Below, piece by piece: positions 1 to 64,000 of a DNA stretch of 64,000 nucleotides; position 1 is the stretch's first letter; each line of letters starts with the position of its first letter. Position numbers and translations under genes: made by a program. The notes below the pieces were generated by a model that saw only the letters and a program-made list of their open reading frames with translations, was not told the DNA's origin and made no database searches. The DNA comes from Flavobacterium sp. IMCC34852 (GTDB lineage Bacteria > Bacteroidota > Bacteroidia > Flavobacteriales > Flavobacteriaceae): NCBI RefSeq assembly GCF_030643905.1, contig NZ_CP121446.1, positions 2,958,001 through 3,022,000 on the forward strand, in the 5' to 3' direction.

Positions 1-1
1 A

Positions 2-61
2 GCTCCAGCCATAATACTTTATGCTACTAAAACAAATGAGCATCTGAAAGAGAATAAATAG
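2..61 (+). CDS. C-terminal end of a cassette gene, cut by the window edge
   Basis: A reading frame is open from the window start and ends at a TAG at 59-61, encoding the last 19 residues (ending LKENK). It sits about 40 bases before attC1, the spacing seen for other cassette genes. Function cannot be judged from so short a tail. Confidence 0.5.
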   Translation, partial: APAIILYATKTNEHLKENK

Positions 62-100
62 AAATGAAAACGAAACGGCCAAGAGGAATAAAAAGCCAGC

Positions 101-234
101 TTATAACAGCCGTTATCCGCTATAGCTGGTTTTTTCTTGAGTTGTGCTTCTTTCTTCACGAAAATATTTTATCTTAGCAGACAGTACGCAGTTCGCTGGA
201 TTCGCTACAGTCGGATAGCGGCGAAACGTTATAA
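101..234 (+). repeat. attC1 (loop class III)
   Basis: The 5' box TTATAAC and 3' box GTTATAA flank arms GTTATCCG and CGGATAGC, which are complementary but for a G-T wobble. The loop contains TATCTTAG. It closes the truncated left-edge cassette. Confidence 0.85.
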
Positions 235-676
235 CTCAGTTTTCCCTTATTCTACAACTGAAGTTTTAAGCTAGAAAAAATCCAAAAAAGTTTGCTTGAA
301 AAATGAAATCGAAAATTAAGTAGTAGAAAAAAATATGACAAACTTTTGACGTAGAAAAAGTTAGTGTTGAGAAAATTTAGCGTTTAAAAGTTGTGTAAAA
401 ATATTTTACTTAAAAAAAATTCACACCAAAAGTGTGTGAAAAATATTTTTAAAAAAAAAACCACACAGAATTATAAAAAAAAATGAAAAGGAGAAGCCGA
501 AGTTGAAACTGGCAAAGATTGAGTGCTCAAGTTGGTAGGAAAACCGAAGTTATAACAGCAGTTTGTGATAATGGCTGGTTTTAGTTTTTATCAGAAAAGT
601 TCTCGCTAATTGAAATTTTAATTATATTTGGAATGGTAAGTGATTGAAACACGCCACTATCACAAGCCGCAGAACG
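229..676 (+). mobile_element. Gene-less cassette, copy 1 (448 bp)
   Basis: This is a complete cassette between attC1 and attC2 with no plausible gene: the ATGs present open frames of only 4-7 codons. It contains two tandem A/T-rich units, each bounded by GTGTG and CACAC arms, at about 386-472. It is nearly identical to 2061-2508 and 6832-7278, differing here by a few substitutions and A/T-run changes. It could carry a small RNA, a promoter or protein-binding sites; nothing in the sequence decides which. Confidence 0.8.
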
Positions 677-682
677 TTACCG
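550..682 (+). repeat. attC2 (loop class I)
   Basis: The 5' box TTATAAC matches the start of its own gene-less cassette and the 3' box is GTTACCG. Arms are GCAGTTTGTGATAATGGC and GCCACTATCACAAGCCGC. The loop contains TATATTTG, a perfect TAnnTTTG. Confidence 0.88.
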
Positions 683-707
683 GCAAGCTCACAAAAATAT
701 CTTAAAA

Positions 708-1262
708 ATGTGCCAATATAACTTTCTAATATTAGAAAATAATGCTCTCGAAAATGTAATTATAGAAGTTGGAAAAGCCTCTAATTTTCGGTTTCAAAAT
801 GTATTGACAAAATTTTCAATTCCTAATCTACATTCTTATGTAACTGATCTTAGTGAAGATAATTGCAATTGTGGTTCTGTAATTGGTTGCCGTGAATGGA
901 AAGAAGAAGAGAAATTTAACATAGAAAAAGAAAAAAAGAAACTCGAAAGAAAAAGATACTCCAATAACCGCATCGAGCGATTACTAATTCAGAAACAAGA
1001 ACAGCTAAATTTGAGAAAAACTCAAACTGAAAACTCTGAATATAAAGAAGCTGACAAATGGATTAAATTTTTCCATGACTTGAAAAAAGAAAAGTTGGAA
1101 AATAAAGTTGGTTTAATTTTTCATCATTACTGTAGTCAAGTTTCAGAGGAACTTGTGAAAATAGAGGAAGATAATTTAGACGTAGAAAAATTAACAATAG
1201 AAACTTTGAAAAGTATGGTGGAAAACAAATTATACTGGATAAATTATAAAGCCAGCCGGTAA
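708..1262 (+). CDS. Cassette gene: 184-residue cytosolic protein of unknown function
   Basis: The product has no signal peptide or membrane segment. Residues about 1-50 look globular, followed by a short cysteine cluster (NCNCG then GC, about residues 53-62). A long Lys/Glu-rich stretch (about 65-130) is likely a helical coiled coil. I do not recognise the family. The start ATG lies 25 bp after the preceding attC ends. The TAA stop is formed by the CGGTAAC box of attC3, so the cassette boundary supplies the stop codon. The cassette begins GTTACCGGC and its attC begins with the exact reverse complement. Confidence 0.7.
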   Translation: MCQYNFLILENNALENVIIEVGKASNFRFQNVLTKFSIPNLHSYVTDLSEDNCNCGSVIGCREWKEEEKFNIEKEKKKLERKRYSNNRIERLLIQKQEQLNLRKTQTENSEYKEADKWIKFFHDLKKEKLENKVGLIFHHYCSQVSEELVKIEEDNLDVEKLTIETLKSMVENKLYWINYKASR

Positions 1263-1389
1263 CAGCCGTTAACCGCTATTGCTGGATTTTAGTGGTTTCA
1301 CGTCTGTTTTTCACGTAAAACTATTATCTTAGCAGACAGTACGCAGTTCGCTGGCTTCGCAACAGTCGGTTAGCGGCGAAACGTTACCA
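1257..1389 (+). repeat. attC3 (loop class III)
   Basis: Boxes are CGGTAAC and GTTACCA. Arms GTTAACCG and CGGTTAGC pair, with one extra T on the 3' side next to the arm, comparable to the extrahelical base of classical attC sites. The loop contains TATCTTAG. Confidence 0.88.
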
Positions 1390-1426
1390 GTAATACTTCA
1401 GCAACTCACCGGAAAATAGAACCTAA

Positions 1427-1918
1427 ATGGAAGAAAAAAAGTCGAATAAACTCTGGATTGGTTCAACAATCATATTACTAATTTTCATTTATTTTATCCC
1501 AAAAGAAATAGCATATCCAAAATATAAATATTTGGTTTGGTTTGTCTTTATTCTAATTTTCGGAGTTGTACCCTATTTTGTTTACAACATAATAAAAAGA
1601 TCAAATCAAAATTTCAGCTCAATTAAAGTGAAAGGGATTTGTGCTTTATCAATTTTGATTGTCGGTCCAACATATGCAATATTTCAAAACTACCGAGAAA
1701 ACGAAGCGCTAAGAATTAATGGAAAGGTGACAGAATGCATCGTAGTTGACAGAAAAAAATCGAAAAATGATTGGCTCATAAACTGTAAATATCTCGTAAA
1801 AAATTCTGAGTTTATGACTTATTATCACATAGACGAAAAAGGCAATTTTCAAATTGGAGATACACTGAAGTTGATATACAATGAAGAATTCCCAAGAATG
1901 TACAAAATAGATTTTTAA
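1427..1918 (+). CDS. Cassette gene: small membrane protein, DUF3592-like
   Basis: This 163-residue protein has three hydrophobic segments (about 10-25, 35-55 and 68-86). A soluble domain follows with the pattern NGKVTECIVVDRK ... IGDTLKLIYN, resembling the C-terminal beta domain of DUF3592-type membrane proteins. That similarity is by eye. The function is unknown and the location is probably the inner membrane. It is the only gene of its cassette, and its cassette start (GTTACCAGT) matches the box of attC4. Confidence 0.7.
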   Translation: MEEKKSNKLWIGSTIILLIFIYFIPKEIAYPKYKYLVWFVFILIFGVVPYFVYNIIKRSNQNFSSIKVKGICALSILIVGPTYAIFQNYRENEALRINGKVTECIVVDRKKSKNDWLINCKYLVKNSEFMTYYHIDEKGNFQIGDTLKLIYNEEFPRMYKIDF

Positions 1919-1932
1919 ACTAAAAGTACTAC

Positions 1933-2066
1933 TGGTAACAGCAGTTTGTGATAATTGCTTGACTTGGGATTATCCCGAGTTTTCTCTGAAAACTCAAAAG
2001 GAATTTTATATTTGTAATCATCAGTAATAAATCGTCGCAACTATCACAATCTGCGGCACGTTATAA
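1933..2066 (+). repeat. attC4 (loop class II)
   Basis: Boxes are TGGTAAC and GTTATAA. Arms TTTGTGATAATTGC and GCAACTATCACAAT pair. The loop has an inner hairpin GAGTTTTC / GAAAACTC and the motif TATATTTG. Confidence 0.87.
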
Positions 2067-2508
2067 CTCAGTTTTCCCTTATTCTACAACTGAAGTTTTA
2101 AGCTAGAAAAAATCCAAAAAAGTTTGCTTGAAAAATGAAATCGAAAATTAAGTAGTAGAAAAAAATATGACAAACTTTTGACGTAGAAAAAGTTAGTGTT
2201 GAGAAAATTTAGCGTTTAAAAGTTGTGTGAAAATATTTTACTTAAAAAAAATTCACACCAAAAGTGTGTGAAAAATATTTTTTTAAAAAAAACCACACAG
2301 AATTATAAAAAAAAATGAAAAGGAGAAGCCGAAGTTGAAACTGGCAAAGATTGAGTGCTCAAGTTGGTAGGAAAACCGAAGTTATAACAGCAGTTTGTGA
2401 TAATGGCTGGTTTTAGTTTTTATCAGAAAAGTTCTCCCTAATTGAAATTTTAATTATATTTGGAATGGTAAGTGATTGAAACACGCCACTATCACAAGCC
2501 GCAGAACG
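2061..2508 (+). mobile_element. Gene-less cassette, copy 2 (448 bp)
   Basis: This is the second copy of the gene-less cassette, including its attC. The hairpin TTCACAC / GTGTGAA is at 2252-2272. Two tandem GTGTG...CACAC units span about 2225-2300. As in the other copies, no reading frame exceeds a few codons. Confidence 0.82.
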
Positions 2509-2514
2509 TTAGTG
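2382..2514 (+). repeat. attC5 (loop class I)
   Basis: Boxes are TTATAAC and GTTAGTG. It is almost identical to attC2 and attC13 because all three belong to copies of the same cassette. The loop contains TATATTTG. Confidence 0.88.
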
Positions 2515-2548
2515 GCAACCTTCACAGAAATCGCTTAAAAAAGACATT

Positions 2549-2854
2549 ATGCACAGAGTTTTTGAATACATAATGGAAATTATTGGATGGCTTCAAATTG
2601 TTGCTTCGCCGCTTTTAATTGGTTTAGGAATTGCAGCATTTATATATTTTCCAAATCCAACCGAAATAAGACTGATTATTGCGATTATTGTTGCTTTATT
2701 GGGCTTATTTATCGGAATAGTTTGGGCAAACAGAATATGGAAGACTAAAGGAACGATGTGGTTTGTTTCTCAAGTTAGCGCAACACCAGACTTGGACAAT
2801 TTGACTGGAAAAGAAACTGGAAAAGAAACTGGAAGTGAAACTGAAAAAAAATAA
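2549..2854 (+). CDS. Cassette gene: small two-helix membrane protein
   Basis: This 101-residue protein has two strong membrane segments (about 10-33 and 40-60). A short soluble tail ends in a repetitive GKET GKET GSET stretch encoded by a threefold 12-base repeat, which suggests slippage in the 3' end. I do not recognise the family. It is alone in its cassette; the stop lies about 10 bases before attC6. Confidence 0.65.
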   Translation: MHRVFEYIMEIIGWLQIVASPLLIGLGIAAFIYFPNPTEIRLIIAIIVALLGLFIGIVWANRIWKTKGTMWFVSQVSATPDLDNLTGKETGKETGSETEKK

Positions 2855-2861
2855 AGGCAGC

Positions 2862-2992
2862 CACTAACAGCGGTTTGTGGCAATTGCGAGTTTTCTGCTA
2901 AATTCAAGTTTCCTTTTCGCAAAATTTTTATCTTTAACAGAAAATAAGCGGTTACGAAGTTCGCAACTTCCACAAGCCGCGGAACGTTAGTG
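2862..2992 (+). repeat. attC6 (loop class IV)
   Basis: Boxes are CACTAAC and GTTAGTG. Arms GCGGTTTGTGG and CCACAAGCCGC pair. The loop contains TATCTTTA, one mismatch from TAnnTTTG. Confidence 0.86.
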
Positions 2993-3026
2993 GTAATGGC
3001 TCAACACCGATTTAAAAAGAACGAAA

Positions 3027-3653
3027 TTGCAAAGATTTAACATATTCATAAAATCGAAAAAGTTTAATTGGACAATTAACAGCCTAATATTTCTTTTATT
3101 TGTTATAGGATTTATTACATGGCGTATCAATGAGAACTTTCCCGATTCAAAATATTATATGTACATCGATAAATCACTAATGTATATTTTTCTCTTTATG
3201 TTTTTCGGCGGTACTTTTTATAAGTTTTCGAAGATTCATAGACCGGAAAAATTGCACGGGAAATTAGAAGGCTTTTTAGAATTCAAATCTAACTCTATAA
3301 TTATAGATAAAGATGAATATCTATTAGATGAAATCGAAAAAATCGAAATAGTAAATAATGATTATTACGGAAAATCAACCGGAAGTTCGAGAGGTTTCGA
3401 CTCCAATTTTTCTAATGGTGTTGACAACCGTTTAATTTTGATTTTAAAAAACAAACAGCGAATTCAATGTATGTTTGAGCTTTATTATGAATATGACATG
3501 GGCAAAGTTGATGATATATTAATTAACTATTATCTAGCTGGAAAATTAAATTTTGATCAATTATTGAAAATATTTAAAGTTAAAGGCAAAGAGGAAATTG
3601 AAGACTTCAAACAATCGATTGAAAACGCCACTACCACTAACAGCAGTTTGTGA
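3027..3653 (+). CDS. Cassette gene: membrane protein with PH-like domain
   Basis: This 208-residue frame starts at a TTG, with no better ATG upstream of the first membrane segment. Two hydrophobic helices (about 17-33 and 48-63) precede a beta-rich domain (about 75-165, with LEFKSNSIIIDKDEYLLDEI) resembling bacterial PH-like domains. The tail reads into attC7: the last residues (TTTNSSL) are encoded by the 5' box and arm, and the stop is the TGA of the arm TTTGTGA. Function is unknown. Confidence 0.6.
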   Translation: MQRFNIFIKSKKFNWTINSLIFLLFVIGFITWRINENFPDSKYYMYIDKSLMYIFLFMFFGGTFYKFSKIHRPEKLHGKLEGFLEFKSNSIIIDKDEYLLDEIEKIEIVNNDYYGKSTGSSRGFDSNFSNGVDNRLILILKNKQRIQCMFELYYEYDMGKVDDILINYYLAGKLNFDQLLKIFKVKGKEEIEDFKQSIENATTTNSSL

Positions 3654-3766
3654 TTATGGCTGGTTTTGGTTGTGGCAGAAATGTCTCGGCTGACTGAAAT
3701 TTTAGTTATATTTGGAAACGCAAGTGAGTGAAGAACGCCAAAATCACAAGCTGCGGAACGTTATAA
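3635..3766 (+). repeat. attC7 (loop class I)
   Basis: Boxes are CACTAAC and GTTATAA. Arms are TTTGTGATTATGGC and GCCAAAATCACAAG. The loop carries TATATTTG. The upstream gene is translated into the 5' arm. Confidence 0.87.
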
Positions 3767-3791
3767 GCCATTTCCAGAACGCATAAGAATC

Positions 3792-4196
3792 ATGACAACC
3801 AATTTTAAGATTATCGACAATTACGCATTGAAATTTAACGACAGATTAATTGACGTCCATAACAATTTTGATTTTGTGGGTTTCGATTACCGTGTAGCAG
3901 AAAATCAACTGAAATTGTTTTGCCGAAAAAGTTTTGGAGTTTGGGTAAATAAAGAAGAACCAGAACAGATAATTTTAGTTCATAATAATGTAAATAATTT
4001 AGTAGTTGAAAATCAAAGTGGAAATCGCGAAGATTCGCTGACCGAAATAACATTTTACCAAAATGATGAACCAAGGAAACCTGAGGAGTTAACATTGAGA
4101 GAAAAGCCAAATGAGAACGACGATATTTTCTATATTTTTGAAAGTGGCAAAGTAATTCGAATTGGTTGCGGTGAAATTTTTCTGGAAGTATATTGA
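3792..4196 (+). CDS. Cassette gene: 134-residue beta-rich protein of unknown function
   Basis: The product has no signal peptide or helix-rich region. It alternates short hydrophobic strands (FKIIDNYALKF, FVGFDYRV, IILVHNNVNNLVVEN, VIRIGCGEIFLEV), suggesting a compact beta fold. It is recognised neither as an enzyme nor with confidence as an immunity protein, although size and composition would fit one. It is the sole gene of its cassette, with its stop 14 bases before attC8. Confidence 0.62.
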   Translation: MTTNFKIIDNYALKFNDRLIDVHNNFDFVGFDYRVAENQLKLFCRKSFGVWVNKEEPEQIILVHNNVNNLVVENQSGNREDSLTEITFYQNDEPRKPEELTLREKPNENDDIFYIFESGKVIRIGCGEIFLEVY

Positions 4197-4210
4197 AGTT
4201 AAGAAACAGC

Positions 4211-4345
4211 TTATAACAGCAGTTTGTAACTACTGCGTGGCTTGGGCTTAACCCCGATTTCCTAGCGGAAATCAAAAAGTTGTTTTATCTTTGGAATCAT
4301 CAGTAATAAATCATCGCAGCAGTTACAAGCTGCGGAACGTTACCA
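4211..4345 (+). repeat. attC8 (loop class II)
   Basis: Boxes are TTATAAC and GTTACCA. Arms TTTGTAACTACTGCG and CGCAGCAGTTACAAG pair except for one A-C mismatch. The loop contains TATCTTTG. Confidence 0.88.
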
Positions 4346-4373
4346 GCAAGCTTACTCAATATTGCGAAAAGAC

Positions 4374-4781
4374 ATGAATAAGACAAAACTATATAATGTG
4401 GAATTTATAAACGAATTTGAAGGCGGAATTATTGAAAAAATAGCTTTAACAAGCGAAGCGGAATGGATTTTTAGTTTTATAAACACTTATAAAGATATTT
4501 GCGATGTAGAAATATTAATCGAAGATATTGATAACGCACTTAATGGAAGAAACATAAAAAATACTGATATAAGCACAAATGATGAAATTGTATTTTTAAG
4601 TAAAGATGGAATTGAATTTTGGGATGAAGAAGGTAAAAAAATGATAGCCGTTTATCCACTAATGGACTTTAAAGAACGATTACTTATTTGGAGAAACTTT
4701 TTAAAAACTCCACCGTTTCATGAAAAAAAAATAAATAAGTTAGAATTGATTTGGCTAACTATAAAAAGTAAATTTTGCTGA
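4374..4781 (+). CDS. Cassette gene: 135-residue acidic protein of unknown function
   Basis: The start is the ATG at 4374; a TTG four codons upstream is possible. The protein is soluble, with many Asp/Glu/Ile residues (DVEILIEDIDNAL, IEFWDEEGKKM) and a basic C-terminal helix. There is no signal peptide and no family is recognised. The cassette start GTTACCAGC is the reverse complement of the attC9 5' box and flank. Confidence 0.62.
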   Translation: MNKTKLYNVEFINEFEGGIIEKIALTSEAEWIFSFINTYKDICDVEILIEDIDNALNGRNIKNTDISTNDEIVFLSKDGIEFWDEEGKKMIAVYPLMDFKERLLIWRNFLKTPPFHEKKINKLELIWLTIKSKFC

Positions 4782-4799
4782 AATAAGCATAAAGCCAGC

Positions 4800-4932
4800 T
4801 GGTAACAGCCGTTTCTCGCAATTGCGAATTTTGTGGTAAGTTCACGTTTACGTTTCGCAAGAATTTTTATCTTTAACAGAAAATAATCGGTTCCGAAGTT
4901 CGCAACTGACGAGAAGCGGCGGAACGTTATGC
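4800..4932 (+). repeat. attC9 (loop class IV)
   Basis: Boxes are TGGTAAC and GTTATGC. Arms GTTTCTCG and CGAGAAGC pair. The loop has TATCTTTA. Confidence 0.86.
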
Positions 4933-4950
4933 TCAATATTTAAACACCTT

Positions 4951-5325
4951 ATGAGAATATCGATAACATTTTTTTTTCTGCTTCTTTGTGGAATATTACA
5001 TTCCCAAGAAAAGAAAATTTCATGGTCAATAAGAACATGTGAAAGTGGAATGGAAAAAGCGGCCAAAGATTTTAGCCAAGGTTATTACTATTGTGAATCT
5101 TTTGGTTTAAAAGCAGAATTCGACACAGAGTTTACAAAGTTCTACGACAATTACATTAAAACCAAATATGGGATTATTTATGGTAATGGAGGTTGTATTG
5201 TAGATGATTTCAGAAAATGTTATTCAGAAAAAATGGAAAATCTAATCGTTGAAAAGTTTGGAAAGGATATATTTGAAAGGGCATTGAAAGAAGCGAAAGA
5301 CCTATATTACGAAAAAAAATACTGA
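4951..5325 (+). CDS. Cassette gene: small secreted cysteine-containing protein
   Basis: This 124-residue protein has an N-terminal signal peptide (core ITFFFLLLCGILHS, cleavage near SQEK, so probably type I rather than lipoprotein). The mature part has four cysteines (TCES, YYCES, GGCIV, KCYSE) that could form two disulfides in the periplasm. The C-terminal part is charged and helical. The family is not recognised. The stop overlaps the start of attC10. Confidence 0.65.
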   Translation: MRISITFFFLLLCGILHSQEKKISWSIRTCESGMEKAAKDFSQGYYYCESFGLKAEFDTEFTKFYDNYIKTKYGIIYGNGGCIVDDFRKCYSEKMENLIVEKFGKDIFERALKEAKDLYYEKKY

Positions 5326-5460
5326 GCATAACAGCAGTTTGTAGCAATTGCTAGGCTTGGGTTATTCCCGAATTTTCTCCGAAAATTCAAAAAGTAATTT
5401 TAACTTTGGTATCATCAGTAATTAATCATCGCAACTGTTACAAGCTGCGGAACGTTAGCA
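5326..5460 (+). repeat. attC10 (loop class II)
   Basis: Boxes are GCATAAC and GTTAGCA. Arms TTTGTAGCAATTGC and GCAACTGTTACAAG pair imperfectly. An internal hairpin GAATTTTC / GAAAATTC and TAACTTTG are in the loop. Confidence 0.86.
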
Positions 5461-5500
5461 GTAATTGCCACAACTTTAAGGTAAAAACAACCACTTATCA

Positions 5501-5806
5501 ATGAAAAAATATCACATTTCGATATTCATTAGTTTAGTATCTATAATCGGTATAATTTATCAGAATTACAGAATTGCCCAAATCTTTAATGAATCAAGAG
5601 GTAAAAACAGAGCGCTTTTCGGAATTACAGAACTTACCCGATTGGACGTGAAATTGTATCTCGGATTAGCTTTAATTGTAAGTTTCATATTTGGAATATT
5701 GTCAATCAGAAAAAGAGAAGACTTTTACTTTTCAATTTTATCGGTTGTTTTGAGTTTTATTGGAATCAACTTACTGTTTATAAAAGTGTGGACGTGGATG
5801 ATTTAG
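5501..5806 (+). CDS. Cassette gene: small three-helix membrane protein
   Basis: This 101-residue protein has hydrophobic helices at about 5-22, 50-68 and 78-98. The first loop is basic and polar (NESRGKNRALFG). There are no catalytic motifs and no recognised family. The stop lies within 10 bases of attC11. Confidence 0.6.
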   Translation: MKKYHISIFISLVSIIGIIYQNYRIAQIFNESRGKNRALFGITELTRLDVKLYLGLALIVSFIFGILSIRKREDFYFSILSVVLSFIGINLLFIKVWTWMI

Positions 5807-5813
5807 CAACTAC

Positions 5814-5947
5814 TGCTAACAGCAGTTTGTAACTACTGCGCGCTTGGGCTTGTCCCGAATTTTCTTCGAAAATTCAAAAAGTAGTTTTATATTTGGAATC
5901 AACAGTAATAAATCATCGCAGCAGTTACAAGCTGCGGAACGTTATCG
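5814..5947 (+). repeat. attC11 (loop class II)
   Basis: Boxes are TGCTAAC and GTTATCG. Arms TTTGTAACTACTGCG and CGCAGCAGTTACAAG. The inner hairpin GAATTTTC / GAAAATTC is followed by TATATTTG. Confidence 0.88.
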
Positions 5948-5956
5948 CCAATATTC

Positions 5957-6697
5957 ATGACGAAAGCATTAAAAATAACATTTTTCTTTTTGTTGCCGCT
6001 AATTGTTAGTGGTCAATACGCTTTTGAAAAATATCCAGCCGTAAAGTTTAAGGCTTACAACAATTGGAAAATTAATGACACAAAAGATAAAGTAGAATTT
6101 TCACAAACCATTTCAAGCTTTTATAAAAATGGAGAATCTTTGACTATTCAATTGACTTCATTCAAAGAGCATTGGTTTGAAAACTCAATAATCAAGGTTT
6201 CTAAAAAAGATGTGGAAATCAAACAGTTCAAGGAAAATATGGGATTTAATCCAATCGCCATAGACACAATCAGAGTTGCGGACATTAATGGAGATGGATT
6301 GAAAGATTTAAAGATTATTGCTCCATACATGGGAAACGGAACGGCTTCTATGAATGTGAAAGTTATTTATCTTTTTCAACAAGCAAACCAAGGCTTCATA
6401 AAAATCTCATTTGATGATAAACAATATGAGAATCGCATTGAAAGAGATTTAAATGGTGATGGAAATTATGAAATTATAACTATGCAATTGTTAAGTTATC
6501 AAAATCATAGTTATTGGAATTTTAATCTTTTTAACTTCGTAAGTGGTAAATTAGTAAATGTAAATGAAAAGCATAATTATCCGATTTTAGTTCAGTTTCT
6601 TGAAAAGGAAAATTATAAAATTACTGGGAAAATTAGTCGCAAAAAAATGAAAAGTTTTGCGCTAAAGTTGCCGGAAGCTTATGATGTGAAAAAGTAA
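5957..6697 (+). CDS. Cassette gene: secreted protein with two DxNGDG calcium-type loops
   Basis: This 246-residue protein has a signal peptide (KITFFFLLPLIVSG, cleavage before QYAF). Two loops of the type seen in VCBS/FG-GAP and EF-hand-like repeats are visible: DINGDGLKD (about residue 110) and DLNGDGNYE (about 165). They suggest a calcium-stabilised beta-propeller-like or repeat fold. No enzymatic motif is seen. It is one of the larger cassette proteins and probably acts in the periplasm or outside the cell. Only 9 bases separate its ATG from the end of attC11. Confidence 0.68.
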   Translation: MTKALKITFFFLLPLIVSGQYAFEKYPAVKFKAYNNWKINDTKDKVEFSQTISSFYKNGESLTIQLTSFKEHWFENSIIKVSKKDVEIKQFKENMGFNPIAIDTIRVADINGDGLKDLKIIAPYMGNGTASMNVKVIYLFQQANQGFIKISFDDKQYENRIERDLNGDGNYEIITMQLLSYQNHSYWNFNLFNFVSGKLVNVNEKHNYPILVQFLEKENYKITGKISRKKMKSFALKLPEAYDVKK

Positions 6698-6705
6698 AAT
6701 ACTGG

Positions 6706-6837
6706 CGATAACAGCAGTTTGTGATTATGGCTAGTTTTGGGTTTATCAGAAATGTCTCGGCTGACTGAAATTTTAGTTATATTTGGAAACGCAAGTGATT
6801 GAGGAACGCCACAATCACAATCTGCGGCACGTTATAA
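6706..6837 (+). repeat. attC12 (loop class I)
   Basis: Boxes are CGATAAC and GTTATAA. The 5' arm is TTTGTGATTATGGC and the 3' arm GCCACAATCACAAT. The loop contains TATATTTG. Confidence 0.87.
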
Positions 6838-7278
6838 CTCAGTTTTCCCTTATTCTACAACTGAAGTTTTAAGCTAGAAAAAATCCAAAAAAGTTTGCTT
6901 GAAAAATGAAATCGAAAATTAAGTAGTAGAAAAAAATATGACAAACTTTTGACGTAGAAAAAGTTAGTGTTGAGAAAATTTAGCGTTTAAAAGTTGTGTG
7001 AAAATATTTTACTTAAAAAAAATTCACACCAAAAGTGTGTGAAAAATATTTTTTTAAAAAAAACCACACAGAATTATAAAAAAAATGAAAAGGAGAAGCC
7101 GAAGTTGAAACTGGCAAAGATTGAGTGCTCAAGTTGGTAGGAAAACCGAAGTTATAACAGCAGTTTGTGATAATGGCTGGTTTTAGTTTTTATCAGAAAA
7201 GTTCTCCCTAATTGAAATTTTAATTATATTTGGAATGGTAAGTGATTGAAACACGCCACTATCACAAGCCGCAGAACG
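6832..7278 (+). mobile_element. Gene-less cassette, copy 3 (447 bp)
   Basis: This third copy is almost base-for-base the same as 2061-2508, with one base fewer in an A run. Its presence in three non-adjacent slots, each time with its own attC, shows that the unit was inserted or duplicated as a cassette and not by local tandem duplication. Confidence 0.82.
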
Positions 7279-7284
7279 TTATAG
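7152..7284 (+). repeat. attC13 (loop class I)
   Basis: Boxes are TTATAAC and GTTATAG. It is near-identical to attC2 and attC5. The loop contains TATATTTG. Confidence 0.88.
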
Positions 7285-7308
7285 GCAAGGGCAACCTACT
7301 TTACAACT

Positions 7309-8025
7309 ATGAAATTAAAATTCACATATTTACTTTCTATCATAATTGCTTGTGGAATTACTAGCTGTAGAAAAGACGCAGAAAAACAAAATCAGAAAGT
7401 AGAATATATAATTTCAAGAGAAGATTCAATTAATGACGCTTGGGTGAAATCAAACAAAGTGCCGTCTCCATTAGTTCCAGAAGACATGAAATGTTATCTT
7501 GATATTGTTTTCATTTTTGACCCTAAAAAAGTTTACATCTATCAAACAGAAAGGAACTTCAACCCTGATGGAGAGGAAATAAAATACGAATATCCAAATT
7601 ACATTGGTTTAAAACCAGAATATCTACTTACTATAGACAATAAAAATTTCGTGACGTTTTTAAAAGACAATAACTCACTTTTCGGTGTATTTACAGAGGG
7701 AAACATTAGAGGTTCGTTCTGTATAGCCAGCGAAACTGACACACTGAAAAGCCTGGCTTTCGTGGATTTAGCAAAAGAACTCAAGAAAGCTAAAAGCAAA
7801 GCACATTATATTGTTAGGAAGACAACCGAAGAAGAAAATACTGTTCTAAAATACAAGAGAAATAACCAAGAGTTCTTTCCTGAAAAGATTTCTTGGTCTA
7901 ATAAGTTCCTAAATGGAAATTTAACTCCTTTCACTAAGGAGTATTCCATATTTGAATCAAGAATCGACATTGTCAGAACTGCGAAAGAAACTTATAAAAA
8001 GAAAACTAGAAAATTTGAAATGTAA
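7309..8025 (+). CDS. Cassette gene: 238-residue lipoprotein of unknown function
   Basis: A type II signal peptide ends in a lipobox (ITSC, Cys20), so the protein is lipidated in the cell envelope. The mature part mixes beta strands and charged helices, with a single internal cysteine pair (MKCYL, SFCIA). The C-terminus is Lys/Arg-rich. No family is recognised. The first 20 residues are typical of flavobacterial lipoproteins and fix the ATG at 7309, 25 bases past attC13. Confidence 0.7.
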   Translation: MKLKFTYLLSIIIACGITSCRKDAEKQNQKVEYIISREDSINDAWVKSNKVPSPLVPEDMKCYLDIVFIFDPKKVYIYQTERNFNPDGEEIKYEYPNYIGLKPEYLLTIDNKNFVTFLKDNNSLFGVFTEGNIRGSFCIASETDTLKSLAFVDLAKELKKAKSKAHYIVRKTTEEENTVLKYKRNNQEFFPEKISWSNKFLNGNLTPFTKEYSIFESRIDIVRTAKETYKKKTRKFEM

Positions 8026-8037
8026 AAAAGCCCAAGC

Positions 8038-8171
8038 CTATAACAGCGGCTATCAGCTATTGCTGGTTTTTCTTGAGTTTTACTTCTTTCTTCACGTAAA
8101 ATATTTTATCTTAGCAGACAGTACGCAGTTCGTTGGCGTCGCAACAGACCGATAGCCGCGAAACGTTATAC
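8038..8171 (+). repeat. attC14 (loop class III)
   Basis: Boxes are CTATAAC and GTTATAC. Arms GCGGCTATC and GATAGCCGC pair perfectly. The loop contains TATCTTAG. Confidence 0.86.
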
Positions 8172-8189
8172 GCAACCATCACACGACCT

Positions 8190-8585
8190 ATGAGAAAAAC
8201 ACAATTTTTCAAAGAAATCTTAATATTAATTTGCATTTTGACAATATCCGCATGTAAATCAAATCTTGACCAACAATTTTCTTTGGAAAATGAAAGGATA
8301 AAGGAAGAATTCACAACAGAATCTCAAAAGTTTGTTGAACAAAATAGAGAAAAACTCTCTGAAAAGGAAATGCTCAAATCATTAGATAGTATCACTGAGG
8401 AATATATTATTAATAAAAATAAAAAGCTAGCGGTTAAGTTTATAAAATCCGAAAGCGGTGTTAAAAGATTGAATCTCCTGAAGAAGTATTTTACCAAAGA
8501 AGAAATAAAAGTTTTATTGAAAAAAGTACCTGAAAAAATAAAAGCAGACACTAATTATGTCGCTTTGAAAAAGTATTGCAGATAA
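8190..8585 (+). CDS. Cassette gene: small helical lipoprotein
   Basis: This 131-residue lipoprotein has the signal core FFKEILILICILTIS and a lipobox ISAC. The mature protein is strongly charged and probably all-helical (long Lys/Glu runs such as EQNREKLSEKEM). The frame is open further upstream into attC14, but the ATG at 8190 is chosen because it places the signal peptide at the N-terminus. Function is unknown. Confidence 0.66.
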   Translation: MRKTQFFKEILILICILTISACKSNLDQQFSLENERIKEEFTTESQKFVEQNREKLSEKEMLKSLDSITEEYIINKNKKLAVKFIKSESGVKRLNLLKKYFTKEEIKVLLKKVPEKIKADTNYVALKKYCR

Positions 8586-8600
8586 AAATTTAATGGCAGC

Positions 8601-8734
8601 GTATAACAGCAGTTTGTAACCACTGCGCGCTTGGGCTTGCCCCGAATTTTCTACGAAAATTCAAAAAGGAGTTTTATCTTTGGAATCATCAGTAATAAAT
8701 CATCGCAGCAGTTACAAGCTGCTGAACGTTATAC
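8601..8734 (+). repeat. attC15 (loop class II)
   Basis: Boxes are GTATAAC and GTTATAC, which are perfectly complementary. Arms TTTGTAACCACTGCG and CGCAGCAGTTACAAG. The loop contains TATCTTTG. Confidence 0.87.
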
Positions 8735-8774
8735 GCCATTTCCCAATGTTGCTCAAAAGAAAAAGTAATATATT

Positions 8775-9149
8775 ATGACAATAGTTCAAGAGCTTAAGAA
8801 ACCAAATATCAACAAGAAACCTGACTTCACAACAGGTAGTATTCTGAATAATTGTTTTAAATTTAATTGCATAAAATGTGAATCCGAACTAGAATTAAAC
8901 CTTGAAAATCAAATTAAAAACTTGTGGCTTGGAAAAACTGAAAATATAAATGTTGAAGAAGAAATTGAAGCAAAAACATTTTACAGAATTGGACAGTTTC
9001 GAAAAGCTACTGATGGCGGATTAGCAGTATTTGACAAAATAAAATGTGAAAAATGTAAAGCAGAATATGTAACATATTGTGGCGTCAATGAATTTAGTAA
9101 TTCAGCATATAATGTTATTGTTCAAGGAATAGCATTGATTGAAGAATAA
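8775..9149 (+). CDS. Cassette gene: small zinc-ribbon-like protein
   Basis: This 124-residue soluble protein has two CxxC knuckles, NCIKCES (about residues 34-37) and KCEKCKAEY (about 92-96), plus a further Cys (YCGV). The pattern suggests a zinc ribbon formed around an insert of about 55 residues. No DNA-binding or enzymatic motif is evident and no family is recognised. It is alone in its cassette. Confidence 0.64.
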   Translation: MTIVQELKKPNINKKPDFTTGSILNNCFKFNCIKCESELELNLENQIKNLWLGKTENINVEEEIEAKTFYRIGQFRKATDGGLAVFDKIKCEKCKAEYVTYCGVNEFSNSAYNVIVQGIALIEE

Positions 9150-9155
9150 AACGGC

Positions 9156-9287
9156 GTATAACAGCAGTTTGTGATTATGGCTGGTTTTGGTCGTATCAGA
9201 AATGTCTCGGCTGATTGAAATTTTAGTTATATTTGAAAACGCTAGTGAGTGAAGAACGCCACAATCACAAGCTGCGGAACGTTAGCG
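9156..9287 (+). repeat. attC16 (loop class I)
   Basis: Boxes are GTATAAC and GTTAGCG. Arms TTTGTGATTATGGC and GCCACAATCACAAG. The loop contains TATATTTG. Confidence 0.88.
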
Positions 9288-9321
9288 GTAATTTGCCACA
9301 AAATATCTCAAATTAGAACAA

Positions 9322-9678
9322 ATGAGCAAGTCATCAAAATTTAATAGTCAACGCATTTATAGAATTTGGATGTATACAGTTAGTCATTCAACCTTAATAC
9401 TTAGAAGTGAAAAACAATATTTTGACGTAGATTATGCGTTCAAATATGATGAACCAGATTTAACTATTGATGTAATTTTTAATGGCGTAGATTTTATATC
9501 AATACCTGATAGTTTTAATGAGATAGAAATTAAAAAGGAAGGTGAAAAATTCATTTTCAACAATAATGAAAATTGGTATGTTAAGGCTGCTAATTGTATT
9601 GTTGGCCAATATGACGGTGATGATGAAGATAAAATTTGGGAAATGAGTTTAAAATATAACGAGACAATAGAGTTATAG
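9322..9678 (+). CDS. Cassette gene: 118-residue soluble protein of unknown function
   Basis: The product has no signal peptide. An N-terminal segment RIYRIWMYTVSHSTLILRS is followed by a YFDVDYAFKYDEPDLTIDVIF region, and the pattern suggests a small alpha/beta or beta-barrel domain with an acidic C-terminus. Small barrel-type immunity proteins have this size and character, but the sequence gives no firm match. The stop lies nine bases before attC17. Confidence 0.6.
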   Translation: MSKSSKFNSQRIYRIWMYTVSHSTLILRSEKQYFDVDYAFKYDEPDLTIDVIFNGVDFISIPDSFNEIEIKKEGEKFIFNNNENWYVKAANCIVGQYDGDDEDKIWEMSLKYNETIEL

Positions 9679-9686
9679 CAAACTAC

Positions 9687-9821
9687 CGCTAACAGCAGTT
9701 TGCAACAATTGCAAGGTTTAGGCTTTCACCGAATTTTCTCCGAAAATTCAAAGCCAAGTTTTGTACTTGGAATCATCAGTAATAAATCGTCGCAGCTGTT
9801 GCAAGCCGCGGCACGTTATGC
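9687..9821 (+). repeat. attC17 (loop class II)
   Basis: Boxes are CGCTAAC and GTTATGC. Arms TTTGCAACAATTGC and GCAGCTGTTGCAAG pair imperfectly. Unlike most sites its loop lacks a TAnnTTTG match (TGTACTTG). Confidence 0.86.
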
Positions 9822-9838
9822 ACTATTTCAGAATTAAT

Positions 9839-10189
9839 ATGCTAAAAGAGAAAATACTTTATGTTGATGAAATTGTTCTGAAAAGAATCGAATCAAATTT
9901 CGAATTGATTGAGAAAAGTGGTTGGTATAAACTTTATCAAAACAAAGTGGATAAATCATTTTGGCGGCTTGATGAACCGGAAAAATATGACTTGCAAATG
10001 TTTGTTAAACTTGAATCGGTGGAAAATTGGACGGATTATAATGACCAAGATTTAAGAATTGAGCTTTTGAAAGAACATAGAGGTTTATCAAGTGAAAAAT
10101 GTAAATGGAAAGATTGCAGCAAAAAGGCTTTAAATAATCTTGTGTTTTGTGAATTTCACGCATATAAAGAAATGGGAATTAGACGGTGA
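9839..10189 (+). CDS. Cassette gene: 116-residue protein with C-terminal Cys/His cluster
   Basis: The frame extends upstream through the 3' half of attC17, but the ATG at 9839 (or 9818, at the cassette boundary) is a more sensible start. The C-terminus has CKWKDC and VFCEFHAYKE, a Cys4/His-like cluster that could bind zinc. The rest is charged and helical with several Trp residues. There is no signal peptide and no recognised family. Confidence 0.6.
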   Translation: MLKEKILYVDEIVLKRIESNFELIEKSGWYKLYQNKVDKSFWRLDEPEKYDLQMFVKLESVENWTDYNDQDLRIELLKEHRGLSSEKCKWKDCSKKALNNLVFCEFHAYKEMGIRR

Positions 10190-10207
10190 TAATGGAATAA
10201 AAACAGT

Positions 10208-10342
10208 GCATAACAGCAGTTTGTAACAATTGCGAGGCTTGGGATTATCCCGAATTTTCTTCGAAAATTCAAAAAGTAATTTTAACTTTGGTATCATCAG
10301 TAATTAATCATCGCAACTGTTACAAGCTGCGGAACGTTAGCA
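10208..10342 (+). repeat. attC18 (loop class II)
   Basis: Boxes are GCATAAC and GTTAGCA. Arms TTTGTAACAATTGCG and CGCAACTGTTACAAG. The inner hairpin GAATTTTC / GAAAATTC precedes TAACTTTG. Confidence 0.87.
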
Positions 10343-10368
10343 GCAACCTCATACAACATATCAATTCA

Positions 10369-10950
10369 ATGAGAAAAGAAATTTATTTAATATTATTTGT
10401 TGCTTTTTTTAGTTGCCAACCAAAAGAAAAAAGCGAATTGGTTGCTGATGATAAAATATACAGTTTAATTAATTTCGTAGCCGAAACAGAATTAGAATCA
10501 TCGCAAAATGGTCACGCAGGTTATCTAACCGAAGGTTTCTCCATACTTTTAAATCCTGGCCAAGATGAGTATTTTAGAATGAACGAACTAGATTCAATTT
10601 TCAAAAAGGAAGACATAGTTTTCATTCACAAGCAAATTGATAAACGAATGAATTTTAGACTGAAAAGTGATTTATTAAATACACAAAAAATCATACCAAT
10701 CGATTCTATTCAACATCTAAAGCAAAAAGGTGATTCAAATGATAAATTTTGGGAGCGTTTTGAAAAAAAATATAAAACTCACGGTTTTAGTTCTATTGAT
10801 ATGCCACTATTCTGTGTTGATGGAAAAACTGCAGTAGTCACTTATGGTTTTCATTGTGGTAGCTTGTGTGGTGGTGGTGAAACTGCAATTTTTCAACTAT
10901 TGAATGGAAAATGGAAAAAAATAATGACTTTATCAAGTTGGGTGAGTTAA
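10369..10950 (+). CDS. Cassette gene: 193-residue lipoprotein
   Basis: A short signal peptide (EIYLILFVAFF) ends in a lipobox FFSC. The mature part ends in a Gly/Cys-rich module (YGFHCGSLCGGGETAIF) followed by a beta hairpin and Trp, a pattern I associate with uncharacterised flavobacterial lipoproteins. The two cysteines there may form a disulfide. The frame runs upstream into attC18, but lipobox placement fixes the start at 10369. Confidence 0.68.
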   Translation: MRKEIYLILFVAFFSCQPKEKSELVADDKIYSLINFVAETELESSQNGHAGYLTEGFSILLNPGQDEYFRMNELDSIFKKEDIVFIHKQIDKRMNFRLKSDLLNTQKIIPIDSIQHLKQKGDSNDKFWERFEKKYKTHGFSSIDMPLFCVDGKTAVVTYGFHCGSLCGGGETAIFQLLNGKWKKIMTLSSWVS

Positions 10951-10963
10951 AATTAAAGGCAGC

Positions 10964-11095
10964 TGCTAACAGCAGTTTGTGATTATGGCTGGTTTTGGGT
11001 TTATCAGAAATGTCTCGGCTGACTGAAATTTTAGTTATATTTGAAAACGCCAGTGAGTGAAGAACGCCACAATCACAATCTGCGGCACGTTAGCG
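10964..11095 (+). repeat. attC19 (loop class I)
   Basis: Boxes are TGCTAAC and GTTAGCG. Arms TTTGTGATTATGGC and GCCACAATCACAAT. The loop contains TATATTTG. Confidence 0.87.
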
Positions 11096-11139
11096 GCAAG
11101 GCTTGCTAAGCAATTCATAGAATTCTAATCCTTTTTTAC

Positions 11140-11502
11140 ATGAAAAGAATATTTTTAGCCCTTTTAACTTGTTTTCTTTTAAGCTGTTCTTCTCAGAAAA
11201 AAATTACTGAAAACAGTATAAAAACACACACTTTTTTATTGCAAGATAAAGACAAATCAAAATTTGAACTTGTTGAAGCAATAAAAGAGGCTTATAGCGA
11301 AGGTAGTTTTATAAATTCTCCAATAGTTGCAATAGACGGAATAGTATTTAAATACGATAAAAGCCAAGATACAATTGTTTTGCCATTAAAGAAGATGGAC
11401 ATAACGAACATTGTATATCTAAATAAACAAAGTAGTCCGGCTATTTATGGAAAGAGAGAAACTAACGGTGCAATTATAATAAATACAATAAATTTAAAAT
11501 AA
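11140..11502 (+). CDS. Cassette gene: mini-lipoprotein with TonB-receptor plug-like domain
   Basis: This 120-residue lipoprotein has the signal core RIFLALLTCFLLS and a lipobox LLSC. The mature part carries landmarks of the plug domain of SusC-like TonB receptors: a VAIDGIVF strand in place of the usual VDG motif, then PAIYGKRETNGAIIINT, matching the YGxRGxNGVIxITT signature. No barrel follows. It is a free-standing plug-like protein tethered to a membrane. Similarity is by motif; the role is unknown. Confidence 0.7.
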   Translation: MKRIFLALLTCFLLSCSSQKKITENSIKTHTFLLQDKDKSKFELVEAIKEAYSEGSFINSPIVAIDGIVFKYDKSQDTIVLPLKKMDITNIVYLNKQSSPAIYGKRETNGAIIINTINLK

Positions 11503-11510
11503 CGCCCAGC

Positions 11511-11645
11511 CGCTAACAGCAGTTTGTGATAATTGCGAGGCTTGGGATTATCCCGAGTTTTCTCTGAAAACTCAAAAAGGAATTTTATATTTGTAATCAT
11601 CAGTAATAAATCATCGCAGCAGTTACAAGCTGCAGAACGTTAGTA
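11511..11645 (+). repeat. attC20 (class II, mismatched arms)
   Basis: Boxes are CGCTAAC and GTTAGTA. The 5' arm (TTTGTGATAATTGCG) is of one subtype and the 3' arm (CGCAGCAGTTACAAG) of another, leaving several mismatches. This suggests a hybrid site. The loop contains TATATTTG. Confidence 0.84.
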
Positions 11646-11663
11646 GCCATTACAAAACCCAGC

Positions 11664-12149
11664 ATGAAAAGACAACTTATATTTTATCTATTGACTTTTG
11701 TTTTTCTTAGTTGTGGTGTAAAAGAAACTGAAAATTTTGAAACTCAAAATGAGAAATTTGAAATTCCGCCACCAGAAAAAAAAATTGATCCAAATAACTT
11801 GATTGGATTTGCTTGCTATTATTCCGGAAAAAAATCAAATCCTGTCAAATTGTTTTCTAAACTAATCGTTGATAAAAATTACTCAGAAATCAGAAAGAGA
11901 CTTGAAGACAAAAAACCTGCCATAAAATACTTAGCTATAATTGTGTGCAAAAAGTTAGAAGAAAAAGGAAAAGTCCAACTCAGTGAAAGAGAACAAAATC
12001 TAATTAATATAAATACCAAAAGTTCAGAAAAGATTACAATCTGTTCAGGCTGTACAAATGAAGAAGAATTAAGTATTGAAGAAATGTTTACAGAAAGTAA
12101 CTTTTTAAAAAAACAAACAGAAAGTTGGATGAATGAAATTCTAAAGTAA
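11664..12149 (+). CDS. Cassette gene: 161-residue lipoprotein
   Basis: A signal peptide (QLIFYLLTFVFLS) ends in lipobox FLSC. A proline-rich linker (EIPPPEKK) precedes a helical domain with scattered cysteines, including ICSGCT near residue 134, which could bind metal or form a disulfide. No family is recognised. It begins 19 bases after attC20. Confidence 0.66.
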   Translation: MKRQLIFYLLTFVFLSCGVKETENFETQNEKFEIPPPEKKIDPNNLIGFACYYSGKKSNPVKLFSKLIVDKNYSEIRKRLEDKKPAIKYLAIIVCKKLEEKGKVQLSEREQNLININTKSSEKITICSGCTNEEELSIEEMFTESNFLKKQTESWMNEILK

Positions 12150-12153
12150 CGGC

Positions 12154-12286
12154 TACTAACAGCGGTTTCGCGCTATTGCTGGTTTTTCTTGAATTGAACT
12201 TCTTTCTTCACGAAAATATTTTATCTTAGCAGAAAGTACGCAGTTCGCTGGAATCGCAACAGACGCGAAGCCGCGAAACGTTAGTG
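12154..12286 (+). repeat. attC21 (loop class III)
   Basis: Boxes are TACTAAC and GTTAGTG. Arms GCGGTTTCGCG and CGCGAAGCCGC are nearly perfect complements. It is almost identical to attC23, including the bases that follow it. The loop contains TATCTTAG. Confidence 0.88.
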
Positions 12287-12328
12287 GCTATTTTAGAACG
12301 ACACTGCAAAAAGACAACAATTAGAATA

Positions 12329-13180
12329 ATGAAGATAATAATTATGTTGACATTTATACTAGGCCTTTTTGGTTGTAACAACTCAAAATCACAATCAAAC
12401 AAAATTCCATTAGAAAAAATTGAAGAAATGTTTTCTAATATGAAAGCAAGCGGAGTTAACATCGAGACGAAAATGCTTTGGGGTTATTTCTTTACTTCAA
12501 ACAAAAAAGACAAATTCGACCAAGTTGCTAACGACCTAAAAAATAAAGGTTTTGATTTTGTTGAAATATTTCAAGCAGAAGACAAAAGTTATTGGTTGCA
12601 TTTGGAACGCAAAGAAATTCATAACCCAAAAAGTTTGTATGCACTTGACGAAGAACTTTATGTAATAGCAGACAAATATGAAATCACTTATGACGGTTTT
12701 GATGTTGGGAATATTGACAAAAACAAAGCAATAGAAAGAGATACGTATGCAGTTCCAGAAGAATTTAAGACACTTGACTATCAAAAAGACGATTTCCCTT
12801 GTTTACTAATTGGTAATGTTGCTTTTGACAATTTTCCACATAAAGAAGAATTTTGCTATTTCATAAAAGTAACAACATCATATAAGAAAGACGAAAAAGT
12901 TATGTTGCCAACTGACGTCGAACTTGACGAGTTAGACAAGTTTGAGTATTTTATTGAGAACAATTTGACACAAAACGAAATTAAAAACTATTACATTTTT
13001 CGGGACACACATAAAGGAATTAGAAACTTTTATATAGTAACTAACGACAAACTTGGTGCGACAGAAGTAATCAATCTCATAAAAAATTCTGAAAAACAAA
13101 GAACATTTGACTTTGAAATTTTGACTGACAAAAATTGGAACTTATACAATGAGTTTAGAAAGAAAATGCCAAATGAATAG
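12329..13180 (+). CDS. Cassette gene: lipoprotein with RraB-like and DUF695-like domains
   Basis: This 283-residue protein has a lipobox (LFGC). Residues about 45-125 match the RraB (RNase E inhibitor) pattern: MLWGYFFTSN, then GFDFVEI, YWLHLERKEIHNPKSL and YEITYDGFDVG. The remainder (about 130-283) has DUF695-like features: FPCLLIGNVAF, LPTDVELDELDKFE and a terminal WNLYNEF. RraB is a cytosolic RNase E regulator in proteobacteria, so a copy behind a lipidation signal most likely uses the fold for another role. The start is set by the signal peptide; the frame opens earlier, inside attC21. Confidence 0.72.
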   Translation: MKIIIMLTFILGLFGCNNSKSQSNKIPLEKIEEMFSNMKASGVNIETKMLWGYFFTSNKKDKFDQVANDLKNKGFDFVEIFQAEDKSYWLHLERKEIHNPKSLYALDEELYVIADKYEITYDGFDVGNIDKNKAIERDTYAVPEEFKTLDYQKDDFPCLLIGNVAFDNFPHKEEFCYFIKVTTSYKKDEKVMLPTDVELDELDKFEYFIENNLTQNEIKNYYIFRDTHKGIRNFYIVTNDKLGATEVINLIKNSEKQRTFDFEILTDKNWNLYNEFRKKMPNE

Positions 13181-13187
13181 AAACAGC

Positions 13188-13321
13188 CACTAACAGCAGT
13201 TTGTAACTACTGCGCGCTTGGGCTTGCTCCGAATTTTCTCTGAAAATTCAAAAAGTAATTTTAACTTTGGAATCATCAGTAATAAATCGTCGCAACTGTC
13301 ACAAGCTGCAAGACGTTGGCA
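13188..13321 (+). repeat. attC22 (class II, mismatched arms)
   Basis: Boxes are CACTAAC and GTTGGCA, the only 3' box here with GTTG. The 5' arm TTTGTAACTACTGCG and 3' arm CGCAACTGTCACAAG come from different subtypes. The loop contains TAACTTTG. Confidence 0.83.
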
Positions 13322-13342
13322 GTAATTATAAAACCCCTGAAA

Positions 13343-14074
13343 ATGAAGAACATTTCACTCCTGATAATAATTATTTTTAATTTCAATGCATTTTGTCAGA
13401 ACAATTTAAAAATAGAAATTGACAATCCAGAACCTAGAGTTGGAGAAAGTGTTCTGTTTTCCATAAATATTGACTTTTTAAAAGACAACATTCAAGAAAA
13501 ATTAGGCTCAGAAATAGAATTGACACGTTCTACTTCTGTTCACGGTATGCAATCCGATAATTTTGAAAGAGTAATAGTATTCAACAAAGTTGGATTAAAT
13601 AAAGTTGGTCCTTTTGAATTTGAATTTAACGGAAAAAAATATATAACAAACCAAATTGAAATTAATGTTCAGCCGAAAATTGTTCTCGAGGAAAATTTAA
13701 TAGTTAGAATTGCTGAACTTAAAGGTGAAAAATATATTATCATTGAACAATTAGTTAAAAATATCGCAAAAACAGAACGAAATGAATTTGGCGAAATGAC
13801 TACATATTTAGGAGGTCTAGCTCCTGATAATTTTGAATTTGCAAAGCTAAATGAAGAAATAAAAAGAAGTATCGAATTTGACGACTTTAATTCTTCAAGT
13901 GAAACTTTGATGCCTGAAAATTCTAAATATGGAGAAGTTGGATTTTCATATTCAAAAATTAGATATAGAATAAATTTTAGTAATGACTCTGATAATGAAT
14001 ATATACTCACTGAAAAAGACTTCATAAACTTGCCAAAAAATTATAAGCTAAAACCAATAATCATAAAAAAATAA
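13343..14074 (+). CDS. Cassette gene: secreted protein with BatD-like N-terminal domain
   Basis: This 243-residue protein has a signal peptide (NISLLIIIIFNFNAFC, before QNN). The first domain has the layout of the BatD oxygen-tolerance N-terminal beta domain: PEPRVGESVLFSI, then VGPFEFEFNGKKY and IEINV. The second half is acidic with no motif I know. BatD similarity is by pattern and weak; the function is unknown. The cassette start GTTGGCAGT and the attC23 box TGCCAAC are complementary even though GTTG is unusual, which supports that this is one circular unit. Confidence 0.62.
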   Translation: MKNISLLIIIIFNFNAFCQNNLKIEIDNPEPRVGESVLFSINIDFLKDNIQEKLGSEIELTRSTSVHGMQSDNFERVIVFNKVGLNKVGPFEFEFNGKKYITNQIEINVQPKIVLEENLIVRIAELKGEKYIIIEQLVKNIAKTERNEFGEMTTYLGGLAPDNFEFAKLNEEIKRSIEFDDFNSSSETLMPENSKYGEVGFSYSKIRYRINFSNDSDNEYILTEKDFINLPKNYKLKPIIIKK

Positions 14075-14078
14075 CTAC

Positions 14079-14211
14079 TGCCAACAGCGGTTTCGCGCTA
14101 TTGCTAGTTTTTCTTGAATTGAACTTCTTTCTTCACGGAAATATTTTATCTTAGCAGAAAGTACGCAGTTCGCTGGAATCGCAACAGACGCGAAGCCGCG
14201 AAACGTTAGTG
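14079..14211 (+). repeat. attC23 (loop class III), last intact site
   Basis: Boxes are TGCCAAC and GTTAGTG. Arms GCGGTTTCGCG and CGCGAAGCCGC. It is near-identical to attC21. It is the last well-preserved site of the array. Confidence 0.86.
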
Positions 14212-14335
14212 GCTATTATTTCGCCGGTTCAATAATCTAACGCAACTTTAAAGAAATTTATAAGTTTGTTATTGTGAAAAATAAAACTGAATTACTCTGA
14301 AAGAACGTATTGAAATTGAAAAATAAACTTCCCTA

Positions 14336-15646
14336 ATGGAGAAACCAACTTTCAAAGAGGCATTAAAATTTTGGACCAAACTTGGTTTTATCAGTTTTGG
14401 CGGACCTGCCGGACAAGTCGCTATAATGCACGAGTTTTTAGTCGAAAAGAAAAAGTGGATCAGTGACAGCAAATTTTTACACGCATTGAACTATTGCATG
14501 GTCTTGCCCGGACCCGAAGCCCAACAATTGGCAACATATATCGGTTGGATGCTTCACGGAACTTTGGGCGGACTTGCAGCAGGAATTTTGTTTGTCCTTC
14601 CATCAATGTTTATGCTACTTGGACTAAGTGTTATTTATGTCTCGTTCGGAAACCTGCCGTGGGTATTTGCAATATTTAGCGGACTAAAGCCGGCGGTAAT
14701 AGCAATAGTTATTCTCGCACTAATTAAAATCGGAAAAAAATCTCTTCTGAGTACGTTTCATTATTTTGTAGCCTTGGCTGCTTTTGTTTGCATTTTCTTT
14801 TTTAATGTTCCCTTTCCGCTAATCATAGTTGGTGCAATTATCTTAGCCTCTATTTGCAGACAGTTTTTTCCAATGTTATTTGATGTAAACACCAACAAGA
14901 CTTCACAAAAAGAAATTGACGAAAAGGAATTTTATATAAACAAGCACACGATTACTCCTAACATCGGTTTTAAGCCAACTCGGTTTTGGAAACAAATAAG
15001 CGTAGGTGTTTTGCTTTGGTTTATTCCTTTGGCTGCCTTTTACTTTCTTACAAGTGATTTTGAATTTTGGAAAAAACTTTCCTTGTTTTTTACAAAAGCA
15101 GCATTTGTGACATTTGGTGGAGCTTATGCGGTTTTGCCTTACGTTGCCCAAGTAAGCGTCGAAAAATTCAATTGGCTGACCAACCTCCAAATGATAGACG
15201 GACTTGCACTAGGCGAAACTACACCCGGACCTTTAATTATGGTGCTTGTGTTTGTTGGATTTATGGCTGGCCATAACCATTTCGGAAACTCTCTTGCAAT
15301 GGGAAGCCTAGGACTTTTAGCGACAACCTTTTATACATTTTTACCTTGCTTTCTCTTCATACTTGTTGGTGCGCCAATCATTGAACGGACACAGGAAAAT
15401 AAACGAGTAAAAGAAATTCTTGCTCTTGTAACAGCAGCAGTAGTTGGGGTAATTCTCAACCTGACCATTTATTTAGGCAAAGCAGTAATTTTTCCAAACG
15501 CCTTTTCGTTCGCTTCACTTGACTATACTACTTTAGGTTGGACAATAATTTCATTCATTGCAATGCATCGCTTTAAAATCGGAATGATCACTTGGATTGG
15601 TGTTAGTGCGATTTTCGGACTTGTATATTATTTAATTGCACCTTGA
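14336..15646 (+). CDS. chrA: Chromate efflux transporter ChrA
   Basis: This 436-residue protein is a long-form CHR-family transporter with two homologous halves. The first half carries FGGPAGQ (21-27) and LPGPEAQQLATYIGW (57-71). The second half repeats the pattern with VTFGGAYAVLP and GETTPGPLIM. About ten to twelve membrane helices are expected, with a charged linker near 180-210. ChrA proteins expel chromate across the inner membrane. The gene follows the last intact attC and ends just before a degenerate one, so it is probably the terminal cassette. It is the only array gene with a clear known function and is twice the size of the next largest. Confidence 0.88.
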   Translation: MEKPTFKEALKFWTKLGFISFGGPAGQVAIMHEFLVEKKKWISDSKFLHALNYCMVLPGPEAQQLATYIGWMLHGTLGGLAAGILFVLPSMFMLLGLSVIYVSFGNLPWVFAIFSGLKPAVIAIVILALIKIGKKSLLSTFHYFVALAAFVCIFFFNVPFPLIIVGAIILASICRQFFPMLFDVNTNKTSQKEIDEKEFYINKHTITPNIGFKPTRFWKQISVGVLLWFIPLAAFYFLTSDFEFWKKLSLFFTKAAFVTFGGAYAVLPYVAQVSVEKFNWLTNLQMIDGLALGETTPGPLIMVLVFVGFMAGHNHFGNSLAMGSLGLLATTFYTFLPCFLFILVGAPIIERTQENKRVKEILALVTAAVVGVILNLTIYLGKAVIFPNAFSFASLDYTTLGWTIISFIAMHRFKIGMITWIGVSAIFGLVYYLIAP

Positions 15647-15667
15647 AAAATGTAAAAGATGAACAGC

Positions 15668-15798
15668 ACTTAACAGTGGTTTCAAGCAATTGTTAGTTTA
15701 GTGGTAAATTCAAGGTCAGTTTCCGTAATATTATTTATCTTGGCAGAAAGAACGAAATAACTCAGTCATCAACTGCTACCGGTCGAGAAACGTCTCAA
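15668..15798 (+). repeat. Degenerate attC-like site after chrA
   Basis: The 5' part (CTTAACAGTGGTTTCAAGC) and loop (TTATCTTGGCAGAAAG) still resemble class III/IV sites, but the 3' end reads CGTCTC where others have CGTTA. The 5' box no longer matches the start of the chrA cassette. It is probably an eroded end of the array. Confidence 0.5.
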
Positions 15799-15819
15799 AG
15801 CATTTTAAAAGATTACAAC

Positions 15820-16455
15820 ATGGACAAATACAAAGAAACTTTTGATACTTGGAACAATATTGCCGAGATATACCAAGAAAAATTCATGGATTTAGATTTG
15901 TATAATGACACTTATAACTTCATTTGTAACTCCATCGACAAACCCAAAGCTAAACTATTAGAAATCGGTTGCGGACCTGGGAATATTACCAAATACCTGT
16001 TGTCTTGTAGGCCGGACTTTGACATTTTTGGAATTGATGTGGCGCCAACTATGGTAGAACTTGCCCAACAAAACAATCCGACAGCACGTTTTGAGGTTAT
16101 GGACTGCCGACAAATCAACAAAATTGACACAGCTTTTGACGGAATTATTGGTGGTTTTTGTTTACCGTATTTATCGCAAATGGAAGCAAAAGAACTAATT
16201 GCTGACGCTTATGACTTGTTGAACGAAAACGGTTTGCTTTATTTAAGTTTCGTAGAAGGTGAACCTGAAAAATCCGAATTTAAAAAAGGTAGTGGTGGTC
16301 GAGTTTATTTTAATTACCATAAATTGGACGAAATTCAAACGCAGCTCAATCATTTCAAATTTGGAGAACTAAAAACATTCAAAGTGAAATATAAAATTTC
16401 AGAAAATCAATTTGATATACATACAATTTTGACTGCGAAGAAGAATACCTTATAA
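15820..16455 (+). CDS. Class I SAM-dependent methyltransferase
   Basis: This 211-residue protein has SAM-binding motif I LEIGCGPGN (about 47-55), an acidic motif II (FGIDVAPTMVELA) and a motif IV region (FDGIIGGFCLPYL). This is the standard Rossmann-like methyltransferase of the methyltransf_11/25 type. The substrate cannot be told. It lies between two attC remnants in the same orientation as the array, so it may once have been a cassette gene. Confidence 0.82.
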   Translation: MDKYKETFDTWNNIAEIYQEKFMDLDLYNDTYNFICNSIDKPKAKLLEIGCGPGNITKYLLSCRPDFDIFGIDVAPTMVELAQQNNPTARFEVMDCRQINKIDTAFDGIIGGFCLPYLSQMEAKELIADAYDLLNENGLLYLSFVEGEPEKSEFKKGSGGRVYFNYHKLDEIQTQLNHFKFGELKTFKVKYKISENQFDIHTILTAKKNTL

Positions 16456-16575
16456 AAGTAGTTCGTAGTAATGGCAAGGAATCGGAATACCGGAAATCCA
16501 GCAGATTTTCACAAAGTCATTATTAGACATGGAAATTAGTAATAATTCAACCGCTTACACAGACACACGTTAAAA
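16450..16575 (+). repeat. Possible second eroded attC-like site
   Basis: The segment starts with AGTAGTTCGTAGTAATGGC, similar to the class I 5' arm, and ends in CACACGTTA like many 3' boxes, at the expected total length. The arms no longer pair well. The evidence is weak. Confidence 0.25.
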
Positions 16576-16631
16576 ACAACCTGAATAAAGAGCCCATTGG
16601 AATAAAAGACACCTCTGAAACAAAAAAACGT

Positions 16632-17678
16632 ATGAAAGAAAAGATTCTAATTATATCATCACTTCTGTTTTTCCTCATCACTTACGGACAAACAAATAAG
16701 TTCCAATCCATAATGGAGCAATACCACAAAGAAAAGAATTTTAGTGGAGTAATTCTGGTGGCAACAGAAGGAAAAATTGATTACCTGTCAAGTATAGGCA
16801 TGGCTAACAGAGAAACAAATATTCCATTAACTCCGCAATCAAAATTTAAAATCGCCTCTATGACAAAGGCTTTCACTGCGGTTTTGGTCATGAAACTTTA
16901 TGAAGAAGGAAAAATTGAACTCAACCAAACCATAGGATTCTATTTGTCTACTTACAAAGGAGAAGCAAAAGATAAAGTTACCATCCATCATTTACTTACT
17001 TATGCATCGGGTATCGAAAATTTAGCCGAACCTATTGGCATGAAATCCTACCAAGAAAAACTTACTTTAGATGAATATATCGATCAATATTGTTCCGGAA
17101 AATTAATAAGTTCTCCGGGAGAAAAAAGTACTTACAGCAATACCGAATACATTATTCTGCATAAAATTATTGAAAGTGTTTCGCATAAAAAATATGAAGA
17201 CTTACTAAACGAAATCATTATTAAACCTTTAAAAATGAATAACACCGGCGTTTTACAATCGGATAAAATAATGAATTCTTTAACCAATAGTTATACTTTT
17301 GATACCCAAACAAAATCATTTGTAAAAGAGGAACCGTACTATATTGAAAACTATTTTGGCGCCGGAAACATGTACTCAACCGCTCAAGACATGCTCCTGT
17401 TTAACAACGCTTTTTTTGGAAATAAAATCTTATCAGACAATACCACAAACAAAATGCTGGAAATAAATGAAAACTTGGGTTATACCGCATATGGTTTTTG
17501 GGGTTCTACAGGTTGGGGAACCTTTAATGAAAAGTTTTATTACAGAACCGGCGGTATATTAGGTTCCTGTTCTAATTGGATTAATACACTCGAAAAAAAG
17601 AAAACCATAATCATCTTGAGTAATACAGATGCTACTAATCTGTATGAGATGTCTGCAGAGATTTATCAGATTGATTAA
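16632..17678 (+). CDS. Secreted serine hydrolase, beta-lactamase (class C) fold
   Basis: This 348-residue protein has a signal peptide (ILIISSLLFFLITYG). The nucleophile motif SxxK is seen as SMTK (76-79) and the second motif as YSN (168-170). A C-terminal RTGG stretch replaces the classical KTG. This is the pattern of the broad 'serine hydrolase' family that includes esterases, D-aminopeptidases and PBP-like proteins. True beta-lactamase activity is not implied. It probably acts in the periplasm. Confidence 0.83.
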   Translation: MKEKILIISSLLFFLITYGQTNKFQSIMEQYHKEKNFSGVILVATEGKIDYLSSIGMANRETNIPLTPQSKFKIASMTKAFTAVLVMKLYEEGKIELNQTIGFYLSTYKGEAKDKVTIHHLLTYASGIENLAEPIGMKSYQEKLTLDEYIDQYCSGKLISSPGEKSTYSNTEYIILHKIIESVSHKKYEDLLNEIIIKPLKMNNTGVLQSDKIMNSLTNSYTFDTQTKSFVKEEPYYIENYFGAGNMYSTAQDMLLFNNAFFGNKILSDNTTNKMLEINENLGYTAYGFWGSTGWGTFNEKFYYRTGGILGSCSNWINTLEKKKTIIILSNTDATNLYEMSAEIYQID

Positions 17679-17736
17679 ACCAAAAAAAAAACAACAAGAA
17701 ATTTTTAAAAAAACTTAAACACTAAAAACAAAAATT

Positions 17737-18177
17737 ATGGCACTAATCAATCCACACATAAACTTCAACGGAAATGCCGAAGAAGCATTTACCTTTTACA
17801 AATCTGTATTTGGAGGAGAATTTACAAAAATTATTCGCTTTAAAGATTTGGCCAATGATGAATTCAAAATAGAAGAAAAAGAAGCAAATAAAATCATGCA
17901 CATCGCTCTGCCTATTGGCCGATGCAATATGCTGATGGGTAACGATGTCCCCGAAATTTTGGGAAGAACAAACGAAAATGAAAACAGAAGCAAAATTGCC
18001 ATCAGTACAGAAAGTAAAGAAGAAGCCGATAAATTATACCATGGCCTTTCCGCCGGTGGACAAATCGAAATGCCAATTGCAGACAGTCCATGGGGAACCT
18101 ACTTTGGCATGTTTAGAGACAAATATGGAATCGAATGGATGGTAGATTTTGACCCAAACCAAAAAGCACCACTTTAA
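17737..18177 (+). CDS. VOC family (PhnB/glyoxalase-like) protein
   Basis: This 146-residue protein matches the PhnB-like VOC family: an N-terminal [26 protein letters not shown] module, a central [10 protein letters not shown] strand, and a C-terminal [20 protein letters not shown]. These proteins are small metal-binding or metal-free dimers of varied and mostly unknown activity. It is 12 bases upstream of the DUF2200 gene, so the two are probably cotranscribed. Confidence 0.85.
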
Positions 18178-18188
18178 TACAACAACCC

Positions 18189-18539
18189 ATGGACAACAAA
18201 AGAGTATTCTTAATGCCGTTTGCCAGTGTCTATCCGCATTACATCAATAAAGTGGAGAAAAAAGGCCGAACAAAAGCAGAACTCGACACCGTTATTTGTT
18301 GGTTAACCGGCTATGACCAACTTGTATTGCAACAACAAATAGAGAACAAAACTAATTTTGAAGACTTTTTCAATCAAGCACCCAAAATACACCCGAATGC
18401 ATCCAAAATCACCGGTGTCATTTGTGGTTACCGTGTCGAAGCTATTGAAGATCCATTGATGCAAAAAATAAGGTATTTGGATAAACTCGTTGACGAATTG
18501 GCCAAAGGCAAGTCTATGGATAAAATCCTGAGAACATAA
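18189..18539 (+). CDS. DUF2200 family protein
   Basis: This 116-residue protein has the family landmarks [44 protein letters not shown] and a C-terminal [13 protein letters not shown]. The function of the family is unknown. It is near full length for the family and sits directly behind the VOC gene. Confidence 0.88.
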
Positions 18540-18560
18540 AAAAGTTCAACCAAAACCCAA

Positions 18561-18590
18561 ATAAAAAAGCATCCCTTTCGAGATGCTTCA
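18561..18590 (-). terminator. Hairpin terminator downstream of the TerB-like gene
   Basis: Stem AAGCATC / GATGCTT with a T run on the - strand, 20 bases beyond the stop at 18611. Confidence 0.75.
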
Positions 18591-18610
18591 ATGGTATTGA
18601 ATATAAGTTT

Positions 18611-19015
18611 TTAATTCAATTGCTCCTGAAAAACTTCGAGCAAAAATTCGGGAGAAATCATTTTGGTCGGGGAAATTTCCATGGCTTTTAAAACGCGTTT
18701 AATAGCATGCGGATTCAATCCCATGTTAATCCCAATTTCATGTATTTTAATTTGTTCACGCTCATGCAATACTCCATCGCAGTGCATTAACAGAGCCAAA
18801 CGATAGAATTGTTGTATTCTTTCAAACTCAGATTTAATTACACTAGGGTAATTTTCCTGATGAAACAAAGCTTTAAAATCATCTTGTGTCACCTGAAGTT
18901 CATCGGCTATCATCGTCAAAAAAAGATATTCTCTTTCATGCAATCTGCCATCAACTACAGAAAATGCAATCATTTCTGCTAATAAGGCTAATTTTTCTTC
19001 GTATTTGTTCATCAA
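18611..19015 (-). CDS. TerB-like (tellurite resistance B fold) protein
   Basis: This 134-residue all-helical protein contains two copies of a short pattern, DGRLHEREYLFLTMIAD and DGVLHEREQIKIHEIG, typical of TerB/DjlA N-terminal domains, whose acidic residues bind metal. In stand-alone form such proteins have no settled role and do not by themselves imply tellurite resistance. No ter genes are adjacent. It is divergent from the secreted protein gene at 19128. Confidence 0.78.
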   Translation of the reverse strand: MMNKYEEKLALLAEMIAFSVVDGRLHEREYLFLTMIADELQVTQDDFKALFHQENYPSVIKSEFERIQQFYRLALLMHCDGVLHEREQIKIHEIGINMGLNPHAIKRVLKAMEISPTKMISPEFLLEVFQEQLN

Positions 19016-19078
19016 TAAAAAAGTTTTTTTTGCTAAAATATAATTTTTTGAGCAATGGCAATCATTTATTTTTTAACA

Positions 19079-19107
19079 TTGACACTCAATAATTTTAGCT
19101 AATTTTA
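19079..19107 (+). promoter_or_regulatory. Bacteroidota-type promoter upstream of 19128
   Basis: TTG, 18 bases, TAATTTTA (one mismatch to TAnnTTTG), ending 20 bases before the ATG. Confidence 0.45.
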
Positions 19108-19127
19108 CGTCACAAAATTGAATCTCC

Positions 19128-19634
19128 ATGAAAAGCTTAAAAATAGTATTGTTTCTTATTCTTTTTTCCGCCGTTAAAGCTACAGCGCAATATGGTTATG
19201 GCAACAACTACGGAATGGGTATGAATAGAAATATGGGAACCCCAAACACCCAACAAACCCCTAAAGAACCAACTCCGGAAGAAATAGAAAAAAACAGAAA
19301 CGAAAGAATCGAAGGATATATGATACTGCTAAAAAAAGACTTAACCCTTGATGAACTGCAGTACATAGCCATTAAAAACGAGGTAACGACTAACAGTAAA
19401 AGAATAGATATCTTGTTAAAAAGTGACTTGTCTGAAGAGGAAAAAAGCAATGAACTGAAATCAATTCAAGAGAAAATTGAAAAAACCATTATGGGCTATT
19501 TAAATCCGGCTCAAAAAGAAAAATACCAATTATTAAAAACCCAAAAACCGGACAAAAAAGAAGAAAAGAAGAAGAAAAAGTCACAAGCCAATCCCGAACA
19601 AGGCCAAGCTAAAGAGACCGAAACAGAGAAATAA
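19128..19634 (+). CDS. Secreted Spy-like helical protein
   Basis: This 168-residue protein has a signal peptide (IVLFLILFSAVKATA). A Gly/Tyr/Asn-rich segment (YGYGNNYGMGMNRNMG) follows, then a helical region where LTLDELQYIAI and LNPAQKEKYQLL mimic the Spy/CpxP-type pattern seen in flavobacterial periplasmic proteins. The tail is a long Lys/Glu run. The function is not known; a role in envelope stress is only an analogy. The esterase gene follows after 5 bases. Confidence 0.65.
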   Translation: MKSLKIVLFLILFSAVKATAQYGYGNNYGMGMNRNMGTPNTQQTPKEPTPEEIEKNRNERIEGYMILLKKDLTLDELQYIAIKNEVTTNSKRIDILLKSDLSEEEKSNELKSIQEKIEKTIMGYLNPAQKEKYQLLKTQKPDKKEEKKKKKSQANPEQGQAKETETEK

Positions 19635-19639
19635 ATATT

Positions 19640-20440
19640 TTGAAAACCATTTATCTACTTCTTGTTTTTCTGGCTTTTGGGAATGGAATTGCTCAGCAAA
19701 GTACCGCGAGTCCTCAAGTCTCAACCTTTGAGCTTGAAGCACCACAGCTGAAAACCACCAAGAAAATCTGGGTGTATTTGCCTAAAAATTATTCGGCTTC
19801 CGCCAAAAAATATCCCGTGATTTATATGCACGATGCTCAAAATTTATTTGATGCCAAAACCTCTTACGTAGGCGAATGGAATATTGATGAAACACTAGAC
19901 AGTATCAACGCTCAAGTGATAGTCATTGGGATTGAGCATGGCGGCGAAAAACGTATTGATGAGTTAACTCCATTTCCCCATCCCAAATACGCCGGTGGAA
20001 AAGCAGATACTTATTTGGATTTTATCGTCAAAACCCTAAAACCTAAAGTAGACGCAACTTACCGAACCAAAACCAATGCTAAAAACACCGCCATTATGGG
20101 AAGTTCTTTGGGTGGCTTAGTTTCGTTTTATGCCGCTTTAAAATATCCTGATGTCTTTGGAAAAGTAGGTTGCCTTTCGCCATCTTTTTGGTTTAATCGA
20201 AACGAAATCAATGATTTAATGGCCAAAACAGAAAAATTCAACACCAAAATATATTTCCTATGCGGCGATAATGAAGGCGATGCCGATGTAATTCCGGATA
20301 TGGAAAAGGTTGAAAAATGGGTCAACACCAAACGCTGCGAATGCAAAAAGCTCAATAAAAAAGTAATTATCAAAGGCGGCCAACACAACGAAAAATTGTG
20401 GCGAGAGAACTTCAAAAAGGCGTATCTTTGGCTGTTTTAA
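19640..20440 (+). CDS. Secreted alpha/beta-hydrolase, esterase D-like
   Basis: This 266-residue protein has the IroE/Fes-like esterase layout: KIWVYLPKNY, VIYMHDAQNLFD, the nucleophile elbow GSSLGG (about 154-159), and a late GGQHNE histidine. The start is a TTG at 19640, chosen because the next codons encode a clean signal peptide (IYLLLVFLAFGNGIAQ) and no ATG is available. Such enzymes hydrolyse varied carboxyl esters; the substrate is unknown. It follows the Spy-like gene by 5 bases, so it is likely in the same transcript. Confidence 0.82.
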   Translation: MKTIYLLLVFLAFGNGIAQQSTASPQVSTFELEAPQLKTTKKIWVYLPKNYSASAKKYPVIYMHDAQNLFDAKTSYVGEWNIDETLDSINAQVIVIGIEHGGEKRIDELTPFPHPKYAGGKADTYLDFIVKTLKPKVDATYRTKTNAKNTAIMGSSLGGLVSFYAALKYPDVFGKVGCLSPSFWFNRNEINDLMAKTEKFNTKIYFLCGDNEGDADVIPDMEKVEKWVNTKRCECKKLNKKVIIKGGQHNEKLWRENFKKAYLWLF

Positions 20441-20483
20441 AGTACGAAGAAAGAAATACGAAGTACGAAGTAAAATTTAGAAA

Positions 20484-20918
20484 ATGAACAACAACGATAT
20501 ATTTAAAAAACTACGCGTAGCATTACAACTGCGTGATGACCAAATAGTAGAAATCATGCAATTGGTTGATTTCCGAATTTCTGCTGCCGAATTGGGTGCT
20601 TTTTTTCGCAATGCCGATCACCCGAAATACATGGATTGTGGCGACCAAGTGTTGCGCAATTTCCTAAACGGATTGGTAATTCATTTGCGTGGCACGAAAG
20701 AAGATCCTAAAAATGCGATGGATGTGATTAAACAAAATCAAGCCGAGGTTAAGAAAAATGTATCTGAAAAGGTAAAAACAGAGTTCAAACCGAAAACTGA
20801 CTTCAAGCCAAAGCCCAAAACAAATTCGAAGAAAAAGCCTTTTAATCCCAAAGACAAAAAGCAAGCCCCAAAAGTGCAAGTGGTGGAAAAAGTTAAGTTC
20901 AAAAACGGAAAAAAATAA
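20484..20918 (+). CDS. DUF1456 family (YehS-like) protein
   Basis: This 144-residue protein has a first half that is the DUF1456 module (NDIFKKLRVALQLRDDQI, FRISAAELGAFFRNADHP, LRNFLNGL). The second half is a Lys/Pro-rich low-complexity tail (KPKTDFKPKPKTNSKKKPF). The family has no firm function. The tail looks disordered and basic, as in RNA- or DNA-contacting proteins, but that is inference. Confidence 0.82.
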   Translation: MNNNDIFKKLRVALQLRDDQIVEIMQLVDFRISAAELGAFFRNADHPKYMDCGDQVLRNFLNGLVIHLRGTKEDPKNAMDVIKQNQAEVKKNVSEKVKTEFKPKTDFKPKPKTNSKKKPFNPKDKKQAPKVQVVEKVKFKNGKK

Positions 20919-20982
20919 TTTTTATATTAGGGTAAATTATATATTTGTTTGTTCTTAAACAAATTAACCAACATAAAACCAA

Positions 20983-21942
20983 ATGAATTTATTTAGCAAA
21001 TTACTAATTGTCGTTATGGCAATTATCACTTTTTCTTGTGATAATGAAAAAGATTTAGAAGTTAATTCTACCAAAACAAATACAACTACAGCTTTAGCTG
21101 TAACTCCAAAGAAATTTTTATTTGATGCCACTAAAGCGGAAACAGCCGGTAATGCAGATTGGGTTATAGATGCGGATACTTCACCACAACGTTTTCCCAC
21201 TCCGGCTCAATCAAATATCACTGATACCACTACCGAAAATTTTTGGAGAGGCGGTTTATCAGCTTGGGGTGTTGCTTTAGTTAAACTTGGACATACTGTA
21301 GAAACTTTACCTTCTGGAACAGCCATTACTTATGGTGGTACAGGTGCACAAGATTTGAAAAATTATGATGTCTATGTAATAACTGAGCCTAACATAAGAT
21401 TTACCAGTGCTGAAAAAAAAGCCATAATAAATTTTGTTAAAAACGGTGGCGGATTATTTATGATAGCCAATCACAATGGGTCAGACCGAAATAATGACGG
21501 CTATGATTCTGCCAAAACATGGAATGATTTGATGTCAAATAATACCGTAAAAACAAATCCTTTTGGAATTACTATTACGCTAAACAGTATTTCAGAAACA
21601 ACATCTAACCGACTTAGCACTACAACAAACACCATCTTAAACGGTTCACAAGGAACTGTGACCCAATTAAAATATTCCGCTGGTGCCACCATGTCTATAA
21701 ACACTACAGCTAATTCAACGGTAAGAGGTTTAATTTGGAGAGGTAGCTCAACCCAAGGCAGCTCAAATATCATGTGTGCCTCTGCTACTTATGGCACCGG
21801 AAGAGTGGTTGCTATTGGAGACAGTTCTCCTGCTGATGATGGAACAGGTGCTGCCGGAGATACTTTATATCCTGGTTGGACAGAATTATCATCACATTCT
21901 ATTTTACACCTTAACGCTTCTCTTTGGTTAGCAAAATTGTAA
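20983..21942 (+). CDS. Lipoprotein with ThuA/GATase-like fold
   Basis: This 319-residue protein has lipobox TFSC (Cys19). After a Thr-rich linker come KFLFDATKAE, a Rossmann-like strand NYDVYVITEPN, FTSAEKKAIINFVKNGGGLFMIANH and a C-terminal YGTGRVVAIGDSSP. These resemble the class I glutamine-amidotransferase-like folds of ThuA and related secreted proteins, but no catalytic cysteine is evident. It is probably a surface or periplasmic protein of unknown function. Confidence 0.62.
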   Translation: MNLFSKLLIVVMAIITFSCDNEKDLEVNSTKTNTTTALAVTPKKFLFDATKAETAGNADWVIDADTSPQRFPTPAQSNITDTTTENFWRGGLSAWGVALVKLGHTVETLPSGTAITYGGTGAQDLKNYDVYVITEPNIRFTSAEKKAIINFVKNGGGLFMIANHNGSDRNNDGYDSAKTWNDLMSNNTVKTNPFGITITLNSISETTSNRLSTTTNTILNGSQGTVTQLKYSAGATMSINTTANSTVRGLIWRGSSTQGSSNIMCASATYGTGRVVAIGDSSPADDGTGAAGDTLYPGWTELSSHSILHLNASLWLAKL

Positions 21943-21960
21943 AAATTAAACTTTCATAAA

Positions 21961-21997
21961 TAAAAAAATCCTGAGCTTAAACTCAGGATTTTTTTTA
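21961..21997. terminator. Bidirectional terminator between converging genes
   Basis: Stem ATCCTGAG / CTCAGGAT with A and T runs on both sides. Its right edge overlaps the folD stop codon. Confidence 0.85.
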
Positions 21998-22882
21998 TTC
22001 TAATTTCAATCGTTTCTGCTCTCTGGCGAGTAGCGTATTTTTGAGTAACATCGCAATCGTCATTGGACCAACGCCACCCGGAACCGGAGTAATGTAAGAT
22101 GCCTTTTTGGATACAAATTCAAAATCAACATCACCGGTAATTTTGTAACCTCTTGGGTCAGTATCGTCGGCAACGCGTGTGATACCAACGTCAATTACTA
22201 CTGCGTCGTCTTTAATCATTTCGGCTTTTAAATAATTCGGCACACCCAGAGCGGTGATGATAATATCGGCTTGCGTAGTAATCTGCGCTATGTTTTTGGT
22301 ATAACTGTGCGTCAAAGTAACGGTCGAATTTCCGGGGAAACCTTTTCGACCCATCAAAATACTCATGGGTCGACCAACAATGTGGCTTCTACCAATAACT
22401 ACCGTGTGCTTTCCTTTGGTTTCTACATTATATCGTTCCAATAATTCTAAAATACCAAATGGCGTCGCCGGAATAAAAGTAGTCATATCCAAAGCCATTT
22501 TCCCGAAATTTTCAGGGTGAAAACCATCCACATCTTTGCTCGGGTCAATTGCCATCAAAACCCTTTGGGTATCAATTTGCTCCGGCAAAGGCAACTGTAC
22601 AATAAAACCGTCGATGTCGTCATTTTCATTCAGCTCCTTTATCTTTTTCAACAATTCCGTTTCCGAAGTTGTGCTTGGCATTTTGATTAAAGTCGATTCA
22701 AAACCAACCAATTCACAGGCTTTTACTTTGCTCCCGACATAGGTCAAACTTGCACCGTCATTACCAACAATTACTGCGGCTAAATGCGGTACTTTTTCAC
22801 CATTGGCTTTCATTTTATTGACTTCAGCCGTGATTTCTGTCTTGATGTCGTTGGAGACTTTCTTTCCGTCTAATAATTCCAT
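21995..22882 (-). CDS. folD: Bifunctional methylene-THF dehydrogenase / methenyl-THF cyclohydrolase
   Basis: This 295-residue protein is the normal FolD length. The motifs LTYVGSKVKACE (catalytic Lys), DGFIVQLPLPEQ, GRSHIVGRPMSILM (NADP site) and PVPGGVGPMTIAMLL are intact. It interconverts 5,10-methylene- and 10-formyl-tetrahydrofolate in the cytosol. It shares orientation with ffh just upstream, but a hairpin lies between them (22907-22938). Confidence 0.96.
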   Translation of the reverse strand: MELLDGKKVSNDIKTEITAEVNKMKANGEKVPHLAAVIVGNDGASLTYVGSKVKACELVGFESTLIKMPSTTSETELLKKIKELNENDDIDGFIVQLPLPEQIDTQRVLMAIDPSKDVDGFHPENFGKMALDMTTFIPATPFGILELLERYNVETKGKHTVVIGRSHIVGRPMSILMGRKGFPGNSTVTLTHSYTKNIAQITTQADIIITALGVPNYLKAEMIKDDAVVIDVGITRVADDTDPRGYKITGDVDFEFVSKKASYITPVPGGVGPMTIAMLLKNTLLAREQKRLKLE

Positions 22883-22906
22883 GTAGTTCTCTTGTTGTGT
22901 GTTGTT

Positions 22907-22938
22907 AAAAAAATAAGACGCGATGAATCGCGTCTTTA
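22907..22938 (-). terminator. Terminator downstream of ffh
   Basis: Stem AAGACGCGAT / ATCGCGTCTT followed by a T run on the - strand. Confidence 0.8.
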
Positions 22939-22940
22939 CA

Positions 22941-24278
22941 TTATCTCATTCCTTTCATGCCGCCCATCATGCGCATTAAATTTTTGCCGCCACCGCCTTG
23001 CATCATCTTCATCATTTTACTCATTTGGTCGAATTGTTTTAGCAATTGGTTTACTTGCTCTATTTTAGTTCCGGAACCTTTAGCGATTCTATTTTTTCTT
23101 TTCATGTCGATAACAGCCGGTTTGGTTCTTTCCAATGGCGTCATCGAGTGGATTATGGCTTCTATATGTTTGAAAGCATCGTCTTCAATTTCCACGTCTT
23201 TCAAAGCTTTTCCGGCACCGGGAATCATACCTACTAAGTCTTTCATGTTCCCCATTTTCTTCACTTGCTGAATTTGGGCCAAGAAATCGTCGAAACCAAA
23301 TTCGTTTTTAGCGATTTTCTTTTGAAGTTTTCTGGCTTCTTCTTCGTCGTATTGTTCTTGCGCTCTTTCTACTAAGGAAACCACGTCACCCATTCCGAGA
23401 ATTCTTTCCGCCATACGCGAAGGATAGAATACATCAATGGCTTCCATTTTTTCTCCGGTTCCGATGAATTTGATTGGTTTATCAACCACCGATTTAATTG
23501 AAATCGCCGCTCCACCACGAGTATCACCGTCTAACTTAGTTAGAATTACTCCGTCAAAATTCAGTCTGTCGTTGAACGCTTTTGCAGTGTTAACAGCATC
23601 TTGTCCTGTCATCGAATCAACTACAAACAAAGTCTCTTGTGGTTTGATGGCGGCATGCACATTGGCAATTTCGTTCATCATTTCTTCGTCGATGGCCAAA
23701 CGACCTGCGGTATCGACAATGACTACATTAAAGCCATTTGATTTAGCATATTGAATTGCATTTTGAGCAATAGCAACAGCATTTTTATTTTCAGGTTCTG
23801 AATATACTTCAACTCCTATTTGGTCACCAACCACATGTAACTGATTAATTGCCGCAGGACGATAGATATCACAAGCTACCAATAAAGGTTTTTTCCCTTT
23901 TTTGGTTTTTAAATAATTCGCCAATTTTCCGGAGAAAGTCGTTTTACCCGAACCTTGCAAACCCGACATCAAAATAATTGATGGCGTTCCTGAAAGGTTT
24001 ATTCCTGTTGCTTCTCCACCCATTAAGGCGGTCAATTCGTCTTTAACGATTTTGACCATCAACTGACCCGGTTGTAACGTAGTTAATACATTTTCACCTA
24101 TGGCTTTGTCTTTAACTCTTGTGGTAAAATCTTTGGCAATTTTAAAATTAACGTCGGCATCAAGTAAGGCACGACGTACTTCTTTTAAAGTCTCGGCCAC
24201 ATTGACTTCCGTGATTTTTCCATGTCCTTTTAGGATATGTAATGCTTTATCTAGTTTATCACTTAAATTATTGAACAT
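22941..24278 (-). CDS. ffh: Signal recognition particle protein Ffh
   Basis: This 445-residue protein has an N domain, a GTPase G domain with GLQGSGKTTF (P loop), DTAGR and TKLDGDTRGG, and a methionine-rich M domain ending MSKMMKMMQGGGG. With 4.5S RNA it binds signal peptides of nascent membrane proteins and docks with FtsY. The 4.5S RNA gene is not seen in the window. Confidence 0.97.
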   Translation of the reverse strand: MFNNLSDKLDKALHILKGHGKITEVNVAETLKEVRRALLDADVNFKIAKDFTTRVKDKAIGENVLTTLQPGQLMVKIVKDELTALMGGEATGINLSGTPSIILMSGLQGSGKTTFSGKLANYLKTKKGKKPLLVACDIYRPAAINQLHVVGDQIGVEVYSEPENKNAVAIAQNAIQYAKSNGFNVVIVDTAGRLAIDEEMMNEIANVHAAIKPQETLFVVDSMTGQDAVNTAKAFNDRLNFDGVILTKLDGDTRGGAAISIKSVVDKPIKFIGTGEKMEAIDVFYPSRMAERILGMGDVVSLVERAQEQYDEEEARKLQKKIAKNEFGFDDFLAQIQQVKKMGNMKDLVGMIPGAGKALKDVEIEDDAFKHIEAIIHSMTPLERTKPAVIDMKRKNRIAKGSGTKIEQVNQLLKQFDQMSKMMKMMQGGGGKNLMRMMGGMKGMR

Positions 24279-24345
24279 AATGGTATGCTTGTTTTAATGA
24301 AGTGCAAATTTAAGGATTTGATTTAGAACTTCTATGCAAGACCAA

Positions 24346-24379
24346 ATAAAAAAACCATCTCTTTGTGTTGAGATGGTTC
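24346..24379 (-). terminator. Terminator of the lipoprotein operon
   Basis: Stem AACCATCTC / GAGATGGTT with a T run on the - strand, 36 bases beyond the stop at 24415. Confidence 0.78.
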
Positions 24380-24414
24380 AAAATAGAAACTATAATTTCT
24401 TTTAAATAGAGGGT

Positions 24415-24879
24415 TTAGTTTTTAGTGAATACCAAAATATCCGTTCCGCCGTTTCCGCCACTGATATCTATTAATGATATAGTGTTCGCACTGTAAGTAA
24501 CAATATCCCAATCATCGGTCAAATCGGCAAAGTTAGCCGGTGACGCAAAGGCAATATTGAAATCTAAATCACTACTTGGGCTATCATCATCACTACTGTC
24601 GTTAGTTACTGACCATGTTCCGGTATAAGTATTGGTTCCGTTGGTAGCACTCAATACATTTCCTGAAGCAAAAGTAAAATCATACCCTGTAAAATGATTG
24701 GTTTCATCTGTTCCCGAATCCACGTAACTGGTTACACGCCATGTACCTTGAGTAACGGTATTAACTACCGGAGTTGGATCTTGTGACGAAGAAGATGAGT
24801 CGTCATCAGAACTGCACATCGAGGCTACATTCAGCATAAAAAGGCAAAATAGAGCCGGAATTAAAATTAATTTTTTCAT
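24415..24879 (-). CDS. Small lipoprotein with lipocalin-like domain
   Basis: This 154-residue protein has an N-terminal signal (LILIPALFCLFMLNVA) before SMCSSDDD, a plausible lipobox with an Asp/Ser-rich linker. The domain GTWRVTSY ... FTGYDFTF ... YTGTWSV ... SLIDISGGNGGTDIL is shared with the C-terminal half of the larger protein encoded just upstream (25086-26135). This suggests duplication. It resembles lipocalin-type calycin domains of flavobacterial lipoproteins. Its partner or ligand is unknown. Confidence 0.72.
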   Translation of the reverse strand: MKKLILIPALFCLFMLNVASMCSSDDDSSSSSQDPTPVVNTVTQGTWRVTSYVDSGTDETNHFTGYDFTFASGNVLSATNGTNTYTGTWSVTNDSSDDDSPSSDLDFNIAFASPANFADLTDDWDIVTYSANTISLIDISGGNGGTDILVFTKN

Positions 24880-24883
24880 AGTT

Positions 24884-25075
24884 TTAAATATTAGTTAGGT
24901 GAATATTATTTTTTAAAAAGTTTACTATTGAGATAAGGACAAAAAATATCGAAATCCATATTAATGATTGGTTGAGCAGATAAGTCGTTTTACTTTTATC
25001 GCTTGTCTTCAAAGGTTTGATATCGTGTTTTTCTTCCATCTCACTTTCCGAGAATTTTTGATGCCAAAACTTCAT
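24884..25075 (-). CDS. Small single-helix membrane protein
   Basis: A 63-residue frame fits tightly between two lipoprotein genes of the same strand (10 bases after one, 4 before the next). It has a charged N-terminal half (EEKHDIKPLKTSDK) and one membrane helix (LIWISIFFVLISIVNFL). An internal Met at residue 13 is an alternative start. There is no homology I can name; tight packing is the main argument that it is real. Confidence 0.45.
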   Translation of the reverse strand: MKFWHQKFSESEMEEKHDIKPLKTSDKSKTTYLLNQSLIWISIFFVLISIVNFLKNNIHLTNI

Positions 25076-25085
25076 GTCTTTGATT

Positions 25086-26135
25086 TTAATTTTTGCTAAA
25101 AGTCAAGTAATCTACACTACCGTCACCACCGCTTACATCTTTGAGTCGAATTTGTGTATTGGAATACTCAATTATTCTCCAATCATCTTCAATTTCATCC
25201 AATAAATCAACGCCGTCAAAAATCAACTCTAATTTGTTTTGTCCGCTGTCTACAAAAGTGCTCCAAGTTCCATTAGTGGTTACACCGCTAAGCACTGCTG
25301 TTGAATTTCCGTTAGCATTGAAAGTAAAAGTGTATCCATTAAAATCACTTGTTTCATCGTCATCATCTTCGTGGTAATAAGAAATGTACCAAGTTCCGGA
25401 AGTTAAAACATCAATAAAAGCTGTACTGCCTGAACCGCCGCTTCCACCTGAATTGTCATCATCACAATCGTCGATAGAATCTTCAATAAAATTTTCAAGC
25501 TCACTATTAGAATTAATTACAATTGTTTGTCCATTAGAATTTACAGCCGAAATAGGGTAATCAATAGCCACAAAGGTGTTACTTCCTAAATTGGCTAAAA
25601 AATTGAATAAACTACTGTTACTGGTGATGGTTACCGTGTTTGCCAATTGGTTATTACTATCATAGATGTTGATGGTAATGGGGTAAACCAAAGTGATGCA
25701 ATCAATTTCATCAAAACCGTCATCCTCTCCGCAATCGTCTATCACATCGTCTAAATCATCTGTATCTTGCAAGACTTGGGTTTGGAAATTTTGAAAAATA
25801 ATGGTAATCGGATACACAAAATTGACCAAATCATCATCATCTGAAAATTCGTCAATGGCCGCTTGTACAATTTGATAATCGGCTTCATCTGCAACGGTTA
25901 TTTGCTGACCATTCACAATCACCGTTACCGGCAATTGCACACTAAAACAACTCGAATTATCCAAAACATTGTCTAAAGAAGTTGGGTTTTGAGCTGTTCT
26001 CGACAATAAACCTGCAATTGGAGCACTGGCTACAAAGCTTTGGTTGTTGTCTTGAATTACAGTTTCTTCTTCATTTTGGCAGCTACCGAAAGAAAGAAAT
26101 ATAAATCCAAAAATTAAGTATTTGATAGATTTCAT
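25086..26135 (-). CDS. Asp-rich lipoprotein with repeated modules
   Basis: This 349-residue protein starts at the ATG at 26135, giving signal YLIFGFIFLSFGS and lipobox FGSC. Two or three copies of a beta module around YPITI/YPISA (for example VYPITIIFQNF, LVYPITINIYDSN) are separated by acidic stretches (DDLDDVIDDCGEDD). The C-terminal 100 residues match the neighbouring small lipoprotein (GTWYISYY ... RLKDVSGGDGSVDYL). It is divergent from the ECF sigma factor gene and heads a three-gene transcript. Confidence 0.7.
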   Translation of the reverse strand: MKSIKYLIFGFIFLSFGSCQNEEETVIQDNNQSFVASAPIAGLLSRTAQNPTSLDNVLDNSSCFSVQLPVTVIVNGQQITVADEADYQIVQAAIDEFSDDDDLVNFVYPITIIFQNFQTQVLQDTDDLDDVIDDCGEDDGFDEIDCITLVYPITINIYDSNNQLANTVTITSNSSLFNFLANLGSNTFVAIDYPISAVNSNGQTIVINSNSELENFIEDSIDDCDDDNSGGSGGSGSTAFIDVLTSGTWYISYYHEDDDDETSDFNGYTFTFNANGNSTAVLSGVTTNGTWSTFVDSGQNKLELIFDGVDLLDEIEDDWRIIEYSNTQIRLKDVSGGDGSVDYLTFSKN

Positions 26136-26182
26136 AAACAATAATTGGTTTGATTTTGTTAGTAAAACACGCATTTGTAAAA

Positions 26183-26193
26183 TTACCCTACTT
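26183..26193 (-). promoter_or_regulatory. AAGTAGGGTAA motif upstream of the lipoprotein operon
   Basis: On the - strand this 11-mer lies about 50 bases before the lipoprotein ATG. The same 11-mer lies on the + strand at 26760-26770 before fecR. It may be an operator or ECF-type promoter element. Confidence 0.3.
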
Positions 26194-26243
26194 TAGTTGA
26201 AAAAAATAATTATTTTTACCAAAAGACTAAGCCATAAAATTAT

Positions 26244-26765
26244 ATGTCAGAAGAGGAATTATCAGGGATTTGCAAAGAAAACATTTTTTCCGGTTTCTTT
26301 AAAAGTCATGCCAAAGCGTTACGAAATTATCTCTATTATAAATTTGGCAACGAAGACCAAGCGGAAGATATCACCCAAGAAGCCTTTATCAAATTGTGGC
26401 AAAATTGTGCTGATGTTCCTTTAGAAAAAGCCAAATCATATATTTACACCATTGCCAATAACGCTTCTTTAAACGTAATTGCGCATCAAAAAGTAGTGCT
26501 TAATTATGCCAAAAATTCAGGTAAGAGCGAAAGCACTAATGAAAGTCCGGAGTTCATAGTAGAAGAAGACGAATTTAAAACCAAATTATTAAATGCCATT
26601 CAAAAACTAAATGAAACCCAACGCGTGGCGTTTTTAATGCATCGCATTGACGGAAAAAAATATGCCGAAATCGCCACTGAACTAAACATTTCTGTTAAAG
26701 CAGTTGAAAAACGCATACACTTAGCGTTGATAACATTGCGCAAAGAATTTGATTATTTCAAGTAG
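26244..26765 (+). CDS. ECF-type RNA polymerase sigma factor
   Basis: This 173-residue protein has sigma region 2 (ALRNYLYYKFGNEDQAEDITQEAFIKLW) and region 4 (RVAFLMHRIDGKKYAEIATELNISVKAVEKRIHLAL). It is a FecI-like flavobacterial sigma factor. The next genes encode its likely anti-sigma factor (FecR) and a TonB receptor with a signalling domain, the standard cell-surface signalling set. It probably controls this operon. Confidence 0.93.
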   Translation: MSEEELSGICKENIFSGFFKSHAKALRNYLYYKFGNEDQAEDITQEAFIKLWQNCADVPLEKAKSYIYTIANNASLNVIAHQKVVLNYAKNSGKSESTNESPEFIVEEDEFKTKLLNAIQKLNETQRVAFLMHRIDGKKYAEIATELNISVKAVEKRIHLALITLRKEFDYFK

Positions 26766-26770
26766 GGTAA
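26760..26770 (+). promoter_or_regulatory. AAGTAGGGTAA motif before fecR
   Basis: An exact inverted copy of the 26183-26193 motif that overlaps the sigma gene stop. A TAAATTTG box follows at 26778-26785, so a promoter for fecR is possible. Confidence 0.3.
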
Positions 26771-26810
26771 AAAAATTTAAATTTGTTTTAGTACTGAAAT
26801 GCTATAGATT

Positions 26811-27722
26811 ATGGAAGAAAATTACAAACTAGCAAAGTGGCTTTCGGGTGAAATGCCTGAGAATGAATTGGCAGCATTCCAAGCTGAGCCTGACTTTGCC
26901 TTATACGATAAAATCAAAAAATACTCGGCTGAGTTGGAAACACCAACTTTTAACGAGCAATTGGTTTTGTCTAAAATCTTAGTTTCTCCTAAAAAAGAAA
27001 TAAAAACCATTTCACTCATGCAGAATTGGTTTTTCAGAATAGCCGCCGTTTTAGTAATTGGATTGGGACTGTTTTTTACTTTTCAAAACTTTGCCTCTTA
27101 TACCGAATATGCTGAAAACGGTGTTTTAAATACTTTTACTTTACCGGATAATTCCGAAGTAGTCTTAAATTCGGGTTCTGAAATTCAATATAAAAAATGG
27201 AATTGGGACAACAATAGAGCACTAAATCTAGAAGGTGAAGCATATTTTAAAGTAGCCAAAGGTCAAAAATTTGAAGTCAACACGCCTTTGGGTAAAGTAA
27301 CTGTTCTCGGTACACAGTTCAACGTCAAACAACGCGACAACCGTTTTGATGTTACTTGTTACGAGGGAAAAGTAAAAGTAAACTATAAAGACCAAGAATT
27401 GGTGATCACCAAAGGCATGAGCATTGCATTTGATAATGGAAAATCCATCACAATTCCCGAAAGCACAGTTCAAAGTCCGGAATGGTTAAATGACGAACTC
27501 GTTTTCTATCAAGAAGATTTAAAATCAATAGTAAGCGAATTGGAAAGACATTTTAACGTATCTTTGGTTATAAAAAACATTGACAATTCACAATTATTTA
27601 CTGGTACAATTCCGGCAAAAAATATAGCTTTGTCTTTAGAAATTTTGGCCACAACTTATCATTTAAAATCAACCCAAGTAAGTAAAAACGAATACCGCTT
27701 AGAAAGTCTGGATGCTCAATAA
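26811..27722 (+). CDS. FecR-family anti-sigma factor
   Basis: This 303-residue protein has a cytosolic N-terminal part (residues 1-70) that should hold the ECF sigma factor. One membrane helix (about 73-92, WFFRIAAVLVIGLGLFF) follows, then the FecR domain (about 105-200: FTLPDNSEVVLNSGSEI, LEGEAYFKVAK, VTCYEGKVKVNY) and a C-terminal DUF4974-like domain. It relays the state of the receptor across the inner membrane. Its stop overlaps the receptor start by 11 bases. Confidence 0.92.
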   Translation: MEENYKLAKWLSGEMPENELAAFQAEPDFALYDKIKKYSAELETPTFNEQLVLSKILVSPKKEIKTISLMQNWFFRIAAVLVIGLGLFFTFQNFASYTEYAENGVLNTFTLPDNSEVVLNSGSEIQYKKWNWDNNRALNLEGEAYFKVAKGQKFEVNTPLGKVTVLGTQFNVKQRDNRFDVTCYEGKVKVNYKDQELVITKGMSIAFDNGKSITIPESTVQSPEWLNDELVFYQEDLKSIVSELERHFNVSLVIKNIDNSQLFTGTIPAKNIALSLEILATTYHLKSTQVSKNEYRLESLDAQ

Positions 27723-30234
27723 CAGATTCTTTTTTTTACTGCTCTTTAGTCTCTTTTCTTTCTTGGGTAATGCCCAAAAAGACAGGAAAGAAATTCCATT
27801 GAAAAACATTTTGAACATCATCAGTAAGCAACATGAGGTAAGATTCAGTTACATTGAAGACGAGATTGTGGTGTATGCTTTGGTTGCGCCTGAAAAAAAA
27901 TGGTCATTAGAACAAAAAATAGAATATTTAAAGCGAGAGACAAAACTGCAATTTAAACCAGTCAGCGAAAAATATTTTACCATTTATAACGATCAAAAAT
28001 TAGACAAGCCACTTTGTGGTTTTTTGCTTGATTCCGAGAGCGGAAAAGGAATAGAAAATGCGACCATAAGAATAGAAAAAATGAGCTTTATTACTTTTTC
28101 CGATGCCGAAGGTCATTTTATAATTCCGAAAATTTCTTCAGATTTAATTCAAATTGAGCACCAAGGATATGAATCATTCAATATTAATCCCGAAGATTTA
28201 AATGTTCCAAATTGTCCGAAATTCAGGTTAAAATCTATAACCCAATCGCTTGATGAAGTAGTTACCCAAAGGTATTTGACCACCGGAATCAGCAAGAAAA
28301 CTGATGGCACCATTGAGGTAAAGCCTAAAAAATTTGGTATTTTACCCGGTTTAATTGAGCCCGATGTTTTGCAAACCATGCAACAAGTTCCCGGAATTAT
28401 AAGTATTGATGAAACCATATCCAACATTAATGTTCGCGGTGGCACACACGATCAAAATCTGTTTCTGTGGAATGGTATTCGAATGTTTCAAACCGGACAC
28501 TTTTTTGGTCTGATTTCGGCCTTCAATCCATCCTTGGCGCAAACCATATCGATTACTAAAAACGGTAGTTCTGCTTTTTATGGGGAAAGTGTTTCGAGTT
28601 TGGTCGATATTTCATCGCGAACCAAAACGGTTGAAGCCACGAACAACAGCTTTAGCACCAACCTCATTAGTGCCGAATTTTATACCAAATTGAAAGTTTC
28701 CGAAAAAGCCAATCTTACCTTATCCGCCAGACGTTCATTGACTGATTTTTTTAAATCGCCAACCTATCGAAATTACAGCGACAGAATATTCCAAAATACG
28801 GTTATTACCGATTTGAACACCAATGAAATAGTAGATTATCAAAGCGACGTTGACTTTTATTTTTATGATATTACGGCACAATTTCAGCAAAAAATTGGTA
28901 CTAAAAACGAGTTGAACATTGATGTCATCGCTATTGAAAACACCTTACAATTCAACCAATCTTCGGTGAGTTTGAACAAGAACAGTACTTTAGAACAAGA
29001 AAATTTCGGCGGGACTATTCAATGGAAAACCCAATGGAACGCCAAACACTATACAGAATTTAAAGGCTATTTTTCGAGTTATGATTTGAATTCATCCTTT
29101 AAAACACTGGAAAGCAATCAGGTTTTAGACCAAAAAAACCAAGTGCTAGACACCGGTTTTCAAGTTCGGAATTCGAATGTAATTTCCAATAGAATTACTT
29201 TGAATACCGGTTATCAGTTTAATGAAATAGGGATTACCAATTTTGACGAAATCAATTTGCCGTTTTTCTCCAGAACCATTACCAATGTTTTACTTACTCA
29301 TGTTGCTGTGGCAGAAGGCGTTTTAGAAACCGAGAACAAAAAAACATTCCTCAAAACCGGTGTTCGTGCTAATTATTTTGACAAGTTTAATTTCTTTCTT
29401 TTGGAACCGAGAGTGCAATTTAACCAAGCCTTGACTTCGACCCTGAGACTGGAGATTTTAGGAGAACAGAAAAGCCAAACCCTTTCGCAGATTATAGATT
29501 TGCAGCAAGATTTTTTGGGGATAGAAAAAAGGCGTTGGACATTGGCAAACAATTCGACAATTCCGATTCAAAAAAGTAATCAGGTTTCTTTGGGTTTGAG
29601 TTTTAAAAAGAACAATTGGTTGCTGACTTTAGACAATTTCTACAAAAAAGTCACCGGAATTACCAGCAGTAGTCAGGGTTTTCAAAATCAATTCGAGTTG
29701 GAAAAAACCGTTGGAAGTTATCAAGTATTCGGTTCCGAATTTTTGATTCAAAAGTCATTTAATCGATTTTATACTTGGTTAAGCTATAGTTATAATGACA
29801 ACCAATACAATTTTGATGCATTGCTGAACACTTCTTTCCCTAATAATTATGACATAACCCATGCCATTTCCTGGGCCGGAATTTATGAGTGGCAAAAATT
29901 AAAATTGGCTTTGGGAACCAAGTGGCATACCGGAAGACCAATTACTACACCTACTACCTTCAGCGTTACGGCGGCTAATCCTGATATTGTTTATAATTCG
30001 CCCAATAATTCGAAGTTAAAAGATTATTTTCAAATGAATTTTTCGGCTTCTAAAGATTGGAAATTGACTGAGAAAATTACATTACAGACTTCAGTTTCTA
30101 TTCTCAATTTACTAAATACCCAAAACAGTTTGAATCGTTTTTATCGGGTAAATACCGCAGATAATACGGTTGAGAGTGTGGATACCTATTCGCTTGAAAT
30201 GACGCCGAATTTTAATATTAGACTTAATTTCTAA
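27712..30234 (+). CDS. TonB-dependent receptor with N-terminal signalling (STN-like) domain
   Basis: This 840-residue outer-membrane receptor has a signal peptide (1-21), an STN-like domain (about 25-88, IPLKNILNIISKQHEVRFSY), a carboxypeptidase-regulatory-like beta domain (about 96-165), a plug (about 205-300, with NVRGGTHDQNLFLWNG) and a barrel ending in Phe. The STN domain plus adjacent fecR and ECF genes indicate ligand-induced regulation. No SusD-like lipoprotein is next to it, so the substrate is open. Confidence 0.92.
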   Translation: MLNNRFFFLLLFSLFSFLGNAQKDRKEIPLKNILNIISKQHEVRFSYIEDEIVVYALVAPEKKWSLEQKIEYLKRETKLQFKPVSEKYFTIYNDQKLDKPLCGFLLDSESGKGIENATIRIEKMSFITFSDAEGHFIIPKISSDLIQIEHQGYESFNINPEDLNVPNCPKFRLKSITQSLDEVVTQRYLTTGISKKTDGTIEVKPKKFGILPGLIEPDVLQTMQQVPGIISIDETISNINVRGGTHDQNLFLWNGIRMFQTGHFFGLISAFNPSLAQTISITKNGSSAFYGESVSSLVDISSRTKTVEATNNSFSTNLISAEFYTKLKVSEKANLTLSARRSLTDFFKSPTYRNYSDRIFQNTVITDLNTNEIVDYQSDVDFYFYDITAQFQQKIGTKNELNIDVIAIENTLQFNQSSVSLNKNSTLEQENFGGTIQWKTQWNAKHYTEFKGYFSSYDLNSSFKTLESNQVLDQKNQVLDTGFQVRNSNVISNRITLNTGYQFNEIGITNFDEINLPFFSRTITNVLLTHVAVAEGVLETENKKTFLKTGVRANYFDKFNFFLLEPRVQFNQALTSTLRLEILGEQKSQTLSQIIDLQQDFLGIEKRRWTLANNSTIPIQKSNQVSLGLSFKKNNWLLTLDNFYKKVTGITSSSQGFQNQFELEKTVGSYQVFGSEFLIQKSFNRFYTWLSYSYNDNQYNFDALLNTSFPNNYDITHAISWAGIYEWQKLKLALGTKWHTGRPITTPTTFSVTAANPDIVYNSPNNSKLKDYFQMNFSASKDWKLTEKITLQTSVSILNLLNTQNSLNRFYRVNTADNTVESVDTYSLEMTPNFNIRLNF

Positions 30235-30236
30235 TC

Positions 30237-30270
30237 GAAAAAAAAGGCCGGAAAATCCGACCTTATATTT
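30237..30270. terminator. Terminator between the receptor gene and argS
   Basis: Stem AAGGCCGGA / TCCGACCTT (one mismatch) between converging genes, with A-rich and T-rich flanks. Confidence 0.65.
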
Positions 30271-32048
30271 TACATTCTCTCAGGAACATCAATGCCGAGT
30301 AACTTAAATGCCGATTTTACGATGTCGCCAACCTTTTTGGAAAGTTGTACTCTGAAGGTTTTTTTAGTCGAATCTTCTTCTCCTAAAATAGACACCGATT
30401 GGTAGAATGAGTTGTATTCTTTCACCAAATCATAAGTGTAATTGGCTATTAATGCCGGACTGTGGTTGTGTGCCGCATTTTGAATCACTTCAGGGAAAAG
30501 TTCAATTTGTTTTAATAATTCCTTCTCTTTTTCGTGTAATTCGATAGTTGTTGTCGCATCATTTAAGTCAAAATTGGCTTTGCGCAAAATCGATTGAATA
30601 CGCGCATAAGTATATTGAATAAACGGACCGGTATTTCCGGCAAAATCAACCGATTCTTCCGGGTTGAACAGGATTTGTTTTTTGGGATCAACTTTAAGAA
30701 TATAATATTTCAAAGCGCCTAGACCAATGGTTTTAAAAAGTTGGGCTTTTTCTTCAGCAGAATAGCCTTCTAATTTTCCTAACTCGGTGGCTATATTTCC
30801 GGCAGTGTTGGTCATTTCTTCCATTAAATCATCGGCGTCGACTACTGTACCTTCACGTGATTTCATTTTCCCCGAAGGTAATTCGACCATTCCGTAAGAG
30901 AGATGAAATAAGCTTTCCGCCCAATCAAACCCGAGCTTTTTCAGAATTAAAAACAACACTTTGAAGTGGTAATCTTGCTCATTACCCACGGTATAAACCA
31001 TACCGCCAACATCCGGAAAATCTTTGACACGTTGGATAGCCGTTCCGATATCTTGCGTCATATAAACTGCCGTTCCGTCTGAACGCAGTACAATTTTTCG
31101 ATCTAAACCATCTTCGGTTAAATCAATCCAAACCGAACCGTCGGGATCTTTTTCAAAAATACCTTTTTCTAAACCAAACTGGACCACTTCTTTACCCAGT
31201 AAATAGGTGTTGCTTTCGTAATAATAACTATCAAAATCAACGCCTAAATTTTTATACGTTTGGGCAAAACCATCATAAACCCATTGGTTCATTTTTTTCC
31301 AAAGCTCAATAACTTCAGGCTTTCCGGCTTCCCAATCTAAAAGCATTTGTTGGGCTTCTAAGATAATTGGTGCTTGCTTTTTGGCTTCATCTTCGGTTTT
31401 ACCTTGGGCCATTAACCCATTGATTTGTGCTTTATATTCTTGGTCAAATTTTACATAAAAATTTCCTACCAACTTATCACCTTTTAAACCGGCAGATTCA
31501 GGGGTTTGACCCTCGCCGAATTTTTGCCAAGCCAACATCGATTTACAGATATGGATTCCTCTATCGTTGATGATTTGGGTTTTGTATACCTTTTTACCCG
31601 AAGCTTTTATAATTTCGGCTACCGAATAACCTAAAAGATTGTTGCGAACATGACCTAAATGCAAAGGTTTGTTGGTGTTAGGCGAAGAATATTCTACCAT
31701 GACCGCTTTCTCATTTGGCGCAGCCGAAACAAATCCAAAACTTTCTTTGTCTTTGATTTCATTGAAAAAATTCAAATAATAAACATCAGAAACGACCAAG
31801 TTTAAGAAACCCGAAACCACGTTAAAACGAACAACCTCATCAGCATTAGCGACCAAATACTCTCCTATTTTGGTACCTATTTCAATTGGATTGCCTTTAA
31901 TTAATTTCAACAAAGGAAAAATAACCATTGTAATATCGCCTTCAAAATCCTTCCTAGTCAACTGGAACTCTACTCTATCAACGGTAACGTTGAATAATTC
32001 CTGAATGGCTACTTGAATGTGTTGCGTTAAAATCTGTGAAAGTTTCAT
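30270..32048 (-). CDS. argS: Arginyl-tRNA synthetase
   Basis: This 592-residue class I synthetase has the N-terminal Add1 domain, the catalytic motif SSPNTNKPLHLGHVRNN (HLGH for HIGH), a VGNEQDYHF region, MKSREG in the KMSKS position, and a C-terminal DALR anticodon-binding domain. It charges tRNA-Arg. A TATCTTTG box (32068-32075, - strand) lies just upstream. Confidence 0.97.
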   Translation of the reverse strand: MKLSQILTQHIQVAIQELFNVTVDRVEFQLTRKDFEGDITMVIFPLLKLIKGNPIEIGTKIGEYLVANADEVVRFNVVSGFLNLVVSDVYYLNFFNEIKDKESFGFVSAAPNEKAVMVEYSSPNTNKPLHLGHVRNNLLGYSVAEIIKASGKKVYKTQIINDRGIHICKSMLAWQKFGEGQTPESAGLKGDKLVGNFYVKFDQEYKAQINGLMAQGKTEDEAKKQAPIILEAQQMLLDWEAGKPEVIELWKKMNQWVYDGFAQTYKNLGVDFDSYYYESNTYLLGKEVVQFGLEKGIFEKDPDGSVWIDLTEDGLDRKIVLRSDGTAVYMTQDIGTAIQRVKDFPDVGGMVYTVGNEQDYHFKVLFLILKKLGFDWAESLFHLSYGMVELPSGKMKSREGTVVDADDLMEEMTNTAGNIATELGKLEGYSAEEKAQLFKTIGLGALKYYILKVDPKKQILFNPEESVDFAGNTGPFIQYTYARIQSILRKANFDLNDATTTIELHEKEKELLKQIELFPEVIQNAAHNHSPALIANYTYDLVKEYNSFYQSVSILGEEDSTKKTFRVQLSKKVGDIVKSAFKLLGIDVPERM

Positions 32049-32259
32049 GGTTTTTCTATTAAGTGGGCAAAGATAATCATTAGAATATAAATTTTAATGA
32101 ATTGGTTTTAGGAATATAAAAGTCAAAATTGAAGAAAGTCTAAATATTTTTTTTGTAAGTAAATTATATATTAAAAATAAAACATTATGCATTTCATCGA
32201 TTTTTTTTGTATTTAAACGACATTATCTATCATATTTGTTTTGTCAAAATCCATAAACA

Positions 32260-35200
32260 ATGAATAAACTTGTCTTAACCATTGGCTTATTAGTAAGTGC
32301 TCTTGGCTTTTCGCAACCGATAACTGTTAGCACAACTGCTCATACAGTACCGCAATTGGTCAACAATGTGTTAATCAATTCACCTTGTGTATCGGCCACT
32401 AATATCACCTGGAGAACCGGAACCAACTTTGGTTCATCAAACGGGATTGGTTTTTTTCAGAATACAAATCCGACCTTTCCCATGCAAAGCGGTGTTGTTT
32501 TGAGTACCGGAAATGCAATGAATGCGGCCGGACCAAATACTTCTATTTTAAATGACGGGTCGGCTACATGGACCGGTGACACCACATTGGAAAGTACTTT
32601 GGCAACAGCAGGAATAGCAATGGTTTCTAATAATGCAACGGTTTTGGAGTTTGACTTTACACCCATTTCACCCAACTTTAGCTTTGACTTTATTTTTGCT
32701 TCTGAAGAATATGGCAATTTTCAGTGTCAATACTCGGATGCTTTTGCTTTTTTACTCACCAATATGAATACAGGGACAACAACCAATTTGGCAGTAGTTC
32801 CGGGTACAACTGACCCAATTTCAGTAGTTACAATCAGAGATTTTTTGTACAATTCCTCATGTCCATCTGTTAATCCACAATATTTTGGAAGTTTCAATGG
32901 TGGTTCCAATGCGGCAAACTCTGCCATCAATTTTAATGGTCAAACCACTGTTCTAACAGCCGCATCGGTTTTAACACCGGGCATACCTTATCATATCAAA
33001 TTAGTTATTGCCGACCGATTAGATCCGCAATCTGATTCTGCTATTTTTATTTCTTCGGATAGTTTTAATATTGGTCAAGATGTTTTAGGGCTTGACTTAA
33101 CAACAAATGGTAATAACGCACTTTGTTTTGGCACTACTCATACTTTAGACACCGGTTTAAATGCTACAGAATATACTTTCTCATGGGAAAGAAATGGCAC
33201 TACCATTGCCGGTGAAACAGGACCTTCATTAGTAATCAATCAAGCCGGAACTTATAGTGTTACTTACACGAGTATTGCTAATTTTTGTGAGCCAATAACA
33301 GATACTATTATTGTGGAATACTATCCTCAGATATCCTCTCCAAATCCATATAATTTGTCTAAATGTGATACCGGAGCTACGACTTATACTTACGACTTAA
33401 ATTCGAATACCAATAGAGTCAAACAAGGTTTAGATCCGGCCACTATAGTTACTTATCATGCCTCTCAAAGCGATGCTGATAACAACATTAATCAGCTACC
33501 ACTTCAATATAGCGGTGCTACGGGACAAATGATTTATGTTAGAATTCAATTGCCAAACGGTTGTTTCAGAGTTAAATCATTCGAACTCTTGGTGTCACCA
33601 CCACCCACTGCTACACAACCACAAAATATGGTGTTATGTGCTACATCTTTAACCCAAAATAATGCAGAGTTCAGTCTAAACTCACAAAATGCTGCCATAT
33701 TAAACGGACAACCTTCTTCCGTTTATGCTGTCAGATATTATACTTCTTTGAATGATGCCACTAATGGCATCAATGCCATTAGTGGTGCCGGTAGTTTTTT
33801 ATCCTCAGGGCAAACCATTTATGTAAGAGTATATAATGCCACTGATACCGGATGTTTTAGCCTGACGAGTTTTGAATTAATTGTTAATCCAATGCCTCTG
33901 GTTGATGACTTGGAAAATGTTTTAGTTTGCACGAGTTATACTTTGCAACCTTTAACCAACGGTAACTATTTTACAGCAATCAATGGAGGCGGAACACCAT
34001 TATTTGCGGGAGATATTATAACGGAAACCCAAACAATATACATTTACAATCAATCTAACGGTCCGGGGTCATGTGTTGCCAATACTTCATTTTCGGTGAC
34101 TATCTTAGAGCCTTCTGAATTAATTCCGGCTGATGAAACCAGTTGTGGAAGCTACACTTTGCCTGCGTTGAATTATGGTGAATACTACACCGGTCCAAAT
34201 GCTTCGGGCACACAAATTCCTGCAGGAACGGTAATCAGTACTTCACAAACGATTTACTATTATTTCATTACTGAAATAGAACCTGTTTGTATTGTTGATA
34301 GCAGTTTTAACGTTACCATCTTGCCAACTATTGAAGTTGGAAACAGAGTAGATGTATTTGAATGCACCTCTTATACTTTACCGGCTTTATCAATGGGAAA
34401 TTATTATACAAACACAGGTGGAACTGGCACTCAACTGGCACCCGGAACACAAATTACTTCAAGTCAAACTATTTATGTTTATGCTACAACTAACGGAACA
34501 ACTCCTTGTAGTGACGAAGACAGTTTTGAAGTATTTATAGGTTTGCCTCAACCACAAAATATTACGCAATGCAACGGGTATACCTTACCTCAATTGCCGA
34601 TTGGTAATTATTTCACTGGACCAATGGGCACCGGGCAACAAATTCCGGCGGGTACTGTAATTAATAACAGCAGTACCATTTACATTTACGCACAGACAAC
34701 TAGTGGTGGTGCAAATTGTACAGATAATTTACATTTCACATTAAACATTTCACAACCTCAAATTGATAGTTTAACCGATATAACTGCTTGTGAAAGTTAT
34801 TCTTTGCCTACACTTACTAATGGAGAATATTTCACTGAAACAGATGGTAATGGAACTCAATTATATCCGGGAGATGTTATTCTTTCAACCCAAACCATTT
34901 ATATTTTCAAGAGACTTAACAGTACTTGCTTCAATCAATCAAGTTTTACGGTAACCATTCAACCATTACCGGCTATCAGTTCAAGGTCAGACATCGATAT
35001 TTGTGACCAATATGTTTTAACTGCTTTGCAAGTAGGCGATTACTTTACAGGACCAAACGGCACCGGAACCATGTTGGCAGCCGGCACCGTGATCACTACC
35101 TCACAAAGAATTTATATCTATGCTATTTCCGGCACATCACCGGCTTGTATTGCAGAAAACAGTTTTCAAATCAACATATTTTCAACTTCAGCGGATGTCT

Positions 35201-36870
35201 TGGCAAACGTTACAGCTTGTGACAGTTATACTTTGCCAACATTAACCGCTAATAATAAATACTATACCCAATCCGGAGGACCAAACGGAACAGGAGTAGA
35301 AATTTTGCCCGGAACTATTATCACTACCAACCAAACCATATATATTTTTAAAGAGTCATTAATCCGAACCTCATTCTCATGTATTGATGAAACCACTTTT
35401 ACGATTACCATCAATAATACACCGGTCATTCCGGCTATAGCTAATATTTACGCTTGTAATTCTTATACTTTGCCCCCTTTAACCATTGGCAATTATTACA
35501 CCGGAACCGGCGGAACCGGAACAGCCTTACAAGCAGGTGACACTATTACAGAAAGTCAAACCGTTTATGTCTTTGCTAATTCAAATACTTCGCCCGATTG
35601 TACAAATGAAATTAGTTTCAACATTACCATTTTTAATGTTAATGATTTACCGAATATTACCATTTGTGAAAATTATATCTTACCGAATTTAACTGTTGGG
35701 CAGTATTTTACCGGACCTAACGGTACAGGTATACAATTGAATGCCGGTGCAAACATTACCACTTCTCAAACTATTTACATTTATGCAGTTTCTCCTTATT
35801 TACCTAGATGTTCTGATGAAAGTTCATTCGAAGTAACCATAATTGACACTCCGATTGTTAATACAATTCCAAACACTCTAAGCACAGTTTGCGATGAAGA
35901 CGGAAATAATGATGGTGTCACTTCATTTGATTTGACAAGTTTAGCCGCTACCGCTTTAGGTACACAAACCGGTAGTGAATTTGCCATTGCCTTTTATGCA
36001 ACTATGACAGATGCTTTAGATCAAACTAATGCAATTAGTAATACTACACTTTCTACTGTTTATATCAGGATCAATAATACCTTGACTTCAAGTTGTTTTG
36101 ATATAAAACCACTATCAATAGTAGTAAATACATTACCCGAACCAACACCGGCAGACGGAATCATTTGCTTTGACAGCGAAACACAAACGCTTTTAAACTC
36201 TTATACTATTTATAGTGGCTTGAGTTCAGCAACTCATAGTTTTATTTGGACCAGTGAAGACGGCACAGTAGTAGGAACAGGAAGCAATTATACTGCTGTT
36301 TTACCCGGAATCTATAGTGTAATAGCAACCAAAACAGCTACCGGATGTACTTCAGTACCCGTAAATGTAACTGTTAGTCCTTCGGAACCTGCAGTGGTAA
36401 CTTACAGTGTTGAAGAGGATTTTGCAGATTCCCAATCAATTATAGTTACGGCCACGGGTCAAGGGAATAACTTTGAGTACCAATTAGACAATGGACCATT
36501 CCAAGACAGTCCGATTTTCAATAATGTCTCATCAGGTTTGCACACCATCACTGTAAGAGACCGAAACGGTTGTGGCACTACTACTATCCAAGCAGTGGTT
36601 ATCAATTATCCAAAATATTTCACCCCAAATGGTGATGGTTATCATGATACTTGGAATATTACAAATTTATCCAACCAACCATCAGCTGTTATTATTATTT
36701 ACGATCGTTACGGAAAAATTCTCAAGCAAATCAAACCTAACGGAAACGGATGGGATGGTACTTACAATGGCAACATGATGCCTTCTGATGACTATTGGTT
36801 TAGTGTGAACTATACAGATGAAAATCAGGTAAGTCGAGAATTCCGTGCCCATTTTGCGATGAAACGTTAA
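32260..36870 (+). CDS. Giant secreted repeat protein with choice-of-anchor L and T9SS type B domains
   Basis: This 1,536-residue protein has a signal peptide, then a choice-of-anchor L domain (about 30-260, SFDFIFASEEYGNFQCQYSDA). Ig-like and linker regions follow, then nine tandem repeats of about 70 residues (about 543-1,197), each with C-x-Y-TLP, GxYxT, ITTSQTIYIY and one more Cys. The C-terminal 95 residues (YPKYFTPNGDGYHDTW ... IYDRYGKIL ... WDGTYNG) are the gliding-motility-type (type B) sorting domain. It should be exported by type IX secretion and held at the surface, perhaps as an adhesin. Confidence 0.88.
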   Translation: MNKLVLTIGLLVSALGFSQPITVSTTAHTVPQLVNNVLINSPCVSATNITWRTGTNFGSSNGIGFFQNTNPTFPMQSGVVLSTGNAMNAAGPNTSILNDGSATWTGDTTLESTLATAGIAMVSNNATVLEFDFTPISPNFSFDFIFASEEYGNFQCQYSDAFAFLLTNMNTGTTTNLAVVPGTTDPISVVTIRDFLYNSSCPSVNPQYFGSFNGGSNAANSAINFNGQTTVLTAASVLTPGIPYHIKLVIADRLDPQSDSAIFISSDSFNIGQDVLGLDLTTNGNNALCFGTTHTLDTGLNATEYTFSWERNGTTIAGETGPSLVINQAGTYSVTYTSIANFCEPITDTIIVEYYPQISSPNPYNLSKCDTGATTYTYDLNSNTNRVKQGLDPATIVTYHASQSDADNNINQLPLQYSGATGQMIYVRIQLPNGCFRVKSFELLVSPPPTATQPQNMVLCATSLTQNNAEFSLNSQNAAILNGQPSSVYAVRYYTSLNDATNGINAISGAGSFLSSGQTIYVRVYNATDTGCFSLTSFELIVNPMPLVDDLENVLVCTSYTLQPLTNGNYFTAINGGGTPLFAGDIITETQTIYIYNQSNGPGSCVANTSFSVTILEPSELIPADETSCGSYTLPALNYGEYYTGPNASGTQIPAGTVISTSQTIYYYFITEIEPVCIVDSSFNVTILPTIEVGNRVDVFECTSYTLPALSMGNYYTNTGGTGTQLAPGTQITSSQTIYVYATTNGTTPCSDEDSFEVFIGLPQPQNITQCNGYTLPQLPIGNYFTGPMGTGQQIPAGTVINNSSTIYIYAQTTSGGANCTDNLHFTLNISQPQIDSLTDITACESYSLPTLTNGEYFTETDGNGTQLYPGDVILSTQTIYIFKRLNSTCFNQSSFTVTIQPLPAISSRSDIDICDQYVLTALQVGDYFTGPNGTGTMLAAGTVITTSQRIYIYAISGTSPACIAENSFQINIFSTSADVLANVTACDSYTLPTLTANNKYYTQSGGPNGTGVEILPGTIITTNQTIYIFKESLIRTSFSCIDETTFTITINNTPVIPAIANIYACNSYTLPPLTIGNYYTGTGGTGTALQAGDTITESQTVYVFANSNTSPDCTNEISFNITIFNVNDLPNITICENYILPNLTVGQYFTGPNGTGIQLNAGANITTSQTIYIYAVSPYLPRCSDESSFEVTIIDTPIVNTIPNTLSTVCDEDGNNDGVTSFDLTSLAATALGTQTGSEFAIAFYATMTDALDQTNAISNTTLSTVYIRINNTLTSSCFDIKPLSIVVNTLPEPTPADGIICFDSETQTLLNSYTIYSGLSSATHSFIWTSEDGTVVGTGSNYTAVLPGIYSVIATKTATGCTSVPVNVTVSPSEPAVVTYSVEEDFADSQSIIVTATGQGNNFEYQLDNGPFQDSPIFNNVSSGLHTITVRDRNGCGTTTIQAVVINYPKYFTPNGDGYHDTWNITNLSNQPSAVIIIYDRYGKILKQIKPNGNGWDGTYNGNMMPSDDYWFSVNYTDENQVSREFRAHFAMKR
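33890..35850 (+). repeat. Nine tandem ~210-bp coding repeats inside the surface protein gene
   Basis: Units encode C-x-Y-TLP ... GNYYTGP ... GTQL-AGT-ITTSQTIYIYA ... C ... SF-VTI. They are diverged at the DNA level, so expansion is old and not an assembly artefact. Confidence 0.8.
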
Positions 36871-36889
36871 TTTCTAAAACAATATACCC

Positions 36890-36924
36890 AAAAAAAACTC
36901 TCAAATATTTTTGAGAGTTTTTTA
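36890..36924 (+). terminator. Terminator after the giant surface protein
   Basis: Stem AACTCTCAAA / TTTGAGAGTT followed by TTTT. Confidence 0.8.
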
Positions 36925-37039
36925 CTTTTTAGTGTAACAAATCGATTCTTAATGAGTCTACTTACTCGAATTAATTTAACAACTGTTGAAGCGAATAAAC
37001 AAATAATAATTCAACAAACAATCATCAAAAAAAACGAAA

Positions 37040-39487
37040 ATGAGATTTAAATTATTACTACTGTTATTAGTAAGTCAATGTTCCATTTTATTGGCACAAA
37101 CCAATAATCCGGGAGCAATCACCGGAAAAGTAATCGACAAAAACAGCAAACAACCGCTTCCTTATGTAAATGTTTCGGTTTTGGAAGAAGGCAAAATCAT
37201 AACCGGAGGCATTACACAAGAAAACGGTAACTTTTCAATTAAAAACTTAGCCTTAAAAAAATATACTGTTGAAGTACAATTTATCGGTTTCAAAAAAGTC
37301 ACCCAAGAAGTTACATTGTCCGAAAGCAATAAAAGTGTCAATCTAAACACCATTGCCATTGAAGAAGAAGCAGTACAATTGGCCGGAGTGGAAATTGTAA
37401 AAGAGCGTTCTACTATTGAGCAAAAAATTGATAGAAAAGTAGTTAACGTCGGAAAGGATTTAATCGCATCAGGTAACACCGCTTCGGAAATTATGAATAA
37501 TATTCCAACAGTAAGTGTTGACCCGCAAACCAAGGAATTAAGCTTAAGAGGAAATTCGAATGTTAGGGTTTTGATTGACGGCAAACCTTCTAACATTGAC
37601 GCCGCTCAGTTACTACAACAAATTCCGTCCTCGTCCATCAAACAAATTGAGTTGATTACCAATCCTTCGGCCAAATACAATCCGGAAGGAATGAGCGGTA
37701 TCATCAACATTATTTTACACAAAAATTCTCAAGACGGTTTTAACGGAAGCATCAATTCGGGTGTGACTTTTGGAGTAACGCCTAAAGTCAATTCGGCCTT
37801 GAACCTCAACTACAAAGTTGGGAAAGTAAATTTCTATACCAACTACGGATTCAATCACGGACAGAATGAAAATAATGGTTACATCAATAGTTTCCGACCG
37901 TTATTTGAGAACCGTCAAGAATTTGGTGGTTCTAATTTAAATACATCCCATTTGGTAAAATTGGGAATGGATTATTATATCAATGAAAAAAACAGCCTTT
38001 CCTTTTACACCAATCAAAATATCGTAAATGGCGGTGGTACCGGATTTACCAATATTGATTATACCGGTGCTTTACTGAGAGATTCCAGACAAACTTCTGA
38101 TTCAGATACGGAAAATTATACCCAAACTTATGATTTAGCCTACAAGCATGATTTTGATAAAAAAGGAGAAACTTTAGATTTTCAAGCGAATTTTTCCAAC
38201 ACCGAAAGTCCTGAAAATTCGGATTATTGGTTCAATCAAGAAAATCCAACATCAACCAGATTCACCAATAACGATATTAAACGCGAAACAGATTATTTAC
38301 AGATCAACTTAGACTATGTAAACCCATTATCCGAAACGGTTAAATTGGAAATCGGAGCTGAAACGCGTCTGCAAAAAATCACCAACTATTTTGATGAAAC
38401 CATCAGCGAACCTTCAGAATCCTACAACAGACAAGGCAATTCAAATTTTGAATTCACCCGAAACATTCATTCCTTTTATACCAATATCGGAAAACAATGG
38501 AAAAAATGGAGCGTTCAAGCCGGTGTTCGTTTAGAGCAATATGAAATTGAGGGTGACTTTCAAAATGTAGTGACTTCTTCTACTCCGTCTGAAAACATTA
38601 ACGACCAAAGCACCATTGAAGACGATATTTTCGCCATTTATCCATCCTTGTTTTTCAATTACAAAGCCAGCGACAAAGACTCTTTTAATTTCAACTTTTC
38701 AAGACGTGTCGACCGTCCGAGTATAGGTCAAATTAGTCCTATCAGAGAATGGACAACACCTTTGGTTGAATCCAGAGGAAATCCATCATTGGAACCGCAA
38801 TTTACCAACTCTTTCGAAGTAAATTATACCAGGACTACTAAGATTGGTTCTATTACAACCGGTGTTTTTTACCGTCAAATCAATGATGAAATCGGAAGAA
38901 TCATCTATAAAAATCCGGACAACATCAATCAGGATATCATTTCTTATGACAACTTTGATGACAACAATGCTATCGGTGCTGAAGTTTCCGCCAATTTAAA
39001 ATTAGCTACTTGGTGGTCGGTTAATGCCAGTAGCGATGCCTATTTCAGAACCGTAAGAGGTACAGTGCAAAACGCCAATACCCAAGAACAAGAAAGAGCC
39101 GAAGCCGATGTAGTTATCTTCAACGCCAGAGTAAACAACAACTTTGTGGCTACTAAAAAATTGAGATTCAATTTATTTGCTATGTACAGAGGGAAAGATT
39201 TAGGATTGCAATTTGAGAGAAAACCAATGTACCGAATGGATATTGGTTCAACTTACACCGTTTTGAAAGGAAAAGGAAGCATCACAGCCCGTTTCAACGA
39301 CGTTTTTGAAACCATGCATTTTGCCTTCGACGGAAACATTCCTTACAGACAGGTCGGAGCCTTTTATTGGGAAAGCCAAACTTTCTACATAGGATTCAAT
39401 TACATGTTTGGCGGTGGAAAAAACAGTGCTATGCAACGCAAACAAAGAGATCAAAACGAAACACAAGGTAGTGGTGGCCTTTTATAA
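37040..39487 (+). CDS. TonB-dependent receptor-type outer-membrane beta-barrel protein
   Basis: This 815-residue protein has a signal peptide (LLLLLLVSQCSILLA) and a carboxypeptidase-regulatory-like domain (about 25-110, ITGKVIDKNSKQPLPYVNV). A plug (about 125-215, SLRGNSNVRVLIDGKP) leads to a large barrel of the 'outer membrane beta-barrel family' type. A Gly/Gln-rich tail replaces the usual terminal Phe. There is no SusD neighbour. Import of a small ligand or peptide is likely, but the substrate is unknown. Confidence 0.88.
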   Translation: MRFKLLLLLLVSQCSILLAQTNNPGAITGKVIDKNSKQPLPYVNVSVLEEGKIITGGITQENGNFSIKNLALKKYTVEVQFIGFKKVTQEVTLSESNKSVNLNTIAIEEEAVQLAGVEIVKERSTIEQKIDRKVVNVGKDLIASGNTASEIMNNIPTVSVDPQTKELSLRGNSNVRVLIDGKPSNIDAAQLLQQIPSSSIKQIELITNPSAKYNPEGMSGIINIILHKNSQDGFNGSINSGVTFGVTPKVNSALNLNYKVGKVNFYTNYGFNHGQNENNGYINSFRPLFENRQEFGGSNLNTSHLVKLGMDYYINEKNSLSFYTNQNIVNGGGTGFTNIDYTGALLRDSRQTSDSDTENYTQTYDLAYKHDFDKKGETLDFQANFSNTESPENSDYWFNQENPTSTRFTNNDIKRETDYLQINLDYVNPLSETVKLEIGAETRLQKITNYFDETISEPSESYNRQGNSNFEFTRNIHSFYTNIGKQWKKWSVQAGVRLEQYEIEGDFQNVVTSSTPSENINDQSTIEDDIFAIYPSLFFNYKASDKDSFNFNFSRRVDRPSIGQISPIREWTTPLVESRGNPSLEPQFTNSFEVNYTRTTKIGSITTGVFYRQINDEIGRIIYKNPDNINQDIISYDNFDDNNAIGAEVSANLKLATWWSVNASSDAYFRTVRGTVQNANTQEQERAEADVVIFNARVNNNFVATKKLRFNLFAMYRGKDLGLQFERKPMYRMDIGSTYTVLKGKGSITARFNDVFETMHFAFDGNIPYRQVGAFYWESQTFYIGFNYMFGGGKNSAMQRKQRDQNETQGSGGLL

Positions 39488-39516
39488 TTATCACAGAATT
39501 ATTTGAATAGTTGTTA

Positions 39517-39551
39517 ATGAAAAAGCCAAACATAATGTTTGGCTTTTTTTA
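39517..39551. terminator. Bidirectional terminator before fabH end
   Basis: Stem AAAAGCCAAACA / TGTTTGGCTTTT with T runs in both directions between converging genes. Confidence 0.87.
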
Positions 39552-39567
39552 TATCCTAAAAGTAAAT

Positions 39568-40575
39568 TTACCATTTAATAATGGCGCTTGCCCAAGTAAA
39601 ACCGCTACCAAAAGCGGCCAAAACAAGGGTGTCACCTTCTTTGATTTTACCTTGTTCCCAAGCTTCGGTTAAAGCGATTGGAATGGAAGCCGCTGTCGTA
39701 TTTCCGTATTTTTGAATATTATTAAAAACTTGGTCATCTCTCAATTTGAATTTCTGCTGAATGAACTGTGAAATTCTCAAATTCGCCTGATGCGGAATCA
39801 GCATATCGATATCCGATACCTGCAAATTGTTGGCTTGCAAGCCCTCGTTAATCACTTCGCTAAAACGAACTACCGCATTTTTAAACACAAATTGTCCGTT
39901 CATGTAAGGAAAGTAACTTTCGTCCTCCGGGTTATTATCGGCTATGATATCAGTTACCCATCTACCGCCCATTCCCGGTGCTAAAACCGCTAATTCTTTG
40001 GCATATTCTCCTTCTGAATGCAAATGGGTTGACAGGATTCCTTTGGTCACATCTTCTTCTCTGCTCAACATAGCCGCTCCGGCGCCATCCCCAAAAATCA
40101 CGGAAACACCTCTGCCTCTATCGGTCATATCCAATCCTAAAGATTGCACTTCGGAAGCCACGACTAAAATATTTTTGTACATTCCGGTTTTAATGTATTG
40201 GTCGGCTACCGATAACGCATAGACAAAGCCCGAACATTGGTTGCGAATATCCAAAGCGCCTATGGTTTTTAATCCCAATTCTTTCTGTAAAGCTACGCCC
40301 GGTCCGGGGAAATAGAAATCCGGTGAAATGGTGGCAAAGACAATAAAATCGATTTCATCATTATTCACACCCGAACGTTCTATGGCAATTTTAGCGGCTT
40401 TTACACCCATAGAAGTCGTGGTGTCTTCCCCTCTTTTAATGTGTCTTCTTTCTTTGATGCCGGTTCGTTCCTGAATCCATTCGTCATTAGTATCCATTAT
40501 TTTGGCCAAATCATCATTGGTCACAACATTATCGGGAACATAAAAACCTAAGCCTGTTATTTTGGAGTGGTACAT
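39568..40575 (-). CDS. fabH: 3-oxoacyl-ACP synthase III (KAS III)
   Basis: This 335-residue thiolase-fold enzyme has catalytic Cys in NQCSGFVYA, His in PHQANLRI and Asn in KYGNTTAASIP, all in family positions. It starts fatty acid synthesis from acyl-CoA and malonyl-ACP. It stands alone rather than next to plsX/rpmF, so it may be one of two fabH-like copies. A TAAATTTG box is present upstream (40607-40614, - strand). Confidence 0.93.
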   Translation of the reverse strand: MYHSKITGLGFYVPDNVVTNDDLAKIMDTNDEWIQERTGIKERRHIKRGEDTTTSMGVKAAKIAIERSGVNNDEIDFIVFATISPDFYFPGPGVALQKELGLKTIGALDIRNQCSGFVYALSVADQYIKTGMYKNILVVASEVQSLGLDMTDRGRGVSVIFGDGAGAAMLSREEDVTKGILSTHLHSEGEYAKELAVLAPGMGGRWVTDIIADNNPEDESYFPYMNGQFVFKNAVVRFSEVINEGLQANNLQVSDIDMLIPHQANLRISQFIQQKFKLRDDQVFNNIQKYGNTTAASIPIALTEAWEQGKIKEGDTLVLAAFGSGFTWASAIIKW

Positions 40576-40780
40576 AATATTTGCTTATTTACTAAAATGA
40601 GAATAGCAAATTTAACAATCTTATATTTCTAAAAGCTATTTTTAGGTTCTATTTTGCAAATTGACAAAAAAGAGGTTTTCCACCTTGACATTTTCACTGT
40701 TAAGTTTAACAAAATCTTAAAAATATTGTAACCGCAATGCCGTATTTTAGACAAACTTATTTAAACCAAAATAACAACAT

Positions 40781-43192
40781 ATGAAATTACGTTTTACTTT
40801 ACTGCTCTTAATCGGATTGGGGTTTTCATCACTGGCGCAGGAAAATCTGAATTTCCAAAAACCATCTGCCGAAATTTTGGCTTTGGCCGATTTTGAACGT
40901 TCGCCTTCTGTAAGTATGGATTCTAAAAAAGAATACATGCTTTTGAGTTACCGAAACACCTATAAAACGCTCGACGATTTAAATCAAGAAGAAATGCGTT
41001 TGGGAGGTTTGAGAATCAATCCTATTACCAACATTTCGAGCACAGTGACTTATATCAATAATTTGAAATTGAGAAAAGTAACTGACAGAGTGGAAACGCA
41101 AGTTTCAGGCTTACCACAAAATGCCCGAATCACCAATGTTTCTTGGTCGCAAAACGAAAAGAAAATCGGGTTCACCAACACTACCAATACCGGAGTAGAA
41201 CTTTGGGTGATTGATGTAGTTACGGCTTCCGCCAAAAAAATTACTGACGCGAATTTGAATGCCAACTTGGGCAGTCCGTACAGTTGGATGAAAGATAACG
41301 AAACGCTTTTGGTTAAAATGCTACCCAAAAATCGTCCGGCATTAATTGACGGCAAGAAAGATTTGCCCAAAGGGCCAACGGTTTCAACCAGCGACGGTTC
41401 AAAATCACAAAACAGAACTTACCAAGATTTGTTAAAAAACAAAACTGATGAAGCCAATTTTGATGCTTTGGTAACTTCTGAATTGTATAAAGTTTCTTTA
41501 TCCGGAAAAACAGAATTATTCAAATCGGCCGACATTTACGCCGGAGAAAGTTTCTCACCGGATGGCAATTATTTGATGCTGACTACTATTCAAAAACCTT
41601 ATTCTTACATCGTTCCGCTAAGTCGTTTTCCGCAAAAATCGGTGGTTTGTGATATAAACGGAAAAGAAATTAAAACCGTAAATGAAGTGCCTTTGACTGA
41701 AATAATGCCCAAAGGTTTTTCCTCCGTACGAAAAGGAAAAAGGAGTATGAACTGGAGAGCTGATAAGCCCGCAACTCTATCTTATGTTGTAGCGTTAGAC
41801 GAAGGTGACCAAGCCAAAAAAGTGGATTTCAGAGATGAAGTGTTCAACTGGGATGCGCCTTTTTCGACAGAACCAAAATCAATTTTGAAAACCCAACAAC
41901 GTTTCAGCGGAATTATCTGGGGCAACGAAACCACGGCTATCGCCTATGACGATTGGTATGATACTCGCAACCAAAAAACGTATTTGTTCAATCCTTCAAA
42001 TCCGAATGAAGCGCCAAAAATTATCTGGGATAGAAATTCGCAAGACATTTACAGCGATCCCGGGAATTTTGAAACCAAAAGAAACCAATACAATCGATAC
42101 GTTTTAGCGATTGAAAATAACAATGCTTATTTAATCGGCGACGGTTTTACCAAAGAAGGTCAGTTCCCGTTTATCACCGAATTCAATTTGGCTACCCAAA
42201 AATCAAAACGATTGTACACTTCAACTTTCAAAGACAAAAAAGAAGATTTACAATCGATAGAAGATTTCAAAAAAGGCGATGTTTTGGTACAAATTCAGTC
42301 GAAGACCGACTTCCCGAATTACTACTTCCGCAACATCAAATCGGGCAAGCTGACACAAATCACCAACTTCAAGAACCCTTTTGAAAGCATCAAAAATGTG
42401 TACAAAGAAGTGATTAAATACAAAAGAAAAGACGGTGTCGAATTATCCGGAACCCTTTATTTACCGGCCGGTTATGACCGAACTAAGAAAGCTGAGAAAT
42501 TGCCGTTACTAATTTGGGCTTACCCGGAAGAATTTAAAGATAAAAACAGCGCCGGTCAAAATAACAAAAACCCTAATGAATTTACATTCCCGAATTATGG
42601 TTCGTTTGTGTATTGGGTAACCAAAGGCTATGCGGTTTTGGATGATGCTTCGTTTCCTATTATCGGTGAAGGCAAAACCGAACCTAACGATACTTTTATG
42701 CCGCAATTGATTGCCAATGCGGAAGCTGCGATTGATGCAGTAGACAATTTAGGTTACATCAACCGCAAAAAAGTGGCGATTGGAGGCCATTCCTATGGTG
42801 CGTTTATGACGGCTAATTTGTTAACTCACTCTAATTTATTTGCCTGCGGAATAGCCCGAAGTGGTGCTTACAATAGAACGTTGACGCCTTTTGGGTTCCA
42901 AAGTGAACAAAGAAATTATTGGGATGTACCGGAAATTTACAACGGTATGTCGCCGTTTATGAATGCCGATAAAATGAAAACCCCATTATTATTAGTTCAC
43001 GGTGATGCCGATAACAATCCGGGGACTTTCACTTTGCAATCAGAACGTTATTTCCAAGCGTTGAAAAATTTAGGCGCGCCGGTTCGTTTGGTTTTACTAC
43101 CTAAGGAAAGTCACGGTTATGCTGCCAAAGACAATATTTTACACTTGCTTTGGGAACAAGATCAATTCTTAGAAAAATATTTGAAAAACTAA
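40781..43192 (+). CDS. Secreted S9-family (prolyl oligopeptidase) peptidase
   Basis: This 803-residue protein has a signal peptide (FTLLLLIGLGFSSLA), an N-terminal beta-propeller-like region (about 30-520) and a C-terminal alpha/beta-hydrolase domain. The triad is visible: Ser in GGHSYGAF, Asp in HGDADNNPG and His in ESHGY. The GGHSYGAF context and sequence around it resemble glutamyl-endopeptidase-type S9 enzymes. It likely degrades peptides in the periplasm. Confidence 0.9.
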   Translation: MKLRFTLLLLIGLGFSSLAQENLNFQKPSAEILALADFERSPSVSMDSKKEYMLLSYRNTYKTLDDLNQEEMRLGGLRINPITNISSTVTYINNLKLRKVTDRVETQVSGLPQNARITNVSWSQNEKKIGFTNTTNTGVELWVIDVVTASAKKITDANLNANLGSPYSWMKDNETLLVKMLPKNRPALIDGKKDLPKGPTVSTSDGSKSQNRTYQDLLKNKTDEANFDALVTSELYKVSLSGKTELFKSADIYAGESFSPDGNYLMLTTIQKPYSYIVPLSRFPQKSVVCDINGKEIKTVNEVPLTEIMPKGFSSVRKGKRSMNWRADKPATLSYVVALDEGDQAKKVDFRDEVFNWDAPFSTEPKSILKTQQRFSGIIWGNETTAIAYDDWYDTRNQKTYLFNPSNPNEAPKIIWDRNSQDIYSDPGNFETKRNQYNRYVLAIENNNAYLIGDGFTKEGQFPFITEFNLATQKSKRLYTSTFKDKKEDLQSIEDFKKGDVLVQIQSKTDFPNYYFRNIKSGKLTQITNFKNPFESIKNVYKEVIKYKRKDGVELSGTLYLPAGYDRTKKAEKLPLLIWAYPEEFKDKNSAGQNNKNPNEFTFPNYGSFVYWVTKGYAVLDDASFPIIGEGKTEPNDTFMPQLIANAEAAIDAVDNLGYINRKKVAIGGHSYGAFMTANLLTHSNLFACGIARSGAYNRTLTPFGFQSEQRNYWDVPEIYNGMSPFMNADKMKTPLLLVHGDADNNPGTFTLQSERYFQALKNLGAPVRLVLLPKESHGYAAKDNILHLLWEQDQFLEKYLKN

Positions 43193-43232
43193 AAAAGAAA
43201 CCCTGAAATTAATCGATTTCAGGGTTTTTTAT
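43193..43232. terminator. Bidirectional terminator
   Basis: Stem GAAACCCTGAAAT / ATTTCAGGGTTTTT between converging genes. The ABC ATPase stop codon lies in the loop. Confidence 0.85.
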
Positions 43233-44144
43233 TTCGAGATAAATGGTAGTTCCGCATTTAAGATTCGTTGGATTTTCAAAGAAAATGATTTCCTTATTGT
43301 GCTTGGCTTCCACCAGATAATGACTGCCTTTATAATAACAATTAATAATCTCAACTTGTAAAACAGATTTCGGAACCACTTTTAATTGGTGAGGATAAAC
43401 GTATTGGTTTTTGCCTTCAATTTCGATTTCATTCACATCACCAAAAAGTGAGGCAATGTATTTGCTTGTTGGATTTTGGTATAAATTTTTAGGTGAATCG
43501 GAGGCGATGATTTGGCCGTTTTGCATCACCAATACGGCATCCGAAAACGACAATACATCAGAGCTGTCATGGGTTGCGACTATGGTAGTGATTTGTTTTT
43601 CTTTCAGATAGGCAAATAATTTTCGGCGCAGACTGTTCTTTCTAAAATTATCGATATGACTGAATGGTTCGTCTAAAAGTAAAACTTCCGGTTCGAGTGC
43701 TAAAACTCTGGCCAAAGCCACGCGTTGCATTTGTCCGCCACTCAAATATTGGGCTTTTACCGAAGCAAATTCGGTCATCTCGACAATCTCCAATAATTCA
43801 GCTATACGTGCTTGCTTTTTTTCAGCATAAATGTTTGATAAGTATTTCCCAACATTTTCAGCCACGGTAATAAAAGGCATCAAATCAAAATCTTGAGCCA
43901 AATATTTCATGTATGCCATACCGGGTATCAAATGGAATTTCGGACCTAAAACTTCTTGCTCATTCCAAAAAATTTGCCCATCGTTTAAATCATACAAACC
44001 GTAAATCAATTTGAGCAAAGTACTTTTACCGCAGCCGCTTTCGCCTATAATTGCTAAGTTTTTGCCTTTCTCTAACGCAAAAGAAAGGGAATGTATTGTT
44101 GGCTTTTCTTGATAGGAAAAGGAAATGTTTTGGATTTTCAGCAT
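43209..44144 (-). CDS. ABC transporter ATP-binding protein with TOBE-like tail
   Basis: This 311-residue ATPase has Walker A GESGCGKST, signature LSGGQMQRVALARVLA, Walker B EVLLLDEPFSHID and an H-loop VATHDSSD. Residues about 235-311 form a small beta domain like the TOBE regulatory domain of iron/spermidine/sulfate importers. No permease or binding protein is adjacent, so the transported substrate and the partners are unknown. Confidence 0.87.
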   Translation of the reverse strand: MLKIQNISFSYQEKPTIHSLSFALEKGKNLAIIGESGCGKSTLLKLIYGLYDLNDGQIFWNEQEVLGPKFHLIPGMAYMKYLAQDFDLMPFITVAENVGKYLSNIYAEKKQARIAELLEIVEMTEFASVKAQYLSGGQMQRVALARVLALEPEVLLLDEPFSHIDNFRKNSLRRKLFAYLKEKQITTIVATHDSSDVLSFSDAVLVMQNGQIIASDSPKNLYQNPTSKYIASLFGDVNEIEIEGKNQYVYPHQLKVVPKSVLQVEIINCYYKGSHYLVEAKHNKEIIFFENPTNLKCGTTIYLEIKNPEID

Positions 44145-44182
44145 CTTGGTAAAATGTATGCAAACTTACGAACTTTATTAAA

Positions 44183-44223
44183 AAGATAAGAGCGACAAGA
44201 CTCAAACGTGGAGTGTCGCTCTT
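44183..44223 (-). terminator. Terminator of the TetR/AarF transcript
   Basis: Stem AAGAGCGACA / TGTCGCTCTT with a large loop. The T run on the - strand is moderate. Confidence 0.65.
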
Positions 44224-44251
44224 ACCAACCTAACCAATAAATAAACAATTT

Positions 44252-45565
44252 TTAATTCGGTAAATATTTTTCAAATGACTTGGTGTCAATTCTTGCTTTT
44301 AAATCGTGTAACAAATTATAGAGTCCGAAAAACGTTCGGTTGATGTACAAAAAGTGTTTCGAACCTCGATTACCGTTCATTTTTCGGAGTTGGGTATCTT
44401 TAGAAAACTCTTCTCCCATTTGGGCAATTTTTCCGAAGAAATCCTCATCCGAGAAATCGAAATGGTCACCGTGAAACGGTTGGGTGAACAAGCTCAATAA
44501 GTCGTAGAATATTTTGGTAAAATACTCAATCTCCTTAGGGCTGTCATCATGACGCAATATTTCGAGTTCGTACAGTTTTTCGTTGAACAATTTTGGATTG
44601 TTGATAATTTCCGGTTTTGCTAGTTCAAAATACGGATTGTAAAACTCCTCGGGAACATGTTTGATACAACCAAAATCTATCGCTACTAATTTTCCTTCTG
44701 CATCTATTAAAAAGTTGCCCGGATGCGGATCGGCATGAACTTGCTTCAAATGGTGCATTTGGTACATATAAAAATCCCATAACGCCTGCCCTATTTTATC
44801 TCCTTTGTTTCTATCTTCATTGTGCGCAGCGAATTCCGATAAATGTTCACCGTCAATCCATTCCATCGTTAAAATCTTTTCCGAGGAATACTTCGGATAA
44901 TATTTCGGAAAGCGCAGATTTTCAATCTTGCCACACCATTCAGATACTTCTAAACTCTGTTTTAATTCTAAAACATAATCGGTTTCTTCGAGCAGTTTGT
45001 CTTCTACTTCTTTAAAATATTTATCAGAATCTTTTCCTTTGATATTAAACATTCTGATGGCAAACGGCTTAACCAAAGCCAAATCAGAACTAATACTTTC
45101 CGCCACTCCCGGATATTGGATTTTCACAGCAAAATTTTTCCCATCCTTTGTTGCTTGGTGTACCTGACCGATACTCGCCGCATTCTTGGCATCCGGAGTG
45201 AAGGAATCGTATAATTCTTCAGGATATTTCCCTAAATACTTTTTAAACGTTTTTCGAACCAATGGAGCTGATAATGGCGGAACCGAAAATTGAGATAAAG
45301 AAAACTTTTCCACATACGCTTGAGGCATGATGCTTTTATCCATGCTTAACATTTGAGCTACTTTCAAGGCACTCCCTTTTAAGTTTTTCAAACCGTCATA
45401 AATGTCTTCGGCATTGTTTTCGTTGAGCTTGTCTCGGGTTAAAGAAGGATTGACTATTTTTTCACCATAATAGGCTACGTAATTGCCCCCAACTTTGATT
45501 CCGGTTTTAACCAACTGTCCGGCGCGTTCTATTTTTCCGGTTGGAATTTTATCTAATGTTTTCAT
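44252..45565 (-). CDS. AarF/UbiB/ABC1-family kinase-like protein
   Basis: This 437-residue protein has the unusual kinase motifs KxGQ-like LKVAQMLSMD, AASIGQVHQA, VKIQYPGV, and HADPHPGNFLID with IDFGC. UbiB-like proteins are ATPases needed for quinone biosynthesis or lipid homeostasis. The start codon lies immediately next to the stop of the TetR gene, so the two are cotranscribed. This pairing suggests the regulator controls the kinase. Confidence 0.88.
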   Translation of the reverse strand: MKTLDKIPTGKIERAGQLVKTGIKVGGNYVAYYGEKIVNPSLTRDKLNENNAEDIYDGLKNLKGSALKVAQMLSMDKSIMPQAYVEKFSLSQFSVPPLSAPLVRKTFKKYLGKYPEELYDSFTPDAKNAASIGQVHQATKDGKNFAVKIQYPGVAESISSDLALVKPFAIRMFNIKGKDSDKYFKEVEDKLLEETDYVLELKQSLEVSEWCGKIENLRFPKYYPKYSSEKILTMEWIDGEHLSEFAAHNEDRNKGDKIGQALWDFYMYQMHHLKQVHADPHPGNFLIDAEGKLVAIDFGCIKHVPEEFYNPYFELAKPEIINNPKLFNEKLYELEILRHDDSPKEIEYFTKIFYDLLSLFTQPFHGDHFDFSDEDFFGKIAQMGEEFSKDTQLRKMNGNRGSKHFLYINRTFFGLYNLLHDLKARIDTKSFEKYLPN

Positions 45566-46237
45566 TTACTGCATTTTTTCTTTCCAGAGGAATTTACCTA
45601 AGTCAAACAAACTTTCCAACGGTTTAGTGTCTAATAGATCTACTACTGTATTTACTGACTTCTCAATCAACACATCAGTTTTTTCGAATCCTTTTGACGT
45701 ATCATCCATCCAAAATTTCAATAAGAATAAGAACTGAAGCCAAGCTCCTTCAGAGTATAAGGGTTCGGTTACTTCCGCCACTTTCCCGAATGGCTCTGAA
45801 GGTTCTGACTTTACGGTATCTACGATATATTTTTTAAAATGGTTTCTGAATTCTTTTAAATTGAACAGATTTTTTAATCCTTCTTTGTTTTCTTTTAAGG
45901 AGAACACTACATAACTTCTATTCAAAGTTAAAATTTCAAACAAAGTGAAGTAAAGTGTTAGTAATTTGTTTTTATCGGTGTAGCTTTCAAAATCCTTCTC
46001 TTTTTCAATTGTTGCCACAGCATTTTCAAAAAACTTGACCCAAATAGCTTGCTTCATAGCATCAAGTGAACCAAAGAATGAATAAAAATCACTTTCCTCA
46101 ATCGAATGTTTTTTACAAAAGATATAAGTGTTCTTTGGTGTTTCGTTGTGTTCCAAAACATCATTCATATACAATGAAATGAGAGTATTGTCATCAATAG
46201 CACGTTTCTTTTCTCTAGTTTTTTTTGCAGTAGCCAT
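45566..46237 (-). CDS. TetR-family regulator
   Basis: This 223-residue protein has a helical N-terminal DNA-binding region (TLISLYMNDVLEHN ... KKHSIEESDFYSFFGSLDAMKQAIW) with a TetR-like helix-turn-helix and Phe/Tyr-rich third helix. The ligand-binding half is longer and helical. The neighbouring AarF gene is its probable target. Confidence 0.75.
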   Translation of the reverse strand: MATAKKTREKKRAIDDNTLISLYMNDVLEHNETPKNTYIFCKKHSIEESDFYSFFGSLDAMKQAIWVKFFENAVATIEKEKDFESYTDKNKLLTLYFTLFEILTLNRSYVVFSLKENKEGLKNLFNLKEFRNHFKKYIVDTVKSEPSEPFGKVAEVTEPLYSEGAWLQFLFLLKFWMDDTSKGFEKTDVLIEKSVNTVVDLLDTKPLESLFDLGKFLWKEKMQ

Positions 46238-46629
46238 AGTGTCTGTTTATTGTGATGTAAATTTAATAATGTTTAACTATTTTAAAAAATTATTAAACAA
46301 AAAGTTTTGTTAAATGTTGTTCAAAAAAAATGAAAAAAGAAAAGATGTTTTTATGCAAACATCCTATTGTGCGTCCATTAGCCATCAAAAATTTATAAAA
46401 TCAAGAGAGACATTCCGGTTTTAACCTTTACATTGACTCAACAGAAAAAATATTCTTTCAAAAAAAACACATCTAAAAGGAATGAGATACCAAATAATTC
46501 AATAGATGACGCAATGTTTTTAATAAAACAGAAATTAACTTAAAATGTATAGTTAATTTATACATTACATAATTTTAGTTATTGTTTTATGAGATATCTT
46601 TAATGATTAACTCTATTTTATTTGTGTTC
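46238..46629. other. 392-bp intergenic region
   Basis: A very A/T-rich spacer between the divergent TetR and S74-protein genes. It must hold promoters in both directions, but no clean TTG-N19-TAnnTTTG pair was found. No small gene or RNA is evident. Confidence 0.5.
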
Positions 46630-48024
46630 ATGAAAAAATCGATATCTATTTTAATAATTTTACTTTTATTGATTGTTCCAAATAACATGACTGCTCAAGT
46701 GGGTATAGGAACTACAAATCCAAATAGTGCTCTTGATATAACATCAACCAATAATGGATTATTGATTCCCAGAGTAGCATTAACTAACACATCAACAGTA
46801 CTTCCTATTCTAACCGGTAAAGCTTCAGAGCTTGTTTATAATACCGCCACTACAGGCGATGTTACTCCCGGATTTTATTACTTGAGTGCCGATGCAGGTC
46901 CTTGGGTACGATTGGCTACAACAACAGCCAATTCTTGGCTGATAACAGGAAACACCGGTATCGTTGATGGGACAAATTATATTGGGACAGCCGCTTCTAC
47001 AAATGTTGATGTGGCTTTCAGGAGAAATAACGTAGCAGCCGGTAAAATAGGAACTACCAACACTTCATTCGGATTATTGGCGGCATCTAATAATGGCTCT
47101 ACCCACAATACTGCTATCGGAGTGAATGCTCTTACTAACAGTACCAATGCAGCTTCATCTAATAACGTTGCGATTGGATTTGGTGCCATGGATAATTTGG
47201 GTGGCAATAACACTGCACAATGTGTTGCAGTGGGTGTAAATGCTTTTGGTTCAGCTACTACAAACAGTAATAGTGTAGCCATAGGTTACAATGCGGCTCA
47301 AGGCACTTCAACAGGAATTGACAATACCGCAATTGGTTCAGGAGCTTTGAATAATAATTCTACCGGTCAACAATCAACCGCTGTGGGCAGAAATGCTTTG
47401 TTTGGTTCTACGGGAAGTTTTAACATAGGCATAGGATATGCTGCCGGATATAACATTGGTGCCGGAACAAATAACACCTGTATTGGTTATCAATCAGATG
47501 TTTCTTCAGGACTTACAAACGGCACAGCCATTGGAAATGGTGCTGTATGTACTGTGAGTAATACAATGAAATTTGGCAATGCATCCGTTACCAATAATTA
47601 TTTCAGTAATACTGTTAATGCCGTTACTTTTACAGCATCGTCTGATTTGAGATACAAAAAAGAAATAAGTCCCATTTCCTCAAGCTTAGACATTTTAAGC
47701 AAATTACAACCTGTCAATTATTATTTTAAAACAGAACAAGAATTAACCGCCGAAAAAATAAAATCAATAGCTTTTGGTGGAGATAAAACCCATGAAAGAC
47801 AAGTTGGATTTATTGCTCAAGAAGTGGAAAAACTTGTTCCCGAGGTTGTTCATACTGATGGTGAAGGCTACAAATCTATTGACTATGCTAAGTTTTCACC
47901 ATTCATTATCAAAGCAATGCAAGAACAACAATTACTAATAGAGCAACTTCTCAAAACAAACGAAAAACTTCTCAAAGACAATCAAGAAATCTTAAAACGC
48001 TTGGAAGCTTTAGAAAAAAAATAA
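46630..48024 (+). CDS. Surface/fibre-like protein with C-terminal S74 chaperone domain
   Basis: This 464-residue protein has a signal peptide (SISILIILLLLIVPNNMTA), then VGIGTTNPNSALDI, a common opening of flavobacterial fibre-like proteins. A long Asn/Gly/Thr-rich region of short AIG/AVG repeats (AIGVNALTNS, AIGFGAMDN, AVGVNAFGS) suggests a beta-helical or trimeric fibre. The C-terminus (SSDLRYKKEISPI ... QVGFIAQEVEKLVPEVV) is the intramolecular chaperone (peptidase S74) known from phage tail fibres. The start at 46630 is fixed by the signal peptide. No phage genes are nearby. Confidence 0.83.
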   Translation: MKKSISILIILLLLIVPNNMTAQVGIGTTNPNSALDITSTNNGLLIPRVALTNTSTVLPILTGKASELVYNTATTGDVTPGFYYLSADAGPWVRLATTTANSWLITGNTGIVDGTNYIGTAASTNVDVAFRRNNVAAGKIGTTNTSFGLLAASNNGSTHNTAIGVNALTNSTNAASSNNVAIGFGAMDNLGGNNTAQCVAVGVNAFGSATTNSNSVAIGYNAAQGTSTGIDNTAIGSGALNNNSTGQQSTAVGRNALFGSTGSFNIGIGYAAGYNIGAGTNNTCIGYQSDVSSGLTNGTAIGNGAVCTVSNTMKFGNASVTNNYFSNTVNAVTFTASSDLRYKKEISPISSSLDILSKLQPVNYYFKTEQELTAEKIKSIAFGGDKTHERQVGFIAQEVEKLVPEVVHTDGEGYKSIDYAKFSPFIIKAMQEQQLLIEQLLKTNEKLLKDNQEILKRLEALEKK

Positions 48025-48061
48025 AATAAAAAAGCTGTCTCGAAAGAAACAGCTTTTTTGT
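48025..48061. terminator. Bidirectional terminator
   Basis: Stem AAAAAGCTGT / ACAGCTTTTT between converging genes. Confidence 0.85.
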
Positions 48062-48082
48062 TTTATTTAAATTAACCTGAAA

Positions 48083-48778
48083 CTATTTTCCGGCCTCTTT
48101 TTGAGCATCTTGAACCATTTTTTCATTGGCGGTAATGGCAAATTCTACACGGCGGTTTTGACTTCTGCCTTCCGGAGTATCATTAGTGGCAATAGGATCA
48201 GCAATCCCTAAACCAGTGGTGACAAATCTGGAAGAAGACAATCCTTTGCTCGACAAATAAGCTTTCACTGAAGCTGCTCTTTGATCAGATAAAGTCAAGT
48301 TGTATTCCGGAGTTCCGGTACTGTCTGTATAACCGTAGATTTGGATATTAGTATCCGGATACTGATTAAATACGGGAACCAATTTATCTAAATTAGCTTT
48401 TGCAGTTGAAGTCAAAGTAGACTTGTTAGTATCAAAACGAACCGCATTTTCACCTAAAGTTAATTTGATTCCTTCTCCAACTCTTTCAACTTGAGCACCC
48501 GGCAATGCCGTTTCTATTTCTCTGGCTTGTTTGTCCATTTTAGTTCCGATAACACCACCGGCAACGCCACCGATTACGCCGCCTAAAACCGCTCCAAGAG
48601 CGCCGTTTCCGCCTTTACCGATATTGTTTCCTAAAATTCCTCCGATAACCGCTCCACCAACCGCTCCTATTGCAACGCCTCGTTGTTGGTTACTTGTATT
48701 TTTTACGGCTTCACAACTGGTGAACACCATTGAAACCATCATTAAACTTCCTAATAATAGTGCGCTATATTTTCTCAT
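48083..48778 (-). CDS. OmpA-family lipoprotein with glycine zipper
   Basis: This 231-residue protein has a signal and lipobox (FTSC). Glycine-zipper repeats follow (IGAVGGAVIGGILGNNIGKGG), then an OmpA C-terminal peptidoglycan-binding domain (FDTNKSTLTSTAKANLDKL, YGYTDSTGTPEYNLTLSDQRA, NRRVEFAI). It anchors the outer membrane to the cell wall. It follows the lipocalin gene by 6 bases, so they form one operon. Confidence 0.9.
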   Translation of the reverse strand: MRKYSALLLGSLMMVSMVFTSCEAVKNTSNQQRGVAIGAVGGAVIGGILGNNIGKGGNGALGAVLGGVIGGVAGGVIGTKMDKQAREIETALPGAQVERVGEGIKLTLGENAVRFDTNKSTLTSTAKANLDKLVPVFNQYPDTNIQIYGYTDSTGTPEYNLTLSDQRAASVKAYLSSKGLSSSRFVTTGLGIADPIATNDTPEGRSQNRRVEFAITANEKMVQDAQKEAGK

Positions 48779-48784
48779 GCTTTA

Positions 48785-49261
48785 TTAATTTATTTTTTGA
48801 AATTGATATACTACATCGGTTAAAGTACCGCCAACATTGATTTTGTCAATCAACTGAAACGATTTATCCGTTTGATTGGCCACTCTTAAAACATAACCTG
48901 ATTTTACTGTTTTGGCTTTTGCTTCATCTAAAATTTTTAGTACAAACTCGCCTTCTTTGTTGATGAACCAAGAAATCGGTGTGGAATAGGTTGTACAACT
49001 CGGACTGTTCAAAGCCATATTTCCTTTGTTACTCATAGAAACAAATTTCCATTTGCTTCCAATAAAACATTTAGAATCCGCTAAGTCAAAAGAAGTTACT
49101 TTAATTACCTCAGAACCCGGATAATTAACCGAAGAAATGACCCATTCGCCTTTAATTGCCGTTTGAGATTTCGAATCTATTTTAGTACTTGTGGCAGAAT
49201 TCTTTGACTTACAAGAAAAAATCAAAATGGAAACCAAACCTAGAAAAATAATTTTTTTCAT
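48785..49261 (-). CDS. Lipocalin-family lipoprotein
   Basis: This 158-residue protein starts at the ATG at 49261 because it places the signal IIFLGLVSILIFS and lipobox FSC at the N-terminus. The mature domain reads IKGEWVISSVNYPGS ... GSKWKFVSM ... VLRVANQTDKSFQLID, a lipocalin-like beta barrel. A TATATTTG box (49292-49299, - strand) lies 30 bases upstream. Its operon partner is the OmpA-like lipoprotein. Confidence 0.82.
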   Translation of the reverse strand: MKKIIFLGLVSILIFSCKSKNSATSTKIDSKSQTAIKGEWVISSVNYPGSEVIKVTSFDLADSKCFIGSKWKFVSMSNKGNMALNSPSCTTYSTPISWFINKEGEFVLKILDEAKAKTVKSGYVLRVANQTDKSFQLIDKINVGGTLTDVVYQFQKIN

Positions 49262-49366
49262 CCTTATTTTAAAATTATGAATTAATATAGACAAATATAC
49301 GTCCCTTTTTGATTTTTCCCTTTACATAATTTTACTAAATGATTGTAGAATTGTTACTACGTCAAT

Positions 49367-49399
49367 TTGTCATAAGTATAATAATTGGTATTAGTTTTG
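49367..49399 (+). promoter_or_regulatory. Candidate htpG promoter
   Basis: TTG, 22 bases, TAGTTTTG (matches TAnnTTTG), 40 bases before the htpG ATG. The spacing is longer than usual. No CIRCE-type repeat was seen. Confidence 0.35.
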
Positions 49400-49438
49400 A
49401 CTGATTGAATTCAAATTGTTTAATTAAAATATCGAAAT

Positions 49439-51325
49439 ATGACAACAGGAAAAATTAATGTATCAGTAGAAAACATCTTTCCGCTAATCAAGAAGTTTTT
49501 ATACAGCGACCACGAAATTTTCTTGCGTGAATTGGTATCCAATGCAACGGATGCTACCTTAAAATTAAAACATTTAACCAGTATTGGCGAAGCCAAAGTA
49601 GAATACGGCAATCCAATCATTGAAGTTAAAATTGACAAAGAAGGCAAAAAGTTACACTTCATCGACCAAGGCTTGGGAATGACTGCCGAAGAAGTTGAGA
49701 AATACATCAACCAAGTGGCTTTCTCGGGTGCCGAAGAGTTTTTGGAAAAATATAAAGACTCTGCCAAAGATTCAGGAATTATAGGCCACTTCGGTTTAGG
49801 GTTTTATTCTGCTTTTATGGTAGCCGAAAAAGTGGAAATCATCACCAAATCATTCAAAGACGAACCGGCAGCACACTGGACCTGTGATGGCAGTCCGGAA
49901 TTTACTTTGGAACCACATGAGAAAACCGACAGAGGAACCGAAATTATTTTACACATCGCCGAAGATTCATTAGAATTTTTAGAAGAATACAGAATACGTG
50001 AATTGTTGACCAAATACAATAAATTCATGCCTGTACCAATTAAATTTGGCACCAAAAAAGAAGCCTTACCAAAACCGGAAGACGCCGGTGAGGATTACAA
50101 AACGGAATACATCGATGTGGATAATATCATCAACAATCCAAATCCGGCGTGGACGAAGCAACCGGTGGATTTGACTGAGGAAGATTATAAAAATTTCTAC
50201 CGCGAATTGTACCCGATGCAGTTTGAAGAACCTTTGTTCAATATTCATTTGAATGTGGATTATCCTTTCAATTTGACCGGAATTTTGTATTTCCCGAAAA
50301 TGTCAGCTGATTTGCAATTACAAAAGGACAAAATCCAATTGTACCAAAATCAGGTTTATGTAACCGACAATGTTGAAGGAATTGTTCCAGAGTTTTTAGG
50401 TATGCTGAAAGGCGTAATCGATTCTCCGGATATTCCGTTGAACGTGTCGCGTTCCTACTTACAAGCCGATGGCAACGTGAAGAAAATCTCTAACTATATC
50501 ACGCGTAAAGTGGCGGATAAATTGAAATCTTTATTCAACGAAAACCGAGAAGATTTCGAAAAAAAATGGAATGACATCAAAATTGTATTGGAATACGGAA
50601 TGCTATCCGAACCGAAATTCTACGAAAAAGCTGGTGATTTTGTGTTGTATCCAACGGTGGATGACAAATATTACACTTTGGCAGAATTAAAAGAAGCCAT
50701 CACAGCCAACCAAACCGATAAAAACGGAAAATTGGTGGTGCTTTATGCTTCGAATAAAGACGCACAACACAGCTATATCGAAATCGCCAAAGACAAAGGT
50801 TACGAAGTATTGTTATTAGATTCGCCTATCGTTTCACATTTGATTCAGAAATTAGAAAGCGATAATGAAAACTTGACCTTTACACGTGTCGACTCAGACC
50901 ACATCGATAAATTAATTCAAAAAGAAGACACTCAAATTTCAAAACTGTCTGAAGAAGAATCAACCCAATTGAAAACGGTTTTGGAAGAAATTGTACCCAA
51001 AACCAATTATTCAGTACAATTGGAGCCTATGGACAGCAGCGCAGCGCCATTTATCATCACCCAACCGGAATTTATGCGAAGAATGAAAGAAATGAGTCAA
51101 ACCGGTGGCGGCGGTATGTTTGGCATGGGGAATTTCCCGGAAATGTATAATTTGGTGGTGAATACCAATTCAGATTTGGCCACAACCATTTTAAACACTT
51201 CGGACAAATCGGCTCAGGAAAGTTTGGTAAAACAAGCTTTAGATTTAGCGAAGATTTCTCAAGGTTTATTAAAAGGCGAAGAATTGACGGCTTTTGTAAA
51301 GAGAAGTTTTGAACTAATTAAGTAA
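49439..51325 (+). CDS. htpG: Molecular chaperone HtpG (Hsp90)
   Basis: This 628-residue protein has the GHKL ATPase signature motifs LVSNATDATLKL, DQGLGMTAEEV and GHFGLGFYSAF, followed by the middle and dimerisation domains. A Gly/Met-rich loop (GGGGMFGMGNFPEM) near residue 560 replaces a charged region. It is an ATP-dependent cytosolic chaperone. Confidence 0.96.
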   Translation: MTTGKINVSVENIFPLIKKFLYSDHEIFLRELVSNATDATLKLKHLTSIGEAKVEYGNPIIEVKIDKEGKKLHFIDQGLGMTAEEVEKYINQVAFSGAEEFLEKYKDSAKDSGIIGHFGLGFYSAFMVAEKVEIITKSFKDEPAAHWTCDGSPEFTLEPHEKTDRGTEIILHIAEDSLEFLEEYRIRELLTKYNKFMPVPIKFGTKKEALPKPEDAGEDYKTEYIDVDNIINNPNPAWTKQPVDLTEEDYKNFYRELYPMQFEEPLFNIHLNVDYPFNLTGILYFPKMSADLQLQKDKIQLYQNQVYVTDNVEGIVPEFLGMLKGVIDSPDIPLNVSRSYLQADGNVKKISNYITRKVADKLKSLFNENREDFEKKWNDIKIVLEYGMLSEPKFYEKAGDFVLYPTVDDKYYTLAELKEAITANQTDKNGKLVVLYASNKDAQHSYIEIAKDKGYEVLLLDSPIVSHLIQKLESDNENLTFTRVDSDHIDKLIQKEDTQISKLSEEESTQLKTVLEEIVPKTNYSVQLEPMDSSAAPFIITQPEFMRRMKEMSQTGGGGMFGMGNFPEMYNLVVNTNSDLATTILNTSDKSAQESLVKQALDLAKISQGLLKGEELTAFVKRSFELIK

Positions 51326-51352
51326 TTAGTCATTAGCCAAAAGGCAATAGTT

Positions 51353-51388
51353 AAAAAAACCTGTGAGTGAAAGCTTGCAGGTTTTTTT
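51353..51388 (+). terminator. htpG terminator
   Basis: Stem AACCTG / CAGGTT with a long loop and a T run. Confidence 0.65.
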
Positions 51389-51441
51389 ATTGGATATATT
51401 TCCCGTACTTCGTACTTCGTAAATCAAACTTTGCACTTACC

Positions 51442-51846
51442 ATGACACTCAACATAGAAACACCCGCGCTTTTATTTTCAGCTACTTCTTTGATTTTGCT
51501 GGCTTATACCAATCGCTTTCTAACTATTGCGCAAATCGTTCGCAGTTTAAAAACACATTATGACGAAAACCACACACGAAGCATTTTGTTACAGATTAAA
51601 AACCTCAATCTGAGGCTTTCTTTAATTCGTTACATGCAACTTTTTGGTGTGTTGTGTTTGTTCCTTTCGGTCTTTGCGATGTTGTGTTTGTTTGTAGAAT
51701 GGCATACTGCCGGGATTTATCTTTTTGCAGCGAGTTTATTGTGTTTACTGACTTCTTTGGCTATTTCTTTTTGGGAGATTAGTATTTCGGTAACGGCATT
51801 GCGTTTGCATTTGAGCGATTTGGAAGAAGAAGAGAAAAAAAAGTAA
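51442..51846 (+). CDS. DUF2721 family membrane protein
   Basis: This 134-residue protein starts at the ATG at 51442; an upstream extension reads through the htpG terminator and is rejected. Three membrane helices (about 8-25, 68-90 and 95-118) flank a basic cytosolic loop (LKTHYDENHTRSILLQIKNL). This is the DUF2721 layout. The function is unknown. Confidence 0.8.
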   Translation: MTLNIETPALLFSATSLILLAYTNRFLTIAQIVRSLKTHYDENHTRSILLQIKNLNLRLSLIRYMQLFGVLCLFLSVFAMLCLFVEWHTAGIYLFAASLLCLLTSLAISFWEISISVTALRLHLSDLEEEEKKK

Positions 51847-51907
51847 AAACTTACATTGTTTTCCATATCTTTATTGATGTCAAATAGTTAACCAAAAACC
51901 AACATCA

Positions 51908-54046
51908 ATGAAACAAAAACTACTATTCCTCTTTTTACTGACTTTTTCAATTGCTATAGCTAAGCCAAAAGAGAAAACTACTGTTAACCCAGCCATTGGG
52001 ATATTAATGTCCGCTACTAATTTTGGTGTAGACGTTTTTTATAATATCAGTATTAAAAATACAGGCGAAGAAACCCTAACCAACGTTTTTGTCACACAAG
52101 GACCAAATACTTTTGGCATGACTTTTTGGTTTGGGACAATAGCAACTTTAGCTCCGGGAGAGGAAATTACCGGTTTAACGGCCCAAAAATTGGGTAGTGG
52201 TTGTTATGATCAAAGTCAAGTAATCGTTCATGCTACGCCTTCGTCAACTACTACCGAGATAACCGACTTGTCTTCAGATCCATTTGGATATGACAACAAC
52301 GGATTACCTGGCACATATTACAACAACTTGCCTACAACAAGTTCCTATTTTGTTTATGTTAACGGTACTCAAGATGGTGTTTACCAAGACTTGAACAATA
52401 ATTCCATAGTGGATGTTGGTGATGTTATCAACTATACCTACACCGTTTCAGGTGGCTCAGATGGTGGAGAAATTTATGATAGTAATGCTATTGTGACTGA
52501 CCCTGTTTTTACAGGTGGTTTCTACATCACAACGGGAATTCATTATATCACTCAGGCTGATGTTGATTTGGGTTATGTATATAATAATTCCTATATAATA
52601 TCATTTGGTCCATGTGATGTGGGCGGTTATTTCGATGATGAATCCTACTGTGCCTGTCCAAATCCAAATGGCGCCAATATTGTGACTCCATTAACGAGTT
52701 TATTACCGAATAGAATATCCGGGAATGTAAAATTCAACACCAATAATGATAACTGTACTACCGGTCTGAATTTTCCTAATCGAAGAGTTAATACCACAGA
52801 CGGCACTTACACCTATGCCAGTTACACTAATGCTGCCGGAAATTATCAGATTTTGATCCCAAATGTCGGCAATTATACAACCTCTGCATTGACCAATTTG
52901 AATGCTAATTTTACTTCCAATCCAAGTTCGACTACGACAGTTAGTTCAGGCTCAGGAGTGAATTACAACAACACTAACTATTGCATCAGTTCAGCCGCCA
53001 ATTTTGCCGATTTGACCGTAAATATGTTCAATATCAACCAAGCTATTCCGGGCAATGCTGCAACATACAGAATTGTATATACCAATCATGGAAGCACCAA
53101 TCTTAATGGAAGCGTTCAATTGACTTTTGACAATGGAAAATTGACTTTTGGCAATAGTACTCCTATTCAAAACAGTTCGACTACCAATACTTTGACTTGG
53201 AATTACACCAACCTATTACCATTTGAAAGTCGACAAATTAATCTTTCCTTTAATGTGCTGATTCCACCAGCAGTAAACGTCAATGATTTATTAAACTTTA
53301 CGGTGGTCGCAAATCCTATTGCCGGTGATAGTAATGTAAGCAATAATACAATGATTTGGGAACAAATCGTTAGGAGTTCATTTGACCCCAATGACAAAAC
53401 CGTTATTGAAGGTTCAACCATTACAACAGCAGAAGGCAATAATTACTTGACTTATGTCACTCGTTTTCAAAATACCGGAACTGCCAATGCAACCACGGTT
53501 GTTATCAAGGAAACTTTGGATGCTGATTTAGATTGGAATACTTTCGAACCCATTGCTTCAAGCCATACGGCCGATATCCAACTGCGTTATGGCAATGATT
53601 TGACTTATACTTTCTCCAATATTGATTTACCTTATGAATCGGCTAACGAACCGGCAAGTAACGGTTGGATGGTTTATAAAATCAAACCTAAAAGCAACTT
53701 CACTATTGGTGATATTGCCAGTTCCAATTCAAATATTTATTTTGATTACAATCCTCCCATTCTTACCAATACGGTAACTACTGAAATGGTGGCTTTATCA
53801 ATAAATGAAACCATTCAAAGTAATTTCACTTTGTACCCAAATCCAACATCCAATCATTTTGTAGTTGAAATGCAAAACGAAATAAGTGCCCAATATGAAA
53901 TCTTTGACCTCAACGGCAAACGACTTCAAGCTAATACAGTTCAGCATCTGAAGCCAATAGACATCAGTGCCTTTCAGAGCGGATTTTATTTTGTCACCAT
54001 CAATACAGAACAAGGAAAAGCAACTTACAAGTTAGTTAAAAACTAA
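51908..54046 (+). CDS. Secreted multidomain protein with T9SS type A sorting signal
   Basis: This 712-residue protein has a signal peptide, then DUF11-like/CARDB-like domains (IKNTGEETLTNVFV, YRIVYTNHGSTNLNG), a prealbumin-like segment (ISGNVKFNTNNDNC) and a SFDPNDKTVIEGS region. The C-terminal 75 residues (FTLYPNPTSNHFVVEM ... FDLNGKRL ... GFYFVTINTE) are the type A sorting domain of type IX secretion. It is probably a surface or secreted structural protein. Confidence 0.88.
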   Translation: MKQKLLFLFLLTFSIAIAKPKEKTTVNPAIGILMSATNFGVDVFYNISIKNTGEETLTNVFVTQGPNTFGMTFWFGTIATLAPGEEITGLTAQKLGSGCYDQSQVIVHATPSSTTTEITDLSSDPFGYDNNGLPGTYYNNLPTTSSYFVYVNGTQDGVYQDLNNNSIVDVGDVINYTYTVSGGSDGGEIYDSNAIVTDPVFTGGFYITTGIHYITQADVDLGYVYNNSYIISFGPCDVGGYFDDESYCACPNPNGANIVTPLTSLLPNRISGNVKFNTNNDNCTTGLNFPNRRVNTTDGTYTYASYTNAAGNYQILIPNVGNYTTSALTNLNANFTSNPSSTTTVSSGSGVNYNNTNYCISSAANFADLTVNMFNINQAIPGNAATYRIVYTNHGSTNLNGSVQLTFDNGKLTFGNSTPIQNSSTTNTLTWNYTNLLPFESRQINLSFNVLIPPAVNVNDLLNFTVVANPIAGDSNVSNNTMIWEQIVRSSFDPNDKTVIEGSTITTAEGNNYLTYVTRFQNTGTANATTVVIKETLDADLDWNTFEPIASSHTADIQLRYGNDLTYTFSNIDLPYESANEPASNGWMVYKIKPKSNFTIGDIASSNSNIYFDYNPPILTNTVTTEMVALSINETIQSNFTLYPNPTSNHFVVEMQNEISAQYEIFDLNGKRLQANTVQHLKPIDISAFQSGFYFVTINTEQGKATYKLVKN

Positions 54047-54048
54047 CA

Positions 54049-54084
54049 TAAAAAAATCCCGAGCTCACACTCGGGATTTTTCAT
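54049..54084. terminator. Bidirectional terminator
   Basis: Stem AAATCCCGAG / CTCGGGATTT between converging genes. Confidence 0.86.
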
Positions 54085-56937
54085 TTATTTACTTAAGTAC
54101 ATTTTTCTTCGAGAGTACAATTCGTAGAATTGATCGTCTTTTAAATCATCTATAAACAAGATGCTTTCTCCGGTGGATTTCATTTCCGGTCCGAGCGCTT
54201 TGTTTACATTCGGGAATTTGCTGAACGAGAATACCGGTTGCTTAATCGCATAACCGCTCAGCTTAGGATTGAAGGTAAAATCGGTTACTTTATTTTCTCC
54301 TAACATTACTTTGGTAGCATAGTTTACATACGGTTCGCCATAGGCTTTCGCGATAAACGGCACGGTACGCGATGCTCTCGGGTTGGCTTCTATGATGTAA
54401 ACGATATCATCTTTGATGGCAAATTGAATATTGATTAAACCTACGGTTCTCAGAGCCAAAGCAATTTTCTTAGTATGGTCTTTGATTTGTTGCATTACAA
54501 ATTCGCCCAAGTTAAACGGGGGCAAAGTCGCATTCGAATCGCCCGAGTGCACACCACAAGGTTCGATGTGCTCCATGATTCCGATGATGTATACATTTTC
54601 TCCGTCACAAATAGCATCTGCTTCAGCTTCAATCGCTCCGTCTAAATAATGGTCTAAAAGCAATTTGTTACCCGGAATATTTTTCAGCAAATCGATAACA
54701 TGTTCTTCTAATTCTTGTTTGTTGATTACGATTTTCATTCCTTGACCGCCCAATACATAAGAAGGACGAACCAACAACGGGAAATCCAAAACATCCGCTA
54801 AAGCTGACGCTTGATCCGCATTTTCGGCTACGCCAAATTTTGGAAACGGAATCTTTAACTCTGTCAGCAATTCAGAAAAACGACCTCTGTCTTCGGCTAA
54901 ATCCAAAGCATCGAATGAAGTTCCTAATATTTTGATGCCGTAACGGTCTAACTTTTCAGCCAGTTTCAATGCGGTTTGTCCACCAAGCTGTACAATTACA
55001 CCTTCCGGTTTTTCGTGTTGAATAATATCGTAAATATGTTCCCAAAATACCGGCTCAAAGTATAATTTGTCAGCAGTATCAAAATCGGTGGAAACCGTTT
55101 CCGGATTACAGTTGATCATGATAGTTTCATAACCGCATTCTTTGGCAGCTAAAACCCCGTGAACACAAGAATAATCAAACTCAATTCCTTGTCCGATTCT
55201 ATTGGGTCCCGAACCTAAAACCACCACTTTCTTTTTCGGGGTAATGATGCTTTCGTTGTGAACGTATCTTTCTCCGTTAGCCGTTTGGATTTCCGCTTCA
55301 AAGGTTGAATAATAGTATGGTGTTAATGCTTTAAACTCGGCCGCACAAGTATCAACCAATTTATAAACACGCTTCACATTCATTTCCTCGCGTAGTTTGT
55401 AAACCTGACTTTCCAAACAACCCATCATGTGGGCAATTTGACGATCGCCATAGCCTTTTTGTTTGGCTTCTAATAATAATTCTTTCGGTAAAGTATCAAC
55501 TTTGTAGCCGGAGATTTCTCTTTCCAATAAGTATAACTCTTCGTATTGTTTTAGGAACCACATATCGATTTTGGTGATTTCGTGGATTCTGCTCAAAGGA
55601 ATTCCCATGGCAATCGCATCGTAAATCACAAACACTCTATCCCAACTCGCGAAAGTCAGTTTCTCAATAATTTGCTCGTAGTTTTTGTATCCTTTCCCGT
55701 CTGCTCCGATTCCGTTTCTCTTAATTTCCAAGGACTGAGTCGCTTTGTGCAGCGCCTCCTGGAACGAACGTCCGATACCCATTACTTCACCAACCGATTT
55801 CATTTGCAATCCTAATGTTCGGTCGGAACCTTCGAACTTATCAAAATTCCAACGCGGGATTTTTACGATAACGTAATCCAAAGTCGGTTCAAACAAAGCC
55901 GAAGTGGATTTGGTGATTTGGTTTTGGAGTTCATCTAAATGATACCCCAAAGCCAATTTGGTAGCCACTTTAGCAATTGGATAACCGGTGGCTTTTGACG
56001 CTAACGCTGACGAACGCGATACACGCGGATTGATTTCGATGGCTACAATATCTTCTCTTTCATCAGGTGACACGGCGAATTGTACGTTACAACCTCCGGC
56101 AAAATTTCCGATAGAGCGCATCATTAAAATCGCCATATCACGCATTTTTTGGAAAGTCGTGTCAGATAAAGTCATCGCCGGTGCTACCGTAATTGAATCT
56201 CCGGTGTGGATTCCCATCGGGTCCATATTTTCGATAGAACAAATAATGACTACGTTGTCATTTTTGTCTCGAAGTAATTCCAACTCGTATTCTTTCCAAC
56301 CCAATAAAGCTTTATCGATTAAGACTTCGTGTATTGGTGAGGCTTCTAAACCTCGGGTTAGCAACTCATCAAAATCTTCTTTTTTGTGCACAAAAGCCGC
56401 TCCTGTTCCACCAAGGGTAAATGATGGACGAATTACTAACGGAAAACCGAACTCTTGGGCTATTTCTTTTCCTTTTAAGAAAGAGGTGGCGGTTTTGGCC
56501 GGTGCGGTTGGTACGCCTATCTTTTCAAGCAATTGTTTGAATTGCTCTCTGTCTTCTGTAATGTTGATGGCGTTGATGTCTACTCCGATTAACCTTACTC
56601 CAAAATCTTGCCAGATGCCTTTTTCGTCGGCTTCCAAACAAAGGTTCAAAGCGGTTTGTCCGCCCATGGTTGGCAATACGGCATCAATTTGCGGATGCTC
56701 TTTTAGGATTTGGATAATCGATTTGGTGGTTAAAGGCAAAAGGTAAACATGGTCGGCCATGCTTGGATCGGTCATAATCGTTGCCGGATTGGAATTGATT
56801 AAGATGACTTCGATTCCTTCTTCTCTGAGTGAACGAGCAGATTGGGAACCGGCGTAATCAAATTCGCAGGCTTGTCCGATTACGATTGGTCCTGAACCAA
56901 TAATTAAAACCGATTTGATGGAGTTGTCTTTAGGCAT
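54085..56937 (-). CDS. carB: Carbamoyl-phosphate synthase large subunit, without allosteric domain
   Basis: This 950-residue protein has both ATP-grasp halves (SVLIIGSGPIVIGQACEFDYAG, and VVVLGSGPNRIGQGIEFDYSC at mid-protein). It makes carbamoyl phosphate for arginine and pyrimidine synthesis with CarA. The protein stops shortly after LGPEMKSTGESI, where the E. coli enzyme (1,073 residues) continues with its MGS-like allosteric domain. That domain is missing here. carA is not adjacent. Confidence 0.95.
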   Translation of the reverse strand: MPKDNSIKSVLIIGSGPIVIGQACEFDYAGSQSARSLREEGIEVILINSNPATIMTDPSMADHVYLLPLTTKSIIQILKEHPQIDAVLPTMGGQTALNLCLEADEKGIWQDFGVRLIGVDINAINITEDREQFKQLLEKIGVPTAPAKTATSFLKGKEIAQEFGFPLVIRPSFTLGGTGAAFVHKKEDFDELLTRGLEASPIHEVLIDKALLGWKEYELELLRDKNDNVVIICSIENMDPMGIHTGDSITVAPAMTLSDTTFQKMRDMAILMMRSIGNFAGGCNVQFAVSPDEREDIVAIEINPRVSRSSALASKATGYPIAKVATKLALGYHLDELQNQITKSTSALFEPTLDYVIVKIPRWNFDKFEGSDRTLGLQMKSVGEVMGIGRSFQEALHKATQSLEIKRNGIGADGKGYKNYEQIIEKLTFASWDRVFVIYDAIAMGIPLSRIHEITKIDMWFLKQYEELYLLEREISGYKVDTLPKELLLEAKQKGYGDRQIAHMMGCLESQVYKLREEMNVKRVYKLVDTCAAEFKALTPYYYSTFEAEIQTANGERYVHNESIITPKKKVVVLGSGPNRIGQGIEFDYSCVHGVLAAKECGYETIMINCNPETVSTDFDTADKLYFEPVFWEHIYDIIQHEKPEGVIVQLGGQTALKLAEKLDRYGIKILGTSFDALDLAEDRGRFSELLTELKIPFPKFGVAENADQASALADVLDFPLLVRPSYVLGGQGMKIVINKQELEEHVIDLLKNIPGNKLLLDHYLDGAIEAEADAICDGENVYIIGIMEHIEPCGVHSGDSNATLPPFNLGEFVMQQIKDHTKKIALALRTVGLINIQFAIKDDIVYIIEANPRASRTVPFIAKAYGEPYVNYATKVMLGENKVTDFTFNPKLSGYAIKQPVFSFSKFPNVNKALGPEMKSTGESILFIDDLKDDQFYELYSRRKMYLSK

Positions 56938-57090
56938 TGTAGTGTCGTTGTTTTGTAGTTTAGTTGTTGTTTTTGCAGAACTTAGCCCCGATAGTAGTGT
57001 AAATCCTTTTTATTTTTCTTTAAAAATAAAAAGATTGCAACGGATAGCGGGAAATAGCTCCTAATAATTATCAATATTTATGAACAGGTT

Positions 57091-57125
57091 TAAAAAAAAG
57101 CCGCTACTAATAAAAGTAACGGCTT
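57091..57125 (-). terminator. rpmH terminator
   Basis: Stem AGCCGCTACT / AGTAACGGCT (one mismatch) followed by a T run on the - strand. Confidence 0.75.
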
Positions 57126-57147
57126 GATATTGATTAGTAGCTAATCA

Positions 57148-57309
57148 TTATTTTTTGTGTCTTGGTTCAGAAGATACAGTCAACTTATGTCTTCCTTTTG
57201 CTCTACGACGCGCAAGGACTTTTCTTCCATTTGCAGAAGCCATTCTGTCCATAAATCCGTGTTTATTTCTTCTTTTTCTTTTCGATGGTTGAAACGTTCT
57301 TTTGCTCAT
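57148..57309 (-). CDS. rpmH: 50S ribosomal protein L34
   Basis: This 53-residue protein starts [19 protein letters not shown], continues [21 protein letters not shown] and ends KK. This is a clear bL34. It is a structural part of the 50S subunit. The usual neighbours rnpA and dnaA are absent. A strong promoter lies upstream. Confidence 0.96.
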
Positions 57310-57370
57310 TGCTTTGTATCTTTAAAACTAGTAATAATATCTCAATAATCGGCTCTTTCAAAACCGAGTG

Positions 57371-57400
57371 CAAATATACAAACCTTTTTTTTCCTAGCAA
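57371..57400 (-). promoter_or_regulatory. rpmH promoter
   Basis: On the - strand TTG, exactly 19 bases, then TATATTTG, a perfect Bacteroidota housekeeping promoter. It leaves a leader of about 55 bases before the ATG at 57309. Confidence 0.82.
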
Positions 57401-57463
57401 GCACTTTTTTAAAAATATTTTTAATTCATTTTATTACCTTTGTGCCACTAAAAAATAAAAGAC

Positions 57464-57979
57464 ATGTTTCACAGATTTATTAAATTAATTATAGCAGCTT
57501 TAATGGTTGTCGCAGGAATTTGGCAATTTACGGAAGGGAATATCGGAAATGGTGTTTTTCTTATCCTACTGACGGCCATTCCTATCTTTTTATATTATAA
57601 AAACGAATATATTTTATTGGCTTTCTTAAAATTGAGAAAGCAAGATTTTGCCGGAGCGAAAGTTTGGTTGGATAAAATCAAAAACCCGGAAACGGCATTG
57701 GTCAGAAAACAACAAGGTTACTATAATTACCTTCATGGATTGATGACTTCTCAAACCAATTTGCACCAATCGGAGAAATTTTTCAGAAAAGCCGTTGAAT
57801 TAGGGTTGAGTATGGATATGGATTTGGCTGTAGCCAAATTAAACTTGGCCGGAATCGCCATGTCGAAAAGACGCAAAATGGAAGCTACAACTTTACTAAA
57901 CGAAGCCAAGAAACTCGACAAACAAAACATGCTGAATGATCAGATTAAGATGATGAAAGAGCAGATGAAGAAAATTTAG
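57464..57979 (+). CDS. Membrane protein with TPR-like C-terminal domain (DUF2892-like N-terminus)
   Basis: This 171-residue protein has two membrane helices (about 7-22 and 28-46) as in DUF2892 proteins. A cytosolic helical part follows with TPR-like spacing (NYLHGLMTSQTNLHQSEKFFRKAVELGL, LNLAGIAMSKRRKMEATTLLNEAKKL). The function is unknown. A TACCTTTG box precedes it (57435-57442). Confidence 0.72.
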   Translation: MFHRFIKLIIAALMVVAGIWQFTEGNIGNGVFLILLTAIPIFLYYKNEYILLAFLKLRKQDFAGAKVWLDKIKNPETALVRKQQGYYNYLHGLMTSQTNLHQSEKFFRKAVELGLSMDMDLAVAKLNLAGIAMSKRRKMEATTLLNEAKKLDKQNMLNDQIKMMKEQMKKI

Positions 57980-58013
57980 TTAGACTTCTTAGACTGGCTT
58001 AGACATTTTAGAC

Positions 58014-58052
58014 AATAAAAAACCTCCTTCAAAAATGAAGGAGGTTTTTTAT
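58014..58052. terminator. Bidirectional terminator
   Basis: Stem AAAACCTCCTTC / GAAGGAGGTTTT between converging genes. Confidence 0.88.
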
Positions 58053-58100
58053 TTTTAGATTCTAAGTAGTCTAACTTTCTAATAATCTGAGCAGTCCGAA

Positions 58101-58994
58101 TTAATATCCCGCTAACGGAATCTCTATCTCGTATCTTTTCTTGTTAGGATTGACCAATTTCTTATCTCTCAACCACGGATTGTGGATTTTTAGGATTTTA
58201 TAATTAATCCCTTGTGACATGGCAAAGCTGGTCAAATCGGTAATGGTACTGTCTACTTCTATCTTCTTAGTGGGAATCGGCGCGTACAAATCACTTGAAA
58301 AAATACTGAAACCGTACTTGGCCGGTTGTTTCATAATTTCTTTTAAGGCCAAAATTCTGAAAACATAGCGAGACGTTTCTTCGGTTAAGGCCAAGTCGTA
58401 ATAGTTGCTGACTTTTTGCTCATCGATTTTTTTGGTAATCCCATTCATACCGCCGTTGTAAGAAGCTGCGGCTAGTGTCCATGACCCGAATTTATCTTTG
58501 GCGCTTAACAAATATCGACAAGCGGCTTCGGTTGATTTTTCTAAATGGTATCTTTCGTCAACTATATCATTGACTTCCATGCCTTTTTCCTTGGCAGTTT
58601 CGGGCATGAATTGCCAAACACCACGCGCTCCGGCTGAGGAAACAGCATTGACCAAACCACTTTCTATTACGGCTAAATATTTAAAATCATCGGGCACGCC
58701 GTATTTGTCTAAAATCGGTTCGATAATCGGAAAAGCACGGTTGGCTCTTTTTATGATTAACGCCGTTGTTGCGTCAAGATTAGCATTGATGAGTAATTCT
58801 CTGTCCAGACGTTCGCGTACATCGGTAATTTGAAGCGGTGCCTTTTCTCCGGCAAAGTCAACTTCTTCGGGGAAATACATCGCGGTACCTTCGTGGATGC
58901 GTTTTTCTTTATTGTCGCCCGAAGTGCCAAAAACAAGAACTCCGGAAAGCATGACAATAGTTACTACGGATAATAGGGCTTTATTCGTTTTCAT
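58101..58994 (-). CDS. Lytic transglycosylase (SLT/MltD type)
   Basis: This 297-residue protein has a signal-anchor N-terminus (ALLSVVTIVMLSGVLVFG). The SLT domain (about 100-220) has the catalytic Glu in AVIESGL, then GARGVWQFMP and AAASYNGG. It cleaves peptidoglycan glycan strands. No LysM domain is visible; the C-terminus (about 240-297) has a SEFAM-type spacing like LysM remnants (TDLTSFAMSQGINYKILKI). Confidence 0.9.
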   Translation of the reverse strand: MKTNKALLSVVTIVMLSGVLVFGTSGDNKEKRIHEGTAMYFPEEVDFAGEKAPLQITDVRERLDRELLINANLDATTALIIKRANRAFPIIEPILDKYGVPDDFKYLAVIESGLVNAVSSAGARGVWQFMPETAKEKGMEVNDIVDERYHLEKSTEAACRYLLSAKDKFGSWTLAAASYNGGMNGITKKIDEQKVSNYYDLALTEETSRYVFRILALKEIMKQPAKYGFSIFSSDLYAPIPTKKIEVDSTITDLTSFAMSQGINYKILKIHNPWLRDKKLVNPNKKRYEIEIPLAGY

Positions 58995-59057
58995 AATATC
59001 ACAGATTAACGTTGCAAAACTACAACTTTATAATGTAAAGCTACAAAAATTGAGCCG

Positions 59058-59726
59058 TTAGACCTTTTCTTGTAACATAATTTTAGGTAAATTATCGTTT
59101 AGCCAACGGTATTTACTGAGAATCATAATATGAGTCCCGCCTTTAACCGGAATAAAATTCTTTAGGTTTTTGGGTGGAAAAACCTCATCGGCGTCGCCAT
59201 GGATATGGATGATTTCTTCATCGACTATCGTTCGATCCCAATTGATGATTTGCTCAATAGCCCAATCCAAATAACGCTTGTCACGAACAGCCAAAAACTT
59301 CTCATACAAAGCCAATCGCTGTTTGACAATAGACGAACCAAAAGAAAACTTAACCAGCATTTCAATATTTTCAAATAAAGCTGTGGGAATAAGCTTGTAA
59401 GCTTTCGTGGCTTTAGCAACTTTAAATCGCTTCGGAAATTCGGCATTAGATTTAACACTTGATATAATGATGACTTTCCTTGGGTTTAGAAACGGTTTCA
59501 TTTCTTGCACTAAAACGCCACCGAATGAAACGCCAATCAAAATGGGGTTTTGATGGGTTACTTTTTCGGCAATTCTTTGAGCATACGCAGTTAAACTTTC
59601 GCCGGAATTTGGAATTTCCCATTCGAGTAAATGCATTTCAAATTGGTCTTCGGGCAATTGGATTCGTTCAAAAATGGTCGGACTGGCTGCCATGCCCGGC
59701 ATGAAGTAAACATGGATTTTAGACAT
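59058..59726 (-). CDS. Alpha/beta-hydrolase
   Basis: This 222-residue protein has an oxyanion region MPGMAASPTIF, nucleophile elbow GVSFGG (Ser about 85), and late Asp/His in IHGDADEVFPP and KGGTHIMI. There is no signal peptide, so it is cytosolic. The substrate is unknown. Confidence 0.83.
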   Translation of the reverse strand: MSKIHVYFMPGMAASPTIFERIQLPEDQFEMHLLEWEIPNSGESLTAYAQRIAEKVTHQNPILIGVSFGGVLVQEMKPFLNPRKVIIISSVKSNAEFPKRFKVAKATKAYKLIPTALFENIEMLVKFSFGSSIVKQRLALYEKFLAVRDKRYLDWAIEQIINWDRTIVDEEIIHIHGDADEVFPPKNLKNFIPVKGGTHIMILSKYRWLNDNLPKIMLQEKV

Positions 59727-59794
59727 TATATAACCGTTAGCTCGTTAATTATTAGTAAATTTGCATAAAAATAATCCTTTTATTTCACTTGATT

Positions 59795-60106
59795 ATGAAC
59801 ACAACATTAATTTCAGAAAAAATGGAAATTAAAGACAACACCTTTGCTCGACAGTTTGAAACGTTGGTGGATGGCAAACTAATTTCTGTTGAATATTCCT
59901 TTCAAGAAAAGAAAATATTCCTGACGAGAATTAATACTTTTGACGGTTTTAATGACGAAGAGTTTATCAATGATTTATTGAAAAACATCATGGAAATTGC
60001 CTATGAACGCAAACTGAAAGTGGTTCCGATTTTACCTAAAATCGCTCTTTTCTTTAGAAAGAATACTACCTACAGAGATTTGTTGCCTCCGGGAATAAAA
60101 ATCTAA
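59795..60106 (+). CDS. Small GNAT-like (YjdJ-type) acetyltransferase-fold protein
   Basis: This 103-residue protein has the order of the short GNAT family PF14542: ARQFETLVDGKLISVEYSFQ, LTRINTFDGF, then FINDLLKNIMEIAYERKLKVVPILPKIALFFRK. The acetyl-CoA binding GxGxA loop is not preserved, so activity is doubtful. ATG 59795 is preferred to the TTG two codons upstream. Confidence 0.65.
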   Translation: MNTTLISEKMEIKDNTFARQFETLVDGKLISVEYSFQEKKIFLTRINTFDGFNDEEFINDLLKNIMEIAYERKLKVVPILPKIALFFRKNTTYRDLLPPGIKI

Positions 60107-60121
60107 TCCAAAATAACTTTA

Positions 60122-60157
60122 ACAGAAGTCGTCTTAAAATTAAGACGACTTTTTTTG
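60122..60157 (+). terminator. Terminator after the GNAT-like gene
   Basis: Perfect stem AGTCGTCTTAA / TTAAGACGACT followed by a T run. Confidence 0.88.
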
Positions 60158-60180
60158 TGCTTTTTACTTATATTTATCGA

Positions 60181-60522
60181 ATGAACACAGCAGACTTTCA
60201 ACAAGAGATTATCACTTTTTTCGAAAACATCGACAAATATTACGGCTCTAAAACCGAAATTACCGAAGGTTTGTGCACCGATATGGACAATCTTGATGCG
60301 AATTTAACGACATGGAATTTATCTGAATTCGATTTAATTCGATCTGCTTACCGAAAAAACGGCGAAAAACTAATGATGGAAGGCAGCAATATGTATTACG
60401 AAATTTCAGCCGATAGAATCATTGGGTTTGAACAAACAGGAAGAAACAAATTTGAATTCATTGAGCTATATGGGATTTCTGTTTTTAGAATCACTAAAAT
60501 CAGATTTCATTATAAATATTAG
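60181..60522 (+). CDS. 113-residue protein of unknown function
   Basis: The product is soluble, with an N-terminal helix (FQQEIITFFENIDKYYG) and beta strands (NMYYEISADRIIGFEQ, EFIELYGISVFRITKIRFHY). The overall plan is like a small NTF2/SnoaL-type cone fold, but I cannot confirm it. The start is the ATG at 60181. Its 3' end overlaps the converging mtaB stop by 4 bases. Confidence 0.6.
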   Translation: MNTADFQQEIITFFENIDKYYGSKTEITEGLCTDMDNLDANLTTWNLSEFDLIRSAYRKNGEKLMMEGSNMYYEISADRIIGFEQTGRNKFEFIELYGISVFRITKIRFHYKY

Positions 60523-61847
60523 GCTTCTACATTCAAAAACTCCATTCTTACACTGCCATCTTCATCGATTCTAGACAAATTGATTTCGTGTAAAGTATTG
60601 ACCAACTCCGGATTCCAAGGCGTTTTTACTTTGACATAGTTTTCGGTAAATCCATGAATATAGCCTTCTTTGTTTTCGCCTTCAAATAAAACGGTTCTGT
60701 TGGTTCCAATTTGGCTTTCATAAAAAGCACGACGTTTTTTTACCGACAAACCTCGAAGCATTTTACTTCTTTTCGCACGCACATTCGCAGGCACAACGCC
60801 ATCCATTTCGGCCGCTTCGGTATTATCCCTTTCGGAATAGGTAAATACATGTAAATACGAAATATCTAGTTCGTTTAGGAAATTATAGGTTTCTAAGAAA
60901 TGCTCATCCGTTTCTCCCGGAAAACCCACAATCACATCCACACCAATACAGGCATGCGGCATCACTTCACGGATTTTTGATACTCTGTCGGTATAGACTT
61001 CGCGCAAATAACGGCGTTTCATTTTCTTGAGAATCTCATTGCTTCCGCTTTGTAACGGAATATGAAAATGCGGCACAAAAGTCCGACTTTGTGATACAAA
61101 CTCGATGGTTTCGTTTTTCAAAAGATTCGGTTCTATAGAAGAAATACGCAATCTTTCGATGCCTTCCACTTCATCTAGCGCTTTAACTAAATCTAAAAAA
61201 GTATGTTCGTGTTTTTTATTTCCAAATTCACCTTTACCATAATCACCAATGTTTACACCGGTCAAAACGATTTCTTTAATCCCTTGTTGTGAAATTTCGT
61301 AAGCATTTTTCAACACATTGTCCAACGCATCGCTACGTGAAATGCCACGCGCTAAAGGAATCGTACAGTAAGTACATTTGTAATCGCAACCATCTTGCAC
61401 TTTCAGAAAAGCCCGCGTTCTGTCGCCTATGGAATAACTTCCTACGTAAAAATCAGCTTCTTCTATTTCGCACGAATGCACTTCGCCCATATCATTTTTG
61501 GACAAATCATTGATATAATCGGTGATTTTGAATTTCTCTGTCGCGCCCAAAACCAAATCCACGCCATCAACAGCCGCTAATTCTTCGGGTTTTAATTGCG
61601 CATAACAACCAACCGCTGCAACGAAGGCTTTATCGTTGAGTTTCATGGCTTTTTTGACTACTTGTTTGAATTGTTTATCGGCGTTTTCGGTTACCGAACA
61701 AGTGTTAATCACATAAATATCGGCTACATCTTCAAAATCGACGCGGTCAAAACCTTCGTCTTGGAAGTTCCTCGCGATGGTAGAGGTTTCGGAGAAATTC
61801 AATTTGCACCCTAAAGTATAAAAGGCGACTTTTTTTCTGTTTTCCAT
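60519..61847 (-). CDS. mtaB: tRNA (t6A37) methylthiotransferase MtaB
   Basis: This 442-residue radical SAM enzyme has an N-terminal UPF0004 domain (YTLGCKLNFSETSTIAR, INTCSVTENAD, AVGCYAQLKPEEL), with three cysteines for one cluster. The radical SAM motif is CDYKCTYCTIP, and a C-terminal TRAM-like part follows. The GCKLN signature marks MtaB rather than MiaB or RimO. It converts t6A37 to ms2t6A37 in tRNA. Start ATG 61847 is preferred to 61859. Confidence 0.93.
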   Translation of the reverse strand: MENRKKVAFYTLGCKLNFSETSTIARNFQDEGFDRVDFEDVADIYVINTCSVTENADKQFKQVVKKAMKLNDKAFVAAVGCYAQLKPEELAAVDGVDLVLGATEKFKITDYINDLSKNDMGEVHSCEIEEADFYVGSYSIGDRTRAFLKVQDGCDYKCTYCTIPLARGISRSDALDNVLKNAYEISQQGIKEIVLTGVNIGDYGKGEFGNKKHEHTFLDLVKALDEVEGIERLRISSIEPNLLKNETIEFVSQSRTFVPHFHIPLQSGSNEILKKMKRRYLREVYTDRVSKIREVMPHACIGVDVIVGFPGETDEHFLETYNFLNELDISYLHVFTYSERDNTEAAEMDGVVPANVRAKRSKMLRGLSVKKRRAFYESQIGTNRTVLFEGENKEGYIHGFTENYVKVKTPWNPELVNTLHEINLSRIDEDGSVRMEFLNVEA

Positions 61848-61891
61848 AAGCTGTCTCAATTGATGAAATCGTTGTCAAAAAATTGAGAGGG

Positions 61892-61921
61892 CAAAGATAG
61901 TTAAATTTGAAGATTAAGCAA
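61892..61921 (-). promoter_or_regulatory. mtaB promoter
   Basis: On the - strand TTG, 19 bases, TATCTTTG, 45 bases before the ATG at 61847. The TTG is inside the left arm of an inverted repeat. Confidence 0.65.
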
Positions 61922-61992
61922 TTTGAAGATTTGAAAATGTACTCTCTTAAGAGTCAATCTTTAAATTAACACATCTTCAAATCTTCAAATTG
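61919..61992. repeat. 17-bp perfect inverted repeat
   Basis: The arm CAATTTGAAGATTTGAA (61919-61935) and its exact complement (61976-61992) are separated by 40 bases between the mtaB start and the GlmU-family stop. It may be a terminator for the upstream gene or an interspersed repeat. Confidence 0.7.
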
Positions 61993-61995
61993 ACA

Positions 61996-63171
61996 TTACT
62001 CTTTTCTGTATTTTTTGGTGATTTCAAAAACGTGTTCCAAAATTTTAGCGTCTTCTTCTGAAAACTCTACTTGGCGTCTAGCCATTACAATCTTGGCAGT
62101 TTGAAAAGCTTTGGAAGTCAAATAAGTCGTAAAACCGGCACTTCCGCCCCAAGAAAAGCTCGGCACAAAATTGCGTGGAAATCCGGAACCGAAAATATTG
62201 GCTGAAACACCGACCACGGTTCCGGTATTGAACATGGTGTTGATACCGCATTTACTGTGATCGCCCATCATTAGTCCACAAAACTGCAAGCCGGTTCGGG
62301 CAAAACCTTCTGTTTCGTAGCTCCACAAACGCACTTCTTCGTAGTTATTTTTTAAATTCGAATTGTTACTATCGGCACCGATATTACACCATTCGCCTAA
62401 AACAGCATTACCTAAAAATCCATCATGTCCTTTATTAGAATACCCCATCAAAACCGAATTGCTTACTTCGCCGCCAATTACTGAATGTGGTCCGACGGTT
62501 GTTGCGCCATAGACTTTGGAAGCCAGTTTCACCCTACCCGATTCGCACAAGGCAAATGGACCACGAATGACTGAGCCTTCCATGATTTCGGCATTTTTTC
62601 CGATGTAGATTGGTCCGGTTGATGCATTTAAAGTCACAAACTCGAGTTTGGCTCCTTCTTCAATAAAGATATTTTCGGGTGAAATGACGTTGACGCTTTT
62701 CGGAATCGGTTGGGAATGTCTGCCTTCGGTAATTAATTCGAAATCTTCTCGAATGGCCGCATCGTTTTTGGTAAAAATATCCCAAGTATGTTCAATCTTC
62801 AATCCTTCTTCATTGTAATCGATAATTTCATAGGCATCAAAATCGACTTCTTCTTGCGTGTCATTTGTAAAAAAAGCTACTACCTCTTCACCTTGAAAAA
62901 TGGCTTGGTTTTTTTCGAGACTTTTGACCATTTCGGCCAAAACCTCATTGGGTAAAAATGACGCATTAACCATTACGTTTTCTTCCATTTCTACCATAGG
63001 AAACTTTTCAGAAAGGTATTCTTCGGTTAAAGTTGTTGTTGTGTAACCTAAATATTTCTCCCATTTTTCACGTATGGTTAAAATTCCGACGCGAATATCG
63101 GCAACCGGTCTTGTGAAAGTGAAAGGCAATAAGGCATTGCGAACGGTTCCGTCAAAAAGTATGTAGTTCAT
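61996..63171 (-). CDS. GlmU-family sugar nucleotidyltransferase
   Basis: This 391-residue protein has an N-terminal part (about 1-170; FDGTVRNALLPFTFTRPVADIRVG) that is a reduced nucleotidyltransferase-like domain. A left-handed beta-helix follows (PIYIGKNAEIMEGSVIRGPFALCE, GPHSVIGGEVSNSVLMGYSNKGHDGFLGNAVLGEW) with acetyltransferase-type hexapeptides. This is the Bacteroidota 'putative sugar nucleotidyl transferase' family, distinct from true GlmU. A role in cell-wall sugar activation is inferred. Confidence 0.85.
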   Translation of the reverse strand: MNYILFDGTVRNALLPFTFTRPVADIRVGILTIREKWEKYLGYTTTTLTEEYLSEKFPMVEMEENVMVNASFLPNEVLAEMVKSLEKNQAIFQGEEVVAFFTNDTQEEVDFDAYEIIDYNEEGLKIEHTWDIFTKNDAAIREDFELITEGRHSQPIPKSVNVISPENIFIEEGAKLEFVTLNASTGPIYIGKNAEIMEGSVIRGPFALCESGRVKLASKVYGATTVGPHSVIGGEVSNSVLMGYSNKGHDGFLGNAVLGEWCNIGADSNNSNLKNNYEEVRLWSYETEGFARTGLQFCGLMMGDHSKCGINTMFNTGTVVGVSANIFGSGFPRNFVPSFSWGGSAGFTTYLTSKAFQTAKIVMARRQVEFSEEDAKILEHVFEITKKYRKE

Positions 63172-63231
63172 GTTGGTTTCGGGTTATTAAGGTTCCGAGT
63201 TCAAAGTTACAAAGTTTAGGCTGACTTTGAA

Positions 63232-63266
63232 AAATAAAAAAACCACTCACTTTCGTGAATGGTCTT
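63232..63266 (-). terminator. Hairpin terminator downstream of rpmE2
   Basis: Stem AAACCACTCAC / GTGAATGGTCTT (imperfect) with a T run on the - strand. A second small palindrome (TCCCGAAGGTTCGGGA) lies at about 63286-63301, next to the stop. Confidence 0.6.
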
Positions 63267-63301
63267 CCTAAAATTTGAACACTGATCCCGAAGGTTCGGG
63301 A

Positions 63302-63553
63302 CTATTTTGCGTGTTTCGCGTATTTGTTTTTGAATTTATCAATACGTCCTGCAGTATCGATAAGTTTAGATTTACCTGTGTAAAAAGGGTGAGACGTTCT
63401 TGAAATCTCCATTTTGTACACCGGGTATTCAACACCTTCGTGAGTAATCGTTTCTTTAGTTTCTACTGTAGATTTAGTGATAAAAACATCTTCATTTGAC
63501 ATGTCTTTGAAAGCAACTAATCTGTAATTTTCCGGGTGAATTCCTTTTTTCAT
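63302..63553 (-). CDS. rpmE2: 50S ribosomal protein L31, type B
   Basis: This 83-residue protein starts at the ATG at 63553 ([15 protein letters not shown]). It carries [20 protein letters not shown] and ends in a basic tail. It lacks the CxxC pairs of zinc-binding L31, so it is the zinc-independent type B form. The longer upstream frame has no support. Confidence 0.95.
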
Positions 63554-63658
63554 GATAAATCTTTTTATGGTTTTGAAGTAGTTTCGTTTTGAAGCTTTCA
63601 CTTTGAAAGGTGTAAACTGGCTACAACGTTTAAAATTTCTTTTTTTAAATTGAGTGTG

Positions 63659-63687
63659 CAAAAATACAACTTTTTTACAAAAATCAA
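63659..63687 (-). promoter_or_regulatory. rpmE2 promoter
   Basis: On the - strand TTG, 18 bases, TATTTTTG, about 105 bases before the ATG. The long leader could hold translational control. Confidence 0.6.
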
Positions 63688-63778
63688 AGCCAACTGTAAC
63701 TTTTTTTAATTGTTTTAAACTTACTGCTAGGTAAACTCGGAATTACTATATTTGTTAATTAATTAAAACCTAAAAACC

Positions 63779-64000
63779 ATGAATGAAATTATTAAGAAAA
63801 ACGGTGTAACCTATGGCATCATCCTAGGATTGTTCTCAGTACTTTTTACAACAGCAATTTATGCGATTGACTTAGAATTATTTACCAGTTGGTGGCTTGG
63901 CTTAGTATCTTTCGCAATAGCAATTACCATTGGGATTGTCTTAGTTTCTAAAACAAAAAAGCAAATGGGAACCATGACTTTCAAAGAAGGTTTTACAGTT
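63779..64000 (+). CDS. DUF4199-like membrane protein, cut by the right edge
   Basis: Seventy-four codons are present. It begins MNEIIKKNGVTYGIILGLFSVLFTT, with two hydrophobic helices (about 12-30 and 37-58) and then KKQMGTMTFKEGF. This is the start pattern of DUF4199 proteins of Bacteroidota. A TATATTTG box precedes it. The rest is outside the window. Confidence 0.72.
   Translation, partial: MNEIIKKNGVTYGIILGLFSVLFTTAIYAIDLELFTSWWLGLVSFAIAITIGIVLVSKTKKQMGTMTFKEGFTV

Follow-up and report, generated by a model that had tools for sequence, protein, structure and literature searches.

Sites and extent of the array

At the left end of a 64,000-nt stretch of the Flavobacterium sp. IMCC34852 chromosome (the window), attC-like sites delimit a row of gene cassettes, which raises the question of whether this is an integron and, if so, which enzyme built it. 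A scan for AAC..GTT sites identified 54 sites with cores of 121–128 nt, spanning contig positions C1:2937417–2972205. The array consists of 54 cassettes over ~35 kb and begins 104 nt 3′ of the stop codon of a recombinase gene, 21 kb to the left of the window. The window holds the right-hand part, with 23 of the 54 sites and 22 complete cassettes (c33–c54) on the + strand; the scan found no such site in window positions 14501–64000. A covariance model (R2) trained on 27 sites left of the window recovered exactly the same 23 sites in the 64-kb window (E ≤ 2.3e-17), with no further match at E ≤ 0.01. Five of these sites exactly duplicate a site to the left of the window, which leaves 18 for which the test is independent. 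The site scan and R2 thus both reproduce the 23 sites and 22 complete cassettes of the preliminary description. An array is indeed present in the region given there (1–14211), but that region covers only a share of its real extent. The right end, too, is probably not at 14211 but farther right: an eroded attC-like site (15671–15807, + strand, E 3.9e-7), with a decayed right core, comes after a chromate transporter gene (14336–15646, + strand), the putative cargo of an eroded 55th cassette.

ORFs of at least 70 aa are found on the + strand in 47 of the 54 cassettes and on the − strand in none, with seven cassettes having none at all. The two ends of each cassette are complementary over at least 9 nt in 54 of 54 cases, compared with 46 of 2822 other end combinations, which argues that the array did not arise by chance. 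The genome contains 71 sites, 17 of which lie outside the array without an integrase. Rfam gave no match.

Cassettes in the window

All cassettes and sites described here are on the + strand, and every site was found by both the site scan and R2; sites carry the number of their cassette. The window opens within the 3′ part of c32 (1–228; site 32 of 54, 104–231), which starts outside it at C1:2957073. No ORF of at least 70 aa is present in c33 (229–676; site 553–679), one of five near-identical copies, in c36 (2061–2508; site 2385–2511), a copy of the c33 family, or in c44 (6832–7278; site 7155–7281), which is identical to c04 and c23 over 447 nt. Identical copies also exist for c42 (5455–5941; ORF 5501–5806; site 5817–5944), which equals c22 over 487 nt, for c48 (9282–9815; ORF 9322–9678; site 9690–9818), which equals c03 over 534 nt, and for c49 (9816–10336; site 10211–10339), which equals c30 over 521 nt and has a 123-aa ORF from near its 5′ end (scanned as 9839–10189). 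To the left of c42 lie c34 (677–1383; ORF 708–1262; site 1260–1386), c35 (1384–2060; ORF 1427–1918; site 1936–2063), c37 (2509–2986; ORF 2549–2854; site 2865–2989), c38 (2987–3760; ORF 3027–3653; site 3638–3763), c39 (3761–4339; ORF 3792–4196; site 4214–4342), c40 (4340–4926; ORF 4374–4781; site 4803–4929) and c41 (4927–5454; ORF 4951–5325; site 5329–5457). To its right are c43 (5942–6831; ORF 5957–6697; site 6709–6834), c45 (7279–8165; ORF 7309–8025; site 8041–8168), c46 (8166–8728; ORF 8190–8585; site 8604–8731), c47 (8729–9281; ORF 8775–9149; site 9159–9284), c50 (10337–11089; ORF 10369–10950; site 10967–11092), c51 (11090–11639; ORF 11140–11502; site 11514–11642), c52 (11640–12280; ORF 11664–12149; site 12157–12283), c53 (12281–13315; site 13191–13318) and c54 (13316–14205; ORF 13343–14074; site 14082–14208). 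Among the 19 scanned ORFs of the complete cassettes, the one in c53 (12329–13180, RraB and DUF695) alone passes the Pfam cut-off, so that the earlier statement, which gave none of the cassette genes a definite function, is close to correct.

Cassette mobility

The cassette unit runs from the TT of one site to the G of the next. In addition to the copies above, c07 and c31 are identical (642 nt), and the identity of copies ends 3–10 nt beyond the cassette edges, in or near the shared core CG^TTA. Between species, c02 is identical at 594 of 594 positions to cassette 3 of 7 in another species, whose integrase is 65% identical, and F. denitrificans and Pelobium manganitolerans share a 1437-nt mercury-transport cassette at 93% identity, which in the former lies at attI. 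Judged by sequence, cassettes have evidently moved as TT-to-G units within the array and between species. The designation as an integron-like cassette array is supported by these stretches of identity, which are cassette-sized and break at G^TT, both within the genome and between species.

Structure of the sites

Across 87 distinct sites, pairing holds in 90.2% of pair cells, and double-change cells number 397, whereas shuffles give 113 and sliding no more than 105. Complementarity between the arms is retained although the letters themselves change. The spacers are asymmetric, mostly 1 or 0 nt on the left and 5 or 4 nt on the right. The bottom strand folds more stably in 36 of the 45 own sites at which the strands differ and in 136 of 208 sites of relatives, which are not independent; this preference is modest, and canonical sites showed none by the same procedure (15 vs 17).

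A second covariance model (R1), built from 25 canonical Bacteroidota attC sites, detected all 10 sites of a held-out canonical array (51–89 bits) and 11 sites in four of eight further canonical loci (21–50 bits). It scores sites of the present family weakly (at most 24.9 bits, E 0.0043–0.42). All 26 of its matches at E ≤ 1 outside the held-out array nevertheless fall on these sites, in register, a faint response of the array to the proposed scan with a canonical attC model.

The recombinase and attI

The gene at the head of the array encodes a tyrosine recombinase of 347 aa (C1:2935777–2936820, + strand) with an invariant Tyr329, in the same orientation as the cassettes. The spacing between its KGxKxR and HxLRH motifs is 59 residues in 16 of the 21 rows of the recombinase family in which both motifs were found, 58 in 14 of 15 rows of a second group, and 100 in 19 of 20 canonical IntI rows. 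To judge from its sequence, the recombinase is without the IntI-specific insert and its I2 helix. It scores 209.4 bits against the IntI model TIGR02249 (cut-off 265), and no protein of this genome exceeds the cut-off. Its N-terminal domain is its own and absent from IntI; PF07443 (HARP / XPB-DRD-like domain) does not match the recombinase at E ≤ 10. Xer chromosome-dimer resolvases, XerA among them, have one dif site and are not known to have cassettes, and the 54-cassette array beside the gene does not fit such a role. The XerA chain (NCBIfam NF040815, PDB 5hxy) aligns only to residues 68–340, with the N-terminal domain outside. A grouping of the recombinase family, the second group and IntI against XerC/D has weak support (88/71). 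The enzyme is not an IntI as defined, because the insert is missing, the model cut-off is missed and the N-terminal domain is its own. The IntI-type recombinase expected to the left of the window is thus matched by a tyrosine recombinase that heads the array, but one lacking the insert and below the IntI cut-off. This layout, with an insert-less recombinase in the integrase position, is repeated in relatives.

An attI-like stretch lies between the recombinase gene and the 54 co-oriented cassettes. attI is palindromic, with a folding energy of −11.7 (−5.4 for shuffles). An attI-like end is found behind the integrase stop in 54 of 99 distinct relative loci. The motif TAnnTTTG, which we take to be the Bacteroidota −7 promoter element, occurs just past the stop in 57 of the 99 (shuffled mean 2.4, maximum 8), and 35 of these 57 have GTT 99–102 nt past the stop. 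In this genome the corresponding position reads TATATTAG, not a strict match. Integrase variants of 552–584 aa have only 36–45 nt ahead of GTT, too short for the attI palindromes.

Distribution in relatives

Integrase homologues with arrays occur across Flavobacterium and other Bacteroidota. Among 64 distinct integrase loci with at least 2.5 kb downstream, 45 have at least one chained site and 28 at least two, compared with one site in five and two in none of 116 shuffled stretches of all lengths. The other 19 have no chained site from attI, and some of them (L064, L091, L107, L110) carry sites further down. Within one genus, 181 of 199 genomes contain sites of this type, some of them giving just one match. 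Of 100 genus genomes without a strong integrase homologue, 85 have at least one site and 38 at least ten; of the 12 among these 38 that were checked, four show an array headed by a longer insert-less recombinase, and eight have only matches of E 1e-31 to 1e-42, one beside a broken remnant. Canonical IntI passes the cut-off in 105 of 395 Bacteroidota genomes; integrons are thus no rarity in the phylum, against the preliminary description, which took an array of this size in a Flavobacterium-like genome to be unusual. Of the 106 Bacteroidota genomes with an IntI match, one is of the same class and the rest share only the phylum.

Comparison with known systems

Like chromosomal IntI integrons, both of the Vibrio type and of other Bacteroidota, this system has one-way cassettes, AAC/GTT hairpin sites, G^TT junctions, an attI beside the integrase, spacer asymmetry in the same sense, and long self-complementary cassette ends (8–15 nt in canonical Bacteroidota arrays). 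It differs in an integrase without the insert whose N-terminal domain is foreign to IntI, in box letters unlike those of the phylum's canonical sites, and in its attI. Array position is no difference: in this genome the array lies 3′ of the gene, and both sides occur among the phylum's canonical IntI loci. The integrase is transcribed toward attI, in the cassette direction, as in the reverse-orientation integrons of Treponema, which the relevant part of PMC3607928 treats as intI integrons.

Passages of the literature tie integrons closely to the insert: it is called essential for integron function (in a section of PMC8138268), necessary for cassette capture and found in no other protein (in part of PMC7790495), and a defining feature of IntI (in part of PMC9668308). 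Insert-less members of the 'Integron-like' tyrosine recombinases of Smyshlyaev et al. are described without arrays or sites in that section of PMC8138268. The pertinent portion of the IntegronFinder 2.0 paper (PMC9024848) names, for Bacteroidetes proper, a single complete integron, that of Salinibacter. A literature search found no report of an insert-less integron system.

Interpretation and alternatives

The array layout, self-complementary ends, whole-unit copies, interspecies cassette and arm covariation argue that the system is, with high probability, an integron that works or did so until recently, and that its integrase is a tyrosine recombinase lacking the IntI insert. An insert-less recombinase at the integrase position and a layout that recurs in relatives mark it as a system that appears to work like an integron and is not an IntI integron. 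The recombinase would act at G^TT, joining cassette circles to attI as well as to other sites. Like IntI, it would read the hairpin into which a single strand folds (probably the bottom strand), and a Pc promoter next to attI would drive the newest cassettes. As there is no I2 helix, some other part must read the structure, and the recombinase's own N-terminal domain is the best candidate. Weighing against this reading are the 19 of 64 distinct relatives with no site chained from attI, the frequent sites in genus genomes that lack a strong integrase homologue, the modest bottom-strand preference and the imperfect promoter-like box of this genome.

The most substantial alternative, though improbable, is excision of the Xer or phage type, in which double-stranded or cruciform sites undergo classical two-strand exchange, the hairpins are binding palindromes, and the locus resembles an integron in looks only. 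It would fit the palindromic build of attI and the missing I2 helix, which in IntI blocks second strand exchange (according to part of PMC7790495). The arms, however, show covariation despite nearly complete divergence in letters, in accord with recognition of shape; the spacer asymmetry has the canonical sense, the folded bottom strand is more often the stabler, and the 552–584-aa variants have no room for the attI palindromes.

It is very unlikely that the array is that of a normal IntI integron, intact or reduced to a remnant (CALIN), built by a canonical integrase located elsewhere or lost, with the neighbouring recombinase incidental. The weak R1 matches to 26 family sites, the equally low scores (21–32 bits) of some canonical sites of other loci, the frequency of canonical IntI elsewhere in the phylum and the 17 integrase-less sites of this genome are in keeping with such an origin. 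Against it, the genome has no protein at or above the IntI cut-off, the phylum's canonical sites have other box letters, and among relatives from many species it is the insert-less recombinase that heads arrays, with a common attI layout; the side of the array is no argument, since canonical arrays lie on either side of intI. Scarcely more credible, and if anything less so, is the idea that the sites form a MITE- or retron-like repeat family dispersed in some other way, with cassettes as by-products of homologous recombination between repeats. The sites outside the array, the presence of sites in 85 of the 100 genus genomes that lack a strong integrase homologue and the five near-identical ORF-less cassettes would agree with it, but homologous recombination is not expected to stop at CG^TT in different site families or to leave self-complementary ends on every cassette, and the array is one-directional and headed at attI.

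Returning to the insert-less integron, it is possible, if tentative, that such systems form a second Bacteroidota integron class, in which hairpin reading is independent of the I2 helix, one or more copies of a HARP-like, DNA-fork-binding N-terminal domain stand in for that helix, and cassettes cross families and orders. IntI may even have arisen inside the insert-less family, which would make cassette capture older than the insert. Long arrays built without the I2 insert reopen the questions of folded-site reading and of integron origin. Surveys that demand the IntI insert would miss such systems, and the wide occurrence of the sites in one genus, together with the mercury-transport cassette in Flavobacterium and Pelobium, suggests that environmental bacteria may exchange genes on a large scale by this unseen route.

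The array and its sites

The genome is a single contig of 3.17 Mb (C1), belonging to a Flavobacterium as judged from its kin and their names, and the window covers C1:2958001–3022000. A regular-expression census located 54 AAC..GTT sites with cores of 121–128 nt at C1:2937417–2972205, and none in nucleotides 14501–64000 of the window. The 23 attC-like sites of the preliminary description were all recovered by this census, and exactly the same 23 by a covariance model trained on 27 sites to the left of the window (5 of the 23 being exact copies of left-hand sites). Genome-wide, the model found 71 sites, the 54 of the array and 17 elsewhere, 13 of which form two clusters on the opposite strand. 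These 17 sites, at C1:1730918–1746577, 1976491–1977376, 2038839–2041316 and 2223416 on the − strand and 2402594 on the + strand (L198–L202), resemble attC clusters without an integrase. A broader model, R3, built from 88 sites of many species, added one eroded site at window 15671–15807, after a chromate-transporter gene, and Rfam gave no match at E≤1 in window 1–16000.

Both halves of the sites covary. An alignment of 87 distinct sites, drawn from this locus and 28 others, shows standard base pairs in 90.2% of the cells of its 16 pairs. Both partners have changed in 397 cells, compared with 113 in shuffled alignments and at most 105 in slid structures, with a covariation score of 0.735 versus 0.163; the slid structures keep the relatedness of the sites, and the shuffles do not remove it either. 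The left spacer usually measures 1 or 0 nt and the right one 5 or 4 nt, in the same sense as in canonical sites. Among sites whose two strands differ in folding, the bottom strand is favoured in 36 of 45 from this array and in 136 of 208 from relatives; canonical sites have no strand bias (15 versus 17). Some site sets do not include the short stretches L162, L165, L166 and L168, nor L167, which was left out because it repeats L067; alignment A5 lacks 3 of 91 site references, and sites outside 110–140 or 115–132 nt were left out of the fold/spacer and site-reference sets.

The recombinase

A tyrosine recombinase of 347 residues (C1:2935777–2936820, + strand) precedes the array, its stop codon lying 104 nt from the first cassette. 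It is shorter in the region that carries the insert in IntI: the KGxKxR and HxLRH motifs are separated by 59 residues, compared with 100 in canonical IntI, and by 64 and 66 residues in two Xer-like proteins that this genome also encodes. The protein scores just above the cut-off of NF040815 (XerA), which NCBI labels 'site-specific tyrosine recombinase/integron integrase', and below that of TIGR02249 (IntI). In the phylogenetic tree, IntI forms one clade (support 100/100) and the relatives of this protein, hereafter the insert-less family, a separate one (98/99); the tree relates IntI to this and the other groups only tentatively.

The N-terminal domain of about 65 residues is predicted to contain two strands, a helix, two strands and a helix. 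It is common to the insert-less family, to 12 of 15 proteins of a second group and clearly to three of four longer variants of 552–584 residues, and the domain profile did not detect it in IntI or Xer-like proteins. These variants (L223–L226) are insert-less and have an enlarged N-terminus; each heads an array of its own, and their attI region is very short. In three of them the profile detects one clear copy of the domain (E 5e-8 to 6e-8), a second copy reaching only E 0.1–0.3, and it found no clear copy in the fourth; by eye, the variants appear to contain more than one copy. Pfam returned nothing for the N-terminal domain of the 347-residue protein itself, and over 28 members the commonest weak match was DUF5710 (9 members, best E 0.016). 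A likeness to HARP, first read from the residue pattern, is a lead only: Foldseek ranked SMARCAL1 HARP first at E 0.32, VIA placed XPB among tied ranks, and the Pfam HARP model did not match the N-terminus. PF22823, the protein-database label of many homologues, was rejected as a candidate; it is a catalytic-domain family (MrpR_C_cat) with zero matches in this genome. The domain arrangement of the structure model was left unused because its pTM was only 0.50.

Comparison with canonical integrons

Integrons are not rare in Bacteroidota: of 395 genomes from the phylum, 105 encode a canonical IntI that scores above its cut-off. Several Bacteroidota genomes carry IntI together with an insert-less-family homologue. 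In 14 canonical IntI loci, a chain detector found 5–10 sites in L186, L187, L188, L190 and L195 (1–3 in shuffles) and a marginal array of three sites in L196. Since the detector is blind to strand, site strand was taken from genes and covariance-model orientation. These six arrays lie on the 5′ side of intI and were taken to point away from it. A canonical attC model built on five of the six recovered all 10 held-out L190 sites (51–89 bits) and 11 sites in four of eight further canonical loci (21–50 bits). It placed divergent sites 5′ of intI in L185 (three) and L191 (one, E 0.027), and sites 3′ of intI on the intI strand in L189 (two) and L193 (five); the chain-detector survey shows two such 3′ sites in L184. 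Nothing clear was seen in L192, L194 or L197. Canonical loci thus give arrays in these controls, and the same approach therefore detects canonical integrons.

A 3′-side, co-oriented array was considered as a hallmark of the insert-less family and ruled out by L184, L189 and L193: because canonical sites also occur 3′ of intI, neither side nor direction marks the family. The canonical model also touched 26 insert-less-family sites, weakly, at 16.7–24.9 bits (E 0.0043–0.42), all of them in register.

Cassette units and their movement

A cassette unit extends from the TT after the G of one site to the G of the next. The first bases of all 54 cassettes complement their own last bases over 9–10 nt, a length reached (at 9 nt) by 46 of 2822 non-own end pairings; the match within a site, at the junction of neighbouring cassettes, averages 4.8 nt. 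Such own-end complementarity is, as read from the sequences, a mark of units that were formerly circular. The reported + orientation of all cassettes agrees with their reading frames, as ORFs of at least 70 residues are on the + strand in 47 of 54, on the − strand in none, and absent from 7. Of 19 window ORFs scanned, one passed a Pfam cut-off; many others start, by eye, with signal-like or lipoprotein-like stretches. One ORF-less cassette of 447–448 nt is present in five near-identical copies (window 229–676, 2061–2508 and 6832–7278; C1:2938668 and 2951500), and is perhaps a regulatory or small-RNA cassette.

Sixteen cassette pairs within the array are near-identical (97.7–100%). In the exact pairs identity spans whole units of 534, 642, 487, 521 and 447 nt, and it ends 3–10 nt past either edge, within the conserved core or close to it. 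Identity also extends between species. Cassette c02 (594 nt), with a 91-residue ORF that looks membrane-like by eye, has a 100% identical counterpart in L155, as cassette 3 of the 7 in that array; the L155 integrase is 65% identical. The first cassette of Flavobacterium denitrificans (L056, Flavobacteriaceae) and cassette 9 of Pelobium manganitolerans (L088, Sphingobacteriaceae) share 93% identity over 1437 nt; the two families belong to different orders. This mercury-transport-like cassette encodes a protein with MerT and heavy-metal domains, and has a second ORF that by eye resembles an ArsR-type regulator; the arrays of L149 and L150 also include identical copies, and L055 has one at 99.6%.

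attI region and promoter-like box

An attI-like end was recognized by motif in 54 of 99 distinct loci, its GTT lying 67–104 nt after the integrase stop and at 99–102 nt in 35 of 57 loci. By eye, the stretch in many loci consists of two palindromic units flanking a CACCCAAAnTTTGGGTG-like palindrome, followed by TATAnACWA^GTT. The letters vary among species, and the mean folding energy is −11.7 versus −5.4 when shuffled. Within 45 nt of the stop, TAnnTTTG occurs on the array's strand in 57 of 99 loci and on the opposite strand in 5 (shuffled mean 2.4, maximum 8); we take this box to be the Bacteroidota −7 element. This genome has TATATTAG at the position. In the 552–584-residue variants the GTT follows the stop by only 36–45 nt, and a box of this kind precedes it. 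Directly after attI, L021 and L229 have a long inverted repeat of the AAAATCGCCC...GGGACGATTTT type in place of the start of the first cassette.

The box also lies inside attC sites, 53 nt before GTT, in 26 of 46 distinct array sites on the + strand and none on the −. It is not general, the count in relatives being 11 of 115 (shuffled maximum 12). Promoters inside attC were therefore rejected, as the array sites are few families and the relatives do no better than shuffles.

Distribution

Our sample of relatives comprises 80 named loci kept of at least 554 that encode one; homologues in the protein database number at least 8000. At E≤1e-60, insert-less-family matches are found in 99 of 199 genus genomes and in 100 of 395 phylum genomes (62 of 170 genera), most of these counts being without an array check. 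Among 64 distinct loci with at least 2.5 kb downstream, 45 have at least one chained site, 28 at least two and 22 at least three; a single site was seen in 5 of 116 shuffled stretches, and two or more in none of them. Homologues at 37–43% identity head arrays of 18, 11, 5 and 5 sites; of the 14 homologues less than 47% identical, 6 showed no chained site.

Sites were detected in 181 of 199 genus genomes, with a model that includes sites from some of them. At least 10 sites are present in 68 of 99 genomes with the integrase versus 38 of 100 without it (p 1.8e-5), the highest per-genome counts standing for at least 17; across the 199, the presence or absence of sites did not cleanly follow that of the integrase. 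Twelve of the 38 site-rich genomes without the integrase were checked: in four, a longer insert-less recombinase is followed by sites (15, 11, 12 and 3), and among the remaining eight one has a broken remnant.

A Chryseobacterium plasmid (L229) carries an insert-less integrase and at least four sites, with an IS110 element and a group II intron gene between sites. Recombinases about 49% identical, matching residues 100–347, are encoded on plasmids of Klebsiella and Aeromonas, and Acinetobacter accounts for 24 of 39 records. No homologue at E≤1e-60 was found in 50,697 phage records. Relatives labelled as metagenome-assembled genomes outside Bacteroidota may be binning errors.

Discussion

Among the matches listed from the open-access literature (preprints and subscription papers lying outside it), there was no report of such Flavobacterium arrays, nor of an integron integrase that lacks the insert and is accompanied by an array; the literature drawn on, in the parts consulted, was PMC7790495, PMC9668308, PMC8138268, PMC3607928, PMC9024848, PMC2426708 and PMC8618304.

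The insert that defines IntI was tested for and is absent, so the array does not belong to an IntI integron. The system very probably works like an integron, and the sequences provide strong evidence for the capture and movement of cassettes. If folded hairpins are read here without the I2 helix, the N-terminal domain would be the suspect for that role.
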